Source: Aureococcus anophagefferens
Taxonomy: Eukaryota > Sar > Pelagophyceae > Pelagomonadales > Pelagomonadaceae
NCBI RefSeq assembly: GCF_000186865.1
Contig: NW_008705568.1
Location: 459,513-523,512, forward strand
Reading direction: 5' to 3'
DNA length: 64,000 nt
Shown here piece by piece: positions 1 to 64,000 of this stretch. The notes below the pieces were generated by a model, which was not told the origin of the DNA, searched no databases, and saw only the letters and a list, made by a program, of their open reading frames with translations. The position numbers and the translations under genes are program-made. Position 1 is the first letter of the stretch. Each line of letters starts with the position of its first letter.

Positions 1-367
1 CGCGCATCGCCGCGCCCGACGGCACGAGCGTCCCCGTGACCTACGGCGAGGCCGGGCCGGCCGTCGACGCGAAGCTCCAGCAGTTCTTCGGGCAGCGGAC
101 CTCGCCGACCGTCGCCGGCGCGCCCGTCGCGCTCCGGCTGCTCTCGCCGCCGGCAAGCTCCTCGGCGAGACGCGGGACCTCGCGTTCTTCTGGCGCGAGG
201 CCTACCCGGGCGTGCGGTCGGAGATGCGCGGCCGCTACCCGAAGCACCCGTGGCCCGAGGACCCGGCCAACGCCGCGCCGACGCGGGCGACGAACAGGGC
301 GCTCCGCGCCGCGGGCGGGGACGCGGGGGCTCCGGCGCCGAAGAAGAAGCGGCGTAAGAAGCGGTAG
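1..367 (+). CDS. ATP-dependent helicase HrpB-like, C-terminal end (partial, frame break)
   Basis: This is the last ~120 residues of an HrpB-type DEAH helicase, entering from the left edge. Base 3 onward reads [20 protein letters not shown], then a [10 protein letters not shown] segment and VALRLLSP, as in the HrpB C-terminal domain. At about base 150 the matching frame moves by one base: the rest reads [26 protein letters not shown] and a basic KKKRRKKR tail, with TAG at 365-367. The [12 protein letters not shown] block is a hallmark of the HrpB C-terminus. The shift falls in a GC-rich run, with no room for an intron, so a one-base sequence error or a real frameshift are both possible. HrpB-type helicases are mainly bacterial but also occur in plastid-bearing eukaryotes. 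The basic tail could be a nuclear or RNA-binding signal (inference). Confidence 0.72.
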
Positions 368-576
368 GCGCTACTACTACTGGCACCGCCTCTCGCCCCG
401 CCGCCTCCCGGAGCGCGGCGCGGCGTCGCGAGACGGTCAGCCAGCTTACCGCTAAAAAGGCGCCCCGGGGGCGCTCGGGGGAGAGGGGGGCCGCGCGGCG
501 GCCCCGCGGGGGCGCGCGGCGCGCCGCGGGGGGCGGGGCGGGGCGAGGGGCGCGCGGCGCGCCCGCCTCCGCCGCC

Positions 577-3500
577 CTAGCCGTCGTCGCCCGTGGCGGC
601 CATGATGGCGTTGATGTAGTCGAGGATGATGCCGGCCATGTCCGCGGCCTGGCTCGTGGACAGCTTGAGCTCGAAGGTCGTCTCGTCGGCCAGGTTCCAG
701 ATGAAGAGGGAGAAGATGGACGAGGAGCCGCCCCAGCGGCAGACGTCGGCGTAGCCGAAGTGGTGGAGGACGTCGTAGGTCTCCGAGTCGAGGATGTACA
801 TGCCGCCGTGGCCGAACGCGACGGACACGTCGCCCGGGAGCTCCGCGACGATGGGCGGCTCGTCCTTGGCGACGACGCGGTGGCAGTGGAAGAAGGATGC
901 GCCGTAGAGGGGGTAGGCGGCGCAGGTCTTGACGAATTTCTGCTGGAGGTCCTCGATGAGCGCCTGCTGCGCGTCCTCGTCGCCCTCGGCGTCCGCGACG
1001 CCGAGCGGCGTCCGGAGCGCGACGAGCTTCCCGGCGACGCCGTCGATGGCTTCGCGGAACTTGGGCGGCACGAAGTCCAGGAGCGCCGGGTCCTCCATGG
1101 CGTCCAAATCGCCGGCGCAGCCGCTAAAGTCGTCGACCATGGCCGCGTAGAGCGAGATCGCCGCGAGCTCGAGCGCGGCGGGCTCCGATTCGGGGAAGAT
1201 CTTGCCCTCGTTGATGACCTCGTCCTCGGCCTGGAGGTAGACGAGGCGGTTGAACATGGCGTCGTCGCTGGGCCCGTTCTGCTGGGGCAGGAAGATCTTG
1301 CGCTTGTAGACGAACTTGAAGTGGCGCTTCTGCCGCGCCTTGAGCACGATGACGTCGCCCATGAAGTCCTTGTCCTGGCAGGGCTTGGGCGTGCGCTCCA
1401 GGTCCGCGTAGGGCTTGTGGCCGTCGGGGTCGTCGACGCCCTCGTCGCGGGGCAAATCATAAACGAAGATGCCGAACGTCGCCGCGCGCTCGTCCGTGAG
1501 CTCGAGGAACTGCGCGCAGATCTCCGCGACCTTGCCGCAGTTGAGGTCCGGCGTCACGGGCAGGTCCTCCGTGAGGACGACGTGGTCCACGAGGGAGATC
1601 GTCGCCAGGATCGGCGGCCGCTCCGTGTACGCGGCGATCTCGTCGACGGACGGCGCGAAGCCCGACGCGCCGGCCTCGAGCATGCCCTCGAGCGTGCGCA
1701 GGCAGTACTTGGCGTAGTTGCGGATGGCGCCCCGCTTCTCCTTCTGCACCATCAAAAAGTTGATGACGTAGTTCTCGAGCTCCGCCGTCGGCGGGAACCT
1801 GCGCGGAAATCGACCGCCGGTTCGGGACGTCCCGACCAAACGTTGACGTGCTCTCGCTCGGTCACATCGAAGTCGTTTCGGCCGACTTTTAGACGAATCG
1901 ACTGCTCTCGTCGAGTTCTCGAAGCAGAGCCGATGAGCTCGCGTCGAACCTGTCGAATACGCGCACATTGAAGTCGGGTTGAAGCTTCGACGTCCGCGCG
2001 GGCGGGAACGTCGCGACGACCATGCACATCATCTGCCAGCCGCGCGCGATGGAGTCGGGCTGCGGGTTCGAGCTCAGCTGCTTCATGATCTGCATGTAGA
2101 TCTCGTTGCGGATGCCGTTCTTCATGTCGAGCCCCCGCTTCAAAATGTCCTCCGCGAGCGTCGCGGGGAACGCGAGCGGCTTGTCCTTCATGTAGCCCAG
2201 GAGGCTCTTGTGGATGTTCTTGGCCATCTTGTCCGTCGCCGCGTCGCAGGAGAGCAGCGACTTGGGGATGACCTGGGTCGTGTGCTTGAGCATGTTCTCC
2301 TTGGTCTTGCGCTTGTTGAGGATGGACCCGCGCGCGAAGTCGTCGGGCGTCCGCAGGTCCGCGAACTTCTGGAACGCGTACTTCTGGTTCGACGCGCGCT
2401 TCTGGCGGTCGGCCCGCAGCTCGGCGAGCTCGTCGGCGGACTTGTCCGTGACGGGGCCGGCGTCGTCGCCGTCCTCGACGTCCTTCATCTGCTTCGCGCG
2501 GAAGTCCTCGTCGAGCTTCTTGAGCTTCTTCTTGACCTGCGCGGGGGCGATTCAACGTCGCTGCAACGCGAGCGTTCCGCGCGCGCGCGTTCCAGAACAG
2601 GCAGCCGCGCTTCGGGGGCGCTCCGAGGGATGATCGCTCGTCGAAACATCGGCCGAAACAAACGGCCGAGCGAGGCGCCTCTGACGTCGCGCGCGTCGCG
2701 CGCGCGTCCCGCGCCGCGCGTCGCGTCGTCCATGACCGTGAGCTGGAGCTCGAGGTCCTCGGCGGCGTCGAGCGCGGCTTTTAGGGTTTTGATCTGCTTG
2801 GACTGGAGGGCCTCGGCGAGCTGGGCCTGGACCTCGATCTGCTTCTTCGCGTGTTCGAGGACGGCGGTCGCGCGCGCGGCGGGCCCCGAGAGCCCCGCGG
2901 CCGCCGCGGTGCCGACGGCGGACTCGAGGCCGGGCAGGTCCGCCGGTACGATGCCCGACGGCGACGCCGTCTTGACCTTGAGCGTCTCGACGGCCGCGGC
3001 GAGCACGCGCGCGGAGTCGGCCATCGCCGATATCTTCTCGCGCTTGCCCGTCGCCGTCGCGATGTCGTCCTGGGACAGGCCCAGGGAGATGGCGTTCTCC
3101 AGCGCGTCGTTCAGCGCCTTCTCGAGGCCCACGGGGTCGTCGGCGCTCTTCGCGTCGAAGTCGCCGTCGGACATGTGGATCACCGCGTTCGTCTTCTCGA
3201 CGAGATTCTGGCGCTCGACGGCGATCTTCGCCTTGTTGTAGGCGTCGTTGCTCATGCCCCGGGCCCTCGCGGCCTCGTAGGCCGCCTTGAGCGCGCCGGC
3301 GTCCTTGGCCTCGAGGGCCTGCGTCATGGCCTTACTCAGCTTCTCCTCCTCGATGAGGTCCTTGAGGATCGCCGTGCCCTCGGACACGTCGAGCCCGAGG
3401 CCGCGCCCCTTGGACACGGCGCGGCTCAACGCGTTGGCGTTGGCGGCGTTGCGCTGGGCCTTGATGTCGGCGACGGCCGACGCGAGCACGGAGCCCATGT

Positions 3501-6500
3501 TCGCGGCCTCGTGCCTGCGTGGACATCAACCGCCGGTTTCGGGGGTCCCCGCCAAACTTCAGAGCTCTCTATCTCGATCACATCGACGTCGATTCGGCTG
3601 ATTCTTGGACGGATCGATGGCTCTCATCGGGTTCTCGAAGCACGGCCGAAGAGACCGGTCCGAACCGTTCGATTACATTGAAGTCGGGTCGAAGATTCGA
3701 GTTCCGCGCGGCCTCGCGCTTCTTCTTCGCGGCCTCGTTCGCGGCCTTGAACGCGGAGCCGCGGTAGCCCTTCTCGGCGCCCGCGGCGATGAGGGCCTCG
3801 AGGTCGGCGTCGGACGTCGCCGCGCCGAGCTTGGCCACGAAGGCCGCCTCCTCCTTGAGGCGCTCGATCTTCTTCAGGGCCGCGTTGAGCTCCGCGCCGC
3901 CCTTCTTCAGGCCTGGGCAGGACAAGGGTGATTCAAGTTCTCTTCAACATGAGTGTGCCGCGCGCGCGCGTTCCGGAAAAAGCATCCATGCGTCGAGATC
4001 GTTCCGAGAGATGATCGCTCGTCCAAAAATCAGCCAAAACGAGTGGAAAACGGCCGAGATCGGAGCCTTTGAAGTTGGGCATGTCGCTCTCTTTTCCCGC
4101 CCTGCTTCAGGCCCGCCTTGGCCGCCTCGGCCATCGCGGCCTCGACCTCGGCGACGGTCTCGACCTTGTCGAGCGTCGCCATGAGCTTCTCGGCGGCGGC
4201 GCCCTTGGCGCCGAGGTCCTTCATGGCCTTTTTGGCCGCGTCGAGCTCCGGGCCCTCGACGCCGAGGCTCGACGCGTCGCCGAGCGCCGCGGTCAGCGCG
4301 GACACGTCCTGGGCCGCCGCGGCCTTGGAGAGGGCGGCCTTGCAGGCCTCCATCTTCTCGAGGATGCCCAGCGTCGCGTTGGCCTCGGAGAAGGGCGCCT
4401 TGTAGTGCTCCGGCGACACCGCGGCCGCGGCGGCGAGCGCGGCCTTGAGCGGCGCCAGGTCGCGCGCGGCCGTCGCGGCCTTGATCGCCTCGACGAGCCC
4501 CAGCTCCGTCTCGATGGTCTTGACGAGGTCCGCGCCCTGCTTGACCTCGGGCACGTCGTCGCCGAGGCCGACGCCGGCCGCGGCCTTGACGGCGGACCGC
4601 AGCGTGTCGAGGTCGCGGCGGTCGCACGCGGACAGCACCGCGGCTTTCGCGTCGGCCTCCTTCTGGAGCTGGGCCTGGAGCGTCTGGGCGGCGCCGAGGC
4701 AGCTCGGCTCGAAGCCCATCTCGGCGCACTTGTTGAGGAAGGCGCTGAGCTGGCCGAGAGCCTTCGACGCGACCGCGTCCTCGAGCTGCTTCGTGACCTC
4801 GTCCTCCTCCGCCTGCGCCGAATTCGAATCTTCAACCCGACGTCGATGTGCGCGTATGCGACGGGTTCGACGCAATCTCTTTGGCTGTGCTTCGAGCACT
4901 CGATGAGAGCGATCGATTCGTCCCAAAATCAGCCGAATCGACTTCGATGTGACCGAGCGAGAGAAGTCTCAAGTTTGGTCGGGACCACCCAAACCAGCGG
5001 TTCGGCACAGTCCTCCGCGAGCCGGTGGCTCAGGGCCTGGGCCTGGGCGACGACCTCGTTGTCGTCGGGGATGCCAAAGTCGGCGCACTCGCCGAGCTTC
5101 GCGTCGAGCGCGCTCCGGTCGCGCGCGGCGACGCAGTCCTTGAGCGCGGCGATCAGCGCCTCCTCCTGCTTGATCTTGCTCAGCGCCTCGCGCGCAGCGC
5201 CGAGCTCCGGCGGCGCGAAGTCCATCTTCTCCGCGGACTCGATGGCCTGGACGAGCAGCGACTTGTCGTGCTTCTCGATGGCCTTGGACAGGAAGGCGAC
5301 GACGCGCTTTTCTTCCTGGATGCGGACGAGGAGCGCGGACGCGTCTTTCACGATTTGCAGGTGCTTGCCGTTGCCCGGGAGCTCCGACGTGTTGTTCAGC
5401 GCCTCCTCGAGGGCCTCCTCCGTGCGCTTGGCGATGGCGCCCTTTAATAGATCTAATTCCTTCTTCCAGGTCTTCATCTTCACCTTCATGACGTAGCGCC
5501 GCGCGTACTTTTGGCAGATGACGGCCGTCTCCAGGAGCGAGTCCTCGCGCGCGACCTCGAGGTCCACGGACTGGGGCGCCTTCATGAAGATTTTCGTCGT
5601 GCCCTTGGCCCACATGCCCGCCTTGAGCACGCCCTTCTCCTCGAGGCCCTTGAGCAGCTCGTCGACGGACTTCGTCCCGCGGACGATCGTGCCGTAGCGC
5701 TTCGCGAAGTCCTTGTAGTCCTTGCGCAGCGGGTAGCCGAGCTTGCGGATGCGGCAGACCTCCAAGAGACCGGAGTAGCGCATCTGCTCGAGCATCATGG
5801 CCGACGTGAAGTTGCCGCCGATCTTTTCCTTGTTCGGCTTCATGCACCGCACAAAGTGGGGCTCCGTCGTCTGCAGCGTCGCGATGAGCTCCGCGAGCGA
5901 CTTCTTGAAGGCGGAGCAGAGCGTCGCGGACTTCTTCTTCGAGCCGCCCTTGACGGGCGGCGGCGGGAGGCACGTCTTGACGAGGTCGGACGTCGTCGTG
6001 TGGAGCATGGTCACGACGTCGGGGTGGAGCTGGTCCTTGTTCTTCTCCAGGAAGTCCGTCGTGTCGTACATGACCATGCCCGCGTAGTGGACGATGCCGA
6101 AGGCGACGCGGTTGTACTCCTTGGGGCAGTTCTTCGGCCCCGCCTTCTCGAAGTTCTTGTGCGGCCCGTGCTTCGACACGAGCTTCGACAATAAGCTCGC
6201 GTCGGAGCCGCGCGGCACGGAGATCTCCTCGTCGATCATGGCCAGCACGCCCTGGCGGGGCTTCTCGAGGAGCTCCAGCGTCGGGCCGTTGTCCTCGAAG
6301 TCGCTCCGGGGCACGGAGACGCCCTCGGCCTCGTACCTGTGTGGATTCCAACCACTGGTTTGGGACGTCCCCACCAAACTTCAGAACTCTCTATCTCGGT
6401 CAAATCGACGTCGATTCGGCTGATCTTTGGACGAATCGATTGCTCTCGTCGAGTTCTCGAAGAACGGCAGAAAGCCTCGCGACTAAACCGTCGAATACGG

Positions 6501-8350
6501 TCACATTGAAGTCGGGTTGAAGATTTGATTTCCACACAGCCTCATACGCGGCCTCCTCCTGCGCGAAGATGAAGTCGTTGAAGAAGTACTGGAGCTTCTC
6601 GTTGCAGAGGTTGATGCAGAGCTGCTCGAGGGAGTTGTGGTGGAACGACTCGAAGCCGAAGATGTCCAAAATGGCCGCGAAGTTCGCGAAATCCTGGGTC
6701 TTGTCCATGGACGCGTTGCATTTCGCGATCGTCCACGTGAACAAGCCCTGGTAGATGGCCTTGGCCATGGAGTCGCGCGTCGCCGACGACTGCGCCGGCG
6801 TGTAGGAGACGATGATGACGCTCTTGTTGCCCACGTTCTTGGACGTCAGCGCCTTCTCGAGCTCGCCCGCGTCGAGGCCGAGCATGGCCGCGACGACGGC
6901 GAGCGTCTCCGGGTTCGCGACCCTCGACCCGTCCTCCTCCATGGCCTTGGCGACCTTCTCGAAGTGGACGTTGGACGCGTGGAGGCACGCGGCGAAGATG
7001 GCGAAGACCGTCTGCTTCTCCGCGTCCGAGTACTGCAACGTGCCGTAGGACCGGATCATGTCCTCGTACTCGGCCTCGTCGTTGAAGCCCTCGGCCTCCG
7101 TGACGCCGCTCTGGTCCAGGTAGTGGTAGTCCTGGGGGTCCGCGAGCTGGAGCGCGGCCCTCAGCTTCGGCTCCTTCTTGCAGCCCGCGATGAGCATGTA
7201 GAAGACGTGGTAGTTCCGCTCGCCCTCGGCCTGGAACGTCACGCGCGACTTCTCGAGCAGGTAGTCGATGATGGACGCGCCGACGACGCCGCCCTGCGTG
7301 TCGAACTTGACGGTGATGAGCTTGCCGAAGCGGCTCGAGTTGTTGTTGCGGAGCGTCTTCGCGTTGCCCTGCGACTCGAGGATGGGGTTCGTCTGGAGGA
7401 CCTGCTCCTCGATGCCCGCCTCGCCCTCGACCTTGGCCTTGCCCGAGAGGCGCGCGCTGACGTCGCTGACGAACTGGAGCACGAGCTTCGTGTTCACGGT
7501 CTTGCCCGCGCCGGACTCGCCCGAGATGACGACGCTCTGGTTCTTCCGCTCCGCCATCATCGCCTCGAAGGTGTCGATGCCTGGGCGGGAAAAGAGAGAT
7601 TCAACGTCGCTTCAACGTGAGTGTTCCGCGCGCGCGCGTTCCGGAAAAAGCATCCACGCTTCGAGAGCGCTCCGAGAGATGATCGCTCGTCCAAAAATCA
7701 GCCAAAACGAGAGGAAACCGGCCGAGCTAGGAGCCTTTGAAGTTGGGAATGTCGCACTCTTTTCCCGCCCTGGTCGATGCCGATGCCGAAGATGTGGGGC
7801 GCCTTGCCCCGGGACCCGTCGCGGTAGAGCTCCATCTGCTCCGGCGTGTAGAGCGGCAGCTTCTTGAAGGGGTTGATCGCGACGAGGATCGCGCTGCGAC
7901 GGGCGGCGGTCGCGCGCGCGCGTCGCGCGGCGGAGGGGACGCGGCGCGACGCGCGCGACGTTGCTGTAGATCTTGTCCTGCTTGAAGCGGCCGCGGAGGA
8001 TGTGGAGCAGCGAGTTCTCGTTGAGGTCGTTGACCTGCGCCGCGGCGCCTCGCGCGCGCGCGCGGCCGGGACCGCGCCGGGCGCCGGGCGCCGCGCCATG
8101 ATGAGGTTGTCGATGCCGGAGTCGAGGCACTGCGCGTCGCAGACGTCGATCTTCGCCGTGTCCGTCAGGTTGTGCGTCTCGCCGTCGTCGCTCTGGCACT
8201 TGGTGGGCTCGCCGGGCTTGAACGCCGTGAGCACCTGCGGCGGCGCGTCCGGGCAGCGGCGGGCGAGAGCGCGGCACGCGCCTTGGCGGGCACGAAAATG
8301 TCCGTCTCATGGGGGAGCCAGATGTACGACCCCGGGGCCCGGGTCGCCAT
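577..8350 (-). CDS. Unconventional myosin with MyTH4-FERM tail, 2060 aa, 11 exons, 7 introners
   Basis: Actin-based motor with a membrane- or microtubule-binding tail. Exons on the minus strand: 8350-8282, 8234-8097, 8034-7955, 7893-7781, 7580-6548, 6336-5019, 4812-4113, 3912-3720, 3514-2725, 2536-2010, 1798-577. They total 6183 nt, exactly 2060 codons plus stop, and every junction phase agrees. The head shows the P-loop GESGAGKT (about residues 154-161), switch I NNNSSRFGK and switch II DIFGFESF. An IQ-like AVICQKYARRYV follows. The middle is an Ala/Lys/Glu-rich helical region with repeated blocks. The MyTH4 domain contains LLGYMKDKPL and WQMMCMVVATFPP. The end resembles the FERM C-lobe (GMYILDSETYDVL, SIFSLFIWNL). 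Seven introns are introners; the three near the start are short GC-rich introns (47, 62, 61 nt) with GC at the 5' site. The 2725/2536 junction is the least certain. The start is the first ATG giving the usual myosin N-terminus (MATRAPGSYIWLPHE). Confidence 0.9.
1799..2001 (-). mobile_element. Introner, family B copy 1 (myosin intron 10)
   Basis: A 203-bp element flanked by the exact 8-bp duplication gcgggaac at 1791-1798 and 2002-2009. In gene sense the intron is 2009-1799, starting GTTCCCGC (5' GT taken from the duplication) and ending GCGCAG supplied by the element. Removal joins ...VVAT to FPPTAELENY and restores the MyTH4 domain. The internal block ATTGAAGTCGGGTTGAAG (plus strand) is shared with the other B copies. 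Confidence 0.93.
2537..2724 (-). mobile_element. Introner, family A copy 1 (degenerate; myosin intron 9)
   Basis: Shares with other A copies the plus-strand run GATTCAACGTCGCTGCAACG near 2548, the GTTCCGCGCGCGCGCGTTCC core and GATGATCGCTCGTC near 2631. The end nearer the upstream exon is eroded into GC-rich sequence and no 8-bp duplication survives. A GC-AG intron at 2724-2537 keeps frame (TVMDD joined to VKKKLKK), but the exact 5' site is uncertain. It looks like the oldest family A copy here. Confidence 0.75.
3515..3711 (-). mobile_element. Introner, family B copy 2 (myosin intron 8)
   Basis: A 197-bp element with flanks cctcgtgc (3507-3514) and cctcgcgc (3712-3719), a 7/8 match, so the target duplication has drifted by one base. 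In gene sense the intron starts GCGCGAGG and ends CACGCAG, a GC-AG intron. Splicing gives AAKKKHEAANMG in frame. Confidence 0.9.
3913..4104 (-). mobile_element. Introner, family A copy 2 (myosin intron 7)
   Basis: A 192-bp element with the exact duplication cttcaggc at 3905-3912 and 4105-4112. TIRs are ctgggcaggacaag on the left and ctcttttcccgccctg on the right. In gene sense the intron starts GCCTGAAG and ends GCCCAG (GC-AG, phase 1). Splicing joins EAAKAGL to KKGGAELNAA. Confidence 0.93.
4813..5010 (+). mobile_element. Introner, family B copy 3, inserted in reverse (myosin intron 6)
   Basis: A 198-bp element with the exact duplication tcctccgc at 4805-4812 and 5011-5018. Its sequence is the reverse complement of the other B copies relative to the gene: ttcaacccgac lies on the left and aaaccagcggttcgg on the right. 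It still ends in CAG in gene sense because both TIRs begin CTG. The GC-AG intron 5018-4813 joins SHRLAE to EDEVTKQL in frame. Confidence 0.92.
6337..6539 (-). mobile_element. Introner, family B copy 4 (myosin intron 5)
   Basis: A 203-bp element with flanks cctcgtac (6329-6336) and cctcatac (6540-6547), a 7/8 match. In gene sense the intron starts GTATGAGG and ends CACACAG (GT-AG, phase 2). Splicing gives AQEEAAYEAEGVSVPR, the expected myosin head sequence after switch II. Confidence 0.93.
7581..7772 (-). mobile_element. Introner, family A copy 3 (myosin intron 4)
   Basis: A 192-bp element with the exact duplication gtcgatgc at 7573-7580 and 7773-7780. TIRs ctgggcgggaaaagag and ctcttttcccgccctg (plus-strand ends) pair almost perfectly. 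The intron 7780-7581 starts GCATCGAC and ends CAG. Splicing gives PHIFGIGIDTFEAMMAERK just before the P-loop. Confidence 0.94.
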
Positions 8351-8552
8351 CCTCGCGCGCCGCCGCCGGTGGCTCCCGGATCACGCAGAGCGACAGGGCT
8401 GGGGGTTCCCAGAGCCACTAAATCTCGCAGCGTCGTGGCTGCCCCAAGATGCATGAAACATCCGAGAGTTGACGACGAGGTGAAGGCCATGTTGAGGCGG
8501 CCAGCGTAGCAAGCTCGGCGGCTCGGAGCGTCGACTCAGCCTCGATTGCAAT

Positions 8553-9671
8553 ATGGCACGCGCTGCCGGGGCCGCGATCGTCGCGCTGCTCGCGGCGCAG
8601 GCGTCCGCGTTCCGGCGGCCCGCGGGCGTCGCGCGGTTGCCCGCGCCGTCGCGCGGCGTGCGCCTCGGCGGTCGGCCCGTCGCGTCCGTCCCGGTGGCCC
8701 GGCCTACTGCCCTCGGTGCCAACGCGGCCCTCGACGAGAACTCGGTGTCCGGGGACACGTTCCTCGGCGCGCTCTACAAGTTCTGCCGGCCGCACACGAT
8801 CCGCGGCACGATCCTCGCGTCCGTGGCCGGCGTCGCCAAGGCGCTCGCGGACAGCGGGGGACTCGCGGCGTGCTGGAGCTGGGAGCTGCTGCCGCGCGCG
8901 GCCCTGGGCCTCGTCGCCCTGCTCGCCGGCAACGCCTTCATCGTCGGCATCAACCAGCTCTACGACGTCGAGGTCGACAAGGTGAACAAGCCGTTCCTGC
9001 CGATCGCGGCCGGCGAGCTGTCGCCGGCGACGGCGAAGCTCCTCCTCGCTTTGTGCGCGGTGACGGGCCCGGCCATCGTCGCCACCCAGTTCTCGCCCCT
9101 CATCCTCCAGCTCTACGCGCTGGGCACCTTCGCCGGGACGGCCTACTCCGTGCCGCCCTTCAAGCTCAAGGCGCGGGGGCCGCTCGCCGCGGGGATCACG
9201 ATCGCGACGTGCCGGGGCTTCCTCCTCAACTTCGGCGTCTACTACGCCACGCTGGAGGCCCTCGGCAAGACCTTCGCCTGGTCGCCGGGCGTCGCCTTCA
9301 TGGCGCGCTTCATGACCGTCTTCGCCGCCGTCATCGCCGTCACAAAGGACCTCCCGGACGTCGAGGGCGACCGGGCCTACGGCGTCAAGACCTTCGCGAC
9401 GCGCGTCGGCGTCGCCAAGGTCGCCGCCGGCGCGTCCCTGGCCCTCGCGCTCAACTACGCGTCGGCCATCGCGCAGGGCGCGTTGGCGCCCGAGGGCGCC
9501 TTCGCGCGGGGCCCGATGGTCGCGGGCCACGCGGTCCTGCTCCTGGGCCTCGGCCGCTTCTTCCTGCGGTACCGGCGGAGCGGGCCGACGAACATGGGCG
9601 CGATCAAGGGCTACTACAAGTCCATCTGGGACCTCTTCTACCTCGAGTACCTCCTCTACATCTTCATCTGA
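8553..9671 (+). CDS. Homogentisate phytyl/prenyltransferase (UbiA family), plastid-targeted
   Basis: Membrane prenyltransferase joining a polyprenyl diphosphate to homogentisate, the committed step of tocopherol or plastoquinone synthesis. Single-exon, 372 aa. The first 19 residues form a hydrophobic signal peptide ending in ASA|F (residues 17-20), the ASAF motif of bipartite targeting to secondary red plastids, followed by an Arg/Pro-rich transit region to about 50. Two Asp-rich UbiA motifs are present: NQLYDVEVD (134-142) followed by KVNKPFLP, and KDLPDVEGD (265-273). Several hydrophobic helices lie between and after them, and the end YYKSIWDLFYLEYLLY fits HPT/HST enzymes better than chlorophyll synthase. 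Phytyl versus solanesyl specificity cannot be told here. The start lies about 200 bp from the divergent myosin start. Confidence 0.85.
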   Translation: MARAAGAAIVALLAAQASAFRRPAGVARLPAPSRGVRLGGRPVASVPVARPTALGANAALDENSVSGDTFLGALYKFCRPHTIRGTILASVAGVAKALADSGGLAACWSWELLPRAALGLVALLAGNAFIVGINQLYDVEVDKVNKPFLPIAAGELSPATAKLLLALCAVTGPAIVATQFSPLILQLYALGTFAGTAYSVPPFKLKARGPLAAGITIATCRGFLLNFGVYYATLEALGKTFAWSPGVAFMARFMTVFAAVIAVTKDLPDVEGDRAYGVKTFATRVGVAKVAAGASLALALNYASAIAQGALAPEGAFARGPMVAGHAVLLLGLGRFFLRYRRSGPTNMGAIKGYYKSIWDLFYLEYLLYIFI

Positions 9672-9939
9672 GCGTCGCCGCGTCGCGCGTCCGAAGCGCC
9701 GCGAGGGGTCGTAACCAGCCGCCGGACCCTCGTCTCGAACGCCGCGGCGGCGGTCCGCGCCGGCGGCAGGGGACGGGGTCGCCGGACGAGTCGGCGCCGG
9801 ACGAGTAGGCGCCGCCGGCGGACGGGCATCCGGACGGCGTCCGGAAGTCGCATCATCCTTGCACCTCGGGAGCGCTTGGCGACGCGAAGCTCTCGCGCCG
9901 ACCACTCCTCCGACCACGCCTCCGACCACGCCTCCGACC

Positions 9940-10534
9940 ATGTCCGGCATGCCCCCGCCCGCGGCCACGGGCGCCAAGCCCGAGGACGAGGACAAGGTCC
10001 GCGCCGAGGCGAAGGAGATCGTCGAACGCGCCAAGAAAGACCTCGGACTGCGCACGTTCGCCGCCGGCGCCGCGCCGCGCCGCGCGTCGTCCTCACGCGT
10101 CCGTGTCGCAGGCAGGGCCGCAAGGACATGAAGGCGCTGTCCGCGGACAAGAAGGACGACATCCAGGCCCTCATCAACAGACGCGTCGCCGAGAGCCCGC
10201 GGCCCCGCGTCGCGACGCCTCCGCGGCCTCCCGCGCGCGTCACCCCCCTCGCCTCGCAGGCCTCGGCGACCGGCCGAAGGAGGCGCCGAAGCCCGCGGCG
10301 CCCGCGGCCGCGCCCGCCGCCGCGCCGCCGAAGAAGCTCTCCGTCGCGGAGGAGGCCGCCGCGAACAAGGCCGAGGCCGCGGGCATCGTCAAGGAGGCCC
10401 AGAAGGCCTACGACGCGCGCATCGCGGACCGCGAGAAGGCGAAGACCGCGTCCAAGGACGAGCTCCAGAAGCTCATCGACCTCAAGATCTCCGGCGGCGC
10501 GCCGGCGGCGGCGGAGGAGAAGAAGGCGGAGTAG
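9940..10534 (+). CDS. Small Ala/Lys-rich protein of unknown function (3 exons)
   Basis: Not recognised. Coding pieces in three frames join into 157 aa: 9940-10055, 10112-10194 and 10260-10534. Intron 1 fits GT-AG 10056-10111 (or GC-AG 10060-10115, equally in frame). Intron 2 fits GC-AG 10195-10259. The protein starts MSGMPPPAATG, has charged helical segments (KVRAEAKEIVERAKKDLG and DKKDDIQALINRR), an Ala/Pro linker of about 20 residues, then a helical end with KLSVAEEAAANKAEAAG and DELQKLIDLKISGG. There is no signal peptide or membrane segment. The ATG at 9940 directly follows a run of 12-bp repeats (tccgaccacgcc, about four copies from 9898). Splice sites are modelled from frame only. Confidence 0.55.
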
Positions 10535-10602
10535 GGGCCCGGTAACGCGGAGGCTCACAGACGGGTCTTAGGGAGGGGGGGGAATGCACGCGGGTCGCCT
10601 CT

Positions 10603-12420
10603 CTAGTTGTAGTGGACCTCGGCGTAGTTGTCGCAGTACTCGCCCTTGAGGGGCTCCGGCGAGGGCCCGACGAGGATGGCCGTCGTGCAGCCGACGACGA
10701 CGAGCGTGATGATCCAGCCGAAGCACGTCTTCGCGAAGAGCTTGACGTTGACGCCGCCGACGCCCTCGAAGAGGCCCACGGCGACCGTCGCGCCGATCTG
10801 GCAGTGCGTCGTCGACAGGGGCCAGCCCTGGCCCGTGCCGTAGATGATGACGAAGGCCGCGCCGAGCTCGATGCAGGAGCCGCGCGACGGCGTGATGGCC
10901 GTGAGCTTGACGCCCATGGCGCGCATGATCTTGTAGCCGTAGGTCGCGAGGCCGACGACGATGCCCGCGCCGCCGAGCGCCAGGATCCACATCATCGTGC
11001 CCTCGTTCATCTCGTTGGACTTGACGACCTTGCCCTTCTTGTAGGCGACGTAGGCCGCGGCGAAGGGCCCCATGGCGTTGGCGACGTCGTTGGCGCCGTG
11101 GGAGAAGGCGTCGACGGTCGCCGTGAAGACCTGGACGTAGCGGAAGAACGCCTCGGCCTTGGCGTCGTGGCGCTCCAAGTTCGCGTGAATCGCGCCGACG
11201 CACTCGTCGGTCTTGAGCACGGCGAACTGGTCCTTGGCCAGGGCGCCCTTGAAGTAGCCCGCGACGTCGACGCCGCCCTCCTTCGTCGCCTCGCGCACCT
11301 CGTCGTCCTTCGGCGGCGTCTTGCACTCCGCGTCGGCGGCCGTCGCCTCGACGTCGTCGTCGCCGGGGAGCGCCGCGAGGTCCCCCTGGGCCTCGATCTG
11401 CTTCGTGATGTAGGGCAGGGACGCCGCGGCGCAGGCGGCGGCCGCGAGGCCCACGTAGCAGCCGATGACGATCGTCGGCACCAAATTCCCGGCCTTGGCC
11501 TCGCGCACCAAGCCCGCGGTGCCGAAGCGCTCGGGCTGGCCCTTGGTGCCCTTGACGATCCAGTAGCAGGTGTTGATCGCGAAGGTCGCGCCGACGATGA
11601 CGGGGAAGGAGACCTTGGCGCGCCAGTACGCGTTCTCCGCGCGGAGCACCGTGAGCCGGATGATGCCGTAGAGCGCCGCGGCGCAGCAGCCCGAGGCCAC
11701 GGGCGAGAGGACCCAGGACACGACGATCTCGGCCACGCCGTCGAGCCAGGGGAAGTTCTCGAAGGCCATGTTCGTCGTGCCGTTGCCGTAGTCGTTGCGC
11801 GTGTAGTTCCAGATGACGCAGCCCTTGCCGCGCGTCATCAGCGTCATGCCGATGATGCCGCCGACGCAGGAGTGGGTCGTGGACACGGGCATCTCGAGGT
11901 AGGACGCGAGGATGAGCCAGATGCCCACGGCGATGATGACGCACGTCATGCCGTAGATGAGCAGCCCCGGGTTGTCCTCGAAGCAGCCCACGTCCGCGAT
12001 GCCCTTGCGGATGGTCTTGGACACGTTGGAGCCCATGAGCACGGCGCCCAGGAACTCGAAGACCGACGCGATCATGACGGCCTGCTTCACCGTGATGGCC
12101 TTGGACCCGACGGACGTCGCGAACGCGTTCGCGACGTCGTTCGCGCCGATGCCGTAGGCCTGCGGTACGCGCGGCGTTTTTTGCCGCGGCGCGCGCGCGC
12201 CCCGGCGCGGCGCGCGGGGCGGGGGCGAGGCGCGCGGGCGGCGGCGGCGCGCCGTCGGACGCGGCGCGCGCGCCGCGAGGAAGGCGCAGATGCCGGCGCT
12301 GATGATGTAGAAGGTCCAGTCGTCCTCCTGGAACTCCTGGCGGTTCGCGCTCATCTCGCTGTAGAGCGTCACGAGGATGAGGGCGGCGAGGCCGCGGGCG
12401 AGCGACGCGAAAGGGGCCAT
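10603..12420 (-). CDS. Inorganic phosphate transporter, PiT family (Na/H+:phosphate symporter)
   Basis: Plasma-membrane phosphate carrier of the PiT (PHO-4/SLC20) family. Two copies of the signature GANDVANA occur, one near the N-terminus (AYGIGANDVANAFATSVGS) and one in the second half (FSHGANDVANAMGPF), as expected from the internal duplication of the family. PVSTTHS and PLSTTHC complete each half. Many hydrophobic helices flank a charged cytosolic loop with LPGDDDVEATAADAE. Two exons: 12420-12274 and 12159-10603, with a GC-rich intron of about 114 nt that stays open in frame, so the 5' boundary is approximate. The model gives 567 aa. The ATG at 12420 starts a hydrophobic N-terminal helix. 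It is head-to-head with an arsenate-reductase-like gene 208 bp away. Confidence 0.88.
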   Translation of the reverse strand: MAPFASLARGLAALILVTLYSEMSANRQEFQEDDWTFYIISAGICAFLAARAPRPTARRRRPRASPPPRAPRRGARAPRQKTPRVPQAYGIGANDVANAFATSVGSKAITVKQAVMIASVFEFLGAVLMGSNVSKTIRKGIADVGCFEDNPGLLIYGMTCVIIAVGIWLILASYLEMPVSTTHSCVGGIIGMTLMTRGKGCVIWNYTRNDYGNGTTNMAFENFPWLDGVAEIVVSWVLSPVASGCCAAALYGIIRLTVLRAENAYWRAKVSFPVIVGATFAINTCYWIVKGTKGQPERFGTAGLVREAKAGNLVPTIVIGCYVGLAAAACAAASLPYITKQIEAQGDLAALPGDDDVEATAADAECKTPPKDDEVREATKEGGVDVAGYFKGALAKDQFAVLKTDECVGAIHANLERHDAKAEAFFRYVQVFTATVDAFSHGANDVANAMGPFAAAYVAYKKGKVVKSNEMNEGTMMWILALGGAGIVVGLATYGYKIMRAMGVKLTAITPSRGSCIELGAAFVIIYGTGQGWPLSTTHCQIGATVAVGLFEGVGGVNVKLFAKTCFGWIITLVVVGCTTAILVGPSPEPLKGEYCDNYAEVHYN

Positions 12421-12628
12421 GGCTGTTCGGCTTGGTGTGCTTCGCAACTGTGCTTGGCAACTCCCCTTGCTCTGGCGAGATGCGATGCGGGCTGCCCGAA
12501 TCTGGCTTTTTTTACGAATCTGGCTGCACACGTGTTTGAAGTTTGTAAAATTCTGTGGCGCTTTGATCAACATCATCATGATGTCGCCTCGCATCTCGTG
12601 AGCGTCGCGTCGCATCTCGCGAGGGACG

Positions 12629-13204
12629 ATGGGCGCGAAGCCGTCGAAGCCGTACGGCGGCGAGTACGCCGTGAACGCGCGTCGCCGGCGTCGCGTCCTG
12701 TGGCAGCAAAATGAACGCATCGCGTAGGTCATGTTCCTCTGCAACCACAACAGCTGCCGCTCGCAGATGGCCGACGGCTGGCTCCGCCACCTGCGCGGCG
12801 GCGCCTCCGTCGGCGTCGCGTCCGCGGGCATCGTCGGCGGCACGGCGGTCAAGCCCGGCGCCATCGCCGTCATGCGGGAGGCCGGCGTCGACATCTCCGG
12901 GTTTTCGTCCGACGCGGTCGCCGACTTCGACGCGGCGCGCTTCGACGTCGTCGTCTCCTGCTGCGGCTGCGGCGCCAAGCTCGACCCCGAGGACAAGGTG
13001 GCCTGGAAGCGGCGCGCGATCTTCGAGGACTGGGACCTCGACGATCCGCCGGCCATCGACCCCGGGGACCTGTCCGAGTACCGCCGCGTGCGCGACGAGG
13101 TCAAAGCCAAGTGCGTCGAGCTCCTCGCCAAGCTCCGGGACGGCCCCGACCTCCCCGCGGCGAAGGGCGTCGCCTGCGGCTGCGTCGACTTCCTCTTCCT
13201 CTAG
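12629..13204 (+). CDS. Arsenate reductase / low-molecular-weight phosphatase-like protein
   Basis: Likely cytosolic thiol enzyme reducing arsenate to arsenite. Exon 1 (12629-12670) encodes MGAKPSKPYGGEYA; a 57-nt GT-AG intron (12671-12727) follows; exon 2 is 12728-13204, giving 172 aa. The fused N-terminus carries the P-loop CNHNSCRS (C19-X5-R25), the low-molecular-weight phosphatase/ArsC signature, and continues QMADGWLRHL as in SCRSQMAEGW-type arsenate reductases. Further Cys residues (SCCGCG and the CGCVDF end) could serve as resolving thiols, though these assignments are inference. Without the intron the first ATG would be 12731, placing the catalytic Cys at residue 4 with no upstream beta strand. 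The divergent phosphate transporter, which would also admit arsenate, supports a detoxification role. Confidence 0.78.
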
Positions 13205-13250
13205 GAGACTCAGTGGAGACTAAGTCAGAGACGCGTACGAAGCAGGAGAC

Positions 13251-14105
13251 TTAGGCGTCGGCGGCCTCCGTGGAGTTGTAGTGCTCGCCGAGGGCGTAGT
13301 AGTGGCGGTGGTACGCGACGACCAGCGGCGCGCCGTCGAACTCGGCGCCCATCTCGAGGAGGGGCGCGTCGCGCGCGTGGACGCGGATGGGCCGCCGGAG
13401 GGCCCGGGCGAGCGCGAGGAGCTCGGGCTGGCCGCCCCACTCCGCCGTGTCCCGGATCTTGCGCACGTGGTCGTCGAAGGCCGCGTCCGGGTCGTCGGCG
13501 TCCAGCGCGACGAACGCGACGAAGTCGTCCCGGTGGGACGCCATGTAGTCCGCGCACGTCCGCCGGAGCCGCGCAAAGTCGGACCCGTCGCCGAGCTGGT
13601 CCGCGACGGACCGGTAGAGGCAGTGGCCGTCGGCCGCGACCTCGCGGACTTTCAACCGCTCCGGCGCGAGCCGCGCGTTGATGGCCTCGAGCTCGAATTT
13701 ACGCTCGGACGACGCCTCGAGCGCCGCGGTCTCGTCGTCGATGCGCTTCTCCTTCTCCGTCGCCTCCCTGGCCTTGCTGGCCTTCTTCGCGCGCTTCTTC
13801 TCCGCCTTGGCCCTCCGCCGCGCCTCCGCGGCCTCCTCCTCGGCCCGCTTCGCCGCCGCGGCCTCCTCCGCGCTCGGCCCCGCGGCCTCGTCGTCCTCCG
13901 TCTCCGCGTCGCCGTCGAGCGCCTCGAGCTCCTCGTGCTGCCGGTACTGCAGGTCCGCGAGGTGCCGGTCGATCTCGAAGTTCACCTCCTTCTTCTTCTT
14001 GCCGCTTTTGCCCGCGCGCAGCTGCGCCGCCTCGGCCTCGAAGGCCTCGAGCTCCTCGGCGTGCTTCGCGCGCAGGGCGTCGAGCGCGGACACGTGGCTC
14101 GCCAT
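13251..14105 (-). CDS. OTU-domain deubiquitinase (OTUD6-like)
   Basis: Cysteine protease that removes ubiquitin. Single-exon, 284 aa. Residues 1-150 form a charged coiled coil rich in Ala/Glu/Lys (LRAKHAEELEAFEAEAAQL, then KKKEVNFEIDRHLADLQY), as in the N-terminal helical region of OTUD6 proteins. The OTU domain follows: catalytic Asp and Cys lie in ADGHCLYRSVADQL, the middle has WGGQPELLALARAL, and the catalytic His lies in GEHYNS near the end. Spacing fits the OTU family. It ends 46 bp from the convergent arsenate-reductase-like gene. Confidence 0.86.
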   Translation of the reverse strand: MASHVSALDALRAKHAEELEAFEAEAAQLRAGKSGKKKKEVNFEIDRHLADLQYRQHEELEALDGDAETEDDEAAGPSAEEAAAAKRAEEEAAEARRRAKAEKKRAKKASKAREATEKEKRIDDETAALEASSERKFELEAINARLAPERLKVREVAADGHCLYRSVADQLGDGSDFARLRRTCADYMASHRDDFVAFVALDADDPDAAFDDHVRKIRDTAEWGGQPELLALARALRRPIRVHARDAPLLEMGAEFDGAPLVVAYHRHYYALGEHYNSTEAADA

Positions 14106-14309
14106 AGCGGAGCACGCGTCTGACGCGCGGCGCGACGCGCCTTCGCTCCTCGCGCGCAGACGCTTGCAGACCGCTTGCAGGTCCTCCAGCGGGGCCAGCA
14201 GCTCGTTTGGCGACCAGATACATGATGGATGATGCCGCGGCTCTTGAAGCGAACCGTGCCGCGGGCAGCCACCGATGATGATGACGCCAAGCTAGAATCG
14301 CCGCCGATC

Positions 14310-15452
14310 ATGCGCCGCCTCCTCGCCGCGCTGGTCGCTCTGTGCGCGCTCGCCGCGCCGCCGAAGCAAAAGGAGAAGAAGGAGCGGCCGCCGGCGCACA
14401 ACAAGATTTGGGACAAGTCCATGCGCTGCGTGCCGGCCCCCGCCGCTGCGAGGAACGCGAGCCGCTACGCCTACATGGTCGTCGTCGGCCCCATCTCGCG
14501 GTCCGCGCCGCGCTACGGCACCTGGCTCTACCCCATCCTCGCCCTGCGCCACGCGCTCGCGAGGAAGGGCTCCCGGGCCGACCTCGTCGTCCTGTGCGCG
14601 CTCGAGGAGGGCTCCGAGCAGGACCGCATGCTCCCGGAGGAGGAGGCGCTCTTCGCCGGCCAGGGCATCCGGTGGCGCTACGTGCCCAAGCCGCGGATCC
14701 GCGGCTTCCACATGGGCCACTACAAGCTCTGGGCCTGGCAGCACACGGAGTACGACCGAGTGCAGCTGTTGGACGCGGACGTGCTGCCCCTCGCGAACAT
14801 GGACGCGCTCTTCGAGCTGCCGGGGCTCGCGGACGCGCCCTTCGTGGGCTGCCCGGGCAAGGACAGCGTGCTCAACGCGGGCTGGTTCTCGCTGCGGCCC
14901 GACTGCGACCACTTCAAGAAGATGACGGACCTGCTCTGGTACCGGGGCCAGCGCGGCGGCCACCCCTGGGACATGGCGCGCGGCTGGGGCGTCGACATGC
15001 CGCCCTGGCTCAACGCGCTCGATCGGCCCATGAAGGCCGGCTGGGACTTCTTCGACTCGCGGGGCAACCAGGGCCACATGTACGCGTACTTTCGGTTCTT
15101 CGCGAGGGACCTCGTGCTCATCTTCGGCGACCGCGTCCTCGCGTGGGGGCCGCGCGGCGGCGCCGAGGACGCGGCGTCGGCGCGCGCGCTGGCGCGCGGC
15201 GGCGCCGCGCCGCGCGTCGTCGCGGACCGCGGCGCGGGGGGGCCGCTCGCGGACCGCGTCTGGGCCAACTTCCCCTGCCCCTTCCACTCGGGCCCGGCGG
15301 CGCCGGAGCTGGCCTACTACCACTTCACGGGCAGCCGCAAGCCCTGGAACAAGCACGACCGGCGGAACGCCAAGTTCGCCGAGTGGTACGACACGCTCGC
15401 GGACATCGGCGTCGACGTCCAGGCCGTGCTCTTCGGGGGCGCGACGACCTAG
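14310..15452 (+). CDS. GT8-type (glycogenin-like) glycosyltransferase, secretory pathway
   Basis: Probable nucleotide-sugar-dependent glycosyltransferase of the endomembrane system. Single exon. The frame is open from 14229, but the ATG at 14310 gives a clean signal or anchor sequence (MRRLLAALVALCALAAPPK), so I prefer 380 aa from there. The GT8 core is visible: YMVVVGPIS, LALRHALARKGSRADLVVL, YDRVQLLDADVLPLANMD with the DxD metal site, then AGWFSLRPDCDHF. The end has YYHFTGSRKPWN, matching the HFTG-KPW motif of glycogenin-like enzymes. A loop near residue 290 carries a poorly conserved Ala/Arg stretch. The stop TAG overlaps the stop of the convergent next gene through a shared CTAG. Confidence 0.82.
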   Translation: MRRLLAALVALCALAAPPKQKEKKERPPAHNKIWDKSMRCVPAPAAARNASRYAYMVVVGPISRSAPRYGTWLYPILALRHALARKGSRADLVVLCALEEGSEQDRMLPEEEALFAGQGIRWRYVPKPRIRGFHMGHYKLWAWQHTEYDRVQLLDADVLPLANMDALFELPGLADAPFVGCPGKDSVLNAGWFSLRPDCDHFKKMTDLLWYRGQRGGHPWDMARGWGVDMPPWLNALDRPMKAGWDFFDSRGNQGHMYAYFRFFARDLVLIFGDRVLAWGPRGGAEDAASARALARGGAAPRVVADRGAGGPLADRVWANFPCPFHSGPAAPELAYYHFTGSRKPWNKHDRRNAKFAEWYDTLADIGVDVQAVLFGGATT

Positions 15453-16762
15453 GAGTTACCGAGGCGGAGCCGCGGCGCGTCCGCGGGGAGCACGGACGCG
15501 CCGAGGTCGTAGCCCGCGGCCGCGAGCGCGGCGTCGAGCGCGTCGACGGCGCGCTCGCCGGGCGCGGCCGCGGCGACGGCCGCCGCGAAGGCCTCCGGCG
15601 CCAGGCGCCAGAGGTCGCGGCGGCCCCGGAGCGCGCGGCCGTGGAGGAGCGCCGCGCGCTCGTCGCGCGGCGACGCGCCCTCGAGGAGCGCGACGCGGCC
15701 CGGCACGGCGACGTAGCGCCCCCCCGCCGCGGCGACGGCCGCGGCGACGCGCGCCGGGTGGCGCCGCCACGCCCGCAGGAACGCCGAAGGGGCCGCGCGG
15801 CCGCCGTTGTCGGGCGCGCCGGCGACGCGGTCGAGCTTCGCGAGCTCCGCGGGCGACGGCGCCGAACCCGTCCGCTCGAAGGCGTCGACGACCACGTCGA
15901 AGCGCCGCGGGCAGCCCAGCTTGTCGAGGGCCAGGCACCTGAGGCCGCGGCCGCAGCTGACGACGTGCAACGCCGTCAACACGCCGTACAAACCGAGGCT
16001 CGCGGCCGCCTTCGCGCCCGCCGCGGCGGCGCGCGCGCGGCGGGCCACGGCGACCGTCGCCGCGAGCGACAGGCCGAGGCCCGCGAGGCCGGACACGGTG
16101 CCGATCGCCGCGCCCTTGGCCGCGACCTCGGCGTAGTCCGCCGACGACGCGGCCCAGTGCGCCGCCACGGCCGCGTTCGCGCCGCCCGCCGCCACGCCGC
16201 AGAGCGCCTTGAGCACCGACGCCGCGCACAGCAACGGAAAAAAGCACGCGCGCGGCGCGTGGGGCGTCGCGATCTCGCAGAGCAGCGCCGCGTCCACACA
16301 GAGATCGCCGAAGAAGCGCCAGCGCCGCGCGTCGCCGTCGAGCGCCGGCGCCAAGCGCGACGTCGCGGCCAAAGACGCGACCATGCCGCTCGCGTCGCGC
16401 GCGAGCCACGCGACCGTCGCCGCCGCCGCGCTCGAGGCCGCGGTGCCGCCGAGGCCGAGGCCCGCGAAGACCGCGCTCGTCGCGAGCGCGCTCCGGAGCT
16501 GCGTCGACAGGTCCTGCGCGACGTGCCACCGCTGGTACCGGCCGTACTCGGGCGCGGTGAGCGTCGACGGCACGAAGAGCGAGGTCGCCGCGCGGCCGAA
16601 GCCGCGCGCCGCGCCGCCGCCGCCGACGCGCGCGGGCGCGTCGTTGTTGCTGATGTGCCAGCGTTTCAGGACCTCGCCGTTGCCGATCACCTCGGACGCG
16701 TAGCGCGGCAGCGCCAGCGCGCGCGCGACGTGCAGCAGGATCACGTGTAGCAGCGCGCGCAT
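15449..16762 (-). CDS. RUS family (DUF647, root UVB sensitive) membrane protein
   Basis: Homologue of the RUS/DUF647 proteins, which in plants act in light-related development; molecular function is poorly defined. Single exon, 437 aa. Diagnostic blocks are STLTAPEYGRYQRWHVAQDL, LRSALATSAVFAGLG, ATVAWLARDASGMV, ALDGDARRWRFFGDL, FPLLCAASVLKALCGVAAG and ADYAEVAAKGAAIGTVSGLAGL, in the family's usual order. Several hydrophobic helices lie at residues 90-260. The C-terminal third is Ala/Arg-rich and weakly conserved. The N-terminus (MRALLHVILLHVARALALP) could be a signal peptide for endomembrane or plastid routing. Its stop codon overlaps that of the convergent glycosyltransferase by 4 bp. Confidence 0.8.
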   Translation of the reverse strand: MRALLHVILLHVARALALPRYASEVIGNGEVLKRWHISNNDAPARVGGGGAARGFGRAATSLFVPSTLTAPEYGRYQRWHVAQDLSTQLRSALATSAVFAGLGLGGTAASSAAAATVAWLARDASGMVASLAATSRLAPALDGDARRWRFFGDLCVDAALLCEIATPHAPRACFFPLLCAASVLKALCGVAAGGANAAVAAHWAASSADYAEVAAKGAAIGTVSGLAGLGLSLAATVAVARRARAAAAGAKAAASLGLYGVLTALHVVSCGRGLRCLALDKLGCPRRFDVVVDAFERTGSAPSPAELAKLDRVAGAPDNGGRAAPSAFLRAWRRHPARVAAAVAAAGGRYVAVPGRVALLEGASPRDERAALLHGRALRGRRDLWRLAPEAFAAAVAAAAPGERAVDALDAALAAAGYDLGASVLPADAPRLRLGNS

Positions 16763-16891
16763 CGGTGCGATGCTCTCGTTGAGGTCGGCAACATCAATGC
16801 AGCATCAGCTTCGACCTAGCCTGCTCGCGCTCGACTCCTCGAGAACTGGGCGCGAGATCCCGGCGCGTTACGCGGCACAGGAGCCCTCCCC

Positions 16892-19800
16892 CTAGGGGCC
16901 GGCGAGGTCCGCGAGGGAGCCCGACGAGTCGCCGGCGGCGTCGAGGCTCGCGAGGGACGCGGCCGAGTCGCCGCGCTTCGGCGTGCAGTGGTCGAGCACG
17001 AACTGCTTCAGCGCGAGCTCCTCGGGCGAGACGGAGGCGTCGGTGCCGCCGTAGGCCACGGGGAGCTGGTCCTCGTCGACGAGCTCCCGGAGCGTGGCCT
17101 CGTAGTTGCCGCGCAGCACGGTGATCTTCTCGCGGACGTTCGGATCCAAAAGCGGCGACACGATGGACCAGATGACCCCGAAAATCGACGGCGCGTTGAT
17201 GATGATCGTGCGCCAGACGCGCTCCGGGTAGTTGCGGTTGATGGCGTTGATGGCCTTGAAGTACGCGGCCGTCGCGCCGCCGCAGTCGCCGAGGCCGATC
17301 GACTTGCAGTCGATGATCTTCAGGAAGTAGCCCTCCGGGTCCTTGGGCGCCCGGCCCACCTCGTCGACGTCGTCCAGCAGCGTCGCGTAGGTCCAGGCGG
17401 ACACGAAGTGCATGTGCGCGACGACGTCGGCCATGCCGATGCCCCGCCGCTCCATCGCTTTAAAGGCGCGGTTCGGGTTCTCGATGACCTCGTACGCGCA
17501 GAGGTGGCCCAGCTTGTCGCGCCGGTGGAAGAAGTGGGCGTGGGACGCCTTGATGACGTCGAAGTGGGGCTGGGGCGCGTACTGGACGTCCTCGGGCCGG
17601 TTCCCGTCCGCGCGCCACGCCTCCGTCTCCTTCCATCTTTTCAACGCCTGCGCCGGGTCGCCGCGGACCGCGCCCAGGAAGCGCTTCGGCACGTCCCGCG
17701 GGAGCGCGTCGGCGACCTCGTTTTCCGAAGACGCGCCCGCGTCCTCGAGGCCCGCGCGCGGCGGCTTCGACAGCTCGTCGCGCGGCGCGGGGATCTCCGC
17801 GGCGGCCGCGGCCTCCTTGAGCTTCTCCGCGCGCCGCGACGCGCTCCGCACGACGGCGGGCCGCGTCTTGGACCCGTCGCGCCAGCGCCAGTCCACCAAC
17901 CGTAAATCCAGCGTCAGCTTCCGCCCGCGCTTCCGCGCGCGCTTCGCCGCCGCGACGGCGGCGAGCGCCGCCGGCGGCACGCGCTCGCCGTCGGGCCGCG
18001 GCGCCGCCAGCGCCTCGTCCGCCGCCGCCGCCAGCGCGCTGCGCACGGAGAGCGCGGCGACGGAGAGCAAGAGGATGGCGCCCAGCGACGCCCGGAGCTG
18101 CCACGCGTTATCTTCTCCATCGTAGACCAAACGGATGCTGTCGCCCAGGAAGCAGGCCTTGGCCACGTACGCCAGGACCCCAAAGACCACGGCCCCGACG
18201 ACGTGCTCCAACGTCTGCTGGGACACGGTGCCCGGCGCGCCGCCGAGCACGGACGTCTTCAGGAACGCCGCGGGCGAGTCGACGAAGACGTCGCCGAACC
18301 CTTGGGCGACGTCCAAAGCCGTCGCGATGGCCCAGGACGCCCACTCCGGCAGCGTCGCGTCGTCGCGCGCCGCCTCGAACGCGGCTGTCGCATCGATAGC
18401 CACCAAGATGTCGAGCGTCTCGACCTTGGACTCCGCGCCGTCGTCGCGCGCCTCGCTCGCCTGTGTGGAAATCAACCGCTGGTTTGGGTGGTCCTGACCA
18501 AACTTCAGAATTCTCTCGCTCGATCAAATCGAAGTCGATTCGGCTGATTTTGGACGAATCGATTGCTCTCGTCGAGTTCTCGAAGCACAGCCGAAGAGCT
18601 TGCGTCGAAACTGTCGCATATGCGCACATTGAAGTCGGGTTGAAGATTTGAATTCCACGCAGTCGCTCGCGTCCTCCTTCTCCGCGACCTCGCACCAGAA
18701 CGCGCCCCGGGCGCCGCCGGACACGGCCGCGTGGGCGTCGCCGACGGACGCCGCCGCGCCGAGGCCCTGGGCCTGGTCCGCCGCCGCGCGGCCGACGAGG
18801 GCGACGACGTCGAGCTCGACGTCCCCGGCGTTGAGCTCGAGGGCCAACGTCGCGTCTTCGACCTCAACTTTGACGGGCTCGCACCAGCCGTAGCCGAAGC
18901 GCGGCGACCCCCGCGCGACGATGCGCGGCTCCGGCGCCGCGGCCGCGAGGGTGTCGTCAGTCATGGTTTGTGAACGGCACACCCGCGCCGCGGCCGTCGC
19001 CGTCGCGAGGACGAGGTCGTGGCCGTGGGCCTTGTCGTCGAGGCGGTGCACGGCGGCGAGCGCGCGGTCCTTGGCGCGCGCGATGGCCTTGAGCCAGCCC
19101 AGGCAGTCGCGCGCGTTGACGGCCCGGAGGCAGATGGACACGTCGTTGAGGTCGCCGATCGTGAAGCAGCGGTGGTGCAGCGGCGGCGCGAAGGACTCCG
19201 CGTCGCCGTGGCGGAGGATGGAGAGGATGTCCGTGACGTGGAGGTTGTGGAGCAGCTTGCCGCTCGCCGCCGCCGACGCCGGGTCGTCGCCCTTGACGCC
19301 CGCGGCCGCGGCCGCCGCCGCGGGGTGCGCGTTCGGCAGATCCGCCGTCGCCGCGAGCGCGGCGGCCGCGGACGGGACCGCCTTGCCGGAATTCGGCGAC
19401 GACGCCGGGTCCGACGCCTGGCGCGGCTGCGTCAGCGTGTTCAGCAGGCCCAGGGGCCCCGGCGGCGGGTCCTTCCGGCTCGCCCGCGCGGAGACGGGCT
19501 CGTCGAGCGGCTGGAAGACCAAAAGCGACAGGTGCGTCAGGATCACGTGCGTCTGGACCCAGGCGCCCGACGCGCCGTCCCTACACTCGAGGCGCCCGCG
19601 CCGCGTGACGCCGGGGAGGGACGCCGAGTCCCCGAGCGGGTAGACGGCGTTCGGCTTCCGCGACCGCTCCTTCGCGCGCTGCAGCGCGGACTCGAGCATG
19701 CCGCCGACGCCCGTCGTGGACTTGGCCGTGCGCCAGGCCGGCGGCGCCTCGCCCTCGAGCGCCAGGAAGCGCCGCGTCTCGCTCTGGAGCGACAGCGGGA

Positions 19801-20275
19801 GGTCGCCGATCGACGCGACCGTCTCCCGCAGCCAGCCGTTCAGCAGCTCGCACTGCTCGCTAATCTCCGTCGGCGACATGCGCAGGCCCAACCGCGCCTT
19901 CCGCGTGACCTTCGGGAAGCGGTCCGCCGTGCCGTAGAGCACGCCGCCGTCGTCCTGGAGCCTCTTGTGGAGCGCGCGGAACATCTCGAACTTCACGGAC
20001 AGCGTCCGCTCCGCGCCGTCCTGCTCCGCGCGCACGAAGTAGGTCGGCGCGCCGCCGTTGACGGCGTAGCGCTCGATGCGCGCCGAGATGCGCTTCGAGG
20101 TGGCGTCGGGCGTCGCCGCGGCGGGCGGCGGCGGCGGCGCCGGCGCGTCGGCCGTCGACGGGGCCTTCGTGTCGTCGCCGAGCCAGCGCGCCTGCGCGGC
20201 CATCTCGTTTTTGTTGTTGTTTTCTCTTTGTGTGGCGTCGGCGGCGGCCGACGGAGCCGCCTCTTCGGGTGGCAC
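16892..20275 (-). CDS. PX-like / SEC14 (CRAL-TRIO) lipid-binding protein, 1057 aa
   Basis: Predicted phosphoinositide- and lipid-binding protein. Exon 1 (20275-18671) and exon 2 (18460-16892) join in phase 0 across a family B introner, giving CEVAEKEDASEARDD. The N-terminal third has a PX-like region (KRISARIERYAVNGGAPTYF, KFEMFRALHKRLQDD, FPKVTRKARLGL). The middle has PH-like strands (VTRRGRLECRDGASG, VILTHLSLLVFQPL) interrupted by a Pro/Ala-rich insert. Two hydrophobic segments near the exon junction (VVGAVVFGVLAYVAKACFLG, LGAILLLSVAALSV) may anchor it in a membrane. The C-terminal SEC14 domain shows RFLGAVRGDPAQALKRW, KIIDCKSIGLGDCGG, YPERVWRTIIINAPSIFGV and ITVLRGNY. The whole polypeptide has no precedent I can name. 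The ATG at 20275 is the first in frame; an ATG a few codons later is possible. Confidence 0.78.
18461..18662 (-). mobile_element. Introner, family B copy 5 (PX/SEC14 gene intron)
   Basis: A 202-bp element with the exact duplication tcgctcgc at 18453-18460 and 18663-18670. It is the best-preserved family B copy: ctgtgtggaaatcaac at one end and the inverted ctgcgtggaattcaaatc at the other. In gene sense the intron starts GCGAGCGA and ends CACACAG (GC-AG). Removal leaves a continuous reading frame. Confidence 0.94.
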
Positions 20276-20967
20276 GGCGGCGCCGACGAGGCCTGCCTTG
20301 CGGCCGTCGACGATTTGGGAGGCCGCCGAGCAAGCTTTCTTGCCACAAACTCTCTCACTCTCTTCGCCGGGGCTAAATTCGCCAGCTCACGCAGCTCTCT
20401 GAGGCGCCGCTTCGCGACGAGGTGCGCGCGCGTTCCTGTCGTGGGCGGTCTCCCGCGTATCTGTCTCTGCGCGTGGGGCCTCGGCTGTTCCGCTGGCGTG
20501 CCGCTGGCCGCCGCCGCGGCGAGATGGCCGAGCAGAGAAGGCGGGAATGTGGGCAGCCCCGTTCTCCCGCCGCCACCGCCGCTCCCGTACCACCGCCGCC
20601 GACGACCGCCGCCGCGCGCCGCCGGCGAGGGACGGAGGCGTGGCGGCGCTTCAAAGACCGCGCCAAGCCGACGTTGGCAAACTCACTGAAGGCGGCTTCA
20701 GGACCATCAATATCAGGATCTCCGAGATGGATCTCGAGGGCGACGTTTGTAGCGATCTTGCATCGTCGCGCTCTCGTCTTCCACGCCTCCCCAGCTAGCT
20801 CCGGCTCCGACTGGCAACAAGCGGCTTCGTTCTGCGCCGCGTTCCCCACCGACCGCCGCGCCCCGCGCCGCGCCCCGCCCCGCCGCCGCCGCGGGACCCC
20901 GCGCGCCCGGGGAAACGCGCGGGCGCCGGCACCGAAGCGGCGAAGGCCTTCGCCGCTTCCGTACCAG
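20276..20967. other. 692-bp gap between divergent genes, with a 26-bp palindrome
   Basis: Between the PX/SEC14 start and the ATG at 20968. It should hold both promoters and the 5' leader of the plus-strand gene. A pyrimidine-rich stretch (actctctcactctcttcg) lies near 20350. The frame of the downstream gene is open back to 20422, so an upstream exon or a longer N-terminus cannot be excluded. The perfect 26-bp palindrome at 20934-20959 ends nine bases before the ATG. No other gene is convincing. Confidence 0.5.
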
Positions 20968-21684
20968 ATGACGGAGCTCGACATCGCCCTCGCGGCGACG
21001 TACCTGAAGCGCGTGACGCTGAGCTCGTCGGCCCTCGACGAGCTCATCGAGGAGGAGAACACGCGGAAGATCCGCCGCGTCGTGTCCAGCAACGGCCTCA
21101 TGCAGTCGTCGCCCCGGTCCGGGCTTCTGTCCGAGGAATCCGCCCCGCGGAAGAAGCCCGACGACGGCGAGCTGCGGCGCGTCGTGTCCGCCGAGGAGAT
21201 GATCGAGATGGGCGCGAGCGCCGCGGCCCTCGAGTCCCTCGGCGGGGGTCCCTCCCTTTCCACCGAGAAGCGCGACGAGTCCGCGCGGGCCGTCAGCGAG
21301 GGCGACGACGACGCGCAGCTCGGCCGGGGCTCCGACGAGACCCTCGAGACGTTCGTCAAGGACCTCGAGGACCAGGGGAGCCTCGGCCCCGTCGAGATCG
21401 GCCGCTGCCGCGAGATCGCGGCCACCGCCGACGATTTCGTGAAGCGGGGGCTCAACGACGCGCTCGGCTCCGCGGTCCTCGAGGGCGACTTCCGCGACCT
21501 CGGCGACATCGTCGGCATCCACCGACGGAGCCGGCCCTACGACCTCCGCGACGACCTCCGCCGCGCGGTCGCCTTCACGAAGCAGCGCGCGATCGACTTC
21601 CGCCTCGCGGAGCGTACCGACGACGCGCTCGAGGCCATGCGCGAGCTCAAGAAGCTCCAGTGGCAGCTCGACCAGCTCTTCTGA
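20968..21684 (+). CDS. Charged helical protein of unknown function
   Basis: Not recognised. 238 aa from the ATG at 20968, starting MTELDIALAATYLKRVTLSS. It contains two related short blocks, RKIRRVVSSNGLMQ and GELRRVVSAEEMIEMG (shared RRVVS), which may be short interaction or phosphorylation motifs. The second half is strongly helical with coiled-coil character (FVKDLEDQGSLGPVEIGRC, LREDLRRAV-like and ALEAMRELKKLQWQLDQL). No signal peptide or membrane segment. The sequence just before the ATG (cttccgtaccag) resembles a 3' splice site, so a preceding exon is possible. An ORF antisense to it (20713-21780) looks like a codon-bias shadow. Confidence 0.6.
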   Translation: MTELDIALAATYLKRVTLSSSALDELIEEENTRKIRRVVSSNGLMQSSPRSGLLSEESAPRKKPDDGELRRVVSAEEMIEMGASAAALESLGGGPSLSTEKRDESARAVSEGDDDAQLGRGSDETLETFVKDLEDQGSLGPVEIGRCREIAATADDFVKRGLNDALGSAVLEGDFRDLGDIVGIHRRSRPYDLRDDLRRAVAFTKQRAIDFRLAERTDDALEAMRELKKLQWQLDQLF

Positions 21685-21882
21685 GCCCCCGGAAATCGGA
21701 CGCACCCGGGAATCTCCCCCCGCTCCCCCCCGCCCCCCATCGGCGACGCGGCCGCGACCAACGCGCACCCCGTCGGACACACCTCGCCAAGTCTAAGCAA
21801 GTGCTGTTTGTACCCGGGACGGCGCGGAAGGCGAATCCGCACTCCACCTGGCACGCGCCACATTCCTACCACGATCGACGCC

Positions 21883-23202
21883 TTAGGAGGGCTCGACCTT
21901 CGCGCGCTTCGCGCCGCGCTCGGGCCGGACGGTGAAGGACGCGCAGTACATGTCCTTGCTCGGCGCGACGTTGCGCACCCAGCGCAGCACGAAGTGCTCG
22001 CCCGCCAGCGCCGCGGCCTCGGCCGCGTCCGGCGACGCGAGCGGCACGCCGCCGTTCGCGGACTCCGGCAGCGGCGAGCCCACGGCGGCCTCGCACCGCG
22101 CCTTCACGTCGGCGACGACCGCCGCGGCCTGGCCCGCCTGGCCGCCCTTGGACGCGCCGGCGAAGCAGTAGCAGTGCACGACGACGGGCGCCGCCAGCTC
22201 GAGGTCCCGGAACGCGTCGAGGAGCTCGATGCCCGACGCCGGCAGGTTGTAGATCGCGTGCGTCGGCCGCAGTCCTTCGGCGACCAAGCCCCGGAGGAAG
22301 TCGCGCGCGCAGCCCGGCCCCCGCACCTCCAGCAGGTCGCCGCAGCGGTTGCGGTCCTTGTTGGCGCGGAGGTACTCGACGGACTTCGGGTTCAAGTCGT
22401 TCGCGTGGCATCGGATCCGCCGCTTCGCCGCGAGGGGCACGCTGAAGGGCCCGACGCCGCAGGTGCAGTCCGCGACCAAGGACCCCGCGGGGATGGTCTC
22501 GAGCAGCCGGCCGTGCTCGGCCTGGAGGCGGCTGTTCCAGTAGACGTTTCGGACGTCGAACTCGAAGTGGCAGCCCTGCTCCTTGAGCGCCACCTTCGTG
22601 TCCGGGTCGCCCGCGAGGATCTCGAGGTCGTAGGTCCGGAACTCGTTGGCGATGTCGCCGACCTTGTTCACGACCGTGCGCACGGTCGCGACCTTGTCGA
22701 GGAGGATCTCGCCGATGATTCGTTTGTAGGGCTCGTGCTCGGGCCGCAGGTTCAGGTGCGCGACGTGGCCCGCGGCCTCGAAGGACGTCGGCGCGTCGAC
22801 GCCCGCGGGGAGCACGCGCTTCAGGGCCTCCTCCGCCGTGAAGTAGTCGTAGTCGAGCGCGACGACGTGCGCGCCGGCCGTCGCGCCGCCGGACGCCAAT
22901 TCCGCGGCCACCCAGTCGCGCGCGGCCGCGTCGCCGATGGCGCCGGCGAAGCCCGCGACGGGCAAGTCGCGCGACAGCAGCACCTGCTTCGTGCCCGGCG
23001 CGGCGCCGTCGACGACGTTGCGCGTGCGCGCGACGTTGAGCAGGTGGGGCCGCAGCTTGCCCAGGAACTCGCCCGTGCGCTTCGCGGGGACGACGAGCGT
23101 GCCGACGCGGATCTCCTCGCGGATCTTCGACCGGTCGAGCACCTTCGACGCGCTCATGGTGACGCAGCGGCGCGGTAAGGTGATGGCGAGAAGGGCTAAC
23201 AT
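21883..23202 (-). CDS. tRNA (guanine37-N1)-methyltransferase Trm5
   Basis: S-adenosylmethionine enzyme forming m1G37 in tRNAs to prevent frameshifting; eukaryotic Trm5 acts in cytosol and mitochondria. Single exon, 439 aa (424 aa if the internal ATG at 23157 starting MSASKVLDRSK is used; the longer form has a hydrophobic MLALLAITLPRR start that could be an organelle signal). Diagnostic blocks: VAHLNLRPEHEPYKRIIGE, NKVGDIANEFRTYDLEILAG, VYWNSRLQAEHGRL, ADCTCGVGPFSVPLA (SAM-binding motif I), CHANDLNPKSVEYL, HAIYNLPASG (the N-L-P catalytic motif) and the Trm5-type end LRWVRNVAPSKDMYCASF. It is divergent from the HemW-like gene, start to start 167 bp. Confidence 0.9.
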   Translation of the reverse strand: MLALLAITLPRRCVTMSASKVLDRSKIREEIRVGTLVVPAKRTGEFLGKLRPHLLNVARTRNVVDGAAPGTKQVLLSRDLPVAGFAGAIGDAAARDWVAAELASGGATAGAHVVALDYDYFTAEEALKRVLPAGVDAPTSFEAAGHVAHLNLRPEHEPYKRIIGEILLDKVATVRTVVNKVGDIANEFRTYDLEILAGDPDTKVALKEQGCHFEFDVRNVYWNSRLQAEHGRLLETIPAGSLVADCTCGVGPFSVPLAAKRRIRCHANDLNPKSVEYLRANKDRNRCGDLLEVRGPGCARDFLRGLVAEGLRPTHAIYNLPASGIELLDAFRDLELAAPVVVHCYCFAGASKGGQAGQAAAVVADVKARCEAAVGSPLPESANGGVPLASPDAAEAAALAGEHFVLRWVRNVAPSKDMYCASFTVRPERGAKRAKVEPS

Positions 23203-23368
23203 GTGCTGCGGGAGCGGGCCATCGCCTGTGGCGAAGAATGCGATGTTGCTCGTTGACGCGATGATGGACCCGCCTTAAACACCGTCTTCCGCCGTGAACA
23301 TCGCGCCGCAGCGGTCGCAGTGATCGCATCGCTCGTCTCCGACATCGAAAAGCCAAGAAAAAAACGCG

Positions 23369-24625
23369 ATGCGCCGCGCCTGGCCGCAGCTCCTCCGCTG
23401 CTGCGCCCTCGCCGCGGCGCTGCAATCCACCGCGCCGCCGCGGTCGCTCTACGTGCACCTGCCGTTTTGCCGGCGCCGCTGTTTTTACTGCGACTTCCCC
23501 GTCGTCGTCGCCGGCGAGGCGTCGGCGACGCGCGACCGCGCGACCGCGCGCTACGTCGACCTGCTCGAACACGAGATGGCGTCGTGGGACGCGCGCGCCG
23601 CGCCGCTCGACGCCGTCTACCTCGGCGGCGGCACGCCGTCGCTCGTGGAGCCGGCGCACATCCGGCGCCTCCTCGACGGCGTGCGCGGCGCCGTCGGCGT
23701 CGCGGAAGGCGCGGAGGTCACCATCGAGTGCGATCCGGGCACCTTCGACGCCGAAAAGCTCGCGGCCTACGTCGCCGCGGGCGTGACGCGCGTGTCCCTG
23801 GGCGTCCAGTCCTTCGACGACGGCGTCCTCGAGGCCGCGGGCCGCGCGCACCGGCGGGCCGACGCGCTCGCGGCCGTGGCGGCCGTCCGCGCCGCGGACC
23901 TGCCGCACGGCTGGAGCCTCGACCTCATCTCGGGCCTGCCCGGCCTCGACGGCGGCCTCTGGCGCGACACGCTGGCGGAGGCCCTGGCCTTCGAGCCGCC
24001 CCACGTGTCGAGCTACGACCTGCAGGTCGAGGCGGGGACCGCGTTCGGGCGATGGTACGACGACGACGGCGCGAAACCGTCCCCGGCGCGCCCCGCGCTG
24101 CCGGACGAGGCGCTGGCGGCGGACATGTACCGCGACGCGTCGCGGCTGCTGCGGGGCGCGGGCTACTGGCACTACGAGATCTCGTCCTACGCGCGGACGC
24201 CCGCGCGGAAAGCGGTCCACAACGCGCTCTACTGGCGGCCGCGCGCGTCGTGGCTCGCGCTGGGCCTCGGCGCGACGTCGTCGGCCGGCGGCGACCGCTT
24301 CACGCGACCCCGGGCCATGGCCGACTACGAGGCCTGGGTCGCCGGCGGCGCGGCCGTCGGCGAAAGCGACGAATCCGACGGCGCCGACTGGCTCCTCGAC
24401 GAGCTCCTCACGGGCCTCCGGACGTCCGACGGCGTCGACCTCGGCCGCGTCCGGGCCGAGTACGGCGCCGACGCCGAGGCCGCCGTGCGCCGCGGCGCGG
24501 CCGACGCCGTCGCGGCGAACCTCGCGACGCTCGAGGGCGACGCGCTCGCGCTCGCGGACCCCGACGGGTTCCTCTTCTCCAACTTCGCGCTGTCGTCCAT
24601 CTTCGCGGCGTTAGACGATTCCTAG
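23369..24625 (+). CDS. HemW-like radical SAM protein (coproporphyrinogen III oxidase-like)
   Basis: Radical SAM iron-sulfur protein of the HemW/HemN group; HemW proteins bind haem and are thought to be haem chaperones rather than oxidases. Single exon, 418 aa. The iron-sulfur motif C34-X3-C38-X2-C41 lies in LPFCRRRCFYCDF. Other blocks are DAVYLGGGTPSLVEP, VTIECDPGTF, RVSLGVQSFDDGVLEAAGR, WSLDLISGLPGL, HVSSYDLQVEAGT and YEISSYARTP...HNALYW, all in HemW order. The N-terminus (LRCCALAAALQS) is hydrophobic and may target an organelle. It stops at 24625, one base from the stop of the convergent HSF-domain gene. Confidence 0.86.
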   Translation: MRRAWPQLLRCCALAAALQSTAPPRSLYVHLPFCRRRCFYCDFPVVVAGEASATRDRATARYVDLLEHEMASWDARAAPLDAVYLGGGTPSLVEPAHIRRLLDGVRGAVGVAEGAEVTIECDPGTFDAEKLAAYVAAGVTRVSLGVQSFDDGVLEAAGRAHRRADALAAVAAVRAADLPHGWSLDLISGLPGLDGGLWRDTLAEALAFEPPHVSSYDLQVEAGTAFGRWYDDDGAKPSPARPALPDEALAADMYRDASRLLRGAGYWHYEISSYARTPARKAVHNALYWRPRASWLALGLGATSSAGGDRFTRPRAMADYEAWVAGGAAVGESDESDGADWLLDELLTGLRTSDGVDLGRVRAEYGADAEAAVRRGAADAVAANLATLEGDALALADPDGFLFSNFALSSIFAALDDS

Positions 24626-24626
24626 C

Positions 24627-26796
24627 CTAGAGGGACAGCGTCAGGGGCGCGGCGTCCAAGTCGTCGAAGGACGCGATCATGGCGCCGAGCTGCGCCTGGA
24701 GGTCCGAGCACGCGGACCGGATGGCCCGGAGCGGGCTCTCCTCGGCCGCCGCCGGCGCGGCGGCCGCCTCCGTCCAGGGCACCTCCGTCGAGGGCTCGTC
24801 GTCCTCCGGCTCGGCCGGCGGCGGCGCATCGCGCAGAGCAAAGAACGTCGGCGGATAGAAGACGCGTGGCTCGATCTCCTTGAAAAGTTGCGCGTCCTCC
24901 TCGGCCGGCGGCGGCGCGTCGTCCTCGGCCGGCGGCGGCGCGGCGTCCTCGGCCGGCGGCGCGTCCTCCTCGGCCATCGGCGCGTCCTCCGGCTCGGCCG
25001 GCGGCGCGGCGTCCTCGGCCGGCGGCGGCGGCGCGTCCTCGGCCGGCGGCGCGGCGCCGTCCTCGGCCGGCGGCGCGTCCTCCTCGGCCATCGGCGCGTC
25101 CTCCGGCTCGGCCGGCGGCGGCGCGGCGTCCTCGGCCGGCGGCGCGTCCTCCTCCATGGGCACGCCCGCGCGCGCGTGCGGCGCGTAGCTCCGCAGCGTA
25201 GGCCGCGAGCGTCATCGCGCGGTAGGCCGCGAGCTCCGCGCCGTCGGCGGGCGCCGCGGCGCGCGGCGGCGGCGGCTTGCCGGCGATAATGGCGCGCGGC
25301 GGCGCCGCGCGCGCTTCCGCGGCGACGGCCGGCGCGGGCGCCGGGGCGCGCGCGGGCGCTTCCGCGGCGACGGCCGGCGCGGGCGCGCCCGCGGGCCCGC
25401 GCGCCGCCGCCGCGCGGCCCGCGACCGTCTCCAGGAGCTGGCGGCAGACGTCGTTGTTGAGCGCGACCTCGTAGCCGCGCTTGAGGTCCCTCGACTCGTC
25501 GAGCGCGTCGACGAGCCCGATGAAGGCGTCGACGACGTCCGAGCCCGGCGCGCTCGCGCCGTCGAGGTGCGCCTTGAGGTGCGCCTCGAGGTCCTCGCTC
25601 GTCGCGCCCGCGAGCCACTCGTGGAGCTGCGCGAGGGCCGCGCGGTCGACGGGCGCCGCGGGCGCCGCGGCCTCGACGGGCGCCGCGGCCTCGACCGCGG
25701 CCGCGGCCGCGCGCCGCGCCTGCTTCGCGGGCCGCGGCCGCTCGGCGGCCGGCGGCGCCGCGTCGACCGCCTTCGGGCGCTTCCCTTTGATGCCTTTGAT
25801 GACCTTGATGGACTGGAGCAGGCCCGGCTTGCCGCGCCGGAAGTGCTCGTGCGAGTAGGAGTACATGAGGCCCTCGACGCGCTTGAAGCCGCGGTTGTGC
25901 AGCTTGTCGTAGAAGGACTGGAATTTCCAGCGGTCGAGGCCGAAGCGCGAGGGCAGCACCTCGTCGCAGAAGCGCCCGATGTTCCGGACGACGAACGCGT
26001 CGCCGTCCTCGCTCCAGCCCACGACGTCCCCGTCGGCCACGCCGCCGTTCGAGTCGACGGCGTCGTAGAGCGCCGCCGGGAACGCCGCGCCGCCTTTCGC
26101 GTTGAAGTCGCGCGGCGCGGGCCGCGGCGCCGGCGCGGCCGGCGCCACCGCGGCCTTGGCCCGGGCGGGCAGCGGCGCCGCGGCGGCGTGCGCCTCGAGG
26201 GCGCTGCGGAGGTCCGCGATGTCGCGCGGCGCCTCGGCGGCCGGCGGCGCGGCGGCCGCCGGCGGCGGCGCGAGCTTGGCCTTGGCCTGCCGCGCGGGCC
26301 GGGGCTTCTTCGGGGGCCGCGTCGCGTAGCGCGCGAGCCGCAGCGTCTTGCCCTCCTGCGTCCCGCGGACCTCGTAGTCGACGAACTCGGAGCGGCCGAC
26401 GCCCGCGACGTCGTAGCGCTTCGGGCCCTTCTTCTTGAAGAACAGGGTCATGCTGTCGACGACGAAGCCCCCCGCGTCCTTCGTCTCCGCCTCGCCCTCG
26501 GGGACGTAGTTCTGGAACCTGCGAGGGAAATAGGTCCGCGCGCGCGCGCGCGGACCCGGAGGGGCGGCGGACGCCGCGGCGCGCCCGCCCTTGAAGATGT
26601 AGGAGGTGCCGTCCGTGGCGCTCTGCGGCTGCGGGATCATGTTGTAAACCGCCTGCAGCGCGTGCCGCGAGTCGAGATTGTGCTCCTCGAAGGCCCAGCG
26701 GCCCTGGAGGACGAAGGCGCCCTCGCCGTCGCTCTTGATGACCTCGCCGACGATGTGCGCCATGGCGACGGGCTCCGGCGCGGCCTCGCGCTTCAT
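24627..26796 (-). CDS. Heat-shock-factor-domain protein with Pro/Ala/Glu repeats (frame break)
   Basis: Probable DNA-binding transcription factor. Exon 1 (26796-26585) and exon 2 (from 26518) flank a 66-nt GC-AG intron. The N-terminal ~150 residues (HIVGEVIKSDGEGAFVLQGR, MIPQPQSATDGTSYIFKGG, SMTLFFKKKGPKRYDV) form a domain I cannot name. The HSF-type fold follows: FPAALYDAVDSNGG, DVVGWSEDGDAFVVRNIGRF, LPSRFGLDRWKFQSFYDKLH, NRGFKRV. It departs from classical HSF in the recognition helix. After an Ala-rich helical region the frame moves by one base at about 25165-25200, into a repeat of EDAPPAE and EPEDAPMAEE units, and ends LFKEIEPRVFYPPTFF...LTLSL. The exon sum is one base over a multiple of three, so an indel, error or tiny intron lies there. 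Confidence 0.7.
24890..25160 (-). repeat. Minisatellite coding for (E)EDAPPAE repeats
   Basis: Imperfect 12-18 bp units built on ggcggcgcgtcctcggcc, with a longer unit of about 80 bp (cgtcctcctcggccatcgg...) repeated at about 24965 and 25075. It is the acidic Pro/Ala tail of the HSF-domain gene. Because unit lengths are multiples of three and GC-rich, several other frames stay open here. Confidence 0.8.
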
Positions 26797-27271
26797 GGTG
26801 TCTTCTACCGTTCGGATGCGGCGGCGGCGCCGAGGGGCCACGCGGGGGCTGCGCGCGCGGACCCGGAGAAGCGGCGGCGCGGCGCGCGCGCGGGGCCGGG
26901 GCCGAGGGACGCGGCGGCGCGCCCGCCCGCGACGATGCAGCCGGCGCTCCTCCGAACGCCCGCGCCGAGCACCGAGGCACCACTGCGAACCGAGGCACCA
27001 CTGTGGAACCGAGGGCCGAATGAAATCCAAAGACCCCCTTGGCATAAATGATATGTTTGCCCTAGTCCTTCACCTTTCCCCCAGTAAAACTGAAGCTCTC
27101 GTCGGGGCCTGGGGCTGCGTCGGCGCGCGAGGGCTCCGCGGCGCGCGCGCGGACGGACGGTTGCACGCCGCGACTCGTCGGCGGCGCGGAAGGTCGCGCA
27201 GCGCCGCGCCCGCGCGGGACGCGCACGAACCGACCGCCGGCGGCGCGGCCGACGCCGCGTAGCCCTGCGCC
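26797..27271. other. 475-bp gap between divergent HSF-domain and WD40 genes
   Basis: Likely a shared promoter region. It contains an imperfect tandem repeat at about 26972-27016 (units accgaggcaccactgcga and accgaggcaccactgtgga) and an AT-richer patch around 27040-27060 (cataaatgatatgtttgcc) that contrasts with its GC-rich surroundings and could be a core promoter. No additional gene is supported. Confidence 0.45.
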
Positions 27272-28762
27272 ATGGGCGGCGCGACGTCCGTGGAGCGGAC
27301 GCCGAAGATCGAGGAGGCCGACGGCATGCTGAGCATCATGTGCACGGCGCCGCTCGACGCGTCCGACGTCCTCAGCGAGAAGGACGCCTTCGACGAGATC
27401 GTGAGGCTCCGCAAGGCCATGGTCGTCATCAGCGAGGCGCGCGAGGACTGCCTCACGCAGCTGTCGCCGCGGTCGAAGAAGAAGGAGGACAAGGAGAACG
27501 GCGCGACGCGAGAGCTCGAGGGCGGCGGCGTCGTCATGACGCCCTTCAAGATGCAGGGCTTCAACGAGCCCGGCGAGCTGACGTGCGTCATGATCCCGTC
27601 CGGCTCCAAGAAATCCATCGTCTTCGTCGGCGGCGAGTCGGGCTTGATTCGGTCCTACGACTACCGCAAGGGCCACGTCGTCAAGACCTTCGCGGGCCAC
27701 AAGCGCGCGGTGACGGCTTTGGCGGCGGGCGGCGGCAACGAGGCGTACTTCGTCTCCGGGTCCAAGGACAAGAGCGTGCGCATCTGGCGCTGCGACACGC
27801 AGGAGGCCGTCGCGACGCTCCGGGGCCACAGCCAGACCGTCACCAGCGTCGCCGTCTACGAGGTCGCGACCATCGCGACGGGCTGCGACGACGGCAAGCT
27901 CCGCATCTTCTCTTACGATTCTGATACCTCAGAATCCAACATGGCCGCCATGGTCAACTTCACGGCGGAGAAGGACGACGCCGGCGCCTCCGAGAAGAAG
28001 GGCGGCAAGAAGAAGAAGGGCAAGAAGAAGGAGCAGGAGGCCGTCGAGGCCGCGACGCCCGACCGGTCCTCGCAGGTCCTCGCCGTCGCCATCTCGGCCA
28101 AGCTCATCGCCGCGGGGCGCTCCGCGCTCTGCGTCGCCGTCCTCAACCACGCGGGCGTCGTCCTCTGCGACATCGCCCACGAGGGCTGGGTCTACAGCTG
28201 CCGCTTCGCGCGGCCCGACCGTTTGATCACGGGGTCGTCCGACGGCGCGACGCGCGTCTGGGACGTATCTGCGTGCCTCGGTGCCTGCGACGCGAAGAAG
28301 GCGCCGAGCCCGGCCCTCGAGCTCCCGACGGAGTCCTCATTCCAGGGCAACCGGTCCTGGATCATGGACGTCGTCACGGACGCGGACCACAAGTTCGTCT
28401 GCAGCGCGCAGCGCGACGGCGACGTCGCCGTCTGGAAGGTGCCCGACGAGTCCCCCTTCTACGCGAGCGACCCGGCCCAGCTCCTGCGCGTGTCGGAGCA
28501 GAGGGACGACGCGGACGACCACCCGGAGCCGAACGCCGTCGCGATCAACTGGAACGGCACCTTAGTCTGCTGCCCCTACAGCGACGGCTTCCTCCGCATC
28601 TACAAGCTCGGCGCCAAGCCCTCGGCCAAGGCCGTCGAGCCGGAGATGACCGAGGAGGACGTCGCGGCCCTCAAATTCCAGAAGCTCACGCGCGGCAAGA
28701 AGGCGCGGCGGACGTCCGCGATCGGCTCCGTGCTCCCGTCCATGCGGCCCCCGGACGCGTAG
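27272..28762 (+). CDS. WD40-repeat protein, possibly N-myristoylated
   Basis: Scaffold protein with a beta-propeller; the specific role is unknown. Single exon, 496 aa. The N-terminus MGGATSVERT fits an N-myristoylation signal (Gly2, Thr/Ser at 6). A short helical region (ASDVLSEKDAFDEIVRLRKA) precedes WD repeats: GLIRSYDYRKGHVVKTFAGH, AYFVSGSKDKSVRIWRCD, VATIATGCDDGKLRIFSYD, CRFARPDRLITGSSDGATRV, FVCSAQRDGDVAVWKV and LVCCPYSDGFLRIYKL. A lysine-rich loop (EKKGGKKKKGKKKEQ) interrupts the propeller near residue 250. The C-terminal ALKFQKLTRGKKARR resembles an IQ motif, hinting at calmodulin binding (inference). Confidence 0.8.
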   Translation: MGGATSVERTPKIEEADGMLSIMCTAPLDASDVLSEKDAFDEIVRLRKAMVVISEAREDCLTQLSPRSKKKEDKENGATRELEGGGVVMTPFKMQGFNEPGELTCVMIPSGSKKSIVFVGGESGLIRSYDYRKGHVVKTFAGHKRAVTALAAGGGNEAYFVSGSKDKSVRIWRCDTQEAVATLRGHSQTVTSVAVYEVATIATGCDDGKLRIFSYDSDTSESNMAAMVNFTAEKDDAGASEKKGGKKKKGKKKEQEAVEAATPDRSSQVLAVAISAKLIAAGRSALCVAVLNHAGVVLCDIAHEGWVYSCRFARPDRLITGSSDGATRVWDVSACLGACDAKKAPSPALELPTESSFQGNRSWIMDVVTDADHKFVCSAQRDGDVAVWKVPDESPFYASDPAQLLRVSEQRDDADDHPEPNAVAINWNGTLVCCPYSDGFLRIYKLGAKPSAKAVEPEMTEEDVAALKFQKLTRGKKARRTSAIGSVLPSMRPPDA

Positions 28763-28882
28763 CGGCGCGCCCCGACTTTCTTTCCTCCGGCGTGCAATCC
28801 GCCCCACTCGCGCGCCAGGCGTCCATAACGACCAGCGAGCGCTGTTTTATTCGGTCCGCGCGGGAGCGTCGCGCGGCTCGAG

Positions 28883-29224
28883 CTAGATGCAGCTGAATAG
28901 GAAGGAGCTCGCGGGCGACGCCGGCGCGCAGCCGCCGGGCGCGTAGTCGCGGTTCTCCGGGCGGATCGGCTTCGGCGCGAGCCGCGGCGTCGAGACGACG
29001 ACGCCTCCGCCGTCGTCGTCGTCGTCCGCGGGGACGACGGCGCGCGGCGCCATGGGCCAGGGGTGCGCGGCGACGGGCTGCTCGAGGGGGACGCCTGTCA
29101 TCCGCGAGAACTCGAGCTCGTAACGCCGCACGCTCTCGGAGGAGCTCTGGCGCGAAAGTTTACTCCCCGGCGAAATTTTTTCGCACGACTTTAGGTCGTG
29201 ACTTCTCCTTCGCCCGCTGCTCAT
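28883..29224 (-). CDS. Small hypothetical protein
   Basis: A 113-aa frame with no recognised family. It is Ser/Arg-rich at the start (MSSGRRRSHDLKSCEKISPG), then SSESVRRYELEFSRMTGVPL, a Pro/Val stretch with a run of Asp and Gly, and LAPKPIRPENRDYAP near the end. Composition looks protein-like rather than repetitive, and no better frame competes on either strand. It sits tail-to-tail with the WD40 gene (120 bp) and lies in the same direction as the LRR gene to its right. It could instead be part of a longer spliced gene. Confidence 0.4.
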   Translation of the reverse strand: MSSGRRRSHDLKSCEKISPGSKLSRQSSSESVRRYELEFSRMTGVPLEQPVAAHPWPMAPRAVVPADDDDDGGGVVVSTPRLAPKPIRPENRDYAPGGCAPASPASSFLFSCI

Positions 29225-29406
29225 CGCGTTTTACGGTATGCCGCCGGGCGACGCGTTCAGGCACACGCCCCCCCCCCCCTGTGGGTGTCGCCGAGCGCGA
29301 GATCACGTCTTTGGCGCCCGGGCGTGACTCCACAACTCTTCGTCGACTTTGATCGCTAAAATTTTGACATGGCCGACTCCCGCTATAGCGCTAGACGACA
29401 CGCTAA

Positions 29407-31526
29407 TTAGTCCGGCCTTGGCGGGCGGCTGAAGTCGTGGCGTCGCCGCAGGATCATAGAGAAGGGCGACCGCGGCGCGGCCTGGATCGCGTCCCGGTGG
29501 AGGCCCAGGCGGCCCGCGTCGCGGAACTTCGAGAGCCCGAACTCCGTCGCCGGGTAGCCGATGGGCGGCCAGCGGTCCGACTCGTCGTTCGCCCCGAAGA
29601 TGTCGTCGAAGTGGTCGTTGACGGCGTCCATGCCCTCGTCGACGACGTCCGCGGGCGGCCGCGTCCACGGGTTGTCCGAGAGGTCGAGGTCCTCGTCGCG
29701 GCAGTGGAGCTTCGCGACGGACCGCACAAGCACGGCGAACTCGTTGCCGCTCAAGTTGCACTTCTCGAGCGTCGCGAGGCGGTCGCCGAAGTCGACGGGC
29801 AGCTCCGCGAAGCCGCAGTTGGCGACGTCGAGCTCGACCAAGGACGGGCACCGGTCCGCGATCGCCGACAGCGCGTCGTCCGTGAGCCCGCCGCAGCCCC
29901 GCAGCCCGAGCACCCGCAGGCGCGGCGCGCCGGCGAGCACGTCGTCGAGGGCGTCGTCGGCGAGGGGCAGCCCCGCGGCGTCGAGCGCCTCGAGGTCCGG
30001 GCAGTGGAGCGCGGCCAACGCGCGGCCCGAGAGCCCGGCGCAGTTGGCGACGTTCAGGCGCCGAAGCCGCGTGCAGCTCGCGCCGAGGACGATCATGCCT
30101 ACCGAGCACGTCGGTCACGATTTTCATCATTTTCCCGGTCAAAAACTCGCGACAATCGTCACGGCCGCAGGGCGCTGGATCATGCCGACGTCGCTCAGGC
30201 CCGGGCAGCCGGAGACGTCGAGGTCGAGGAGGCCGTGGCACGCCGCGACGGCGGAGAGGCCGTGGTCCGTCAAACGGTCGCTCCCCGACAGGTCCAGCGC
30301 CTCGAGGGCCGCGCAGGTCGGGAGCAGGCGCGCGAGGGCCCCGTCGGCGACGTCGCTCGACGCGCAGCGCAGCGCGCGGAGGCGCTCCGGGCGTTTCAGC
30401 CGCGACAGCGCCGCGGCGGCGAGCGACGTGCCCGAGACGTCCAGCGTCTCCAGCGGCCCGCGCGAATCGACGTCCCGCAGCGCCCCGCAGTCGGAGACGT
30501 CCACGAACACCGCGTCGCCGAGCGCGGGCACCTCCGCGAGCGCGCCGCAGCCGCCGACGTCCAGCGTTTCGAGCGCCGCGAGGTCGGCGGGAACGGAGGT
30601 CAGCCGGCCGCAGCCCCGCGCGGCCAGCCGCCGCAGCCCGGGGCAGTGCGTCGCGATGAGGAAGAGGGCGACGTCGTCGAGGCCGGGGCAGCGCGACGCG
30701 TCGAGGCTCGCGAGGTCCGCCAAATGGCCTGGGCAGGACAAGAGAGATTCAATGTCGCTTCAACGTGAGTGTTCCGCGCGCGCGCGTCCCGGCAAAAGCA
30801 TCCACGCTTCGAGACCGTTCCAAGAGATGATCGCTCGTCCAAAAATCAGCCAAAACGAGTGGAAAACGGCCGAGATATGAGGCTTTGAAGTTGGGAATTT
30901 CGCTCTCTTGCCCTGCCCTGCAAATGGCGGAGCGGCGACAGATCCGCGAGCGTCGCGCAGCCCGACACGTCGAGCGCCCGGAGGTGCGCCGCGCCCGCCA
31001 GCGCCTCGACGCCGGCGAGGCGCACGCAGCCGGCGACGCTCAGCGCCGTCAGCGAGGCCAGGGGCTCGCCCGGGAGCGCGGCGACGTTCGCGGCGCGGGA
31101 CACGTCGAGCGACGTGAGCCGCGGCGCGGCCGTGTGGAGCGACGCGAGCGACCGGGACGTGAGCTGGCCCCAGTGTGCGCAGCTCAGCGTCTCGAGCCGC
31201 GGGCAGCCGCCGGCGGCGGCGAGCAGGCCGTCGACGCCGACGTCGCCGCAGCCGTCGAGCCGCAGGATCCTCAGATTCGGGCACGACGCGGCCACGACGG
31301 ACAGCAGCGCGCGCGTGAGGCTCGAGCAGTCGTCGAGGACGAGCTCGACGAGGTCGCGGCGCAGCGCCGTGACGACGTGGCCGTCGGAGACGGCCTCGCG
31401 CTCGTACCACGTCAGGGGCGACAGGTCGACGACGGCGCCGTTGGCGCGCACGACGAGGTGGCCCTTCCGCTCCCAGAGCTCGCGGTCGTGCGGCGGCCAC
31501 TGCTCGACGGAGGCCGCCGCGCCCAT
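29407..31526 (-). CDS. Leucine-rich-repeat protein (AMN1/F-box-type LRR), 610 aa
   Basis: Protein-interaction scaffold made almost wholly of Cys-containing LRRs as in F-box/AMN1 proteins. Exons 31526-30929, 30728-30186 and 30098-29407 total 1833 nt, 610 codons plus stop. Intron 1 is a family A introner; intron 2 is an 87-nt GC-AG intron with its own 8-bp duplication. The start MGAAASVEQW suggests N-myristoylation. Repeats include LVELVLDDCSSLTRALLSVV, PNLRILRLDGCGDVGVDGLL, PRLTSLDVSRAANVAALPGE, LEALDLSGSDRLTDHGLSAV and LRVLGLRGCGGLTDDALSAI. No F-box is visible at the N-terminus. The end (HFDDIFGANDESDRWPPIGY) is non-repeat. Across intron 1 the protein reads TLADLSPLRHLADLASLDAS. Confidence 0.85.
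30099..30177 (-). mobile_element. Candidate third-type introner, 79 bp (LRR gene intron 2)
   Basis: A 79-bp sequence flanked by the exact 8-bp duplication gatcatgc at 30091-30098 and 30178-30185. In gene sense the intron starts GCATGATC and ends GGTAG, and the downstream exon again begins GCATGATC, so its structure matches the proven introners. It is unrelated to families A and B. Near its two ends it carries imperfect inverted segments (GTGACGATTGTC and the complement of GAAAATCGTGAC). One copy only, so family status is inference. Confidence 0.55.
30729..30920 (-). mobile_element. Introner, family A copy 4 (LRR gene intron 1)
   Basis: A 192-bp element with the exact duplication caaatggc at 30721-30728 and 30921-30928. 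Ends are ctgggcaggacaagagag and ctctcttgccctgccctg. In gene sense the intron starts GCCATTTG and ends GCCCAG (GC-AG, phase 1), and splicing restores the LRR reading frame. Confidence 0.94.
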
Positions 31527-31927
31527 GGCGCGCCTAGGTGCAGCCCATGGCGGCGGCGCCGCTCCGGCGGCAGGCGGGGGCGACCGCGACGACGACCGCA
31601 ACGACCGCCGCGGCGGCGACCGCAACCGCACGCGGCGGCGCGCGGACGACGGCGGCGGCGGCGGGCCGAAGCTGAACGGCGCGCCGGCGCGCTCAGGGAG
31701 CCGCGCTTCAGGGGAGAAACGACCCGGTCATCGGAGGCGTCGACCCTGGGATGCTGCCCGATCGCCTCAGTTCGGTGATTTTGAGGTGCAATGAACAAAG
31801 ATATGTGGCATCTACATCGATAAAACTGACCTTGGATACGGCTGCCCAGCTTTATCGAGAGGCTAGCGCTCTCTCGCCTGTACAACTGGCCACCCCGTGG
31901 TTGTGCGCGACAGTGGTGCCCTGAGCC
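31527..31927. other. 401-bp gap between divergent LRR and kinase genes
   Basis: A shared upstream region with no supported gene. The left half is GC-rich (gacgacgaccgcaacgaccg-like). From about 31770 to 31870 it becomes AT-richer (ttttgaggtgcaatgaacaaag, gcatctacatcgataaaactg), the most likely promoter for the kinase gene. Confidence 0.4.
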
Positions 31928-34095
31928 ATGGGGGGCGGTCTCTCGGTGAATGAGGAGATGAAGGACCAGGTGCGTCGCCATGGCCGCGCCGCGGCGACGC
32001 AGCGAGAGGGCCGGGGGCAGCCAGCCGACGTGCGGCGCGCCGGGGCCGACGGCCGGGGGGCTGCCCCATGCCGGGGCCGCGCGCCCCGCAGCGACGCGCG
32101 CGCAACCGTGGACGCTCTTCCCCTCCGCAGCTGGCGCAGGTCTTCAACGGCCTCAGCGAGCACGGCGAGCAGCAGGACTGGCTGAGCGCCAAGGACGTGA
32201 GCCCCGACGACGCCGTCAAGGAGCTCGCGCGGCTGCGGCAGCTCGCGGCGGCCTGCGTGAACGCGAAGCACGCGGGGAAGCGCGTCAAGGACGAGCTGAA
32301 CCTGGACCACTACAAGGCCAAGAAGGCCAACCTGCCGCCGGAGATCAAGTCGCTGATCACGTCCGTCATGGACAGCAACATCCTCTTCAAGCGCTGCAAG
32401 GCCGAGGAGAAGGAGGAGCTCCTCGCCAACTTCGAGGCCTGCGAGTACGCCTCCGGCGAGGTCATCATCAAGGCCGGCGACCAGGGCGACTGCTTCTACA
32501 TCATCCAGACGGGGTCGTGCGACATCTTCCTCCCGAACAACGAGGTGCCCGTGGCCAAGTGCACGGCGGGCAACTCCTTCGGCGAGCTCGCGCTCATGTA
32601 CGACACGCCGCGCGCGGCGACGGTGAAGTCGACGTGCCCCGTCAAGGCCTGGAAGATCGCGCGCCAGGCCTACCGCCTCATCTTGGCGTACCACGCGGTC
32701 CAGCGGTCCAACGAGCACATGGCCATCCTCAAGGAGGTCGTCCTCGTCTCGTCGGACCAGCAGGAGAAGAAGATGCTCAAGGACTGCCTCAGCGAGCCCC
32801 AGCTGCGCAAGCTCGCGGACGCGATGGACGAGGACATCGTGCACGCGGGCGACGCGATTTTGCGCGAGGGCGAGATCGGCGACACGTTCTATGTGATCGC
32901 CGACGGCCGCGTCCAGGTCGAGACGAAGCACGACGGCATCGTGACGACATTGGAGAAGGGCGGCTACTTCGGGGACCGCGCGTTGATCTCCGAGGACCGG
33001 CGCGCGGCGACGTGCACGGCCATCGGCGGCGACGTCAAGCTGCTGGCCATCGACCGCGACGACTTCCTTACATTACTCGGCAGCGTCCAGGAGATCATGA
33101 GCGCCGGCGGCACCTGCGAGGAGACGAAGAACAAGCAGCCCGTGATCAAGCGCGTCAACGACAAGATCACGAAGGCGGACCTCAAGCACATCTGCCCCCT
33201 GGGCCAGGGCGCCTTCGGCAAGGTGACGCGCGTCATGCACACGTCCACGGAGACGCACTACGCCCTCAAGGCCCAGGCCAAGTCCGCCATCGTCGAGCAG
33301 GAGCTCCAGAACACGGTGCTCCAGGAGCGCGAGGTGCTCATGCAGCTCGACCACCCCTTCGTGCTGAAGTTGGCCTGCGCCTTCCAGGACGACAAGTACA
33401 TCTACTTCCTGTTGGAGCTCCTGCCGGGCGGCGAGCTCTACAAGCACATGACGAAGCGCAAGCGCTTCACGGAGCCGGAGACGAAGTTCTTCGCGAGTTC
33501 GGTGATCCTCGGCTTCCAGCACATGCACGAGAAGAACATGGCCTACCGCGACCTCAAGCCCGAGAATCTCGTGCTGGATGCCGAGGGCTTCCTCAAGGTC
33601 GTGGACCTGGGCCTCGCGAAGATGGTCGAGGGCAAGACGTTCACCATGTGCGGCACGCCCGACTACCTCTCGCCCGAGGTCATCCTCAACGAGGGCCACG
33701 ACAAGTCCGTGGACTACTGGGCTTTGGGCGTGCTCCTCTTCGAGTTCGTCAACGGCGTGCCGCCCTTCTGCGCCGACGAGCCCATGCGCATCTTCGACAA
33801 CATCCTGAGCAACCGCATCAAGATGCCGTCGCACTTCGGCCGCCACCTCAGCGACATCATCCGCAAGTTCTGCAAGTCCAAGCCCTCCGCGCGGCTCGGC
33901 AACGGCCGCAAGGGCTTCGGCGCCATCAAGAAGCACCGCTTCTTCTCCGGCTTCCCCTGGACGGACCTCCTCGAGCACAACAAGGACAAGATCACGCCGC
34001 CCATCGAGGTCTCCGACTCCTACGAGCTCGCGCCCGAGGAGGACTTCCTCGAGCCCTACTCCGTGCCCGACTGGAACCCGAACCTCGGCGAGTAG
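31928..34095 (+). CDS. Cyclic-nucleotide-dependent protein kinase (PKG-like AGC kinase), 668 aa
   Basis: Ser/Thr kinase with two cyclic-nucleotide domains on the same chain, the cGMP-dependent kinase layout. Exon 1 (31928-31969) encodes MGGGLSVNEEMKDQ, a likely myristoylation site; a 161-nt GT-AG intron (31970-32130) follows; exon 2 is 32131-34095. cNMP domain A has the phosphate-binding cassette FGELALMYDTPRAATV. Domain B has FGDRALISEDRRAATCTA. The kinase domain shows LGQGAFGKVT, YALKAQAK (Lys), YRDLKPENLVLD, VDLGLAKM (DLG rather than DFG), the T-loop TFTMCGTPDYLSPEV, and the AGC tail with EEDFLEPY. DLG for DFG is tolerated in active kinases. The Thr in both cassettes after RAA favours cGMP (family knowledge). 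Whether it responds to cGMP or cAMP cannot be settled here. Confidence 0.9.
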
Positions 34096-34470
34096 AAGGA
34101 GGACGAGGGCGCACCCCGCCCCCGCAAACCGACCCGACTCGCCGGCGCGCGCGACGCCGCGCCCGCGCGCGACGCGGCGCCCGCGCGCGACGCGCGCCGC
34201 ACGAAGACGCCCCACCCCCGCCCTCTCGTCGCGTGTCTACTTTATCGTACCCCTCTTCCTAAGAGCTTCTCCGCGCGCCGCGCGGCCGAGGGCCGAGCCG
34301 CCCGCGCGCGCGGAGCCGCTGCCCAGGGCCCCGCGGCCGGGGCGCCAGGCGGGGCGCCGGCGCCGCCGCCCGCTGCCCAGGGCCCCGCGGCCGGGGCGCC
34401 AGGCGGGGCGCCGGCGCGCGCCGCCGCCCCTGCCGCCCTCGCCGCCGGCTCGCCACAGCGCCCTCAGTGA
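34096..34470. other. 375-bp intergenic region with two tandem repeats
   Basis: Separates the kinase from the next plus-strand gene. It holds about three copies of an 18-bp unit (cccgcgcgcgacgcggcg-like) at 34145-34200 and a larger duplication at 34318-34429. A short AT-rich patch (tctactttatcgtacccc) near 34235 could be a 3' or promoter element. No gene is supported. Confidence 0.6.
34318..34429. repeat. Tandem duplication of 54/58 bp
   Basis: Unit 1 (34318-34371) begins gctgcccagggccccgcggc and unit 2 (34372-34429) repeats it, differing by an inserted gcgc near the end. It is noncoding and very GC-rich. Confidence 0.9.
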
Positions 34471-35391
34471 GTGACAATGGTGGCCGCTGCCCGGCGCGCG
34501 CGCTGGCTGCCCCGGCCCGTGCTCGTCGTCTGCGCGTGCGCGCTCCTGTCGGCGGACCTCGTCGCCGAGGCGAAGAAGAAGAAGAAGAAGAAGGCGGCGC
34601 CGATGGGCGTCTGCGAGGCCTGCGAGACCATGATGGTCGACATCCAAAAGGCCGTCAAGCAGCAGATCCGCCTCAAGTTCATGGGCAAGGAGGACGAGGA
34701 CCCGGCCTGGGAGGCGCGCCTGAACCACACCTGCGCGACGGCGCCGAAGCTCGCGCCCCACTGCGAGGATTTGGTCGCGTCGCGCAAGGGCGACGTCGTC
34801 GCGGCGCTCGACGCGCTCGTGGAGCGGTCGCAGGACGCGAACGAGCGGTTCATGGACCTGCCCCAGCTGCGCATGGCCCTGTGCGGCCACGCGTCGGGCT
34901 TCCGGGCCTGCCACGCGAACCACCACTTCACGACGCGGGGCGACAAGGAGGCCGTCGACGCGTGGTTCAGGAACAACGCGGCGGTCGCGGCGACGGCCTA
35001 CTTCCTGCGCCACGGCAAGGACCGCGACGACGCGGCCCTCTTCGTCGACGACGCCAAGGCCGTGCTCGAGCCCGGCGGCTGGTGGAAGGAGGCGGCCTTC
35101 CAGCACTACACGTACCGGTTCCTCGTCGAGGGCCAGCCCTGGCACAAGGGCGTCGACGTCACGCTGGGCCCCGCGGGGCAGCAGAAGTTCGAGGCCTGGA
35201 GCTTCGAGCCCCGGCCGAACTACGTCGAGCTCGACAAGCCGAAAATGATCCCCAAGCCCGGCGTCGACCGGCCCGAGGGCTGGGACGACGAGGAGGACGG
35301 ACCCTGGGAGCCGCCCATGGTCAAGAACCCGGACCTCAAGAAGACGGACACGCCCTTCTACCTGCGGCCCCTCGGCGAGGAGGAGTTTTAA
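34471..35391 (+). CDS. Secretory/ER protein with saposin-like Cys region and calreticulin P-domain-like motif
   Basis: 306 aa, single exon. A signal peptide (RPVLVVCACALLSADLVAEA, about residues 15-34) precedes a lysine run. Residues 45-120 carry Cys spaced as in saposin-like or CNPY-type ER proteins (GVCEACETMMVDIQKAVKQQ, then HTCATAPKL and HCEDLV). The C-terminal part contains KPGVDRPEGWDDEEDGPWEP, which closely follows the calreticulin/calnexin P-domain consensus (KPEDWDEEMDGEWEPP type), with ...IPKPG before it and NPDLKK after. The lectin domain of calreticulin is absent. An ER-lumen role in folding or glycoprotein handling is inference. The second ATG (34477) is an equally good start. 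No KDEL-type ending is present (LGEEEF). Confidence 0.65.
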   Translation: MTMVAAARRARWLPRPVLVVCACALLSADLVAEAKKKKKKKAAPMGVCEACETMMVDIQKAVKQQIRLKFMGKEDEDPAWEARLNHTCATAPKLAPHCEDLVASRKGDVVAALDALVERSQDANERFMDLPQLRMALCGHASGFRACHANHHFTTRGDKEAVDAWFRNNAAVAATAYFLRHGKDRDDAALFVDDAKAVLEPGGWWKEAAFQHYTYRFLVEGQPWHKGVDVTLGPAGQQKFEAWSFEPRPNYVELDKPKMIPKPGVDRPEGWDDEEDGPWEPPMVKNPDLKKTDTPFYLRPLGEEEF

Positions 35392-35541
35392 GCGCTAGAA
35401 CCCCGCCGCGCGCTCCTCGCTCGAGCTCGGGCGTGCTCAAACAAACGAGATTTAGTTGGTGTTGTCGTAACAGCTTTTGTCAATTTACTTTTGAGTCTGG
35501 GAGAGCGTTTCGCAGAGCGGGGCTGCGTGCACGACACCGCC

Positions 35542-36399
35542 ATGCCCGCGATGTCGCTGCCGGAATTGAGCCTGAGCCCCGCGAAATCCGCGGCCTCGCG
35601 GTCCCCCCGGTCGCCGCGGAGCCCCCGGTCCCCGAGGTCGCCGCGGGGCCGCGCGGGCCGCCTCTCCGTGAGCGGCACCACGGCCGTGGAGGTCGCCGCC
35701 CAGCTCGCCCTCGTCCAGCTCGACGAGTTCCTGGGCTCGCGGGGCATGCGCGTGAACACGCTCTTCACGAACAGCGAGTTCAACACGTCCGGCGTCGACC
35801 TCAAGGACACGGTCCTCGACGTCGGCGAGTTCGAGGGCGTGCTCCGCAAGTCCGGCGTCGCCATCCCCAGGGACCGGTTGCGGGCGCTCATGCAGCTCCT
35901 GGACACCGACGGCGGCGGCACGCTGGATGTCCGCGAACTGGAAGCCGCCCTGAAGCGCGCTAGAAAGGCGCACCGGAACACCGTCGTCGACGCTCTGACG
36001 CGCATCAAGAAGCTCGAGCTCGCGAACGCGTCCCAGGACTTCAACGTGATCCGGTCCCAGATCTACCACAGCCGCATGTGCGCGAACCGCGAGAGCCTGT
36101 CGCCGCGGAGCCCCCGGAGCCCCCGGAGCCCGAGCAAGAGCCCGCGGACGCTCGAGACGCTCACGAAGACCCAGTCCAAGGCCTGGATCCTCCAGCAGGC
36201 CATCCTCGACGACGAGGCGCGCCACCCCCTCTTCGCCAAGAAGGAGTCGGACCGCGCGAGCCCGCGGCCCGCGTGGAAGGGCGGCGGCAGCGAGTGGGCG
36301 CCGCCGAAGGTCGCGCCGCCGCCGCTCTCGCCCCGGCCCCTCCACCCGTCCCCCCGGTCCTGCGCGACGTCGACCCTCGAGCCCTTCGGGACCATCTGA
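35542..36399 (+). CDS. EF-hand protein with Ser-Pro-Arg repeats
   Basis: 285 aa from the ATG at 35542 (no earlier ATG in frame). Near the start is SPRSPRSPRSPRSPR, and a second SPRSPRSPRSPSKSPR occurs near residue 195; such SP/R repeats often bind microtubules or are phosphorylated (inference). The centre has paired EF-hand helices: one full loop, DTDGGGTLDVRE, in LMQLLDTDGGGTLDVRELEAAL, and an upstream degenerate hand (LDVGEFEGVLRKSGVAI). The C-terminus has HPLFAKKESDRASPRPAWKG. Position and composition suggest a cytoskeletal or flagellar Ca2+ protein, but this is unproven. It ends 55 bp from the convergent WD40 gene. Confidence 0.68.
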   Translation: MPAMSLPELSLSPAKSAASRSPRSPRSPRSPRSPRGRAGRLSVSGTTAVEVAAQLALVQLDEFLGSRGMRVNTLFTNSEFNTSGVDLKDTVLDVGEFEGVLRKSGVAIPRDRLRALMQLLDTDGGGTLDVRELEAALKRARKAHRNTVVDALTRIKKLELANASQDFNVIRSQIYHSRMCANRESLSPRSPRSPRSPSKSPRTLETLTKTQSKAWILQQAILDDEARHPLFAKKESDRASPRPAWKGGGSEWAPPKVAPPPLSPRPLHPSPRSCATSTLEPFGTI

Positions 36400-36454
36400 G
36401 CCCCGCTTCACTAACCTCCCGGCGTGGGACATCCAGATGCGCGGGGCCATGCTT

Positions 36455-39448
36455 TTAAAAGGGCCAGTCGCCGTCCTCTTCCGCGTCGGGCGGGAAGTTC
36501 TCCGCGTCGTCGTCTTGCGACACCTGCGCCTCGAGGTAGGCCGGCGACGCGGACGACGGCCCCGGCGAGTAGTGCTCGCCCGTCGCGTAGTTCTCGCCCG
36601 CGTCGGCGGCCCAGACGACGACGGCGCGGTCGCCCTTGGCGAGGCTCACGACGTGGGCGTCGTCGGCGAGGAACGCGAGCCGCGCGACCTTGGTCGTGTG
36701 CACGACGCCGCGCCGGAGCTCGTCCGGCGGCCCGTCGGGCGCCGCCGCGGGCGCGGACCGGAGCTCGAGGCCGTCGGCGTCGGCGACGACGTAGGCGTCG
36801 CGGCCGTGAGCGCGGTCCACGGCGTCGATGCCCCGCGTCGCGTCCCTCGCCGTCCACGACTTCCAGCGCCAACTCGCGTGGTCGTCCAGGTCGTCGCGCC
36901 GCGTGAGGCGCCGGCTCGCCTTGCCGTCGACGGCCCAGTAGAAGAGTTCGCCCGCACCGTCCTGGCTCCGCAGCACGACGAGCCCCGAGCCCTCCACACC
37001 GAAATCCAGCGCCTCGACGGCCGCGTGGTGCCCGCTCAACGACGCGAGCGGCTTCGCCGTCCTCCGCGGGTCGAAGAGCAGCACCTTCCCGCTCCGCGCG
37101 CCGACGGCCAGCAGGTCCCCGTCGGGCGAAAAGGCCAAGGCCGTCACGGCCGTCTCGCGCAGCGCCTCGAAGCCGTGCGCGTCGTCGAGCGACTCCGCGT
37201 CCAGAAAGTGGACCGTGCCGTCCTCCAGGCCGACGACTAGAGACGCGCCCGACGGCTCGCTGTAGGTGAGCGCCGTCGCCGCGCGGGGCAGCGTCGCGTG
37301 CTTCAGCTTGCGATCCAGGGTCCAGGTGACGACGCGCCGGTCGTCGCCGCAGGTCGCGAAGGTCGCGCCGTCCGTCGGGTGCGCCGCGACGTCCCTCGCG
37401 GGCCCGACGTGGCCTTCCACCACTAAACTCCGGATCTTGCGGCCGTCGACGGCGCCGCGCTTGCCCGCCTCCGTCGTCACGTCGACGGTCATGAGCGTGC
37501 CCCGCGCCGTCGCCGCGAGGGCCGCGGCGCCGTCGCCGTCCAAGCAGCGCGCGTAGACGACGCCCGCGACCGCCGCGCCGGCCGCCGCGGCCGCGTCCGC
37601 GGACGCGGGCCGCTTCGAGGCCACGATGGCGCAGTCGCCCTGGGCACTGAGCCGGGGCCCCGCCCAGCGCCGCACGGCGCCGTCGTCGCCCGCGGAGAGC
37701 ACCGCGTCGCCGGCCGGCGCGCACGACAGCGACCGCACGGGCCGCGTGCCGTGCGCGGCGAAGGACGCTAAACACACGCCGTCGCGCCAGACGTAGACGC
37801 GGCCGTTGGAGCCGCCGCTGAACGCGACGCCCGGCGCCGTGCACGAGAAGGCGAGCGCGTGCGTCGTCGCCGCGCGCGCGACTTTCGCGCCGAAGCGGCC
37901 GGGCGCTTCCCGCAGCCCGCCGCTCCGCTCGAGGGTCCAGAAGGCCACGTGGCCGTCGCCCGCGGTGCCGAAGGTCGTGGCATCCGTGGGGCAGCTCGCG
38001 AGGCACCTGACCTCCCCGCCCCGGCCGCAGGACACCAGATGCTCGCCGAGGACGTCGCCCGTCTCGGAATCGAAGACCGCTAAAAACGGCAGGCCGTCGC
38101 GGCCGCCGTCGGCGCCCGCGGCGGCGAGGGCGTGGCCGCCCAAGAACGCGACGTGGCGCACGCCGCGGAAGAGGCCGCGGCCGAGCACCTGGAGCACCTC
38201 GAGGGACCGCAGGCGCCACACGTGCACGGCGCCGGCATCGCCGGAGCACGCGACCGGCCGCGTCGCGTGCGCGGCCACGCAGCCCACGGCCTCGGCGTGG
38301 CCGCAGTAGACGCGCTGGCCGTCGTCCTCGTCGAGGTCGTCGACGACGACGGAGGAGCCGCAGGCGAAGAGGACCGTCCGCGTGGGGGGGAAATAGGCGA
38401 CGGCCGAGGCGGACGGCTCGGCGCCCGGCCGGCCGAGGCCGTGCACCCGCACGGGCGTGAGGCCGCCGAGGACCCGGGCCCCGCGCGGGCTCGCCTCCGG
38501 CGCGAGCCAGCTCGGCGACGGCGGCGGGCTGTCGACGGCGACGCGCATACCCGGGACGGCCGCCGCGGCCCCGCGGCCGCCGCGGACGACCTCGGGCGGC
38601 GCGCGCGGCGCCTCGAAGAGGTCGCGGGCGAACTTGCCGTAGTCGCCGCGGTCGCAGGCCGCCCAGAGCGCGGCGAGCACGGCGTCGGCGGGCGCCGGCA
38701 GGCCCGCGGCCACGGCCAGCCCCCGGAGCGCGACGCACCACTGGGCCAAAGCCAGCCGCCGCTGGCTCCGCTTCGCGCCGCGCTCGCAGAGCGCCCGGCA
38801 GCGCCGGAGGAGCGCCGAGCTCGCCGTCTTGCGCACCTCGCGGTCGTCGGCGGTCCAGGCGCCGAGCTCCGCGCGCGCGGTGCGCTCGAGCTCGTCGCGG
38901 AGCACCGTCTTCAACGCTTTCGCGCGTTCAACATCGACATCGCTGCCGCCCGTCGCGCGCTGCACCTGGACGGGGTTGTGGTAGCTGCCGGCGTCGGGCG
39001 TCGCCACGTCGAGCCGGCGCTCGCCGGGCGCCGCGCCCCGCGACGGCGCCGGCGCCGGCGCGTCGCCCGCCGCCGCCGCCGCGACCTCGCGCGCGAAGCG
39101 GTCGCAGGAGAGCTTGCCGCCGGGCATGCGCGCCGCGAGGCCGTCGCAGAAATTGAGGACCTCGCCCTGCTCGAGGCCCACGAGCCACGTCGCCTGGAGC
39201 GCGCGCGCGAGCGTCGGCGCCTCGAGCCAGCCGTCGGCCTTGGCGTGCGTGCTGAGCACGCGCTTGATCTCGCGCTGGATCTTCGACCCGCTCCGGCCGC
39301 CGACGCGGTTCTCGACCTTCTCCACGAGGAGCTTCATGAGGTCGCGCTCCGCCGGGGCCGCGTCCCAGGCGCGCATCTTCCGCACCATGTTCAAAATGTT
39401 GGGAGAGGAGCTGCCCGGAGAGGCGTTCAACCACCCGATCTTATGCAT
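36455..39448 (-). CDS. EMAP/EML-like WD40 protein, 997 aa
   Basis: Large single-exon protein. Residues 1-290 are helical with EF-hand-like or dimerisation segments (REIKRVLSTHAKADGWLEA, TWLVGLEQGEVLNFCDGLA). The rest holds tandem WD repeats: VLFACGSSVVVDDLDEDDGQ, RPVACSGDAGAVHVWRL, DATTFGTAGDGHVAFWTLE, PGVAFSGGSNGRVYVWRDG, DAVLSAGDDGAVRRW, GATFATCGDDRRVVTWTLD and GDLLAVGARSGKVLLFDP. The phrase YFPPTRTVLFACGSSVVVDD resembles the HELP-to-propeller entry of echinoderm microtubule-associated-protein-like proteins, and two propellers would fit the length. Microtubule binding is inferred from that likeness. The start may be the ATG at 39448 or one 20 codons on (MVRKMRAW). The PX gene upstream ends 20 bp before it. 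Confidence 0.72.
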   Translation of the reverse strand: MHKIGWLNASPGSSSPNILNMVRKMRAWDAAPAERDLMKLLVEKVENRVGGRSGSKIQREIKRVLSTHAKADGWLEAPTLARALQATWLVGLEQGEVLNFCDGLAARMPGGKLSCDRFAREVAAAAAGDAPAPAPSRGAAPGERRLDVATPDAGSYHNPVQVQRATGGSDVDVERAKALKTVLRDELERTARAELGAWTADDREVRKTASSALLRRCRALCERGAKRSQRRLALAQWCVALRGLAVAAGLPAPADAVLAALWAACDRGDYGKFARDLFEAPRAPPEVVRGGRGAAAAVPGMRVAVDSPPPSPSWLAPEASPRGARVLGGLTPVRVHGLGRPGAEPSASAVAYFPPTRTVLFACGSSVVVDDLDEDDGQRVYCGHAEAVGCVAAHATRPVACSGDAGAVHVWRLRSLEVLQVLGRGLFRGVRHVAFLGGHALAAAGADGGRDGLPFLAVFDSETGDVLGEHLVSCGRGGEVRCLASCPTDATTFGTAGDGHVAFWTLERSGGLREAPGRFGAKVARAATTHALAFSCTAPGVAFSGGSNGRVYVWRDGVCLASFAAHGTRPVRSLSCAPAGDAVLSAGDDGAVRRWAGPRLSAQGDCAIVASKRPASADAAAAAGAAVAGVVYARCLDGDGAAALAATARGTLMTVDVTTEAGKRGAVDGRKIRSLVVEGHVGPARDVAAHPTDGATFATCGDDRRVVTWTLDRKLKHATLPRAATALTYSEPSGASLVVGLEDGTVHFLDAESLDDAHGFEALRETAVTALAFSPDGDLLAVGARSGKVLLFDPRRTAKPLASLSGHHAAVEALDFGVEGSGLVVLRSQDGAGELFYWAVDGKASRRLTRRDDLDDHASWRWKSWTARDATRGIDAVDRAHGRDAYVVADADGLELRSAPAAAPDGPPDELRRGVVHTTKVARLAFLADDAHVVSLAKGDRAVVVWAADAGENYATGEHYSPGPSSASPAYLEAQVSQDDDAENFPPDAEEDGDWPF

Positions 39449-39468
39449 GTTGAATTCAAGTTACCACA

Positions 39469-40241
39469 TCAGACCGTCCCCGCGCGCGCGCTCCTCGTCT
39501 CCGCCGGCGTCGGCGCGAGCTCGCTGGCGCGGCGCACGGCGACCTTGGCCGACTTGAGGAGGAAGCCGATGAGGAGCGCCTCCGCGCGCGACTTGGCCTC
39601 GAGGCGCGCGGCGTCGGACGACGATCCCGCGAGCGCGAGGCAGTTGGCGAAGACCTTGAGCGTGTCGCGGATCCAGGTCGTCAGCGCGCGCTCCTTGGAC
39701 GCGTACCAGGTCGCCGTGCCGTCGCCGCTGAGCGTGCGGACGTCGCGGCCCACGGCCCTTTGCGTCGACCGCCGCTTGAGCGTCCGCGCGGGCAGCGACG
39801 GCAGCAGCGCCTCGCCGCGGCCCAGGGAGCCGCCGAGGTTGCTCAGGTCGCTGACGTTGATGACGCTCGACAGCTCCGGCAGCACGGCCAAGAGCTCGCG
39901 CCGGAGCCGCGCGAAGTCCTTGAGCGACCGCGACACGCGCGCCTGGACCCGCCTGCGGCGCGCGTTTCTTTCGTCGGAGAAAAACAAACAAAAAAAACGG
40001 GACGCGGGCGCGCCGACGTCGTGCCGGACCGCGTCGCGACGGCCGTGCAGATGGCGTAGGCGCCCGCGCCGCGGTCGTACGTGCACACGGGCAGCCGCGC
40101 GGTCACGTCGCGCGCGATCAAGGCCACCAGGTCCATGGCGCCGGCGGCGAGGAGGTCGTCGGGGTCCGGCTTCGACGGGCCCTCCTCCTCGAACCAGCAG
40201 CTCGTCGGCCGCTTCAGCGACGACACCTCGACGTCGCTCAT
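39469..40241 (-). CDS. PX-domain protein, 230 aa
   Basis: Phosphoinositide-binding protein. Exons 40241-40033 and 39952-39469 total 693 nt (230 codons plus stop), with an 80-nt GC-AG intron holding a T-rich tract. The PX fold is split by the intron: RLPVCTYDRGAGAYAICTAV before it, and VQARVSRSLKDFARLRREL after it. PSLPARTLKR is the proline-rich PX loop. A C-terminal helical region (RALTTWIRDTLKVFANCLAL, RAEALLIGFLLKSAKVAVR) follows, so the layout resembles sorting nexins. Longer starts in the same frame (to 40304, MVAAKAGGLRSPP) are possible. The intron start GCGGTCCG and following exon GCGGGTCC are similar, which may be a trace of an old introner (weak). Confidence 0.72.
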
Positions 40242-40607
40242 GGTCCGCAGCGGCGACCGCGCCCGCGGCGGCGACCGCAGGCCGCCCGCCTTGGCCGCGA
40301 CCATGGCTTTTCCCACGTGTCTTTTCCGCCGCTGTACCGCGACGCGCCCCGCGACACGTGTGCGCCGACGGTGCGCGGCGCTTTGTTTCCTGGGCCGCCC
40401 GGCACGTCGACGACAGAGGCTGCCACAGCCACAACGTGAAAATTCCCGCTGGGTAAACATACGTTTGTTAACGGCAAGGTTGCGGGCGCGCTTTAACCTC
40501 ACCCGCGCGATTCACATTTCGCAAGCAGGCGTCCAACGTCGTGGGGCGACGGCCGGCGCGCAACGCCGAGTCGCGCGCTCTTCGACGCGCCGCCGGCGAC
40601 GCGGACC

Positions 40608-41522
40608 ATGCCCGAGGCCGGGGGCTGGACGCACATCGGCGAGGAGAGCATCGAGCTCGGCGACCAGATCGGCGGCGGCGGCGTCGCCCTCGTCTACAAG
40701 GGCTGGTGGGGCGACGATCCCGTGGCCATCAAGACGCTCTTCGACCCCAAGGTCGACGCGAAGCTCAAGCAGGAGTACATGGACGAGCTCCTGGTGATGA
40801 GCGAGCTCAAGCACCGGAACGTCGTCACCTTTTACGGCGCGTGCATGGAGCCGCCGCGCCACTTCTTCGTCATGGAGCTCTGCGACCGCAGTTTGTACGA
40901 GCTGCTCCACGGGTCGTCGAAGCGGGGCATCGCGCCCTGCGCGCTGAGCGTCCACGAGAAGCTCCAGCTCGCCTGCGACGTCGCGGACGGCATGGCGTAC
41001 CTGCACGCGCGGAAGCCGCCCATCGTGCACCGGGATCTGAAGACCCACAACGTGCTCCAGGCGTCCAACGGCGTGCTGAAGATCTGCGACTTTGGGCTCG
41101 TGCGCACGAAAAACAGCGGCGCGGGCACGCCGTCCTACATGGCGCCGGAGCTCTTCACGGGCAAGCCTTTCAACGCGTCCGTGGACGTCTACGCGTTCGG
41201 CGTGCTGCTCTGCGAGCTCTTCTCCGGCGAGCAGCCCTTTTATGGCTACGACTACATGGACCTGCGGCGCAAGGTGCCCCTGGGCGAGCGGCCCGAGCTG
41301 CCGCGCTTCGACACGCCCGAGGGCATCCGGCGGCTCATCAAGGAGTGCTGGGACGAGGACCCGGGCCGGCGACCGACCTTCGAGGACGTCGTCGACGCCG
41401 TCGACGCCGCGCGGGACGCGACGCCCGCCAAGTCCAACTGCGAGCTCCTCGACAGCCTCGACGAGTTCGGCGGCGGCGGCGACTGCCTCGACTCGCTCAT
41501 GATGGGCGGGAGCCACAAGTGA
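40608..41522 (+). CDS. TKL-type protein kinase
   Basis: Single-exon, 304-aa kinase with almost no flanking sequence. Motifs: glycine loop QIGGGGVALVYKG, catalytic Lys in DPVAIKTLF, hinge FFVMELCDRSLYELLHG, VHRDLKTHNVLQ (HRDLK), CDFGLVRTK (DFG), GAGTPSYMAPELF and the TKL-type ECWDEDPGRRPTFEDVV. The HRDLKTHN and CW-D-P-RRP motifs place it with Raf/MLK-like TKL kinases. The glycine loop has GGGGVA rather than GxGxFG. The short C-tail (SLDEFGGGGDCLDSLMMGG) is acidic and glycine-rich. The start is the first ATG in the domain frame; the frame itself is open upstream. Confidence 0.88.
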   Translation: MPEAGGWTHIGEESIELGDQIGGGGVALVYKGWWGDDPVAIKTLFDPKVDAKLKQEYMDELLVMSELKHRNVVTFYGACMEPPRHFFVMELCDRSLYELLHGSSKRGIAPCALSVHEKLQLACDVADGMAYLHARKPPIVHRDLKTHNVLQASNGVLKICDFGLVRTKNSGAGTPSYMAPELFTGKPFNASVDVYAFGVLLCELFSGEQPFYGYDYMDLRRKVPLGERPELPRFDTPEGIRRLIKECWDEDPGRRPTFEDVVDAVDAARDATPAKSNCELLDSLDEFGGGGDCLDSLMMGGSHK

Positions 41523-41594
41523 CGAAAAAAACAACCCCCTTGCGCGTGGAACCGAGACGCGACTCCCCCCTTCCTAACACAGACCTAACACAGA

Positions 41595-44500
41595 CTACTT
41601 TACGTCCCGGAGCGCGGCCGCCGCGGCGACGAGCTCGTTCGCCACCATGGTCTGGTGGAACTTCTCGACGTCGCGCCGCTTGATGACCTTTTCGTCGACG
41701 AGCACGAGGATGCGGTCCATGCACAGGGTCTGCAGCGCCGCGACGGCCGCGGGGCCGAGCGCGTCCGTCGCGGCGGCGACGGCGGCCGGCGGCGGCTTCG
41801 TGAGGTCGGGGACGTCGGGGTCCTCGTAGCTGTAGGCGTCGAGCGCGCGCTGTGGCAAGGACGCGACGGTCCTCAGCGCGGACCCGGCGACGTCGGTGGC
41901 CGCGGCCGCGGCCGCGTCGCCCGCGGCGGCCGCGCCCGACTTGACGGGCTTGACGACGGCCTCCTCGACGAGGGCCTTGGCCGCGCCGGCGAACGCGGCG
42001 CCGAGGGCGCCGGCCGCGCCGGAGAGCGCGGCGCCCAAGCCCCGGCCCGCGGCCGCCGCGCCGGAGCCGACGGCGTCGCCCGCGGCCGCCGTCGCGGAGC
42101 CGACGGCGTTGGACGCGGCCGCGCCGACGCCGTCCGTCGCCTTCGCCGTCGCCGACGCCAAGGCCCGCGTCAGCGGATTCGGCGTCGTGGGCTGCCGCGG
42201 CGGCGGCGTGTCGTCGCGCGGCGGCGCGGCGGCGTCGTCGCGGACCTCTTCGAGGAGCGCGCGCGACCGCTCGAGGGCTTCGGAGCGCTCGAGCGCCGCC
42301 TGGGCGCGCTTGACTAATTCCGCGTCCCTGTCGTCCTCCTCGGCGGCGTCGTCCGCGAGGTAGACCTGGAGCACGCGGTCGCCCTCCTCGCGCTTGACGG
42401 TGCCGTCCCAGGGCGTGGCCTCGGCCGCGGCGGCCCGCGCGCGCGCCTCCTCCGCGCGCGCGGCCGCGTCCGCGCGCTGCCGCTCGGCGAGCGCGTCGGC
42501 GTCGGCCGCGGCCCGCGCGTCGGCCTCGGCCCGCGCCGCCGCGGCCGCGGCCGCTCGCTTTTCTCGCTCTTCGGCCTCCGCCGCTTCCTTCGCCGCTCGA
42601 GCCTCGGCCTCGGCTTCGGTCTCGGCGTCCTCCTCCTCGGGTTGCTCGTCAGCCTGCGCCTCCGCCTTGGCGGCGTCGAGCCGCTCCCGCGTCGCCCGTT
42701 CTCCGTCCTCGGGAGTGTACGCGCGAAGCTCCGAAACGGCGCCCTTGACCGCGTCGAGGAAGGAGCCCGTGGCCGTCGGCTCCGCGGCGACCTTGGCGGC
42801 GGCCTCGACGCGCTCGGCTTCGACGCGCTCGGCTTCGACGCGCTCGGCCTCGGCCTTGGCGGCGGCCTCGGCTTCGACGCGCTCGGCTTCGAGGCGCTCG
42901 GTCTCGACGCGCTCGGCCTCGAGGCGCTCGGTCTCGGCCTTGGCGGCGGCCTCGGCTTCCGCGACCTTGGCCTGCGCCGCCGCCTTCGCCGCCGCGGCCG
43001 CCTCGGCCTCGAGTCGTTCGGCCTCCGCGAGCCGCGCCGCCTCTGCCTCTTCCTCCTCGCGCTTCGCCTCGTCCGCCTCGGCCTCCGCCCGCCGTGCCGC
43101 CAATTCCTTGGCTCGTCGCGCGATCTCCACGGCCTCCTGGGCCTGCTCCGCCGCGAGCGCCGCGGCTTGCTCTTGTTCGGCCTTGATGCGCGCGATATCC
43201 TCCGCCGCCTCGCGCGCCTCCGCTTCGGATTTCGCCGCCGACAGCTCCTCGGCTCGTCGCCTTTCCGCGGTAGCCCGCGCTTCTTCGGCCTTGACCTCCT
43301 CCGCTGCCTTGGCCTCCGCAGCAGCTTTAGCCTCCGCAGCGGCCGCGGCTTCGAGGCGCTCAGCTTCCGCCTTCGCCTCCGCGGCCGCCTTCGCCTCCGC
43401 TTCCAGGCGCTCGGCCTCGGCCTTCGCGGCCGCTTCGGCTTCGACACGCCTGGCTTCGAGGCGCTCAGCTTCCGCCTTCGCCTCCGCTTCCAGGCGCTCG
43501 GCCTCGGCCTTCGCGGCCGCTTCGGCTTCGACACGCTCGGCTTCGAGGCGCTCAGATTCCGCCTTCGCCTCCGCTTCCAGGCGCTCGGCCTCGGCCTTCG
43601 CGGCCGCTTCGGCTTCGACGCGCTCGGCTTCCAGGCGCTTGGCCTCGATCCGCTCAGCCTCGACACGCTCGGCTTCGACGCGCTCGGCCTTCGCGGCCGC
43701 TTCGGCTTCGACGCGCTCGGCTTCCAGACGCTTGGCCTCGATCCGCTCAGCCTCGATCCGCTCAGCCTCGACACGCTCGGCTTCGACGCGCTCGGCCTTC
43801 GCGGCCGCTTCGGCTTCGACGCGCTCGGCTTCGACGCGCTCGGCCTCGAGGCGCTCGGCCTCGGCTTCTTCGGCCTTGGCCGCCGCGGCCGCCTCGGCCT
43901 CGACGCGCTTGGCTTCGAGACGCTCGGCCTCGACCCGCGCAGCACCGACCCGCGCGTCACCGCCCCGCGCGTCGCGGAGCGCCGCCTGGGCCTCGAGCGC
44001 GGCCCGCTTGGCCTCGGCGAGCAGCTCGGCAGCCTCCGTGGCCTCGCGCGCCGCGCTTTCAGCGGCCTCGACGCGCTCGGCTTCGAGACGCTCGGCTTCG
44101 ACCCGCGCGGCGCCGACCCGCGCGGCGCCGGCGCGCGCCCGCGCGGCGCCGACCAGCGCGCTGGCCGCCTCCGCGGCCTCGCGCGCCTCCGCGTCGGCGA
44201 GCGCGGCCCGCTCCAGCTGCGCCGCGGCGAGCGCGGCCTCGCGCTCCGCCTGCGCCGCTCGCGCGGCGGCGGCCTCGGCCTCGGCGGCCTCGGCGGCCTC
44301 GGCGGCCTCGGCGGCCTCGGCGGCCTCGGCTGCGGCCTGCTCCGCGGCCGCGCGCGCCGCGCTCTCGGCGGCCTCCACCCGCGCGGCCTCGTCCGCCGCC
44401 GCCGCCTCGTCCGCGGCGGCGCGCGCGGCCTCGTCCGCCGCCGCCGCCTCTTCCGCCGCCGCGCGCTCGACCTGCGTCGCCCTCCAGGCGGCCTCGCGCT

Positions 44501-45185
44501 CCGTCTGCGCCGCCGTGGCTTCGTCGCGGACGAGCTGGCCCTCGGCGCGGAGCGCGGCCAAGGCCTCGGCGGCCTCGGCGACGAAGGCCTTCTCCGCGGC
44601 CTCGCGCGCGGCCTCTTCCGCCGCCGCGGCCTCGGCCGCGGCCGCGCGCTCCGCCTCAACCCGCGCCGCCTCTTCCGCCGCCGCGGCCGCGCGCTCCGCC
44701 TCGGCCCGCGCCGCCTCGACCCGGGCGGCCTCCTCCGCCTGGAGCCGCCTCGTCTCCGCCGCCGCGGCCTCGCCCTCGGCGGCGAGCGCGCGCATCTCGG
44801 CTTCGACTTGCTCCAGCGCCGCCGCCGCCTTGGCGCGCGCTTCGGCCTCGCGCGTGGCGGCCTCGTCGCCGAGCTCGACCTCGACCTCGGCGACGACGGC
44901 CTCGGTCTCCGTCGCCGGCGGCGCGGCCGCGTCTTCGCGGCGCGACGGGAGCCGGCGGCGCAGCTTTCGCAGGAGGTTCGTTGTTCGCGGGAATGCCTCG
45001 ACGAGGCGGTCCTTGCGCAGGAGGTTCGTCGTGCGCGGGAATGCCTCGGCGAACCGGTCCTTGATGCCCGCGTCGAGGACGACGATGCCGCGACGCGCGC
45101 TGCGATGCTGCACCGGCGCCGCGCGCGGCGGCACGAAGGCCGTCGCGAGGACGGCGACGGCAAAGACCGAGAGCGCCTTTCGCAT
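41595..45185 (-). CDS. Long Ala/Glu coiled-coil protein with signal peptide (possible plastid protein), 1196 aa
   Basis: The N-terminus MRKALSVFAVAVLATAFVPP is a signal peptide ending in ATAF, close to the ASAF plastid-import motif, followed by an Arg-rich stretch. A 16-residue duplication follows at about 42-75 (FAEAFPRTTNLLRK, then LVEAFPRTTNLLRK). Residues 110-900 are a continuous Ala/Glu/Arg coiled coil with AERLEAERVEAE units. The C-terminal third has an Ala/Gly-rich segment (AGRGLGAALSGAAGALGAAF) and a compact end, FHQTMVANELVAAAAALRDV. No enzymatic domain is seen. Plastid location is an inference from ATAF alone; a secreted or vacuolar structural protein is equally possible. Because of the repeats several other frames are also open across 42.3-45.3 kb. 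Confidence 0.72.
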   Translation of the reverse strand: MRKALSVFAVAVLATAFVPPRAAPVQHRSARRGIVVLDAGIKDRFAEAFPRTTNLLRKDRLVEAFPRTTNLLRKLRRRLPSRREDAAAPPATETEAVVAEVEVELGDEAATREAEARAKAAAALEQVEAEMRALAAEGEAAAAETRRLQAEEAARVEAARAEAERAAAAAEEAARVEAERAAAAEAAAAEEAAREAAEKAFVAEAAEALAALRAEGQLVRDEATAAQTEREAAWRATQVERAAAEEAAAADEAARAAADEAAAADEAARVEAAESAARAAAEQAAAEAAEAAEAAEAAEAAEAEAAAARAAQAEREAALAAAQLERAALADAEAREAAEAASALVGAARARAGAARVGAARVEAERLEAERVEAAESAAREATEAAELLAEAKRAALEAQAALRDARGGDARVGAARVEAERLEAKRVEAEAAAAAKAEEAEAERLEAERVEAERVEAEAAAKAERVEAERVEAERIEAERIEAKRLEAERVEAEAAAKAERVEAERVEAERIEAKRLEAERVEAEAAAKAEAERLEAEAKAESERLEAERVEAEAAAKAEAERLEAEAKAEAERLEARRVEAEAAAKAEAERLEAEAKAAAEAKAEAERLEAAAAAEAKAAAEAKAAEEVKAEEARATAERRRAEELSAAKSEAEAREAAEDIARIKAEQEQAAALAAEQAQEAVEIARRAKELAARRAEAEADEAKREEEEAEAARLAEAERLEAEAAAAAKAAAQAKVAEAEAAAKAETERLEAERVETERLEAERVEAEAAAKAEAERVEAERVEAERVEAAAKVAAEPTATGSFLDAVKGAVSELRAYTPEDGERATRERLDAAKAEAQADEQPEEEDAETEAEAEARAAKEAAEAEEREKRAAAAAAARAEADARAAADADALAERQRADAAARAEEARARAAAAEATPWDGTVKREEGDRVLQVYLADDAAEEDDRDAELVKRAQAALERSEALERSRALLEEVRDDAAAPPRDDTPPPRQPTTPNPLTRALASATAKATDGVGAAASNAVGSATAAAGDAVGSGAAAAGRGLGAALSGAAGALGAAFAGAAKALVEEAVVKPVKSGAAAAGDAAAAAATDVAGSALRTVASLPQRALDAYSYEDPDVPDLTKPPPAAVAAATDALGPAAVAALQTLCMDRILVLVDEKVIKRRDVEKFHQTMVANELVAAAAALRDVK
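42780..44420 (-). repeat. Minisatellite coding for AERLEAERVEAE-type coiled coil
   Basis: Imperfect 15-18 bp units (plus strand gcctcgacgcgctcggcttc-like) run through the coiled-coil gene. A longer higher-order unit of about 75-120 bp (ggcctcggccttcgcggccg...) repeats at about 43420-43620 and 43690-43800. Short gcggcctcg units at 44280-44340 form a pure run. Confidence 0.85.
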
Positions 45186-45275
45186 GACTGGCCTAGCGAG
45201 CTACAACAGGCACTCAGCTCGATCCCATGCCGAGCCAAAACTTCAAAGCTGACGTTGAACCATCGGTGCTGGCCG

Positions 45276-47436
45276 ATGCGCGCCATGGCCGCTGCGAGGG
45301 CAGCCTCATGCGCGTCGCTCCTGCTGACCCTCTGGGCCAGCGCCCAACACAACCCACCGCCGCCGAACTACGAGCTCGCGCGGGACCACGACAACCTCAA
45401 GCCGCTGCAGGAGTATTTAGAGTACCGCTGGGTCGACGTCGCCGTCGGCGGCGAGAACGTGCGGCTGCGCGTGGGCCACGGCGCGGCCCTCGACGGCCTC
45501 TACGCCGAGGCCTGCGCCGCCGTCGCGGCCGGCGACGCGCGCTGCGTCGGGGAATTACGAGACTACGTCGAGGCGGAGCTCCGGCGGGACCCGACGTTCT
45601 ACGGCGCCGCGACGGCCGCCATCGCGACCGACCGATCCGAGGGCTTCGCGCCCCGCGACGCCTACGAGGCCCGCGTCGAGATCGTGTCGCCGGCCCAGGG
45701 CGCGCGGACGGCGGCGCGGAGCGACACGCTCGCGTTCACCTGGCGGCTCGCCGGCGCTCCGTTCGCGCTCGGCGTCGACGGCGTCGCGTGCGTCGCCATG
45801 TACGAGGCTTACAAAACCCAACCCCTCAGCCACCGCTGTTTCGACACATTGGAAGACAGCGTCGACGGCTACCAGCGGCTGAGCGTCTTCAACGCGGCGC
45901 CCGGCGAGTACGCCCTGGTCGCGCAGCTCCGGGGAATTCGCAACGCGGACGCGCGCGGCCCGCTCGCGCTCCGCCGCGCGGTGCTCGTCGCGACGGGGCC
46001 CGCGCTCGACGCCGTCCCGCGGGACCGGCTCACGGCGGAGACCCTCGGGCGCTACTACGAGAACGTCACCCGCGCGCCGTGGGTATCCGCGGCGCTCGCG
46101 GTCGCGCCTTCCCGGGGCGCGACCGTCGCGCCGGAACGGCTCAGCGGCGACCTCGACGTGCTCTTCCGCTACGACGCGCGCCTCGCGAGCTTAGCGGCGC
46201 GCGACCTCGGCCTGGCGTCGGCCCGGGACCTCGCGGCCTGCGTCCGCGTGGGCACGGCGGAGGAGAACGACGTCGGCCACCTCGCCGGCTGCGTTTCTTT
46301 ATCCCCGCACGCGGACGACCCGGCGTCGCACGAGGCGTCCGCGCTGCTCCGCGTCGGCGCGCTGCTCGCGCAGCCGCTCCTCGTCGACGCGCTGACCAAG
46401 GTGCGGTCCGGCGGCGGCGCCGGGGACGGCGCGCTCGCGCTGACGGCGCACGCGGAGGCGCGCGCGGGGCCGCCGCCAGGGCAGCAAAAGGGTGCGAAAT
46501 TCCCAACTTCAAAGGCTCATATCTCGGCCGTTTTCCACTCGTTTCGGCTGATTTTTGGACGAGCGATCATCTCTCGGAACGGTCTCGAAGCGTGGGCGCT
46601 TTTTCCGGAACGCGCGCGCGCGGAACACTCACGTTGAAGCGACGTTGCATCACTCTTTTGCTGCCCAGGCCGCCGCGCGCCGCGTCCGCGACGGCGACGA
46701 CGCTCGCGGCCGTCGGCGGCGGGCGGCACCGGACGCGCCGAGCGGCTTCGCGGACCTCGACGCGCTCCGTTCGGCCGTGCGCAGCTTCGAGACCCACATC
46801 GGCGGCAGTTTCGAGAAGCCGCGGAAGCAGCGCGCGCTCCGCGCCGCCGTCGAGGACGCCGCGCGTCGGCGCGCGCCCGCGCGGCCGCTCTACTGCGAGG
46901 TCGGCTTCAACGCGGGCTACTCGGCGTCGGCGGCGCTGAGCGCCGGCGCGGACGTTTTAGCGCTGGACGTGGCGACCATCGGCGCGGTCCACGCGGGCGT
47001 CGACTTCCTGCGCCGCGCGTTCCCGGGGCGGACGGTGGAGCTCCTCGCGGGCGAGAGCTGCCGCAACCTCGAGCGGGGCGCGGCCCTGTCGCCGACGTGG
47101 GCCGGCGGCCGGCAATGCGACGTCGTGTTCGTCGACGGCGACCACTTTTTTGGGCCCGCGGACTGCGACCTCCGGCTGCTGAGTCGCTTCTCGCGCGCGG
47201 GCGCGGCCGTCTTCGCGGACGACGTTCGATTCGACTGCGAGGAGAACGCCCACGCGGCGCTCTGCGGCGGCCCGCTCCGCGCCTGGAACGGCACGCTGCG
47301 CGACGGCGTCATCCGGGAAGCGGCCTGCGACGACGAGGGCTTCTGCGCGGGCTTCTACGTCCGCGCGGACTTCGCCGAGCCCGAGGCGGGGTCCTACCGC
47401 GTCTCCGGGCTGCTCGCCGCCGGCGGTCTAGCGTAG
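45276..47436 (+). CDS. Secreted protein with N-terminal unknown region and C-terminal SAM-dependent methyltransferase-like domain
   Basis: Exon 1 (45276 to about 46468) starts with a signal peptide (MRAMAAARAASCASLLLTLWASAQ) and continues NPPPPNYELARDHDNL, an Ig/FN3-like segment (RVEIVSPAQGARTAARSDTL, FTWRLAGAPFALGVDG) and VLVATGPALD. The later exon (46669-47436) holds a class I methyltransferase fold of the Methyltransf_24 type: LYCEVGFNAGYSASAALSAG (SAM motif), VLALDVATIGAVHAGVDF, CDVVFVDGDHFFGPADCDLR and FSRAGAAVFADDVRFDCEEN. Between them lies a family A introner. Exact removal of the element and one target copy puts the second part out of frame by one, so the splice site or sequence is not settled. 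They could also be two genes. The end is 5 bp from the next stop. Confidence 0.62.
46477..46668 (+). mobile_element. Introner, family A copy 5 (methyltransferase-domain gene)
   Basis: A 192-bp element with the exact duplication gccgccgc at 46469-46476 and 46669-46676, in a plus-strand gene. It starts cagggcagcaaaagggtgcg and ends cttttgctgcccag, so in gene sense it has the same orientation as all other A copies. The expected GC-AG intron 46469-46668 leaves the two coding parts in different frames. A GC at 46464 would restore frame. Confidence 0.9.
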
Positions 47437-47441
47437 ACTGC

Positions 47442-49520
47442 TTACTTCTCGACCTTGACGGCCTTGGCCGCGGCCGCGCGGCGCTTCGTGAACACGTCGA
47501 CGGCCTTGGCGTCGTCGTCGTCGTCGTCGTCGTCGCGCGCGCGCTTCTTCGTCGGCGGCGGCGGCAACGCCGCCACGCGCAGGGCGTCGAGCACGAAGGC
47601 CACCTTCGACGGCGGCGCGGGCCCGCGCGCGGCCTTGCGGTGCGCGAGGTCCGCCAACCGCCGGAACGCCTCCGGCAGCTTGCCCCGCGCGAGCGCCGCG
47701 AAGAGGCCGTCGCCCTCGCCGCCGTCGTCGGCGAGGTCGTCGGCGTCGAGGCCGCCGTTGTCGTACTCGTCGGCGAGGAGGCCGTCGGCCCGCGCGGCCT
47801 CGAGCTTCGCGGCCGCGTCGCGGCACGTCGCGAGATCCCGGGGCAGCGTCGCCGGCACGGCCTCGCGCACGCGCCACGCCGTGTCGACGGCGTTGAGCGG
47901 CGCCGCGCGCGTCGACGCGACGTCGCGCCAGAGCGGCGCCAAAGCGCCGCCGACCGCATGCTTGCCCGCGCGGCGGCGCCGCTTCTCGACGTCGTCGGCG
48001 CGCCGCGCGCCGTTCCTCGCCGTCGCGTTGCGGTGCGCCAGGCTCGCGAGCGCGTCCCACAACGCCGGCGGCGCGTCGCGCTCGCCCTTGGCGGCGACGG
48101 CGCGCTCGACGACGGCGGCCGCGGCCTCCGCGTCGCCCGCCGCGGACTCGAGGAAGGCCGCGTACGCGAGCACGTACGTCGCGTCGTTGGCCAGCAAGAG
48201 CTCGGGCCGCTGCGATAACCCGAGCTCGAAGGTGCGGCGGGCCGCGTCGACGTCGCCGTTCATGGAGAGCTCCAAAGCCGCGTGGGCCTCGTAGATCTTC
48301 GCGCTCAATTTCTTCGACGCGCGCAGTCCCTGCGTCCGCGCAAAGACCGCGCGGCCGGCTTCTTTCCCGCCGTGGCGCCGCGCGTGGCGCTCGAGGAGCG
48401 CCCAGGGCGCCGCGTCGAGCTCGCCCTCGCGCGCGTCCGGGTCGTCCGTCAGGGGCGCCGCGTCCACCAAGGCCTCCAACGCCGCCTCGGCCTCGCTCGG
48501 CCGGTCCAGACGGTCCAGGAGAGCCGCGCGCGCCGCCACGACCAACACGGACGTCGGCGCCGCGGCGGTGGCCTCCTCCAGAGCTCGAGCGGCGGCCTCG
48601 GGCCCCGCGGGCGCGCCCGCGAAGAGGGGCCCGTCGGCGTCGACGTCGAAGGGCGACTCGAACGGCGCGTCGTCGCCTTCGCCGCACCACGCGGCGAACT
48701 CCAGGAACAGCTCCGGCGCGTCGCCGGCGTTCGCGTCGCACGCCGCGCGGTAGGCCGCGGCCACGCGGCGCCGGCCGCAGGCGTAGTGGAGCGCGGCGGC
48801 CTTGGTCTCCGCCGGCAGCAGGTCCGTCGCCGTCGACTTCTTGGGCGCGGACGCGCGCTCGTACGCGACGACGATGCGCCACTTGCCGAGCTCGTCGCCG
48901 TCGGCGTGGCGCGCGGCGTGCCAGAGCTGGGACCGCGCGACGCCGTCCTTGCGCGCGGCGACGCGGTGGGGCTCGAGGCATTTCACCAGATCCTTGAGCT
49001 CGCGGTCCGAGGTTTCCCTCGCTTCCCGGTCGAGCTCGGCGTACGCTTCCTCGGTGCCGTCGCCCGGCACGAGGCACGCGCGCTCCAGCGCGGACCGCCG
49101 CAGCTTCTTCCGCAGACTGACGGGCGCCGCGTTGGCGCACCAGTCCACGTAGCAGCGCCAGAGCGGCGCCGCGTCGGGCGCCGCGCCCGCGACGGCGACG
49201 GCGCGCTCGAACGCGCGGCCGAGCGCCTTCGACTCCGGGCCGAGCTCGTCCTCGCGGCGGCCGCAGTCGCGGCGGAGCTCGCAGGCGACGCGCCAGAGCT
49301 CCGGGTCGCAGCGGCACCAGGGCAAAGCGCTCGACCCGCCGCCCTCGAGCACGGCCAGGCCGCTCGCCGGCCCCGACAGCGACCGCTCGTGCTCCGCGTA
49401 GAGGCGCCAGAAGAGCGCCGTGCGCGGGAAGTGGGTCACGCCGTGCTGGAGCATGTCCACGTACTCCTCGGGGCTCCGCGCCTGCGCGAGCTGCGCCTGC
49501 AACGCGCCGGGCGTCGCCAT
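47442..49520 (-). CDS. CstF77/Rna14-like HAT-repeat protein (mRNA 3'-end processing)
   Basis: 692 aa, single exon. HAT (half-a-TPR) repeats: ALFWRLYAEHERSLSG, ELWRVACELRRDCGRRED, ALGRAFERAVAVAG, PLWRCYVDWCANAA, LWHAARHADGDELGKWRIVV and ARRTFELGLSQRPELLLAND with YVLAYAAFLESAAGDAEAAA. This order, with a long first HAT block and a spacer then a second block, matches cleavage stimulation factor 77/Rna14, which scaffolds polyadenylation. A C-terminal lysine-rich tail (KKRARDDDDDDDDAKAVDVF) ends the protein. Other HAT proteins (Prp6, Crn) are less likely because they have longer regular arrays. It converges on the methyltransferase-domain gene with a 5-bp gap. Confidence 0.68.
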   Translation of the reverse strand: MATPGALQAQLAQARSPEEYVDMLQHGVTHFPRTALFWRLYAEHERSLSGPASGLAVLEGGGSSALPWCRCDPELWRVACELRRDCGRREDELGPESKALGRAFERAVAVAGAAPDAAPLWRCYVDWCANAAPVSLRKKLRRSALERACLVPGDGTEEAYAELDREARETSDRELKDLVKCLEPHRVAARKDGVARSQLWHAARHADGDELGKWRIVVAYERASAPKKSTATDLLPAETKAAALHYACGRRRVAAAYRAACDANAGDAPELFLEFAAWCGEGDDAPFESPFDVDADGPLFAGAPAGPEAAARALEEATAAAPTSVLVVAARAALLDRLDRPSEAEAALEALVDAAPLTDDPDAREGELDAAPWALLERHARRHGGKEAGRAVFARTQGLRASKKLSAKIYEAHAALELSMNGDVDAARRTFELGLSQRPELLLANDATYVLAYAAFLESAAGDAEAAAAVVERAVAAKGERDAPPALWDALASLAHRNATARNGARRADDVEKRRRRAGKHAVGGALAPLWRDVASTRAAPLNAVDTAWRVREAVPATLPRDLATCRDAAAKLEAARADGLLADEYDNGGLDADDLADDGGEGDGLFAALARGKLPEAFRRLADLAHRKAARGPAPPSKVAFVLDALRVAALPPPPTKKRARDDDDDDDDAKAVDVFTKRRAAAAKAVKVEK

Positions 49521-49685
49521 GGTGGCCTCTTTTGCGCTTTGACGGCGAGGCCGCGATGCGCGCCGCCGGCGGGCCCAGGGCGCCGGCCGGGCCCGCCTAC
49601 GCGCCGCGCGCCGGCCGCCCGACGTCGTCCGCCCCCCGCACTTCCCCCCCCCGCCGCCGCGCGCCGCTCCGTCCGCCAGCCCCTC

Positions 49686-50911
49686 TTAGTGGTCCGCGAA
49701 GGCGAGGGACGTGTCCTGGGATTCGCGGGACTGCTGGGCGTTGATGAGGAAGTCCGTGATCTCGTCGACCGTGAGCGTCTCGCTCTTGTCCGCGTCGATC
49801 GTGTCGAAGAGCGCGCCGATCTGGTCGTCCGTGATGCCCGGCAGCAGGCCCGAGAGCGCCTTGACGCACTCCCCCCGCTCGAGCTCGCCGGAGCCGTCCG
49901 CGTCGTAGTGGCCGAGCGTGTGCTTCACGGCGACGCGCATGTTGCCGCCCATGCCCTCGAACTTGTCCAGCAGCAGGTTCCGCAGCTTCGTCACGGCCCG
50001 CGTCCCCTTGGGCGGCGGTTTCGTCGCGCGCTTCGCGTCGCCGTGGGAGAATTTGAATAGGATTTCCTTGATCTCGCCGTCGTTGCAGCGCCGCCAGACG
50101 ACCTCGGACGACGCGCCGTCGAACAGGCCGCTCTCGTCGACGTCGAAGTGGTCCAGCGCCTGCGGGGCGCGGCGTTTTTTTAAAGGTCGCTGACGGATTC
50201 CCGCGCGGCCCCGAGCGCCTGCTCGAACTGGCGCAGCGTCAGGTGCCGCGCCTTGACCGTGGACCGGTGGCGGTCGCACGCGCGCCTCAGCAACTTGTCC
50301 TCCAGCAGGGGCTCGCGGCGCGCCGTGCTGGAGAAGGCGTCGACCTGGAAAGGCGCGTCTTCAAAAAGGGGTGCGTGTGTCTCTCTCGCGAATCACTTTC
50401 GCTCGGCTCTGGGGCGGGCGGCCTTGGCGACGTTCGCCATCGTCCGCGCCCGGAGCCGGAGCTGGTGGAAGAACTGCGTCACGACCGCGTCCTCCGCGGC
50501 GGCGCGCGCCTGGTCGCTGATCTTGCGGGGCGCGCCGGCCGTGCCCGGCCGCGGCGGGTGCGTCGTCTTGACGCCCGTCAGCGCGCCGCCCGACGTCTGG
50601 CGGCCGTGCTCCTCCCGGTCCTTGGCGAGCTTCGTCAGCGCCTCCTCGAACTCAGCGATGGACACGGCGCCGGAGCCGTCGGCGTCGAAGGTCTCGGCGA
50701 GGGCCGCGAACTCGGCGTCGTCCATGCCGTGCAGGAAGTCGCCCAACGCGTTGCGGAACTCGCCCATGTCGAGCTCGCCGGACTTGTCGTCGTCGTACTT
50801 GCTCAGGAGCAGCTTGATCTGGACCTGCATGGACCCGCCGCGCTCCGAGATCTTGTCCAAAATCGTGTCCAGCATCCACGCCTTGCGCTGGTCCGTCACC
50901 GTGGCCGCCAT
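49686..50911 (-). CDS. Four-EF-hand calcium-binding protein, 367 aa
   Basis: Ca2+ sensor with two EF-hand pairs. Exons 50911-50408, 50344-50219 and 50159-49686 total 1104 nt, 367 codons plus stop. Exon 1 carries SKYDDDKSGELDMGEFRNAL and ETFDADGSGAVSIAEFEEAL. Exon 2 carries a linker (RREPLLEDKLLRRACDRHRS). Exon 3 has HYDADGSGELERGECVKAL and TIDADKSETLTVDEITDFL plus an incomplete hand, HFDVDESGLFDG. Intron 2 (50218-50160, 59 nt) starts GCGCTCGG and the next exon starts GCGCTGGA, a 6/8 likeness that could be an eroded introner duplication. Both introns fit GC-AG in frame, but their 5' sites are modelled. The pairing of related hands suggests duplication within the gene. Confidence 0.78.
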
Positions 50912-51187
50912 ATCGTTTAAAAGGCTGCCAGCAATGTATCTACCGAGTTGCGACGAGCACCGCGCGCATAAGGTTGTGACAACGAACGGCACCGATTTGG
51001 TTCCGGGTTTGGTGTAACTGATCCCAGCTGTGAGATTTCAAGTAAGACCGGTGGTTCTGGTAAAATCCCTCAAGTTGAAGCGCAACTTGGCGACTCTCCT
51101 CGGCGCCGCATCGACGCAGCCGGCGCCTCGACCGCCGTCACGCGGCGCGCCAACACGTTAACAGAGCGGACCTGCGACGCGAAACGG

Positions 51188-51621
51188 ATGGCGAAGAAGC
51201 GGAAGGCGCCCGCGCCGACGGACGCGTCCACCGACGCCACAGCGTCTTCCTCCACGGCCGACGCCGCGCCGACGGAGAGCGTCGACGACATCTTCGCCGC
51301 GCTCGCGAAGCCGAGCAAAACGGCGAAAAAAGCGGCGACGAAGCCGACGAAGTGCGAGCCCGCGCGGCGGCGCGACGACGACGACGCGGGCGACGACGCG
51401 TGGCGAGCGGGCGGCGGCGAGACCGACTACTACGGCAAGCAGCGCGACCCCAAAGTCCACCGGTGCGTTCCCGCGCGCCCGCCCCCCCGCCGCCCTCGAC
51501 GCCCGTCGACCGCAGGTACACGCCCGAGGGTCTACCGATCTACAAGTACTTCCACCTGGGCATGCAGCAGGAGGACGGCGGCACGCCCCAGTGCCCCTTC
51601 GACTGCGAGTGCTGTTTTTAA
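51188..51621 (+). CDS. DUF1764 protein
   Basis: Small conserved eukaryotic protein of unknown function, 126 aa. Exon 1 (51188-51462) starts MAKKRKAPAPTDASTDATAS and contains SVDDIFAALAKPSK; a 53-nt GT-AG intron follows; exon 2 (51516-51621) encodes YTPEGLPIYKYFHLGMQQED and the ending TPQCPFDCECCF, the family's Cys-rich C-terminus. The joined KVHR-YTPEGLPIY is characteristic of DUF1764. Its TAA stop abuts the decayed 3' end of a second gene that reappears intact near 55.7 kb. The upstream 276 bp to the EF-hand gene hold a divergent promoter. Confidence 0.85.
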
Positions 51622-51678
51622 TTATGAGGGAGGCGGCGGCGGGGTGTCGAAGGTCGCCGGGCCGGCGGCCTTGCCCGG
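51535..51678. repeat. Direct repeat copy 1 (144 bp) flanking the 51.7-55.6 kb insert
   Basis: Covers the last exon end of DUF1764 and the 3' end of the convergent beta-propeller-like gene. It matches 55618-55751 with a few substitutions and a 10-bp deletion there. In this copy the DUF1764 end is intact while the convergent gene is cut after its last ~19 codons. Confidence 0.88.
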
Positions 51679-51704
51679 TAGTTTCGTAGTACTTTTACTT
51701 CTGC

Positions 51705-51850
51705 TAGTTGACAAGAAGGCTGACAAGGTTGGCAAAAACTTTTGAAGGCTGGTCAACAAGAAGGCTGACAAGAAGGACGACAAGGCTGTCAAGAAGGTTG
51801 ACAAGAAGGACGACAAGAAGGCTTATAAGGCTGACAAAAAGAAACGGAAG
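51705..51850 (+). repeat. Lys/Asp-type minisatellite (gacaagaaggctgac units)
   Basis: Degenerate 12-15 bp units of gacaagaaggctgacaagaa type, AT-richer than the neighbourhood, within the inserted segment. In one plus frame it reads as KKADKKDDK units followed by KKKRKAPAKSKRR, but no start or closed gene can be assigned. Confidence 0.75.
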
Positions 51851-51909
51851 GCCCCGGCAAAGTCGAAGCGGCGCGCGTCCGGGGCTCGGAACAGAGCATC
51901 GGCGGGTGT

Positions 51910-53802
51910 TCAAACCTTCTTCGCCTTGAGCGCCAGCTTCACGGCCGCGGCGGCTCCGGTGCAGAGCAGGAGGACCACGGACAACACGGACGCCAGGAGG
52001 CACGCGTAGAACACGCCCCAGGTTCGATCCGGGTACAACCCTCGGAGCGGAAACGCGATCCAAAAGAGCGCGTGGGGGACGCCGTCCTCGCAGGTGCCCT
52101 TCAAAAGCGCGGCGTTGGCCGAGGCATCCTTGTCCATGGTGTCCCACACGGCCTTGGCCCGGAAGCACGTGTACCTCGAGTTTCCGCGGTCGAGGTCGAT
52201 GTGCTGCAGCGTGAACGAGAGGTGCTGCGGCAGGGTGCCATCCACGAGCAGGCCGTTGGAGCCGGGCTTCTCGTTGATGGTGTGCTTGAAGGTCTTCTTG
52301 AGGTTCCAGCCGATGCCGAAGACGCCGTCGCCCTCCTTCCACTGCCAGCGCCGGCAGCGGGCCGGGGGGCGGCGGTCGTAGAGGTAGCCCCCGCGGGTGA
52401 CGAGGTCCGTCTCCGCGAGGCAGAGCATCTCGAGGTCCGGGTGCTCGCCCACCTTCTTGTACATCTCCCGGAAGTGGCCGTCGGCGTTTTCGAAGCCGAG
52501 GTCCTCCACGTTCCAGGGCTCGCCGTAGAACTTGCGCTTCCAGAGCGGCGCGAGGTTGAAGCGCTCGTCGAGGAGGTCGCGCACGTCGCCGGAGACGAGC
52601 ATGAACTTGTAGAAGGAGAGCAGGTGGCTGTGGAACTTCCACCGGATGAGGATGCCGTTGTTGAACATGCGCATGTTGTACCAGATGACCGAGTCGTAGG
52701 CGATGGGCGCCGGGAAGGTGCCGACGTAGGTCTGCTGGTTGTTCATGTCGAAGCGGCCGGGCACGCCCACGTTGAAGAAGGTCGAGAGCGGCCGCGGCTC
52801 GACGCCGCCCATCTTCTCGAGGATCTTGTCGTGCGTGAACCACTTGATGGCGACCTCGAAGTACCAGCCGAAAGCCTCGTCGCCCGCGGCGCGGACGTCG
52901 TTGATCTCGCCCTCGAGGTCGACCTTCTCGTGGATGTCGCGCGCGATGCCCTTGGGCGACTTCTCGTAGAGGCAGTCCGCGCCGCCCTCGTCGTCGTCGC
53001 ACTCGTAGTCGCCGTGCCACTCGAAGAACCACGACACGTTGTTGCAGGGCTTGGGCAGGGAGCCGCAGTCGTACTCGCCGGTCCGCGGCCGCACGCCGGG
53101 CTGGGGGCCGATGTGGATGTGGTGGATGTGGATCGGCGGGTAGCCGAGCGTCGTCCCCGTCTTCGCGTCGCGCGTGACGATGGACGCGTCCGTGACGTAG
53201 ATGGTCCCGTGCTCGTCGTACTTGTCGCCGAGCTTCCAGAGGTCGGCCCAGCCGAGCTGCCACCAGTCGTAGCCGCCCGTGGAGTACATGGGGCCGATCA
53301 TCTCGATGGACCACGTGCCCCCGTCGGAGTCCGACGGGACCTCGCAGTGCTTGTGCCGGACCTCGAAGCCCTCGTTGGCGTAGGAGCCGCCGCCCCGCAG
53401 CTTGTTGTAGCGGGGGTAGAGGTGCGAGTTCTCCGGGATGAGGTCCAGATTCTCGAAGTTCTGGAACGCGGGCGTGTTCGGGAAGTAGTTCACCGTCGCC
53501 AGCGACCGCGCGTCGGAGAACTTGACCCACGGGAACGCGGCGTCGTCCTCGAAGCAGGCGTGGCGCGGGTTCTCGAAGTCGCGCGACACCGGGTAGTTGC
53601 GCGGGTCGTCATAGCTGAAGTCCGGGTTCGTGCCGAAGTTGTCGCCGAAGACGTCGTCGTCCAGCGTCGACGTCACCCACTCCTGCGAGCGCACCTCGAA
53701 CGACTGCTTCCCCAGCTCCAGCAGGTGCTCCTGGATGGTCTCCGCGCTGAGCCGCGGCACGAGCACGGCGCCGAGCAGCGCGGCGCGGGCAGCCGCGACC
53801 AT
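51910..53802 (-). CDS. Secreted/type I membrane protein of unknown family, 630 aa
   Basis: Single exon. It starts with a signal peptide (MVAAARAALLGAVLVPRLSA). The ectodomain is rich in Trp/Tyr/His and has GYPPIHIHHIHIGPQPG, a His cluster possibly binding metal, and many Asp/Cys sites (YECDDDEGGADCLYEK). There is FPAPIAYDSVIWYNMRMFNN in the second half. A transmembrane helix near the end (FYACLLASVLSVVLLLCTGA) and a short basic tail KLALKAKKV complete it. The IHHIHI block is reminiscent of copper-type secreted proteins such as SURNod19, but I cannot assign the family. Codon use looks like its neighbours although it lies in the inserted segment. Confidence 0.7.
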   Translation of the reverse strand: MVAAARAALLGAVLVPRLSAETIQEHLLELGKQSFEVRSQEWVTSTLDDDVFGDNFGTNPDFSYDDPRNYPVSRDFENPRHACFEDDAAFPWVKFSDARSLATVNYFPNTPAFQNFENLDLIPENSHLYPRYNKLRGGGSYANEGFEVRHKHCEVPSDSDGGTWSIEMIGPMYSTGGYDWWQLGWADLWKLGDKYDEHGTIYVTDASIVTRDAKTGTTLGYPPIHIHHIHIGPQPGVRPRTGEYDCGSLPKPCNNVSWFFEWHGDYECDDDEGGADCLYEKSPKGIARDIHEKVDLEGEINDVRAAGDEAFGWYFEVAIKWFTHDKILEKMGGVEPRPLSTFFNVGVPGRFDMNNQQTYVGTFPAPIAYDSVIWYNMRMFNNGILIRWKFHSHLLSFYKFMLVSGDVRDLLDERFNLAPLWKRKFYGEPWNVEDLGFENADGHFREMYKKVGEHPDLEMLCLAETDLVTRGGYLYDRRPPARCRRWQWKEGDGVFGIGWNLKKTFKHTINEKPGSNGLLVDGTLPQHLSFTLQHIDLDRGNSRYTCFRAKAVWDTMDKDASANAALLKGTCEDGVPHALFWIAFPLRGLYPDRTWGVFYACLLASVLSVVLLLCTGAAAAVKLALKAKKV

Positions 53803-54254
53803 CGTACGTAGAGATCGGTCAGCTGGAAGTATAATCCAAGCCCTGGAGTCTCCAAGGCAGTTGTCCAGATGGAATCAATAGAAGTTGAAAGTCAAGACAC
53901 TGTGCAAGACTTTTCGTTAGTCAAGAAACTTATTACCACTTGCTCCTAGTGCTTACTCCTCGTCGCTGGCCATGGAGGAGTCGGACGTCGTCCGGAGCGT
54001 AGGGGCGTCCTGACCGTCAGTGACGACGGCCTCGTTCGCGAGGGGCGAGCACGTGTGCGGCTCGTCGTCGGCCAGCTGCGCCACCGCCTTCGGCTATAGA
54101 CTATCCTGACACGACACAGTGCACGAGCCTGACTCTCTAGTTAAGGAGCTAGTAAACTACCCTGCGCAGGATGTAAAGGAAACAAGTAAAATAAATCAAA
54201 CTAAATCTAGCCAATAATTACACGAAAAACAAAAGGGTAGGGTCAACAAAAGAG
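53803..54254. other. AT-richer region, possible terminal exon at 53953-54093
   Basis: The lowest-GC stretch of the window. Minus-strand bases 54093-53953 read 47 in-frame codons beginning PKAVAQLADDEPHTC and ending DSSMASDEE then TAA, directly preceded by CTATAG, so it could be the last exon of an unresolved gene or a fragment. The rest (54100-54250: taaataaatcaaactaaatc-like) holds no coding signal. Confidence 0.35.
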
Positions 54255-54848
54255 TCACCATAGGCGGTCAAGGAAAAAGCCGACGAGGTCCGCCAGCGTC
54301 GAGGCGGCGCGCTCGGCAAAGGACTCGGACCCGTTTGTCTTTGGCGTACTCTCGGCTGTGCTTCTCCGACTTGCGGCCCGCGTCGGCTTCGTCTTTGACC
54401 GGCGTCGTTGCGCCGAGACGCCCGCGAAGCCGGCCGGGTACGACGTGGAAGGCGACGACCGCCGCGACGGCCGCGGCATGGAGGACTCGGACTCGTACCA
54501 GGCGACCGTGTCGTCGTAGTCGGACGCCGACAGCACGTCCACATCTAAGTCGCCGTCGACGTCGATCGCAATGACCTCGCGGGCACCGTCCGCAAGCGTC
54601 GTGATGACGCGCTCGGCGAACGACTGGGACCCGTCGTTGTTGTACCAGGCGACCGTGTGGTTGCCGGCGGACGCCGCGACGACGTCGACGTCGCCGTCGC
54701 CGTCGGCCGCGAAGACGGAGACGGCGCCGTCCGCCGAGTCGGTGATGTCGCGCTCGGCGAAGGAGACGCTGGCGCAGCTGACCGTCGACTCTTCGGAGGT
54801 CGCCGCTCGAAACAGGAGCAGCGGCAGCAACCGCACGATGGCACGCAT
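54255..54848 (-). pseudogene. FG-GAP/VCBS-repeat secreted protein fragment
   Basis: A 197-aa frame with a signal peptide (MRAIVRLLPLLLFRAATSEE) and two FG-GAP/VCBS-type repeats: SFAERDITDSADGAVSVFAA with DGDGDVDVVAASAGNHTVAW, and SFAERVITTLADGAREVIAI with DVDGDLDVDVLSASDYDDTV. Full integrin-like beta-propellers have seven such repeats, so this is truncated. After the second repeat it becomes irregular (PRPSRRSSPSTSYPAGF), and a third FAERAASTLADL remnant appears out of register. I call it a probable broken copy, though a short secreted protein is possible. It lies inside the inserted 3.9-kb segment. Confidence 0.55.
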
Positions 54849-55617
54849 CACGGGTCGCTGAGGAGGCTGCGCCACTCAGCGGCGCAGCCTCCTCAGCAGT
54901 CGGCGGTCGGAGATGGAACACTGCACTCGAGGTTGGGCCGGTCTCCGGCTAGAATGCAGCAGGGCGGGGCGGGCGGGTATTCAGCTGTCGATGTGACGAG
55001 GCTCAAGGGCAGTCCACGATAACAATCCTCGACCCAGGGCCGGTTTGGCAGACCGCAAGGTAAATGTTGGCTGGCTGGCTGGCTCGGTCGCTGGCAGCCA
55101 CCCATTTCTTCAATGTAGACGTTGCATGTGCAAATCTTGCGATTTTCGCGCGGGAATCATGTCAAAATCTAATTAGGCGCCCGGAGTGGCCCGCCGGGGG
55201 TGACGGAAGCGCGAGCGCCGACGCGCGTGGCCGGCGGCCAGCCGGTCGCCGCAGCCGCCCCAGGACGGCGCGGCGCGCCGTAGGCGCGCGTTGTAGAGGT
55301 TGTAGCGAGGGGTCGTTTCGTGGACTGGACGTCCCTGGCTGGCTGGCTGGGTCGGCCCTGCCAGTGGGCGGCTGGCTGCGGTCTTGGCCTGCCCTTGCGA
55401 GGCTGCCCACAAAGAAAGTCAAGTCCGGCATCAACAACCACCGGTAACAAGCAACGTTGCTCCACCGCGCCGCGCGCCGGCCTGACGGGCCCAGCGCGGG
55501 CACGCGCCCCTTGGCGCGCGCGGGGGCGGCGCGCCGCCGCCGAGGTCCTCGCCGAGGAGCGCGCGGAGCCGCTGCGTCGCGACGCCGCGGTGCGCCGCGA
55601 GCGCGCAATGTATCCCG
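54849..55617. other. 769 bp without a supported gene; hairpin and simple repeats
   Basis: Right part of the inserted segment. It contains the 17-bp perfect inverted repeat at 54857-54897, ggct repeats near 55065-55085 and 55335-55350, and a GC-rich arginine-codon-like stretch at 55480-55600. Open frames exist on both strands but look like shadows. No gene is supported. Confidence 0.5.
54857..54897. repeat. Perfect 17-bp inverted repeat, 7-base loop
   Basis: gctgaggaggctgcgcc at 54857-54873 pairs exactly with ggcgcagcctcctcagc at 54881-54897 around the loop actcagc. It lies 8 bp upstream of the FG-GAP fragment's start on the minus strand. Confidence 0.92.
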
Positions 55618-55751
55618 CCGATCTACGAGTACGTCCACCTGGGCATGCAGCAGGAGGACGGCGGCACCCCTTCGACTGCGAGTGCTGTATTTCATTATGG
55701 GGGAGGCGGCGGCGGGGCGTCGAAGGTCGCCGGGCCGGCGGCCTTGCCCGG
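55618..55751. repeat. Direct repeat copy 2 (134 bp), broken DUF1764 end
   Basis: Matches 51535-51678. The DUF1764-derived part reads IYEYVHLGMQQEDGGT and then lost 10 bp, so the Cys-rich ending is frameshifted and it is a pseudo-exon. The other part is the live 3' end of the gene at 55695-56837. Confidence 0.88.
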
Positions 55752-56837
55752 GGTCTCGAAGCCGGTCGGAGGGGCGGCGCCCGCGATGGTCGCGCCCTGG
55801 AGCCGCGCCTCGAGCTTGGCGAGGCGGTCCGGCGCCATCTTCGGCGGCGGCGGCGCCGCGCCCTGGAGCCGCGCCTCGAGCTTGGCGAGGCGCGCCGGGT
55901 CGACGGTTAGGGCCGCGCGCGGCCGCGGCCAGTCGAGCCGCGCGAGGCGGCAGCGCCGCGGCTCCGCGGCGCGCGGCGCCTTGTCGTCGCGCGCCTCGAG
56001 CGCCAGGAGCAGCCGGGGCCCGAGGCAGCAGAGGCCCGCGACCGTCGGCGGGTCCAAGGCCCGCCGGCCGAGCTCCGCGCCGGCGTCGTCGTAGAACGCG
56101 GCGAGGCCGTCGCCGGCGACGGCGACCGCGCGGTTCCGGACCGCGAGCGCGCGCGGCGCCGGCTCGCCGGCGGCGCCGGCGACCGCGAAGCGCGCCGCGC
56201 CCGTCCGCGCGTCGAAGCCGAGAACCCCTCCGTGCCAACTCGCCGCGGCGCCGAGGTCGCCCGACACCGCCAGCGCCGTGCAGCGGCCGTCCGGCAGCGC
56301 GAGCGTCCAGGCGTCGCCGGGGAGCCGCGCGAGGAAGCCGTCGAGGAAGGCGGCGACGACGCCGCCGCCGTCCGCGTGCGCGACTTTCACCGCGCACCGG
56401 CCCTCGCCCAAAATCACGCCGGGCGCCGCGGCGCCGTCGGCGGCCATCTTGAAAAGCTCGACGCCCGCGAAGGTGCCGACGGCGACCTCGTAGGCGCCGT
56501 CGGGAAGCGCGCGCACGGCGACGTCCTTGACCTCGCCGACGGGGTCGAGCGTCGCGGCGCCGCCGGCGGTCGCGACGGACACGCCGCGCCGCGCGGCGGC
56601 CGCGACGCAGCCGCCGTCGGCGGACCACGCGTGCGCGACGGCACCGGGGCCCGCGGCCTTGAGGAGCTGGGTCTGCGCGTGCTCGAGGCCCTCGACGCCG
56701 ACGATGGCGCCGGAGGCCGTCGCGAGGCTCGCCGCGCCGGTGGGACAGGCGACGAGGCACGAGTTCAACGTGGCGGCGGCGCAGGCGCCGGCGTCGAAGG
56801 ACTGGAGCTGGGGCTGCGTCGATGCAAAGAGCGCCAT
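55695..56837 (-). CDS. Beta-propeller-like protein of unknown function, 380 aa
   Basis: Single exon. Repeated blade-like segments: AHAWSADGGCVAAAARRGV, VAVRALPDGAYEVAVGTFAG, GDAWTLALPDGRCTALAV, GFDARTGAARFAVAGA and AGLCCLGPRLLLALEARD suggest a degenerate WD-like propeller. The C-terminus has a 12-residue duplication, RLAKLEARLQGA and RLAKLEARLQGA, separated by AAPPPPKMAPD, and ends FDAPPPPPP. Family not recognised. The last ~19 codons are duplicated at 51.6 kb, showing that this gene once abutted DUF1764. Confidence 0.65.
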   Translation of the reverse strand: MALFASTQPQLQSFDAGACAAATLNSCLVACPTGAASLATASGAIVGVEGLEHAQTQLLKAAGPGAVAHAWSADGGCVAAAARRGVSVATAGGAATLDPVGEVKDVAVRALPDGAYEVAVGTFAGVELFKMAADGAAAPGVILGEGRCAVKVAHADGGGVVAAFLDGFLARLPGDAWTLALPDGRCTALAVSGDLGAAASWHGGVLGFDARTGAARFAVAGAAGEPAPRALAVRNRAVAVAGDGLAAFYDDAGAELGRRALDPPTVAGLCCLGPRLLLALEARDDKAPRAAEPRRCRLARLDWPRPRAALTVDPARLAKLEARLQGAAPPPPKMAPDRLAKLEARLQGATIAGAAPPTGFETPGKAAGPATFDAPPPPPP

Positions 56838-57728
56838 TGGCTAGCGGTTTGCTGCTGCGAGCGCAGCTCTCATTTGCGAGGGCTCGACCATGCCGCGCAG
56901 TGCCTCGCCGGGGGTTTTTGGCGCCCCGGGGAGTGTCCCGGCGTTTGCCTATGGACGTGGCGATGGATGCGACACGGCGGACGCCGGCGCGCGCCTGCGG
57001 GGGCGGTGCCAGCTTGGAGCGGGTGCTGCTCATGGTTGCCACCGCTCCGGCGCGGGCGCTAGCAGCCGGACGCGCGCGGCTCGCTCGTCAAGTTAGGGGG
57101 TCGGTCACAGAATCTCGGGTCGCGCGGAGCATCAAACCCGATCTGCCAGCACGTTCCGATATGACGAAGGGAATATAGATCGAACTAGAGGGTCGATGTT
57201 AATCTCGAGACGCGGCACGACCGAGGGGCCCCTGCGCGACGGTGCGTGCCGCGGTCCCCGGCCACGTCCCCGGCCCGTGCCCGGGCCGTGCCCGGGGCCC
57301 CGTGCCGGGCCCGTGCCGGGCCTCTCCGGCCCGTGCCCGGCCCGTGCCCGGGGCCCGTGCCGAGTGCCGGGCCCGTGCCGGGCCGCGTGGCCCGTGCCCG
57401 GCCCGTGCCCGGGGGCCCGTGCCGAGTGCCGTGCCGCGTGCCGGGCCCGTGCCGGGCCGCGTGCCCTGAGCGCATTTACCGTGCCGGAACCCCCGTGCCC
57501 GCCGTCCCCGCCCCCCGTCCCGGGGCCGGACCGTCGCGCAGGGGCCCGTCTAAATTATAAACGCCAACATGAAGTGCGAAAAAGAACATCTCGGGGGTCT
57601 GTCGTCATCGGGTTGCTCACTGACTCTGGTGCTGCTGATCGCACGCGGAAACCTTCAATTCTGGCAGCCGTGGCGCCCGCGTCGAGGCTGAACACCTTAA
57701 TCCCCTTCGCGGGCACACCCGTGGTGCC
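56838..57728. other. 891-bp gap with GC-rich minisatellite
   Basis: Separates two divergent genes. The first 350 bp look like ordinary GC-rich sequence without a gene; the array described below follows; the last 180 bp are AT-richer (aattataaacgccaacatg) and are the likely promoter of the HSF gene. No gene is supported. Confidence 0.5.
57255..57530. repeat. GC-rich minisatellite of gtgccgggcccgtgcc units
   Basis: About 275 bp of interspersed cccgtgcc, cgtgccgggc and cgagtgccg words in near-tandem order, so units are partly self-complementary (gcccgggc). No ORF is credible although frames stay open. Confidence 0.85.
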
Positions 57729-59335
57729 ATGATCGAACCGACTGCGACGGCCCCGCCGCCGCCGCCTCAGCCGGAGATGACATCATCAACTGCAAGCATG
57801 GAAGCGCGCGCGCGATCCGGCGGGCTGGCCAACGACCTCGGCGGCGTCCCGCCGGATTACTTCGTGATCAAGCTCTACCAGATGCTCCGCGAGCAGAAGG
57901 AGGTCATCGCGTCGGTCCCCCGCGTCCGCGGCCGCCGCCGGTCGATTCGGAAACGCCGGTCGATTCTGAACGCGCGATTCGTAGGTGGGACCCCGAGGGC
58001 GGCATCATCATCCACGACCGGCAGCGGCTCGAGGCGACGCTGTCCGTCTACTTCCGGCACAACCGGTTCACGTCGTTCCAGCGCCAGCTCAACAACTTCG
58101 GCTTCCACAAGAAGCGCAAGGGCTTCGGCGCGAGCGCGGCCGGCGCGCGCAAGGGCGCGGCCTACGACCACCCGCTCCTCTGCGGCGAGCAGCCCGAGGC
58201 CGTGCTCCGCCTGCGCCGCGACGCGCGGCCGCGCCAGCCCGCCGCGCCGAGCCCGCGCGCGGCGCCGCCGGCCGCGGCGCCGCCGCCGCGGCCGGCGGGC
58301 GGCCTCAGCATCCTCGAGACCCTGGCGGACGTCGCCGCGTCGGCGCTCCACAGCCACAACGCGGCCCAGTCCTCCGAGGACGCGTCGGACGGGTCCCTGG
58401 ACAGCTCGGCCCAGAGCACGGCGACGCTCTCGAACTCGAACTCGGGCGGCGACCTCGAGGACCTCGCGCGCGACGCGTCCGACGCCGCGTCGCCGCCGTC
58501 GCCGCGCGTGCTGCCGCCGCCCGTGCCCACGGCGGCGTCGGCCCTCGCGTCGGCCCTCGCGCGGCCGGGCGGGCCCGTCGCCGCGGCGCTCGCGCTCCCG
58601 GAGCTCTTCTCGGCCGCGGCGCGGCCGCGGCGCGCGCGGCCCTTCCCCTGCGTGCTCAAGGACATGATCGACAACACGCCCGACGACGTCGTCGCCTGGT
58701 CCGACGACGGCCGCGTCTTCCTCGTCCGCGACGCGGACGCGCTCTGCAAGGACGTGCTCCCCAAGTACTTCCGGCATTGCCGCCTCGCGTCGTTCCAGCG
58801 CCAGCTGAGCCTCTACCAGTTCCGCCGCGCGCGCATGCAGCGGCCCGCGGCGCCGGACGGCCGGCCCGCGGCGAAGCCCCACGGCGGCGGGCTGCCCCTC
58901 GCGTACCACCACCCCAAGTTCGTCCGCGACGCCGACGAGGCCGCGCTCCGCCAGATCACGCGCGCGGCGCCCAAGCCGCCCGCGGCGGCGGCGGCGCCGC
59001 CGCCGCCGGCGGCGGCCGACGCGCCGCGGGCGCCGCGGCCCCTCGGCTCGCCGCCGTCGCCGCGGCCCCTCGGCTCGCCGCCGTCGCCGCGGCCGCTCGG
59101 CTCCGCGCCCGCGGCCGCGCCGGGCCCGCCGTCGGCGGGCCACGTCACGGACGCGGGCACCTCCTCCGACGAGGACCCCGTCAAGCCCGACGCCGCGGCG
59201 CCCGCGGACGACGCGTCGCGGAAGCGCGCCGCGCCCGCCGCCGAGGGCCACGACGGCGCCCTCGCGGCGCTCTGCGCCCTCCGCGGCGGCGGCGACGACG
59301 ACGACATGAACAAGCGCATGCGCATCGTCGGCTGA
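57729..59335 (+). CDS. Transcription factor with two HSF DNA-binding domains, 510 aa
   Basis: Exon 1 (57729-57910) and exon 2 (57985-59335) join over a 74-nt GT-AG intron to 511 codons including stop, giving KEVIAWDPEGGIIIHD. Domain 1 (about residues 43-120) is a near-perfect HSF domain: FVIKLYQMLREQ, RLEATLSVYFRHNRF, TSFQRQLNNFGFHKKRKG. Domain 2 (about 305-370) is FPCVLKDMIDNTPDDVVAWS, LCKDVLPKYFRHCRL and ASFQRQLSLYQFRRAR, without the intron seen in domain 1. Between them lie Ala/Pro-rich and Ser/Asp-rich linkers (SNSNSGGDLEDLARD). The C-terminal part has a Pro-rich repeat, PRPLGSPPSPRPLGSPPSPR. Single-chain double HSF domains are unusual (inference). Nuclear location is expected. Confidence 0.85.
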
Positions 59336-59677
59336 AGCCCGCCCGACGCGCCCGCGAGGAGCTCTTCTACAGGGAGCCGCGCGGCGCGCCACAAGCCTCG
59401 ACTCGATGATCCCGCCTCGACTCGCGAAGCCCGTCCATCTCTAAGGACGCCCTTCCATGTGCCCTCGCATGCCGCGCGGCGCGGGGTCCGTGCGGGAGCC
59501 GGGGGGAGGGCGCCGGCCGTCCGCCTGGTCGCGCTTGCCGGCGGTCCCGAGCGTCGACGATCGGTCGACGCGGACCTCGGGCGCCCGTACGTGGAGTCAC
59601 GGTCGGACTCTCGGGATATTCTTAGCGACGCGGGGGGGGGGTTGCTTGGTCATTTTTTCGGGGGCGCAGCCCCCCTC
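59336..59677. other. 342-bp convergent 3' region
   Basis: Between the HSF gene and the tyrosinase gene, which point at each other. Contains a run of g bases (gcgacgcggggggggggttg, about 59620-59645) and no gene. Confidence 0.4.
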
Positions 59678-61735
59678 CTAGAGGAGCGTGTCGTCCGTGC
59701 AGCCCGGCCAGTAGGACAGGGAGTCGTAGACGTAGGGGAGGTCGTCGTTCGTCGGGTCGACGAGCTCGTAGAACTCGTTGTTCGTGTAGAGGCCGTCCTG
59801 GCTGTCCATGAGGTCTGCGAAGGGCAGCAGGTCGTCGCCCTTGTGGCCCGGGCACGTCTCCTTGGCGCAGGTCGGCAGCTCCATGGACGCCGGGTCGACG
59901 CCGGACCAGTCGCAGACGATGCCCGTGTCGCTCGGGAGCTCCTGCGCGTGGCTGTAGCCCCAGGACTCGGAGAAGGAGAGGACGCCCTCGGCCTTGAGGA
60001 GGCGCGCGTACTGGAGGTAGCGCTCCGCGTTGCCGTGGAGCGGCCAGAACGTCGGGTCCTGCGGCGCGGCGGACGTGAACATCTCGCCCGGGTGGCCCAC
60101 GTGGCAGAGCGCGTCGAGGTACTGCGTGTCGTTGAGGCCGTACTCGTCCATGAGGAGTTCGAGGTTCGAGTTCGGGTTCAGCGCGTCGACGCCCGCGAAC
60201 TCGAGGAACTCCGACGCGGACCGCGTGACGCCGACGCCGGTCAAAGTTGAAGGGCACGAGCACTCGCAGTCCGCGGGCTCCGTGTCCCAGGAGCACGTCG
60301 CCGGGCAGCGCACGTAGCCCTGGCGCCAGAGGAACTTGGAGAGGAGCAGGAACGCGTCGGGGAAGCTCAGCTGGGCCGTGAGGTCGCCCCATTTCGGCTC
60401 CTTGAAGTCCCACTGGCCGCCGATCATGATGTGCACGGGCCCGTGGAGCGCGCCGTTGAGCGCGAAGACCATGTCGCCGACCCAGTCCGAGGACGTGAGC
60501 CAGGACGCGAAGGACGAGCACATGGGGAACGTCGTGTAGGAGTCGTAGGCCGCGCCGTTCGTGAAGTTGGACCGCGTGAGGTAGGGCGTCTTGTTCGTGT
60601 TCCAGGGGCTCCGCAGGAGGCCGTAGGGGTTCGTCAGGTTGCTAAAGGCCAAAGCCTTGGACCCGCTGAGCACCTGCGTGTAGGCCCAGCGGCCGCCGTC
60701 GACGACGTGGTGCTCGTTCGCCGGCGACGCCGTCCCGAACCACGAGTCGTAGAACACCGGCGACGACTGCCAGTCGGCGCCGTAGACCGAGGCGTCGTAG
60801 GTGTAGTCCCAGTAGTGCATGGCCACGGAGGAGTCCACCAAGCGCATGGAGTTCTCCATCTGCCACGTGATGCCCACGTGGTGGTTCAGGATGCCCGCGT
60901 CGTCGTGCCAGTGGTCGCACTCGACGGCCGCGGCGCCGTAGATGTGCTCGCGGATGAGCCAGTCGGCGCTCTTGAAGGACGACCCGTACAAGCTTTCGCC
61001 CTCGTCCTGGCTCGTCGCGTAGACCGTGTGCATCGCGCTCAGGTACGCGTCGCGGTCGGCGTCCGACAGCTGGCGGAGCTCCTGGCGCACGACGCGGCTC
61101 GACACGTCGAAGGACGCGGACTGGACCTTGGCGCCGGAGACGCGGACGGTGTAGGTGTGCACGTCGGGGAAGGCGAAGTCGACGCGGGGCTCCGGGCGCG
61201 CGCTCTCGTAGAGCGTCTCGCCTCCGGCCGTCGCGATGGTCCACGACGCGGGCTCGCCGGACGCGAGCTCGAGGCGCGTCTCCTTGGCGACGTGGGCCAG
61301 GTGCTTGTGTTTGTAGAGGCCGTTGCCGATGGACCGGCCCGTGGACCGCTCGTAGTCGTTGGAGACGCGGAGCACGGGGCTCTTCGTCTCGGCCGAGCCC
61401 GTCATCGTCTTCGCGAGGTCCCAGGCCGCGCGCGCGTCCCCGACGACGGACCCCGTCGCGAGCTCGTCGCGGCGCAGCACGACGGCGCCGAAGGTGAAGG
61501 CGCCGACGGTGACGGCGGCCATGACCCAGCGCCCGAGCCGCCGCGGCGCCGCGGCGCCGCCCGACCGGTCGCGCGGACCGTCGCTCCCGTCGGACTGGAA
61601 CGTCGGCGACAGGTCGCTCAGGTCCGCCGCGCTCACGGCGGGCACCGACGCGTAGGACTTCATCGCTTCCGGGAGCCGCGGGCCCGCAGACGACGCGGGC
61701 TGCCCCACTCCCCACAGAGTCACCGATTGTGGCAA
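59678..61735 (-). CDS. Membrane-anchored tyrosinase-domain protein, 685 aa
   Basis: Copper oxidase of the tyrosinase family, likely oxidising phenolics outside the cell or in a vesicle. The N-terminus has a single hydrophobic anchor (WVMAAVTVGAFTFGAVVLRR), consistent with a type II membrane protein. Tyrosinase blocks are visible: HWHDDAGILNHHVGITWQME and MHYWDYT for the first copper site, GALHGPVHIMIGG for the second-site His pair, and DPTFWPLHGNAERYLQ for the third His. HHVGIT rather than classical H-x-F-L suggests a divergent CuA site. The middle contains Cys-rich CPATCSWDTEPADCECSCP. Pelagophyte genomes contain many tyrosinases (family knowledge). The start may be at 61735 or the later MKSYASVPA near 61663. 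Confidence 0.85.
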   Translation of the reverse strand: MPQSVTLWGVGQPASSAGPRLPEAMKSYASVPAVSAADLSDLSPTFQSDGSDGPRDRSGGAAAPRRLGRWVMAAVTVGAFTFGAVVLRRDELATGSVVGDARAAWDLAKTMTGSAETKSPVLRVSNDYERSTGRSIGNGLYKHKHLAHVAKETRLELASGEPASWTIATAGGETLYESARPEPRVDFAFPDVHTYTVRVSGAKVQSASFDVSSRVVRQELRQLSDADRDAYLSAMHTVYATSQDEGESLYGSSFKSADWLIREHIYGAAAVECDHWHDDAGILNHHVGITWQMENSMRLVDSSVAMHYWDYTYDASVYGADWQSSPVFYDSWFGTASPANEHHVVDGGRWAYTQVLSGSKALAFSNLTNPYGLLRSPWNTNKTPYLTRSNFTNGAAYDSYTTFPMCSSFASWLTSSDWVGDMVFALNGALHGPVHIMIGGQWDFKEPKWGDLTAQLSFPDAFLLLSKFLWRQGYVRCPATCSWDTEPADCECSCPSTLTGVGVTRSASEFLEFAGVDALNPNSNLELLMDEYGLNDTQYLDALCHVGHPGEMFTSAAPQDPTFWPLHGNAERYLQYARLLKAEGVLSFSESWGYSHAQELPSDTGIVCDWSGVDPASMELPTCAKETCPGHKGDDLLPFADLMDSQDGLYTNNEFYELVDPTNDDLPYVYDSLSYWPGCTDDTLL

Positions 61736-61877
61736 AGGCCGGGGCAGCGTATCCAGGCGTGCACAGCATCATCGGCCCCGGCGATCGAAGCCGAAGCAAT
61801 GGCTAAGCACAAAAAAAAGGCCGCAGCGCCGGCGCCGAGCTCGCGTCGAACGTGTCGAACCTAGTCTGCTGCACCAT

Positions 61878-62690
61878 TTGAGCGTCGTGTTGATGGAACC
61901 GACGACGACTGCGCCGTTCGGAACGCGCCTGAAGCTCGCGCCATGCAGGGCCAAGCGACCCGATCTCACGTGGCATCACGGTATGTGGTGCATGCCAAGA
62001 AACTCGCTCTGCCCCGTCTGCGTCGCGCGTGAAGGGCTCTACGCCTGGCGCGACCAGAAGGGCGTGATCGTGCCGAAGGGCGACGGGACGCCGTACGCCA
62101 TCACGAGCCGCGGCTGCGGCGGCTGCGGCAAGTGCGACGCGTGCCGACGCAGCCTCTGCTGCGACGGTAGCCTCGTCGCGCACGTCTTCGTAGGGGATCA
62201 CTCCTACCCCGTGCACCTGCTGTGTCTCGCTCGCGAGGCGCTGTGCGTCGACTACGCGCCCACTGCCCGCGCGTTATGCGCGATCAGCGGCGAGAAGATC
62301 AAGTTATCCGAGCTCCGGCTCGCCGTTGTGCTTCCAAAGCACAACGGCCTCGCCGACCGCGCCTTCACGTGTCGTCTTCACGCCGCCCGCGATTTCCTGC
62401 GGACTCTCTTCGCCGCGCCGGGGCTCGCGGGTTTCGACATCGCGGACGTGCGCGGCGTCGCGGAGCTCGCGCCCGAGCACCGGGACTGGGCGCTCGCGGC
62501 CCTCCGCGGGGAGGGCGGGCCGCCGAGCCCCCCGCCGACGGCCGCGAGGGCCCTCCGCGCCTACACGGGCCTCGAGGGATCCGAGAACTACCCCACGCAC
62601 TGCACGGGGTGCAGGCCCGCCAAGGAGGCGCGGAAGCCGGAAGCCGGCCAGACGACGCTCTTGTCGTACTTCAAGAAGCCCGGCGCGTAG
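61878..62690 (+). CDS. Cys-rich zinc-finger-like protein with C-terminal PIP-box
   Basis: 270 aa, single exon. Two Cys clusters, LCPVCVAREGLYAWRDQKG with GCGGCGKCDACRRSLCC, then VFVGDHSYPVHLLC and ALCAISGEKIKLSELRL, look like zinc-binding modules, the last PARP-finger-like. The very end, QTTLLSYFKKPGA, fits the PCNA-interacting PIP-box Q-x-x-L-x-x-Y-F followed by basic residues. A role in DNA repair or replication is therefore inferred, not shown. The protein has no other recognised domain. Alternative start at 61896 (MEPTTTAPFGT). Confidence 0.68.
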   Translation: MSVVLMEPTTTAPFGTRLKLAPCRAKRPDLTWHHGMWCMPRNSLCPVCVAREGLYAWRDQKGVIVPKGDGTPYAITSRGCGGCGKCDACRRSLCCDGSLVAHVFVGDHSYPVHLLCLAREALCVDYAPTARALCAISGEKIKLSELRLAVVLPKHNGLADRAFTCRLHAARDFLRTLFAAPGLAGFDIADVRGVAELAPEHRDWALAALRGEGGPPSPPPTAARALRAYTGLEGSENYPTHCTGCRPAKEARKPEAGQTTLLSYFKKPGA

Positions 62691-64000
62691 GCGGGCCAGT
62701 CCGTAAATTGCGCGATCGGGACAGAATTCGTGACGAGTGGCGCTCGCCGACGGCTTCAACGTGATGTGCATCACAGCTTGGTTGAACCCTCCGGAACCCA
62801 CCGAAGCGGAGAGCATGGAGAGCGGGACCTCGATTGCTCACGCTCCACGGGTTCGCTCGCTCGCGGCTCTACGCTCGGCCGAACTGATCCTCGTCGAGCA
62901 CTCTCCGAGCGGCACCGCGCGCCTCGCTCCGATGTTCTATTCCTGCGCCGCGCGCTGCGTCCCGAGGCCGCGCCCCAGTCTCCCGGCCCGAAATATGAGC
63001 GACTCTCGAAGCCAGCGGTCCGCGAGGCGCGAAACCAGCTCGTTATAGTTGTTGACAACGGCTGGCAGCGGCGCCACTCGTCGCTCTTTTCGGCGTGCGA
63101 GCTCCGCGCGTCCGAACCGGGGCCCGGCGCTCGCGGAGCAACTCGTCGTCCGCGACCGCTTCGCGAAGGACCAGACGGTGTTCGGAGTCGATGACCCACA
63201 CGTCCGCCGACTGCTCGTCGTACAGATCGATGCGGCCGATGATGACGTGCCAGCAGACGCCCTACGACGGGAACCGCCGCCCGCCGAGCCCCGAGCTTGA
63301 ACGTCGTCGTCGAGGCGCCGGCCGCGACCTGCGACGCCTGCCTCGCGCCGGCGCCCCTGACAGTGCGGCTCGACCGCGGCATGATGTCCAACGCGGCGAG
63401 CACTTCGACCCGCGCGCGCCGATGCGCTCCCGGACGCGCTCCGGTACTCGCTGGACCGGGCCGCGTGCCTGCTCGGCGCGAAGCTCGTGGACCTCAAATC
63501 CGACGAGACCTTCGAGGACACGGGCGTCGAGATCCGCAACACGTCCGACGCCTACGCCAACTTCTACCTCGGCGGGCTCGCGGCGGGGGCCGCCGCGGCA
63601 CGGGCGCCCGGCGCACGCGCTCCGCGGCCCGCGCGGCCCGCGCGGCCGTGGCGGCGGCCGCCACTGGGCGCGGCATCGGACCAGGGCGACGCAGCGGGCG
63701 CGCGGCGGGCTGCTTGAGAACTTCCATGACTTACTACGCATTAGCTTCGTATCAATCCCGCGCGCGGGGGAGGCGCGACGGCGTCCCCGGGCGAGCGCGT
63801 GCGCCTGCGTCGAGTAGCCGGTCCGTGTAGGCTGCACTCGTACGCCGGCCAGTCCGTGGGGTGGGATTTGGAGCGGCGTGGGCGCGGCGGACCGGGTCGA
63901 GGCTCGCCCCTGGCGCGATGACTATTTTTGTTTTTGCCACAAAAGTCGCTCAAATTTTTGCGCAAGTCAATTTGGTGCGACCAACGACTTCACGCTATCA
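62691..64000. other. 1.3 kb right end without a resolved gene
   Basis: Several overlapping frames with no clear winner. Minus-strand codons around 63255-63060 read WHVIIGRIDLYDEQSADVWV followed by IDSEHRLVLREAVADDELL before a stop, which looks protein-like. Plus-strand codons at about 63440-63580 read ALPDALRYSLDRAACLLGAK and SDETFEDTGVEIRNTSDAYA, also protein-like. They may be exons of genes reaching beyond the window or remnants. The last 100 bp are AT-rich (gcgcaagtcaatttggtgcg). Confidence 0.4.

Follow-up and report, generated by a model that had tools for sequence, protein, structure and literature searches.

Probable introners with terminal inverted repeats in genes of the brown-tide alga Aureococcus anophagefferens

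A repeat search of the analysed stretch of 64,000 nucleotides (hereafter the window, Table 1) recovered two kinds of short element that bear terminal inverted repeats (TIRs), in ten copies spread over four genes. They are very probably introners of Aureococcus anophagefferens, a brown-tide alga in which the phenomenon is already known, i.e. short non-autonomous DNA transposons with TIRs that would be removed as introns. The alignment of one 418-aa protein of the window (one gene compared) to an A. anophagefferens record showed five substitutions, not counting a gapped stretch and the C-terminus, which argues that the window belongs to this species or to a very close strain and that the elements match this very system, not just its class. 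The number of copies, the two size classes (192 bp for the short family and 197-203 bp for the long family among window copies) and the number of genes were as listed in the first-pass annotation. Its division into two families needs to be qualified, since both consensus sequences display a common 55-bp core (80% identity). Flanking duplications of 8 bp, previously claimed to be exact or nearly so in nine copies, were indeed found there (seven exact, two with 7/8 positions). The decayed tenth copy, to which the annotation had assigned no duplication, displayed a tentative pair with 6/8 positions (GTCATGGA / GTCAAGAA). Inverted pairs within the window were 80-94% complementary over 80-195 bases, and some direct pairs reached only about 60% when compared ungapped.

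Table 1. Introner copies of the window, with their flanking duplications and predicted introns
Element	Position	Strand	Duplications	Predicted intron	Splice sites and length	Remark
Long-family introner	1799..2001	-	1791-1798 + 2002-2009, exact	1799-2009	GT...AG, 211 nt	myosin gene
Short-family introner, decayed	about 2537..2728	-	2529-2536 + 2729-2736, tentative, 6/8	2537-2736	GT...AG, 200 nt	frame kept
Long-family introner	3515..3711	-	3507-3514 + 3712-3719, 7/8	3515-3719	GC...AG, 205 nt
Short-family introner	3913..4104	-	3905-3912 + 4105-4112, exact	3913-4112	GC...AG, 200 nt
Long-family introner	4813..5010	-	4805-4812 + 5011-5018, exact	4813-5018	GC...AG, 206 nt
Long-family introner	6337..6539	-	6329-6336 + 6540-6547, 7/8	6337-6547	GT...AG, 211 nt
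Short-family introner	7581..7772	-	7573-7580 + 7773-7780, exact	7581-7780	GC...AG, 200 nt
Long-family introner	18461..18662	-	18453-18460 + 18663-18670, exact	18461-18670	GC...AG, 210 nt	CRAL-TRIO gene
Short-family introner	30729..30920	-	30721-30728 + 30921-30928, exact	30729-30928	GC...AG, 200 nt
Short-family introner	46477..46668	+	46469-46476 + 46669-46676, exact			+ strand gene

Read on the gene strand, the upstream duplicate of the nine clear copies began with GT (two copies) or GC (seven copies) and the element ended with AG; the decayed copy would be GT...AG too. In the copies analysed, the predicted donor lay in the duplicated target and the predicted acceptor in the element. Removal of one duplicate together with the element kept the frame in nine of the ten copies, the donor of the tenth being uncertain. 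Among the clear copies the proportion was eight out of nine, the figure given in the first-pass annotation. The exception was the + strand copy 46477-46668 when spliced at its duplication, as the coding frames up- and downstream of 46469-46668 differ by one base. Retention of the element placed stops in all frames for seven of the nine copies. Seven of the ten copies were located in a single myosin gene on the - strand, with motor domain, MyTH4 and FERM/PTB. Freed of these elements, the gene formed one uninterrupted frame of 2098 codons from the motor domain through the tail to MyTH4-FERM. Two public proteins, P0001 and P0244, were joined across 6337-6547 as predicted, a structure that a spliced message or an empty-site allele would produce alike. 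At the junction of the decayed copy two relatives displayed 4-5 extra residues, so that its true donor may lie elsewhere, e.g. at a GC located 12 bases further in (by eye). The upstream flank of copy 7581-7772 had a coding score near zero, and the - strand host gene of copy 30729-30920 had a leucine-rich-looking translation (by eye).

The accumulation of seven copies within one gene is also what repeats issued from gene or exon duplication, or from an assembly artefact, might look like, no mobility being involved. This origin has next to no likelihood in view of the genome-wide searches, where exact matches numbered 1333 for a 22-base core of one family and 455 for a 24-base core of the other, over many contigs, while parsed copies each displayed their own 8-bp duplication in differing contexts. 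The first-pass annotation had named a lack of further copies as an outcome that would speak against introners; these counts, which rest on exact-match searches of the genome, are the opposite of it. Candidate places amounted to 2043 and 1737 (40 scored in each), and these thousands of places, together with the similarity of the pairs, put the repeat array far beyond chance.

Sampled copies occurred almost exclusively inside genes and the predicted splice strand was the coding strand in 107 of 108 assessable copies (four samples pooled, which may overlap). Agreement was 52/52 for the copies parsed among the best 60, 20/20 for the assessable ones among 21 copies chosen by acceptor end, 16/16 for those among 20 chosen by the short core and 19/20 for copies chosen by the long core. 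The last three samples were drawn from the first 100 entries in lists of 400, 1333 and 455 places and therefore cover contigs 1-4 only. These figures leave aside eight unparsed copies of the best 60 (L001, L010, L018, L024, L036, L041, L042 and L048) and copies retrieved too short for assessment (L083 in the acceptor-end sample; L118, L121, L125 and L126 in the short-core sample). The coding strand was called by a codon model that was correct in 57/57 held-out myosin pieces; as background, it scored as strict-coding 111 of 264 window pieces of 608 bases and 130 of 265 of 480 bases. Loci L120, L136, L143 and L144 were not parsed automatically. By eye, L120, L136 and L144 displayed 8-bp duplications and GY...AG on the coding-scoring strand; L143 was damaged, with an ambiguous coding context.

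Anatomy, duplications, co-opted GT/GC donors, element-borne AG and frame restoration all agree with the introner mechanism put forward in the first-pass annotation; transposition and splicing in RNA are what we infer. A transposase provided from elsewhere would insert the element by an 8-bp staggered cut, whereby 8 bp of exon would be duplicated. Where the coding strand of the duplicated exon begins with G[T/C], the upstream duplicate would be turned into a 5' splice site, the 3' splice site would be the element's own end (...CAG), and excision of duplicate plus element (200 up to 211 nt) would give back the original message. Most copies of the long family start with CTG at both ends and therefore offer AG on either strand, which makes them usable in either orientation. 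This family was oriented both ways relative to the gene and included copy 4813-5010, inserted opposite to the four other long-family copies of the window and still spliceable on the gene strand. The short family carries an acceptor at one end only, and its interior was found in both directions. Copying of introns via RNA, by the reverse splicing suggested for certain introners of Micromonas and of fungi, would fit a strict confinement to sense-strand transcribed regions, which the available passages of Verhelst et al. 2013 (PMC3879977) use to argue for a link with transcription or splicing. We nevertheless hold it to be very improbable: in every copy the 8 bp of its particular target were duplicated, and parsed copies included neither a multitude lacking duplications nor any carrying 8 bp from a previous site. 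Own-target duplications and the two orientations of the long family argue for DNA insertion by staggered cut.

The donor rule held genome-wide. The 14-base acceptor end CTTTTCCTGCCCAG was followed by GY at 400 of 406 places, by GA at three and by a base other than G at three. Two of these six were 5' ends belonging to copies that bear CTG on either side; the four left were within coding sequence. Among the 52 parsed copies, GC donors numbered 21, and positions 1-2 of the duplication were the sole fixed target bases, which ruled out a palindromic target preference behind GY. Since GY is not part of such a motif, selection for splicing must account for it. This favours a reading where the same elements land at random and where mere survivorship in exons accounts for the pattern of genes, GY and strand, for which the TIRs and 8-bp duplications, typical of cut-and-paste DNA transposons, also speak. 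Such a reading is possible, if somewhat unlikely: random landing would lead one to expect 43-72% non-GY after short-family acceptor ends (for coding fractions of 0.9-0.55), against the six (or four) of 406 recorded, and the near-absence from non-coding DNA is not easily explained by random insertion with selection in exons only. Even the copies closest to one another, presumably the young ones, are essentially missing from non-coding DNA, where splicing provides no purge, and targeting at the level of insertion would explain this. Insertion itself would then be confined to transcribed coding sequence, e.g. through a link with transcription or exon chromatin, and a single lost or trans-acting transposase may move both families, as their common core makes possible; we tentatively consider this proposal, rather unlikely as it is. 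Introners rank among the leading explanations of mass intron gain. The window is a clear case, with seven copies in its myosin gene, and the donor rule and the scarcity of non-coding copies quantify an old puzzle, gene-seeking versus selective survival.

Genome pattern and domain searches revealed no autonomous partner or transposase with matching ends. TIRs without the element's own interior gave one match for the short family and two for the long one, and the short-family subterminal part without interior gave ten, these end patterns being blind to a partner in which a larger part of the ends, or a smaller part of the TIR, is shared. Compared with the consensus, the three TIR matches and six of the ten subterminal ones appeared to be variant copies with no transposon-sized interior. 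Two of these, L130 and L134, were split by about 155-160 bp, and their inserts had no match at E 1e-6 in the window and the other retrieved loci. There was no match to the hAT dimer domain PF05699 (control positive in 0/14 genomes) or to the MULE domain PF10551 (control positive in 3/14 genomes). Around a cognate transposase gene one would expect 8-bp duplications and ends of the type CTGTGTGGAATTCAA or C[A/T]GGGCAGGAAAAG. The hallmark of the hAT superfamily is an 8-bp duplication with a CAGGG-type end; the short family is alike (8 bp with CAGGGC/CTGGGC ends), whereas the long family's end, CTGTGTGG, is unlike the hAT type.

It was reportedly in A. anophagefferens and one other species that Huff, Zilberman and Roy first interpreted introners as DNA transposons, in 2016. 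Their introners are said to combine a splice site of the element with another provided by the duplicated target, and those of A. anophagefferens reportedly inserted between nucleosomes. The window elements, from the same species or a very close strain and likened by description, resemble them in constant-length direct repeats and TIRs, in introns of about 200-211 nt and in the occurrence of both orientations. In the accessible portions of two further reports, A. anophagefferens introners measure ~210 bp (PMC9481584) and an introner of Aureococcus sp. has 8-bp target site duplications (PMC9860276). The latter text describes Introner family 4 from Aureococcus sp. TARA_AOS_82_MAG_00129 (Gozashti et al. 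2022), of the same genus and with the same duplication length and DNA transposon signature, but with both splice sites in the element and 12 nt added to the message, whereas in the window elements the duplication would provide the donor and the message would stay as it was. D-IE1 of Micromonas CCMP1545, an alga unrelated to Aureococcus, is likened by description and not by sequence. As far as the excerpts of van Baren et al. 2016 (PMC4815162) go, 3117 of its 3171 complete copies are intronic and mostly sense, and its GC donors (46%) compare with 21/52 in the parsed copies of this study.

A repeat search of the window recovered ten copies of two short elements, of 192 bp (short family) and 197-203 bp (long family), whose ends and duplications were set by scoring 8-bp flank matches and end symmetry. 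This bore out the ten introners, in two families, A (short) and B (long), and four genes, proposed by the first-pass annotation. It had also described exact or near-exact duplications in nine copies; these proved exact in seven and matched at seven of eight positions in two, and a tentative 6/8 pair (GTCATGGA / GTCAAGAA, with exactly 192 bases between) was added for the tenth, decayed copy. The latter pair is kept tentative because two relatives have 4-5 extra residues at that junction, which would suit a donor placed about 12 bases deeper. Read along the gene strand, the upstream duplicates of the nine clear copies supplied GT in two cases and GC in seven, and these nine elements end with AG. 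Predicted introns measured 200 nt (short family) and 205-211 nt (long family).

One minus-strand gene with myosin motor, MyTH4 and FERM/PTB domains holds seven copies, and their removal left 2098 stop-free codons. The initial part of this stretch, ahead of the motor, is doubtful and probably contains a further intron. According to codon scores, the two flanks shared one frame at eight of the nine clear junctions, including those of the CRAL-TRIO gene and the 30729 copy; the ninth, at 46469-46668, was the exception. Retention of the element introduced a stop in every frame for seven of nine tested copies. The restoration announced for eight of nine clear copies was reproduced, and the introner interpretation (duplicate GT/GC donors, element AG, frame kept) holds. 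The exception displayed a one-base disagreement between upstream and downstream frames; since it lies in a GC-dinucleotide-rich stretch, the cause may be an indel in the assembly or the use of a shifted GC donor.

Features of the window, in window positions.
Feature	Position	Observation
Decayed copy	~2537-2728	tentative duplication
Long-family copy	4813-5010	inverted relative to its long-family sisters in the window
Predicted intron	6337-6547	crossed by two public proteins
Junction	7581-7780	upstream flank codon score near zero
Copy in CRAL-TRIO gene	18461	frame kept
Copy	30729	frame kept
Copy (junction)	46477-46668 (46469-46668)	frame not restored
418-aa protein	23369-24622	matches P0122
Array of 21-24-base units	24866-25186	within a long open reading frame
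Direct repeat pair, 85 bp	51594-51678 / 55667-55751	95% identical, 4 kb apart, not introners
Short CGTGCCCGGG-type repeats	57254-57462	very G+C rich

Two public proteins, P0001 (Logan) and P0244 (JGI; 790 aa from a 2449-base contig, 99.9% identity for residues 184-962), span the 6337-6547 site with its two flanks joined at the expected codon; P0001 changes frame three residues further. By eye, P0244 and P0243 continue into the 4813 element, so their source is either genomic DNA in which the 6337 site is empty or partly spliced RNA. These near-identical public contigs also imply, by eye, a 4813-5010 copy free of the short near-end deletion of the window copy, which suggests within-species variation of this element. 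The more distant relatives P0241 (57%) and P0242 (40%) displayed no element-sized insert at 4813, 3913, 3515 and 2537, nor did P0242 at 1799; small gaps occurred near 3913, 3515 and 2537. This pattern fits insertion after divergence, although both may alternatively be transcripts. Elsewhere in the window, the 418-aa protein matched P0122 ('coproporphyrinogen oxidase [Aureococcus anophagefferens]') with five substitutions once a stretch with gaps and the diverging C-terminus are set aside; these two parts seem to stem from a faulty gene model or a frameshift in that record. Its identity with Chrysophaeum taylorii was 57%. This one named record, together with near-identical public proteins, assigns the window to A. 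anophagefferens or a very close strain.

The further copies implied by the first-pass annotation were found elsewhere in the genome (49.05 Mb, 86 contigs). DNA searches gave 2043 candidate places with a short-copy query and 1737 with a long-copy query (40 scored in each), and exact matches numbered 1333 for the 22-base short core and 455 for the 24-base long core. Those of the 60 best copies that could be parsed were on average 93% identical between pairs in the short family (n=27, one misparsed) and 97% in the long one (n=26).

Long-family copies mostly start with CTG at both ends and use both orientations (15 versus 11 of 26). Short-family ends read GCCCAG at the acceptor (26/26) and CAGGGC opposite (21/26); these 26 copies, selected by likeness to a window copy, show a single interior direction, and both directions occur among 21 copies sampled by acceptor end plus GY. 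Insertion in either orientation is already known, as a review attributes this finding to Huff et al. (PMC10228655). The two families are probably not independent, because their consensus sequences share a 55-bp core (80% identity); the literature excerpts consulted held no statement on this kinship. Patterns requiring either end but not followed by the element's own interior, aimed at an autonomous partner, yielded only variant copies among nine loci inspected, and searches for MULE and hAT transposases (the latter lacking a positive control) gave no match. Two short-family copies (L130, ~1515-1669; L134, ~1596-1755) are split by ~155-160 bp of other sequence, which matched neither the window nor other retrieved loci at E 1e-6.

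The 14-base acceptor end CTTTTCCTGCCCAG occurred at 406 places, followed by GY in 400, GA in three and another base in three, against a GY background of ~20% of positions; the patterns reversed as controls matched once or not at all. Two of the three another-base cases (L061, L063) mark the 5' end of a copy that carries CTG at each terminus. The remaining four exceptions fall within coding regions, the coding strand being that of the match. Exact 8-bp duplications beginning with GAGC flank three short-family copies located in coding regions (L064, L065, L066; G000:C18:112268, C38:272246, C66:17109), which may be GA-AG introns. Among 52 copies parsed from the 60 best, donors were GT in 31 and GC in 21, and only positions 1-2 of the target duplication were fixed.

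Coding strand was called with a codon model from window genes, right in 57/57 held-out pieces. It coincided with the predicted splice strand in 52/52 parsed copies, only one splice strand being permitted in 47. Three further samples, each made up of 20 places out of the first 100 in a listing, behaved likewise: acceptor end plus GY (21 copies, 20/20 assessable agreeing, one score near zero), short core (16 assessable, 15 by script and one by eye) and long core (17 agreeing by script and two by eye, with one ambiguous case), or 107/108 assessable copies overall. A strict coding test over 608 bases was passed by 42/52 introner sites versus 111/264 window pieces; over 480 bases, 11/20 evenly placed genome pieces passed. 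Random landing with an exon-only filter predicts 43-72% non-GY acceptor ends (coding fraction 0.9-0.55) versus ~1% observed, so copies are missing from non-coding DNA, as far as exact-end matches reach. This absence could reflect a choice of targets coupled with transcription or with the chromatin of exons, very strong constraint acting on DNA outside coding sequence, or a cycle in which copies at non-coding sites keep excising until an exon traps them.

The system, of which the window is a fine example, is already described in A. anophagefferens, and the value added here is quantitative. Genic confinement is likewise a known pattern: in Micromonas, 3117/3171 complete D-IE1 copies are intronic (PMC4815162), and a link with transcription was suggested in 2013 (PMC3879977).
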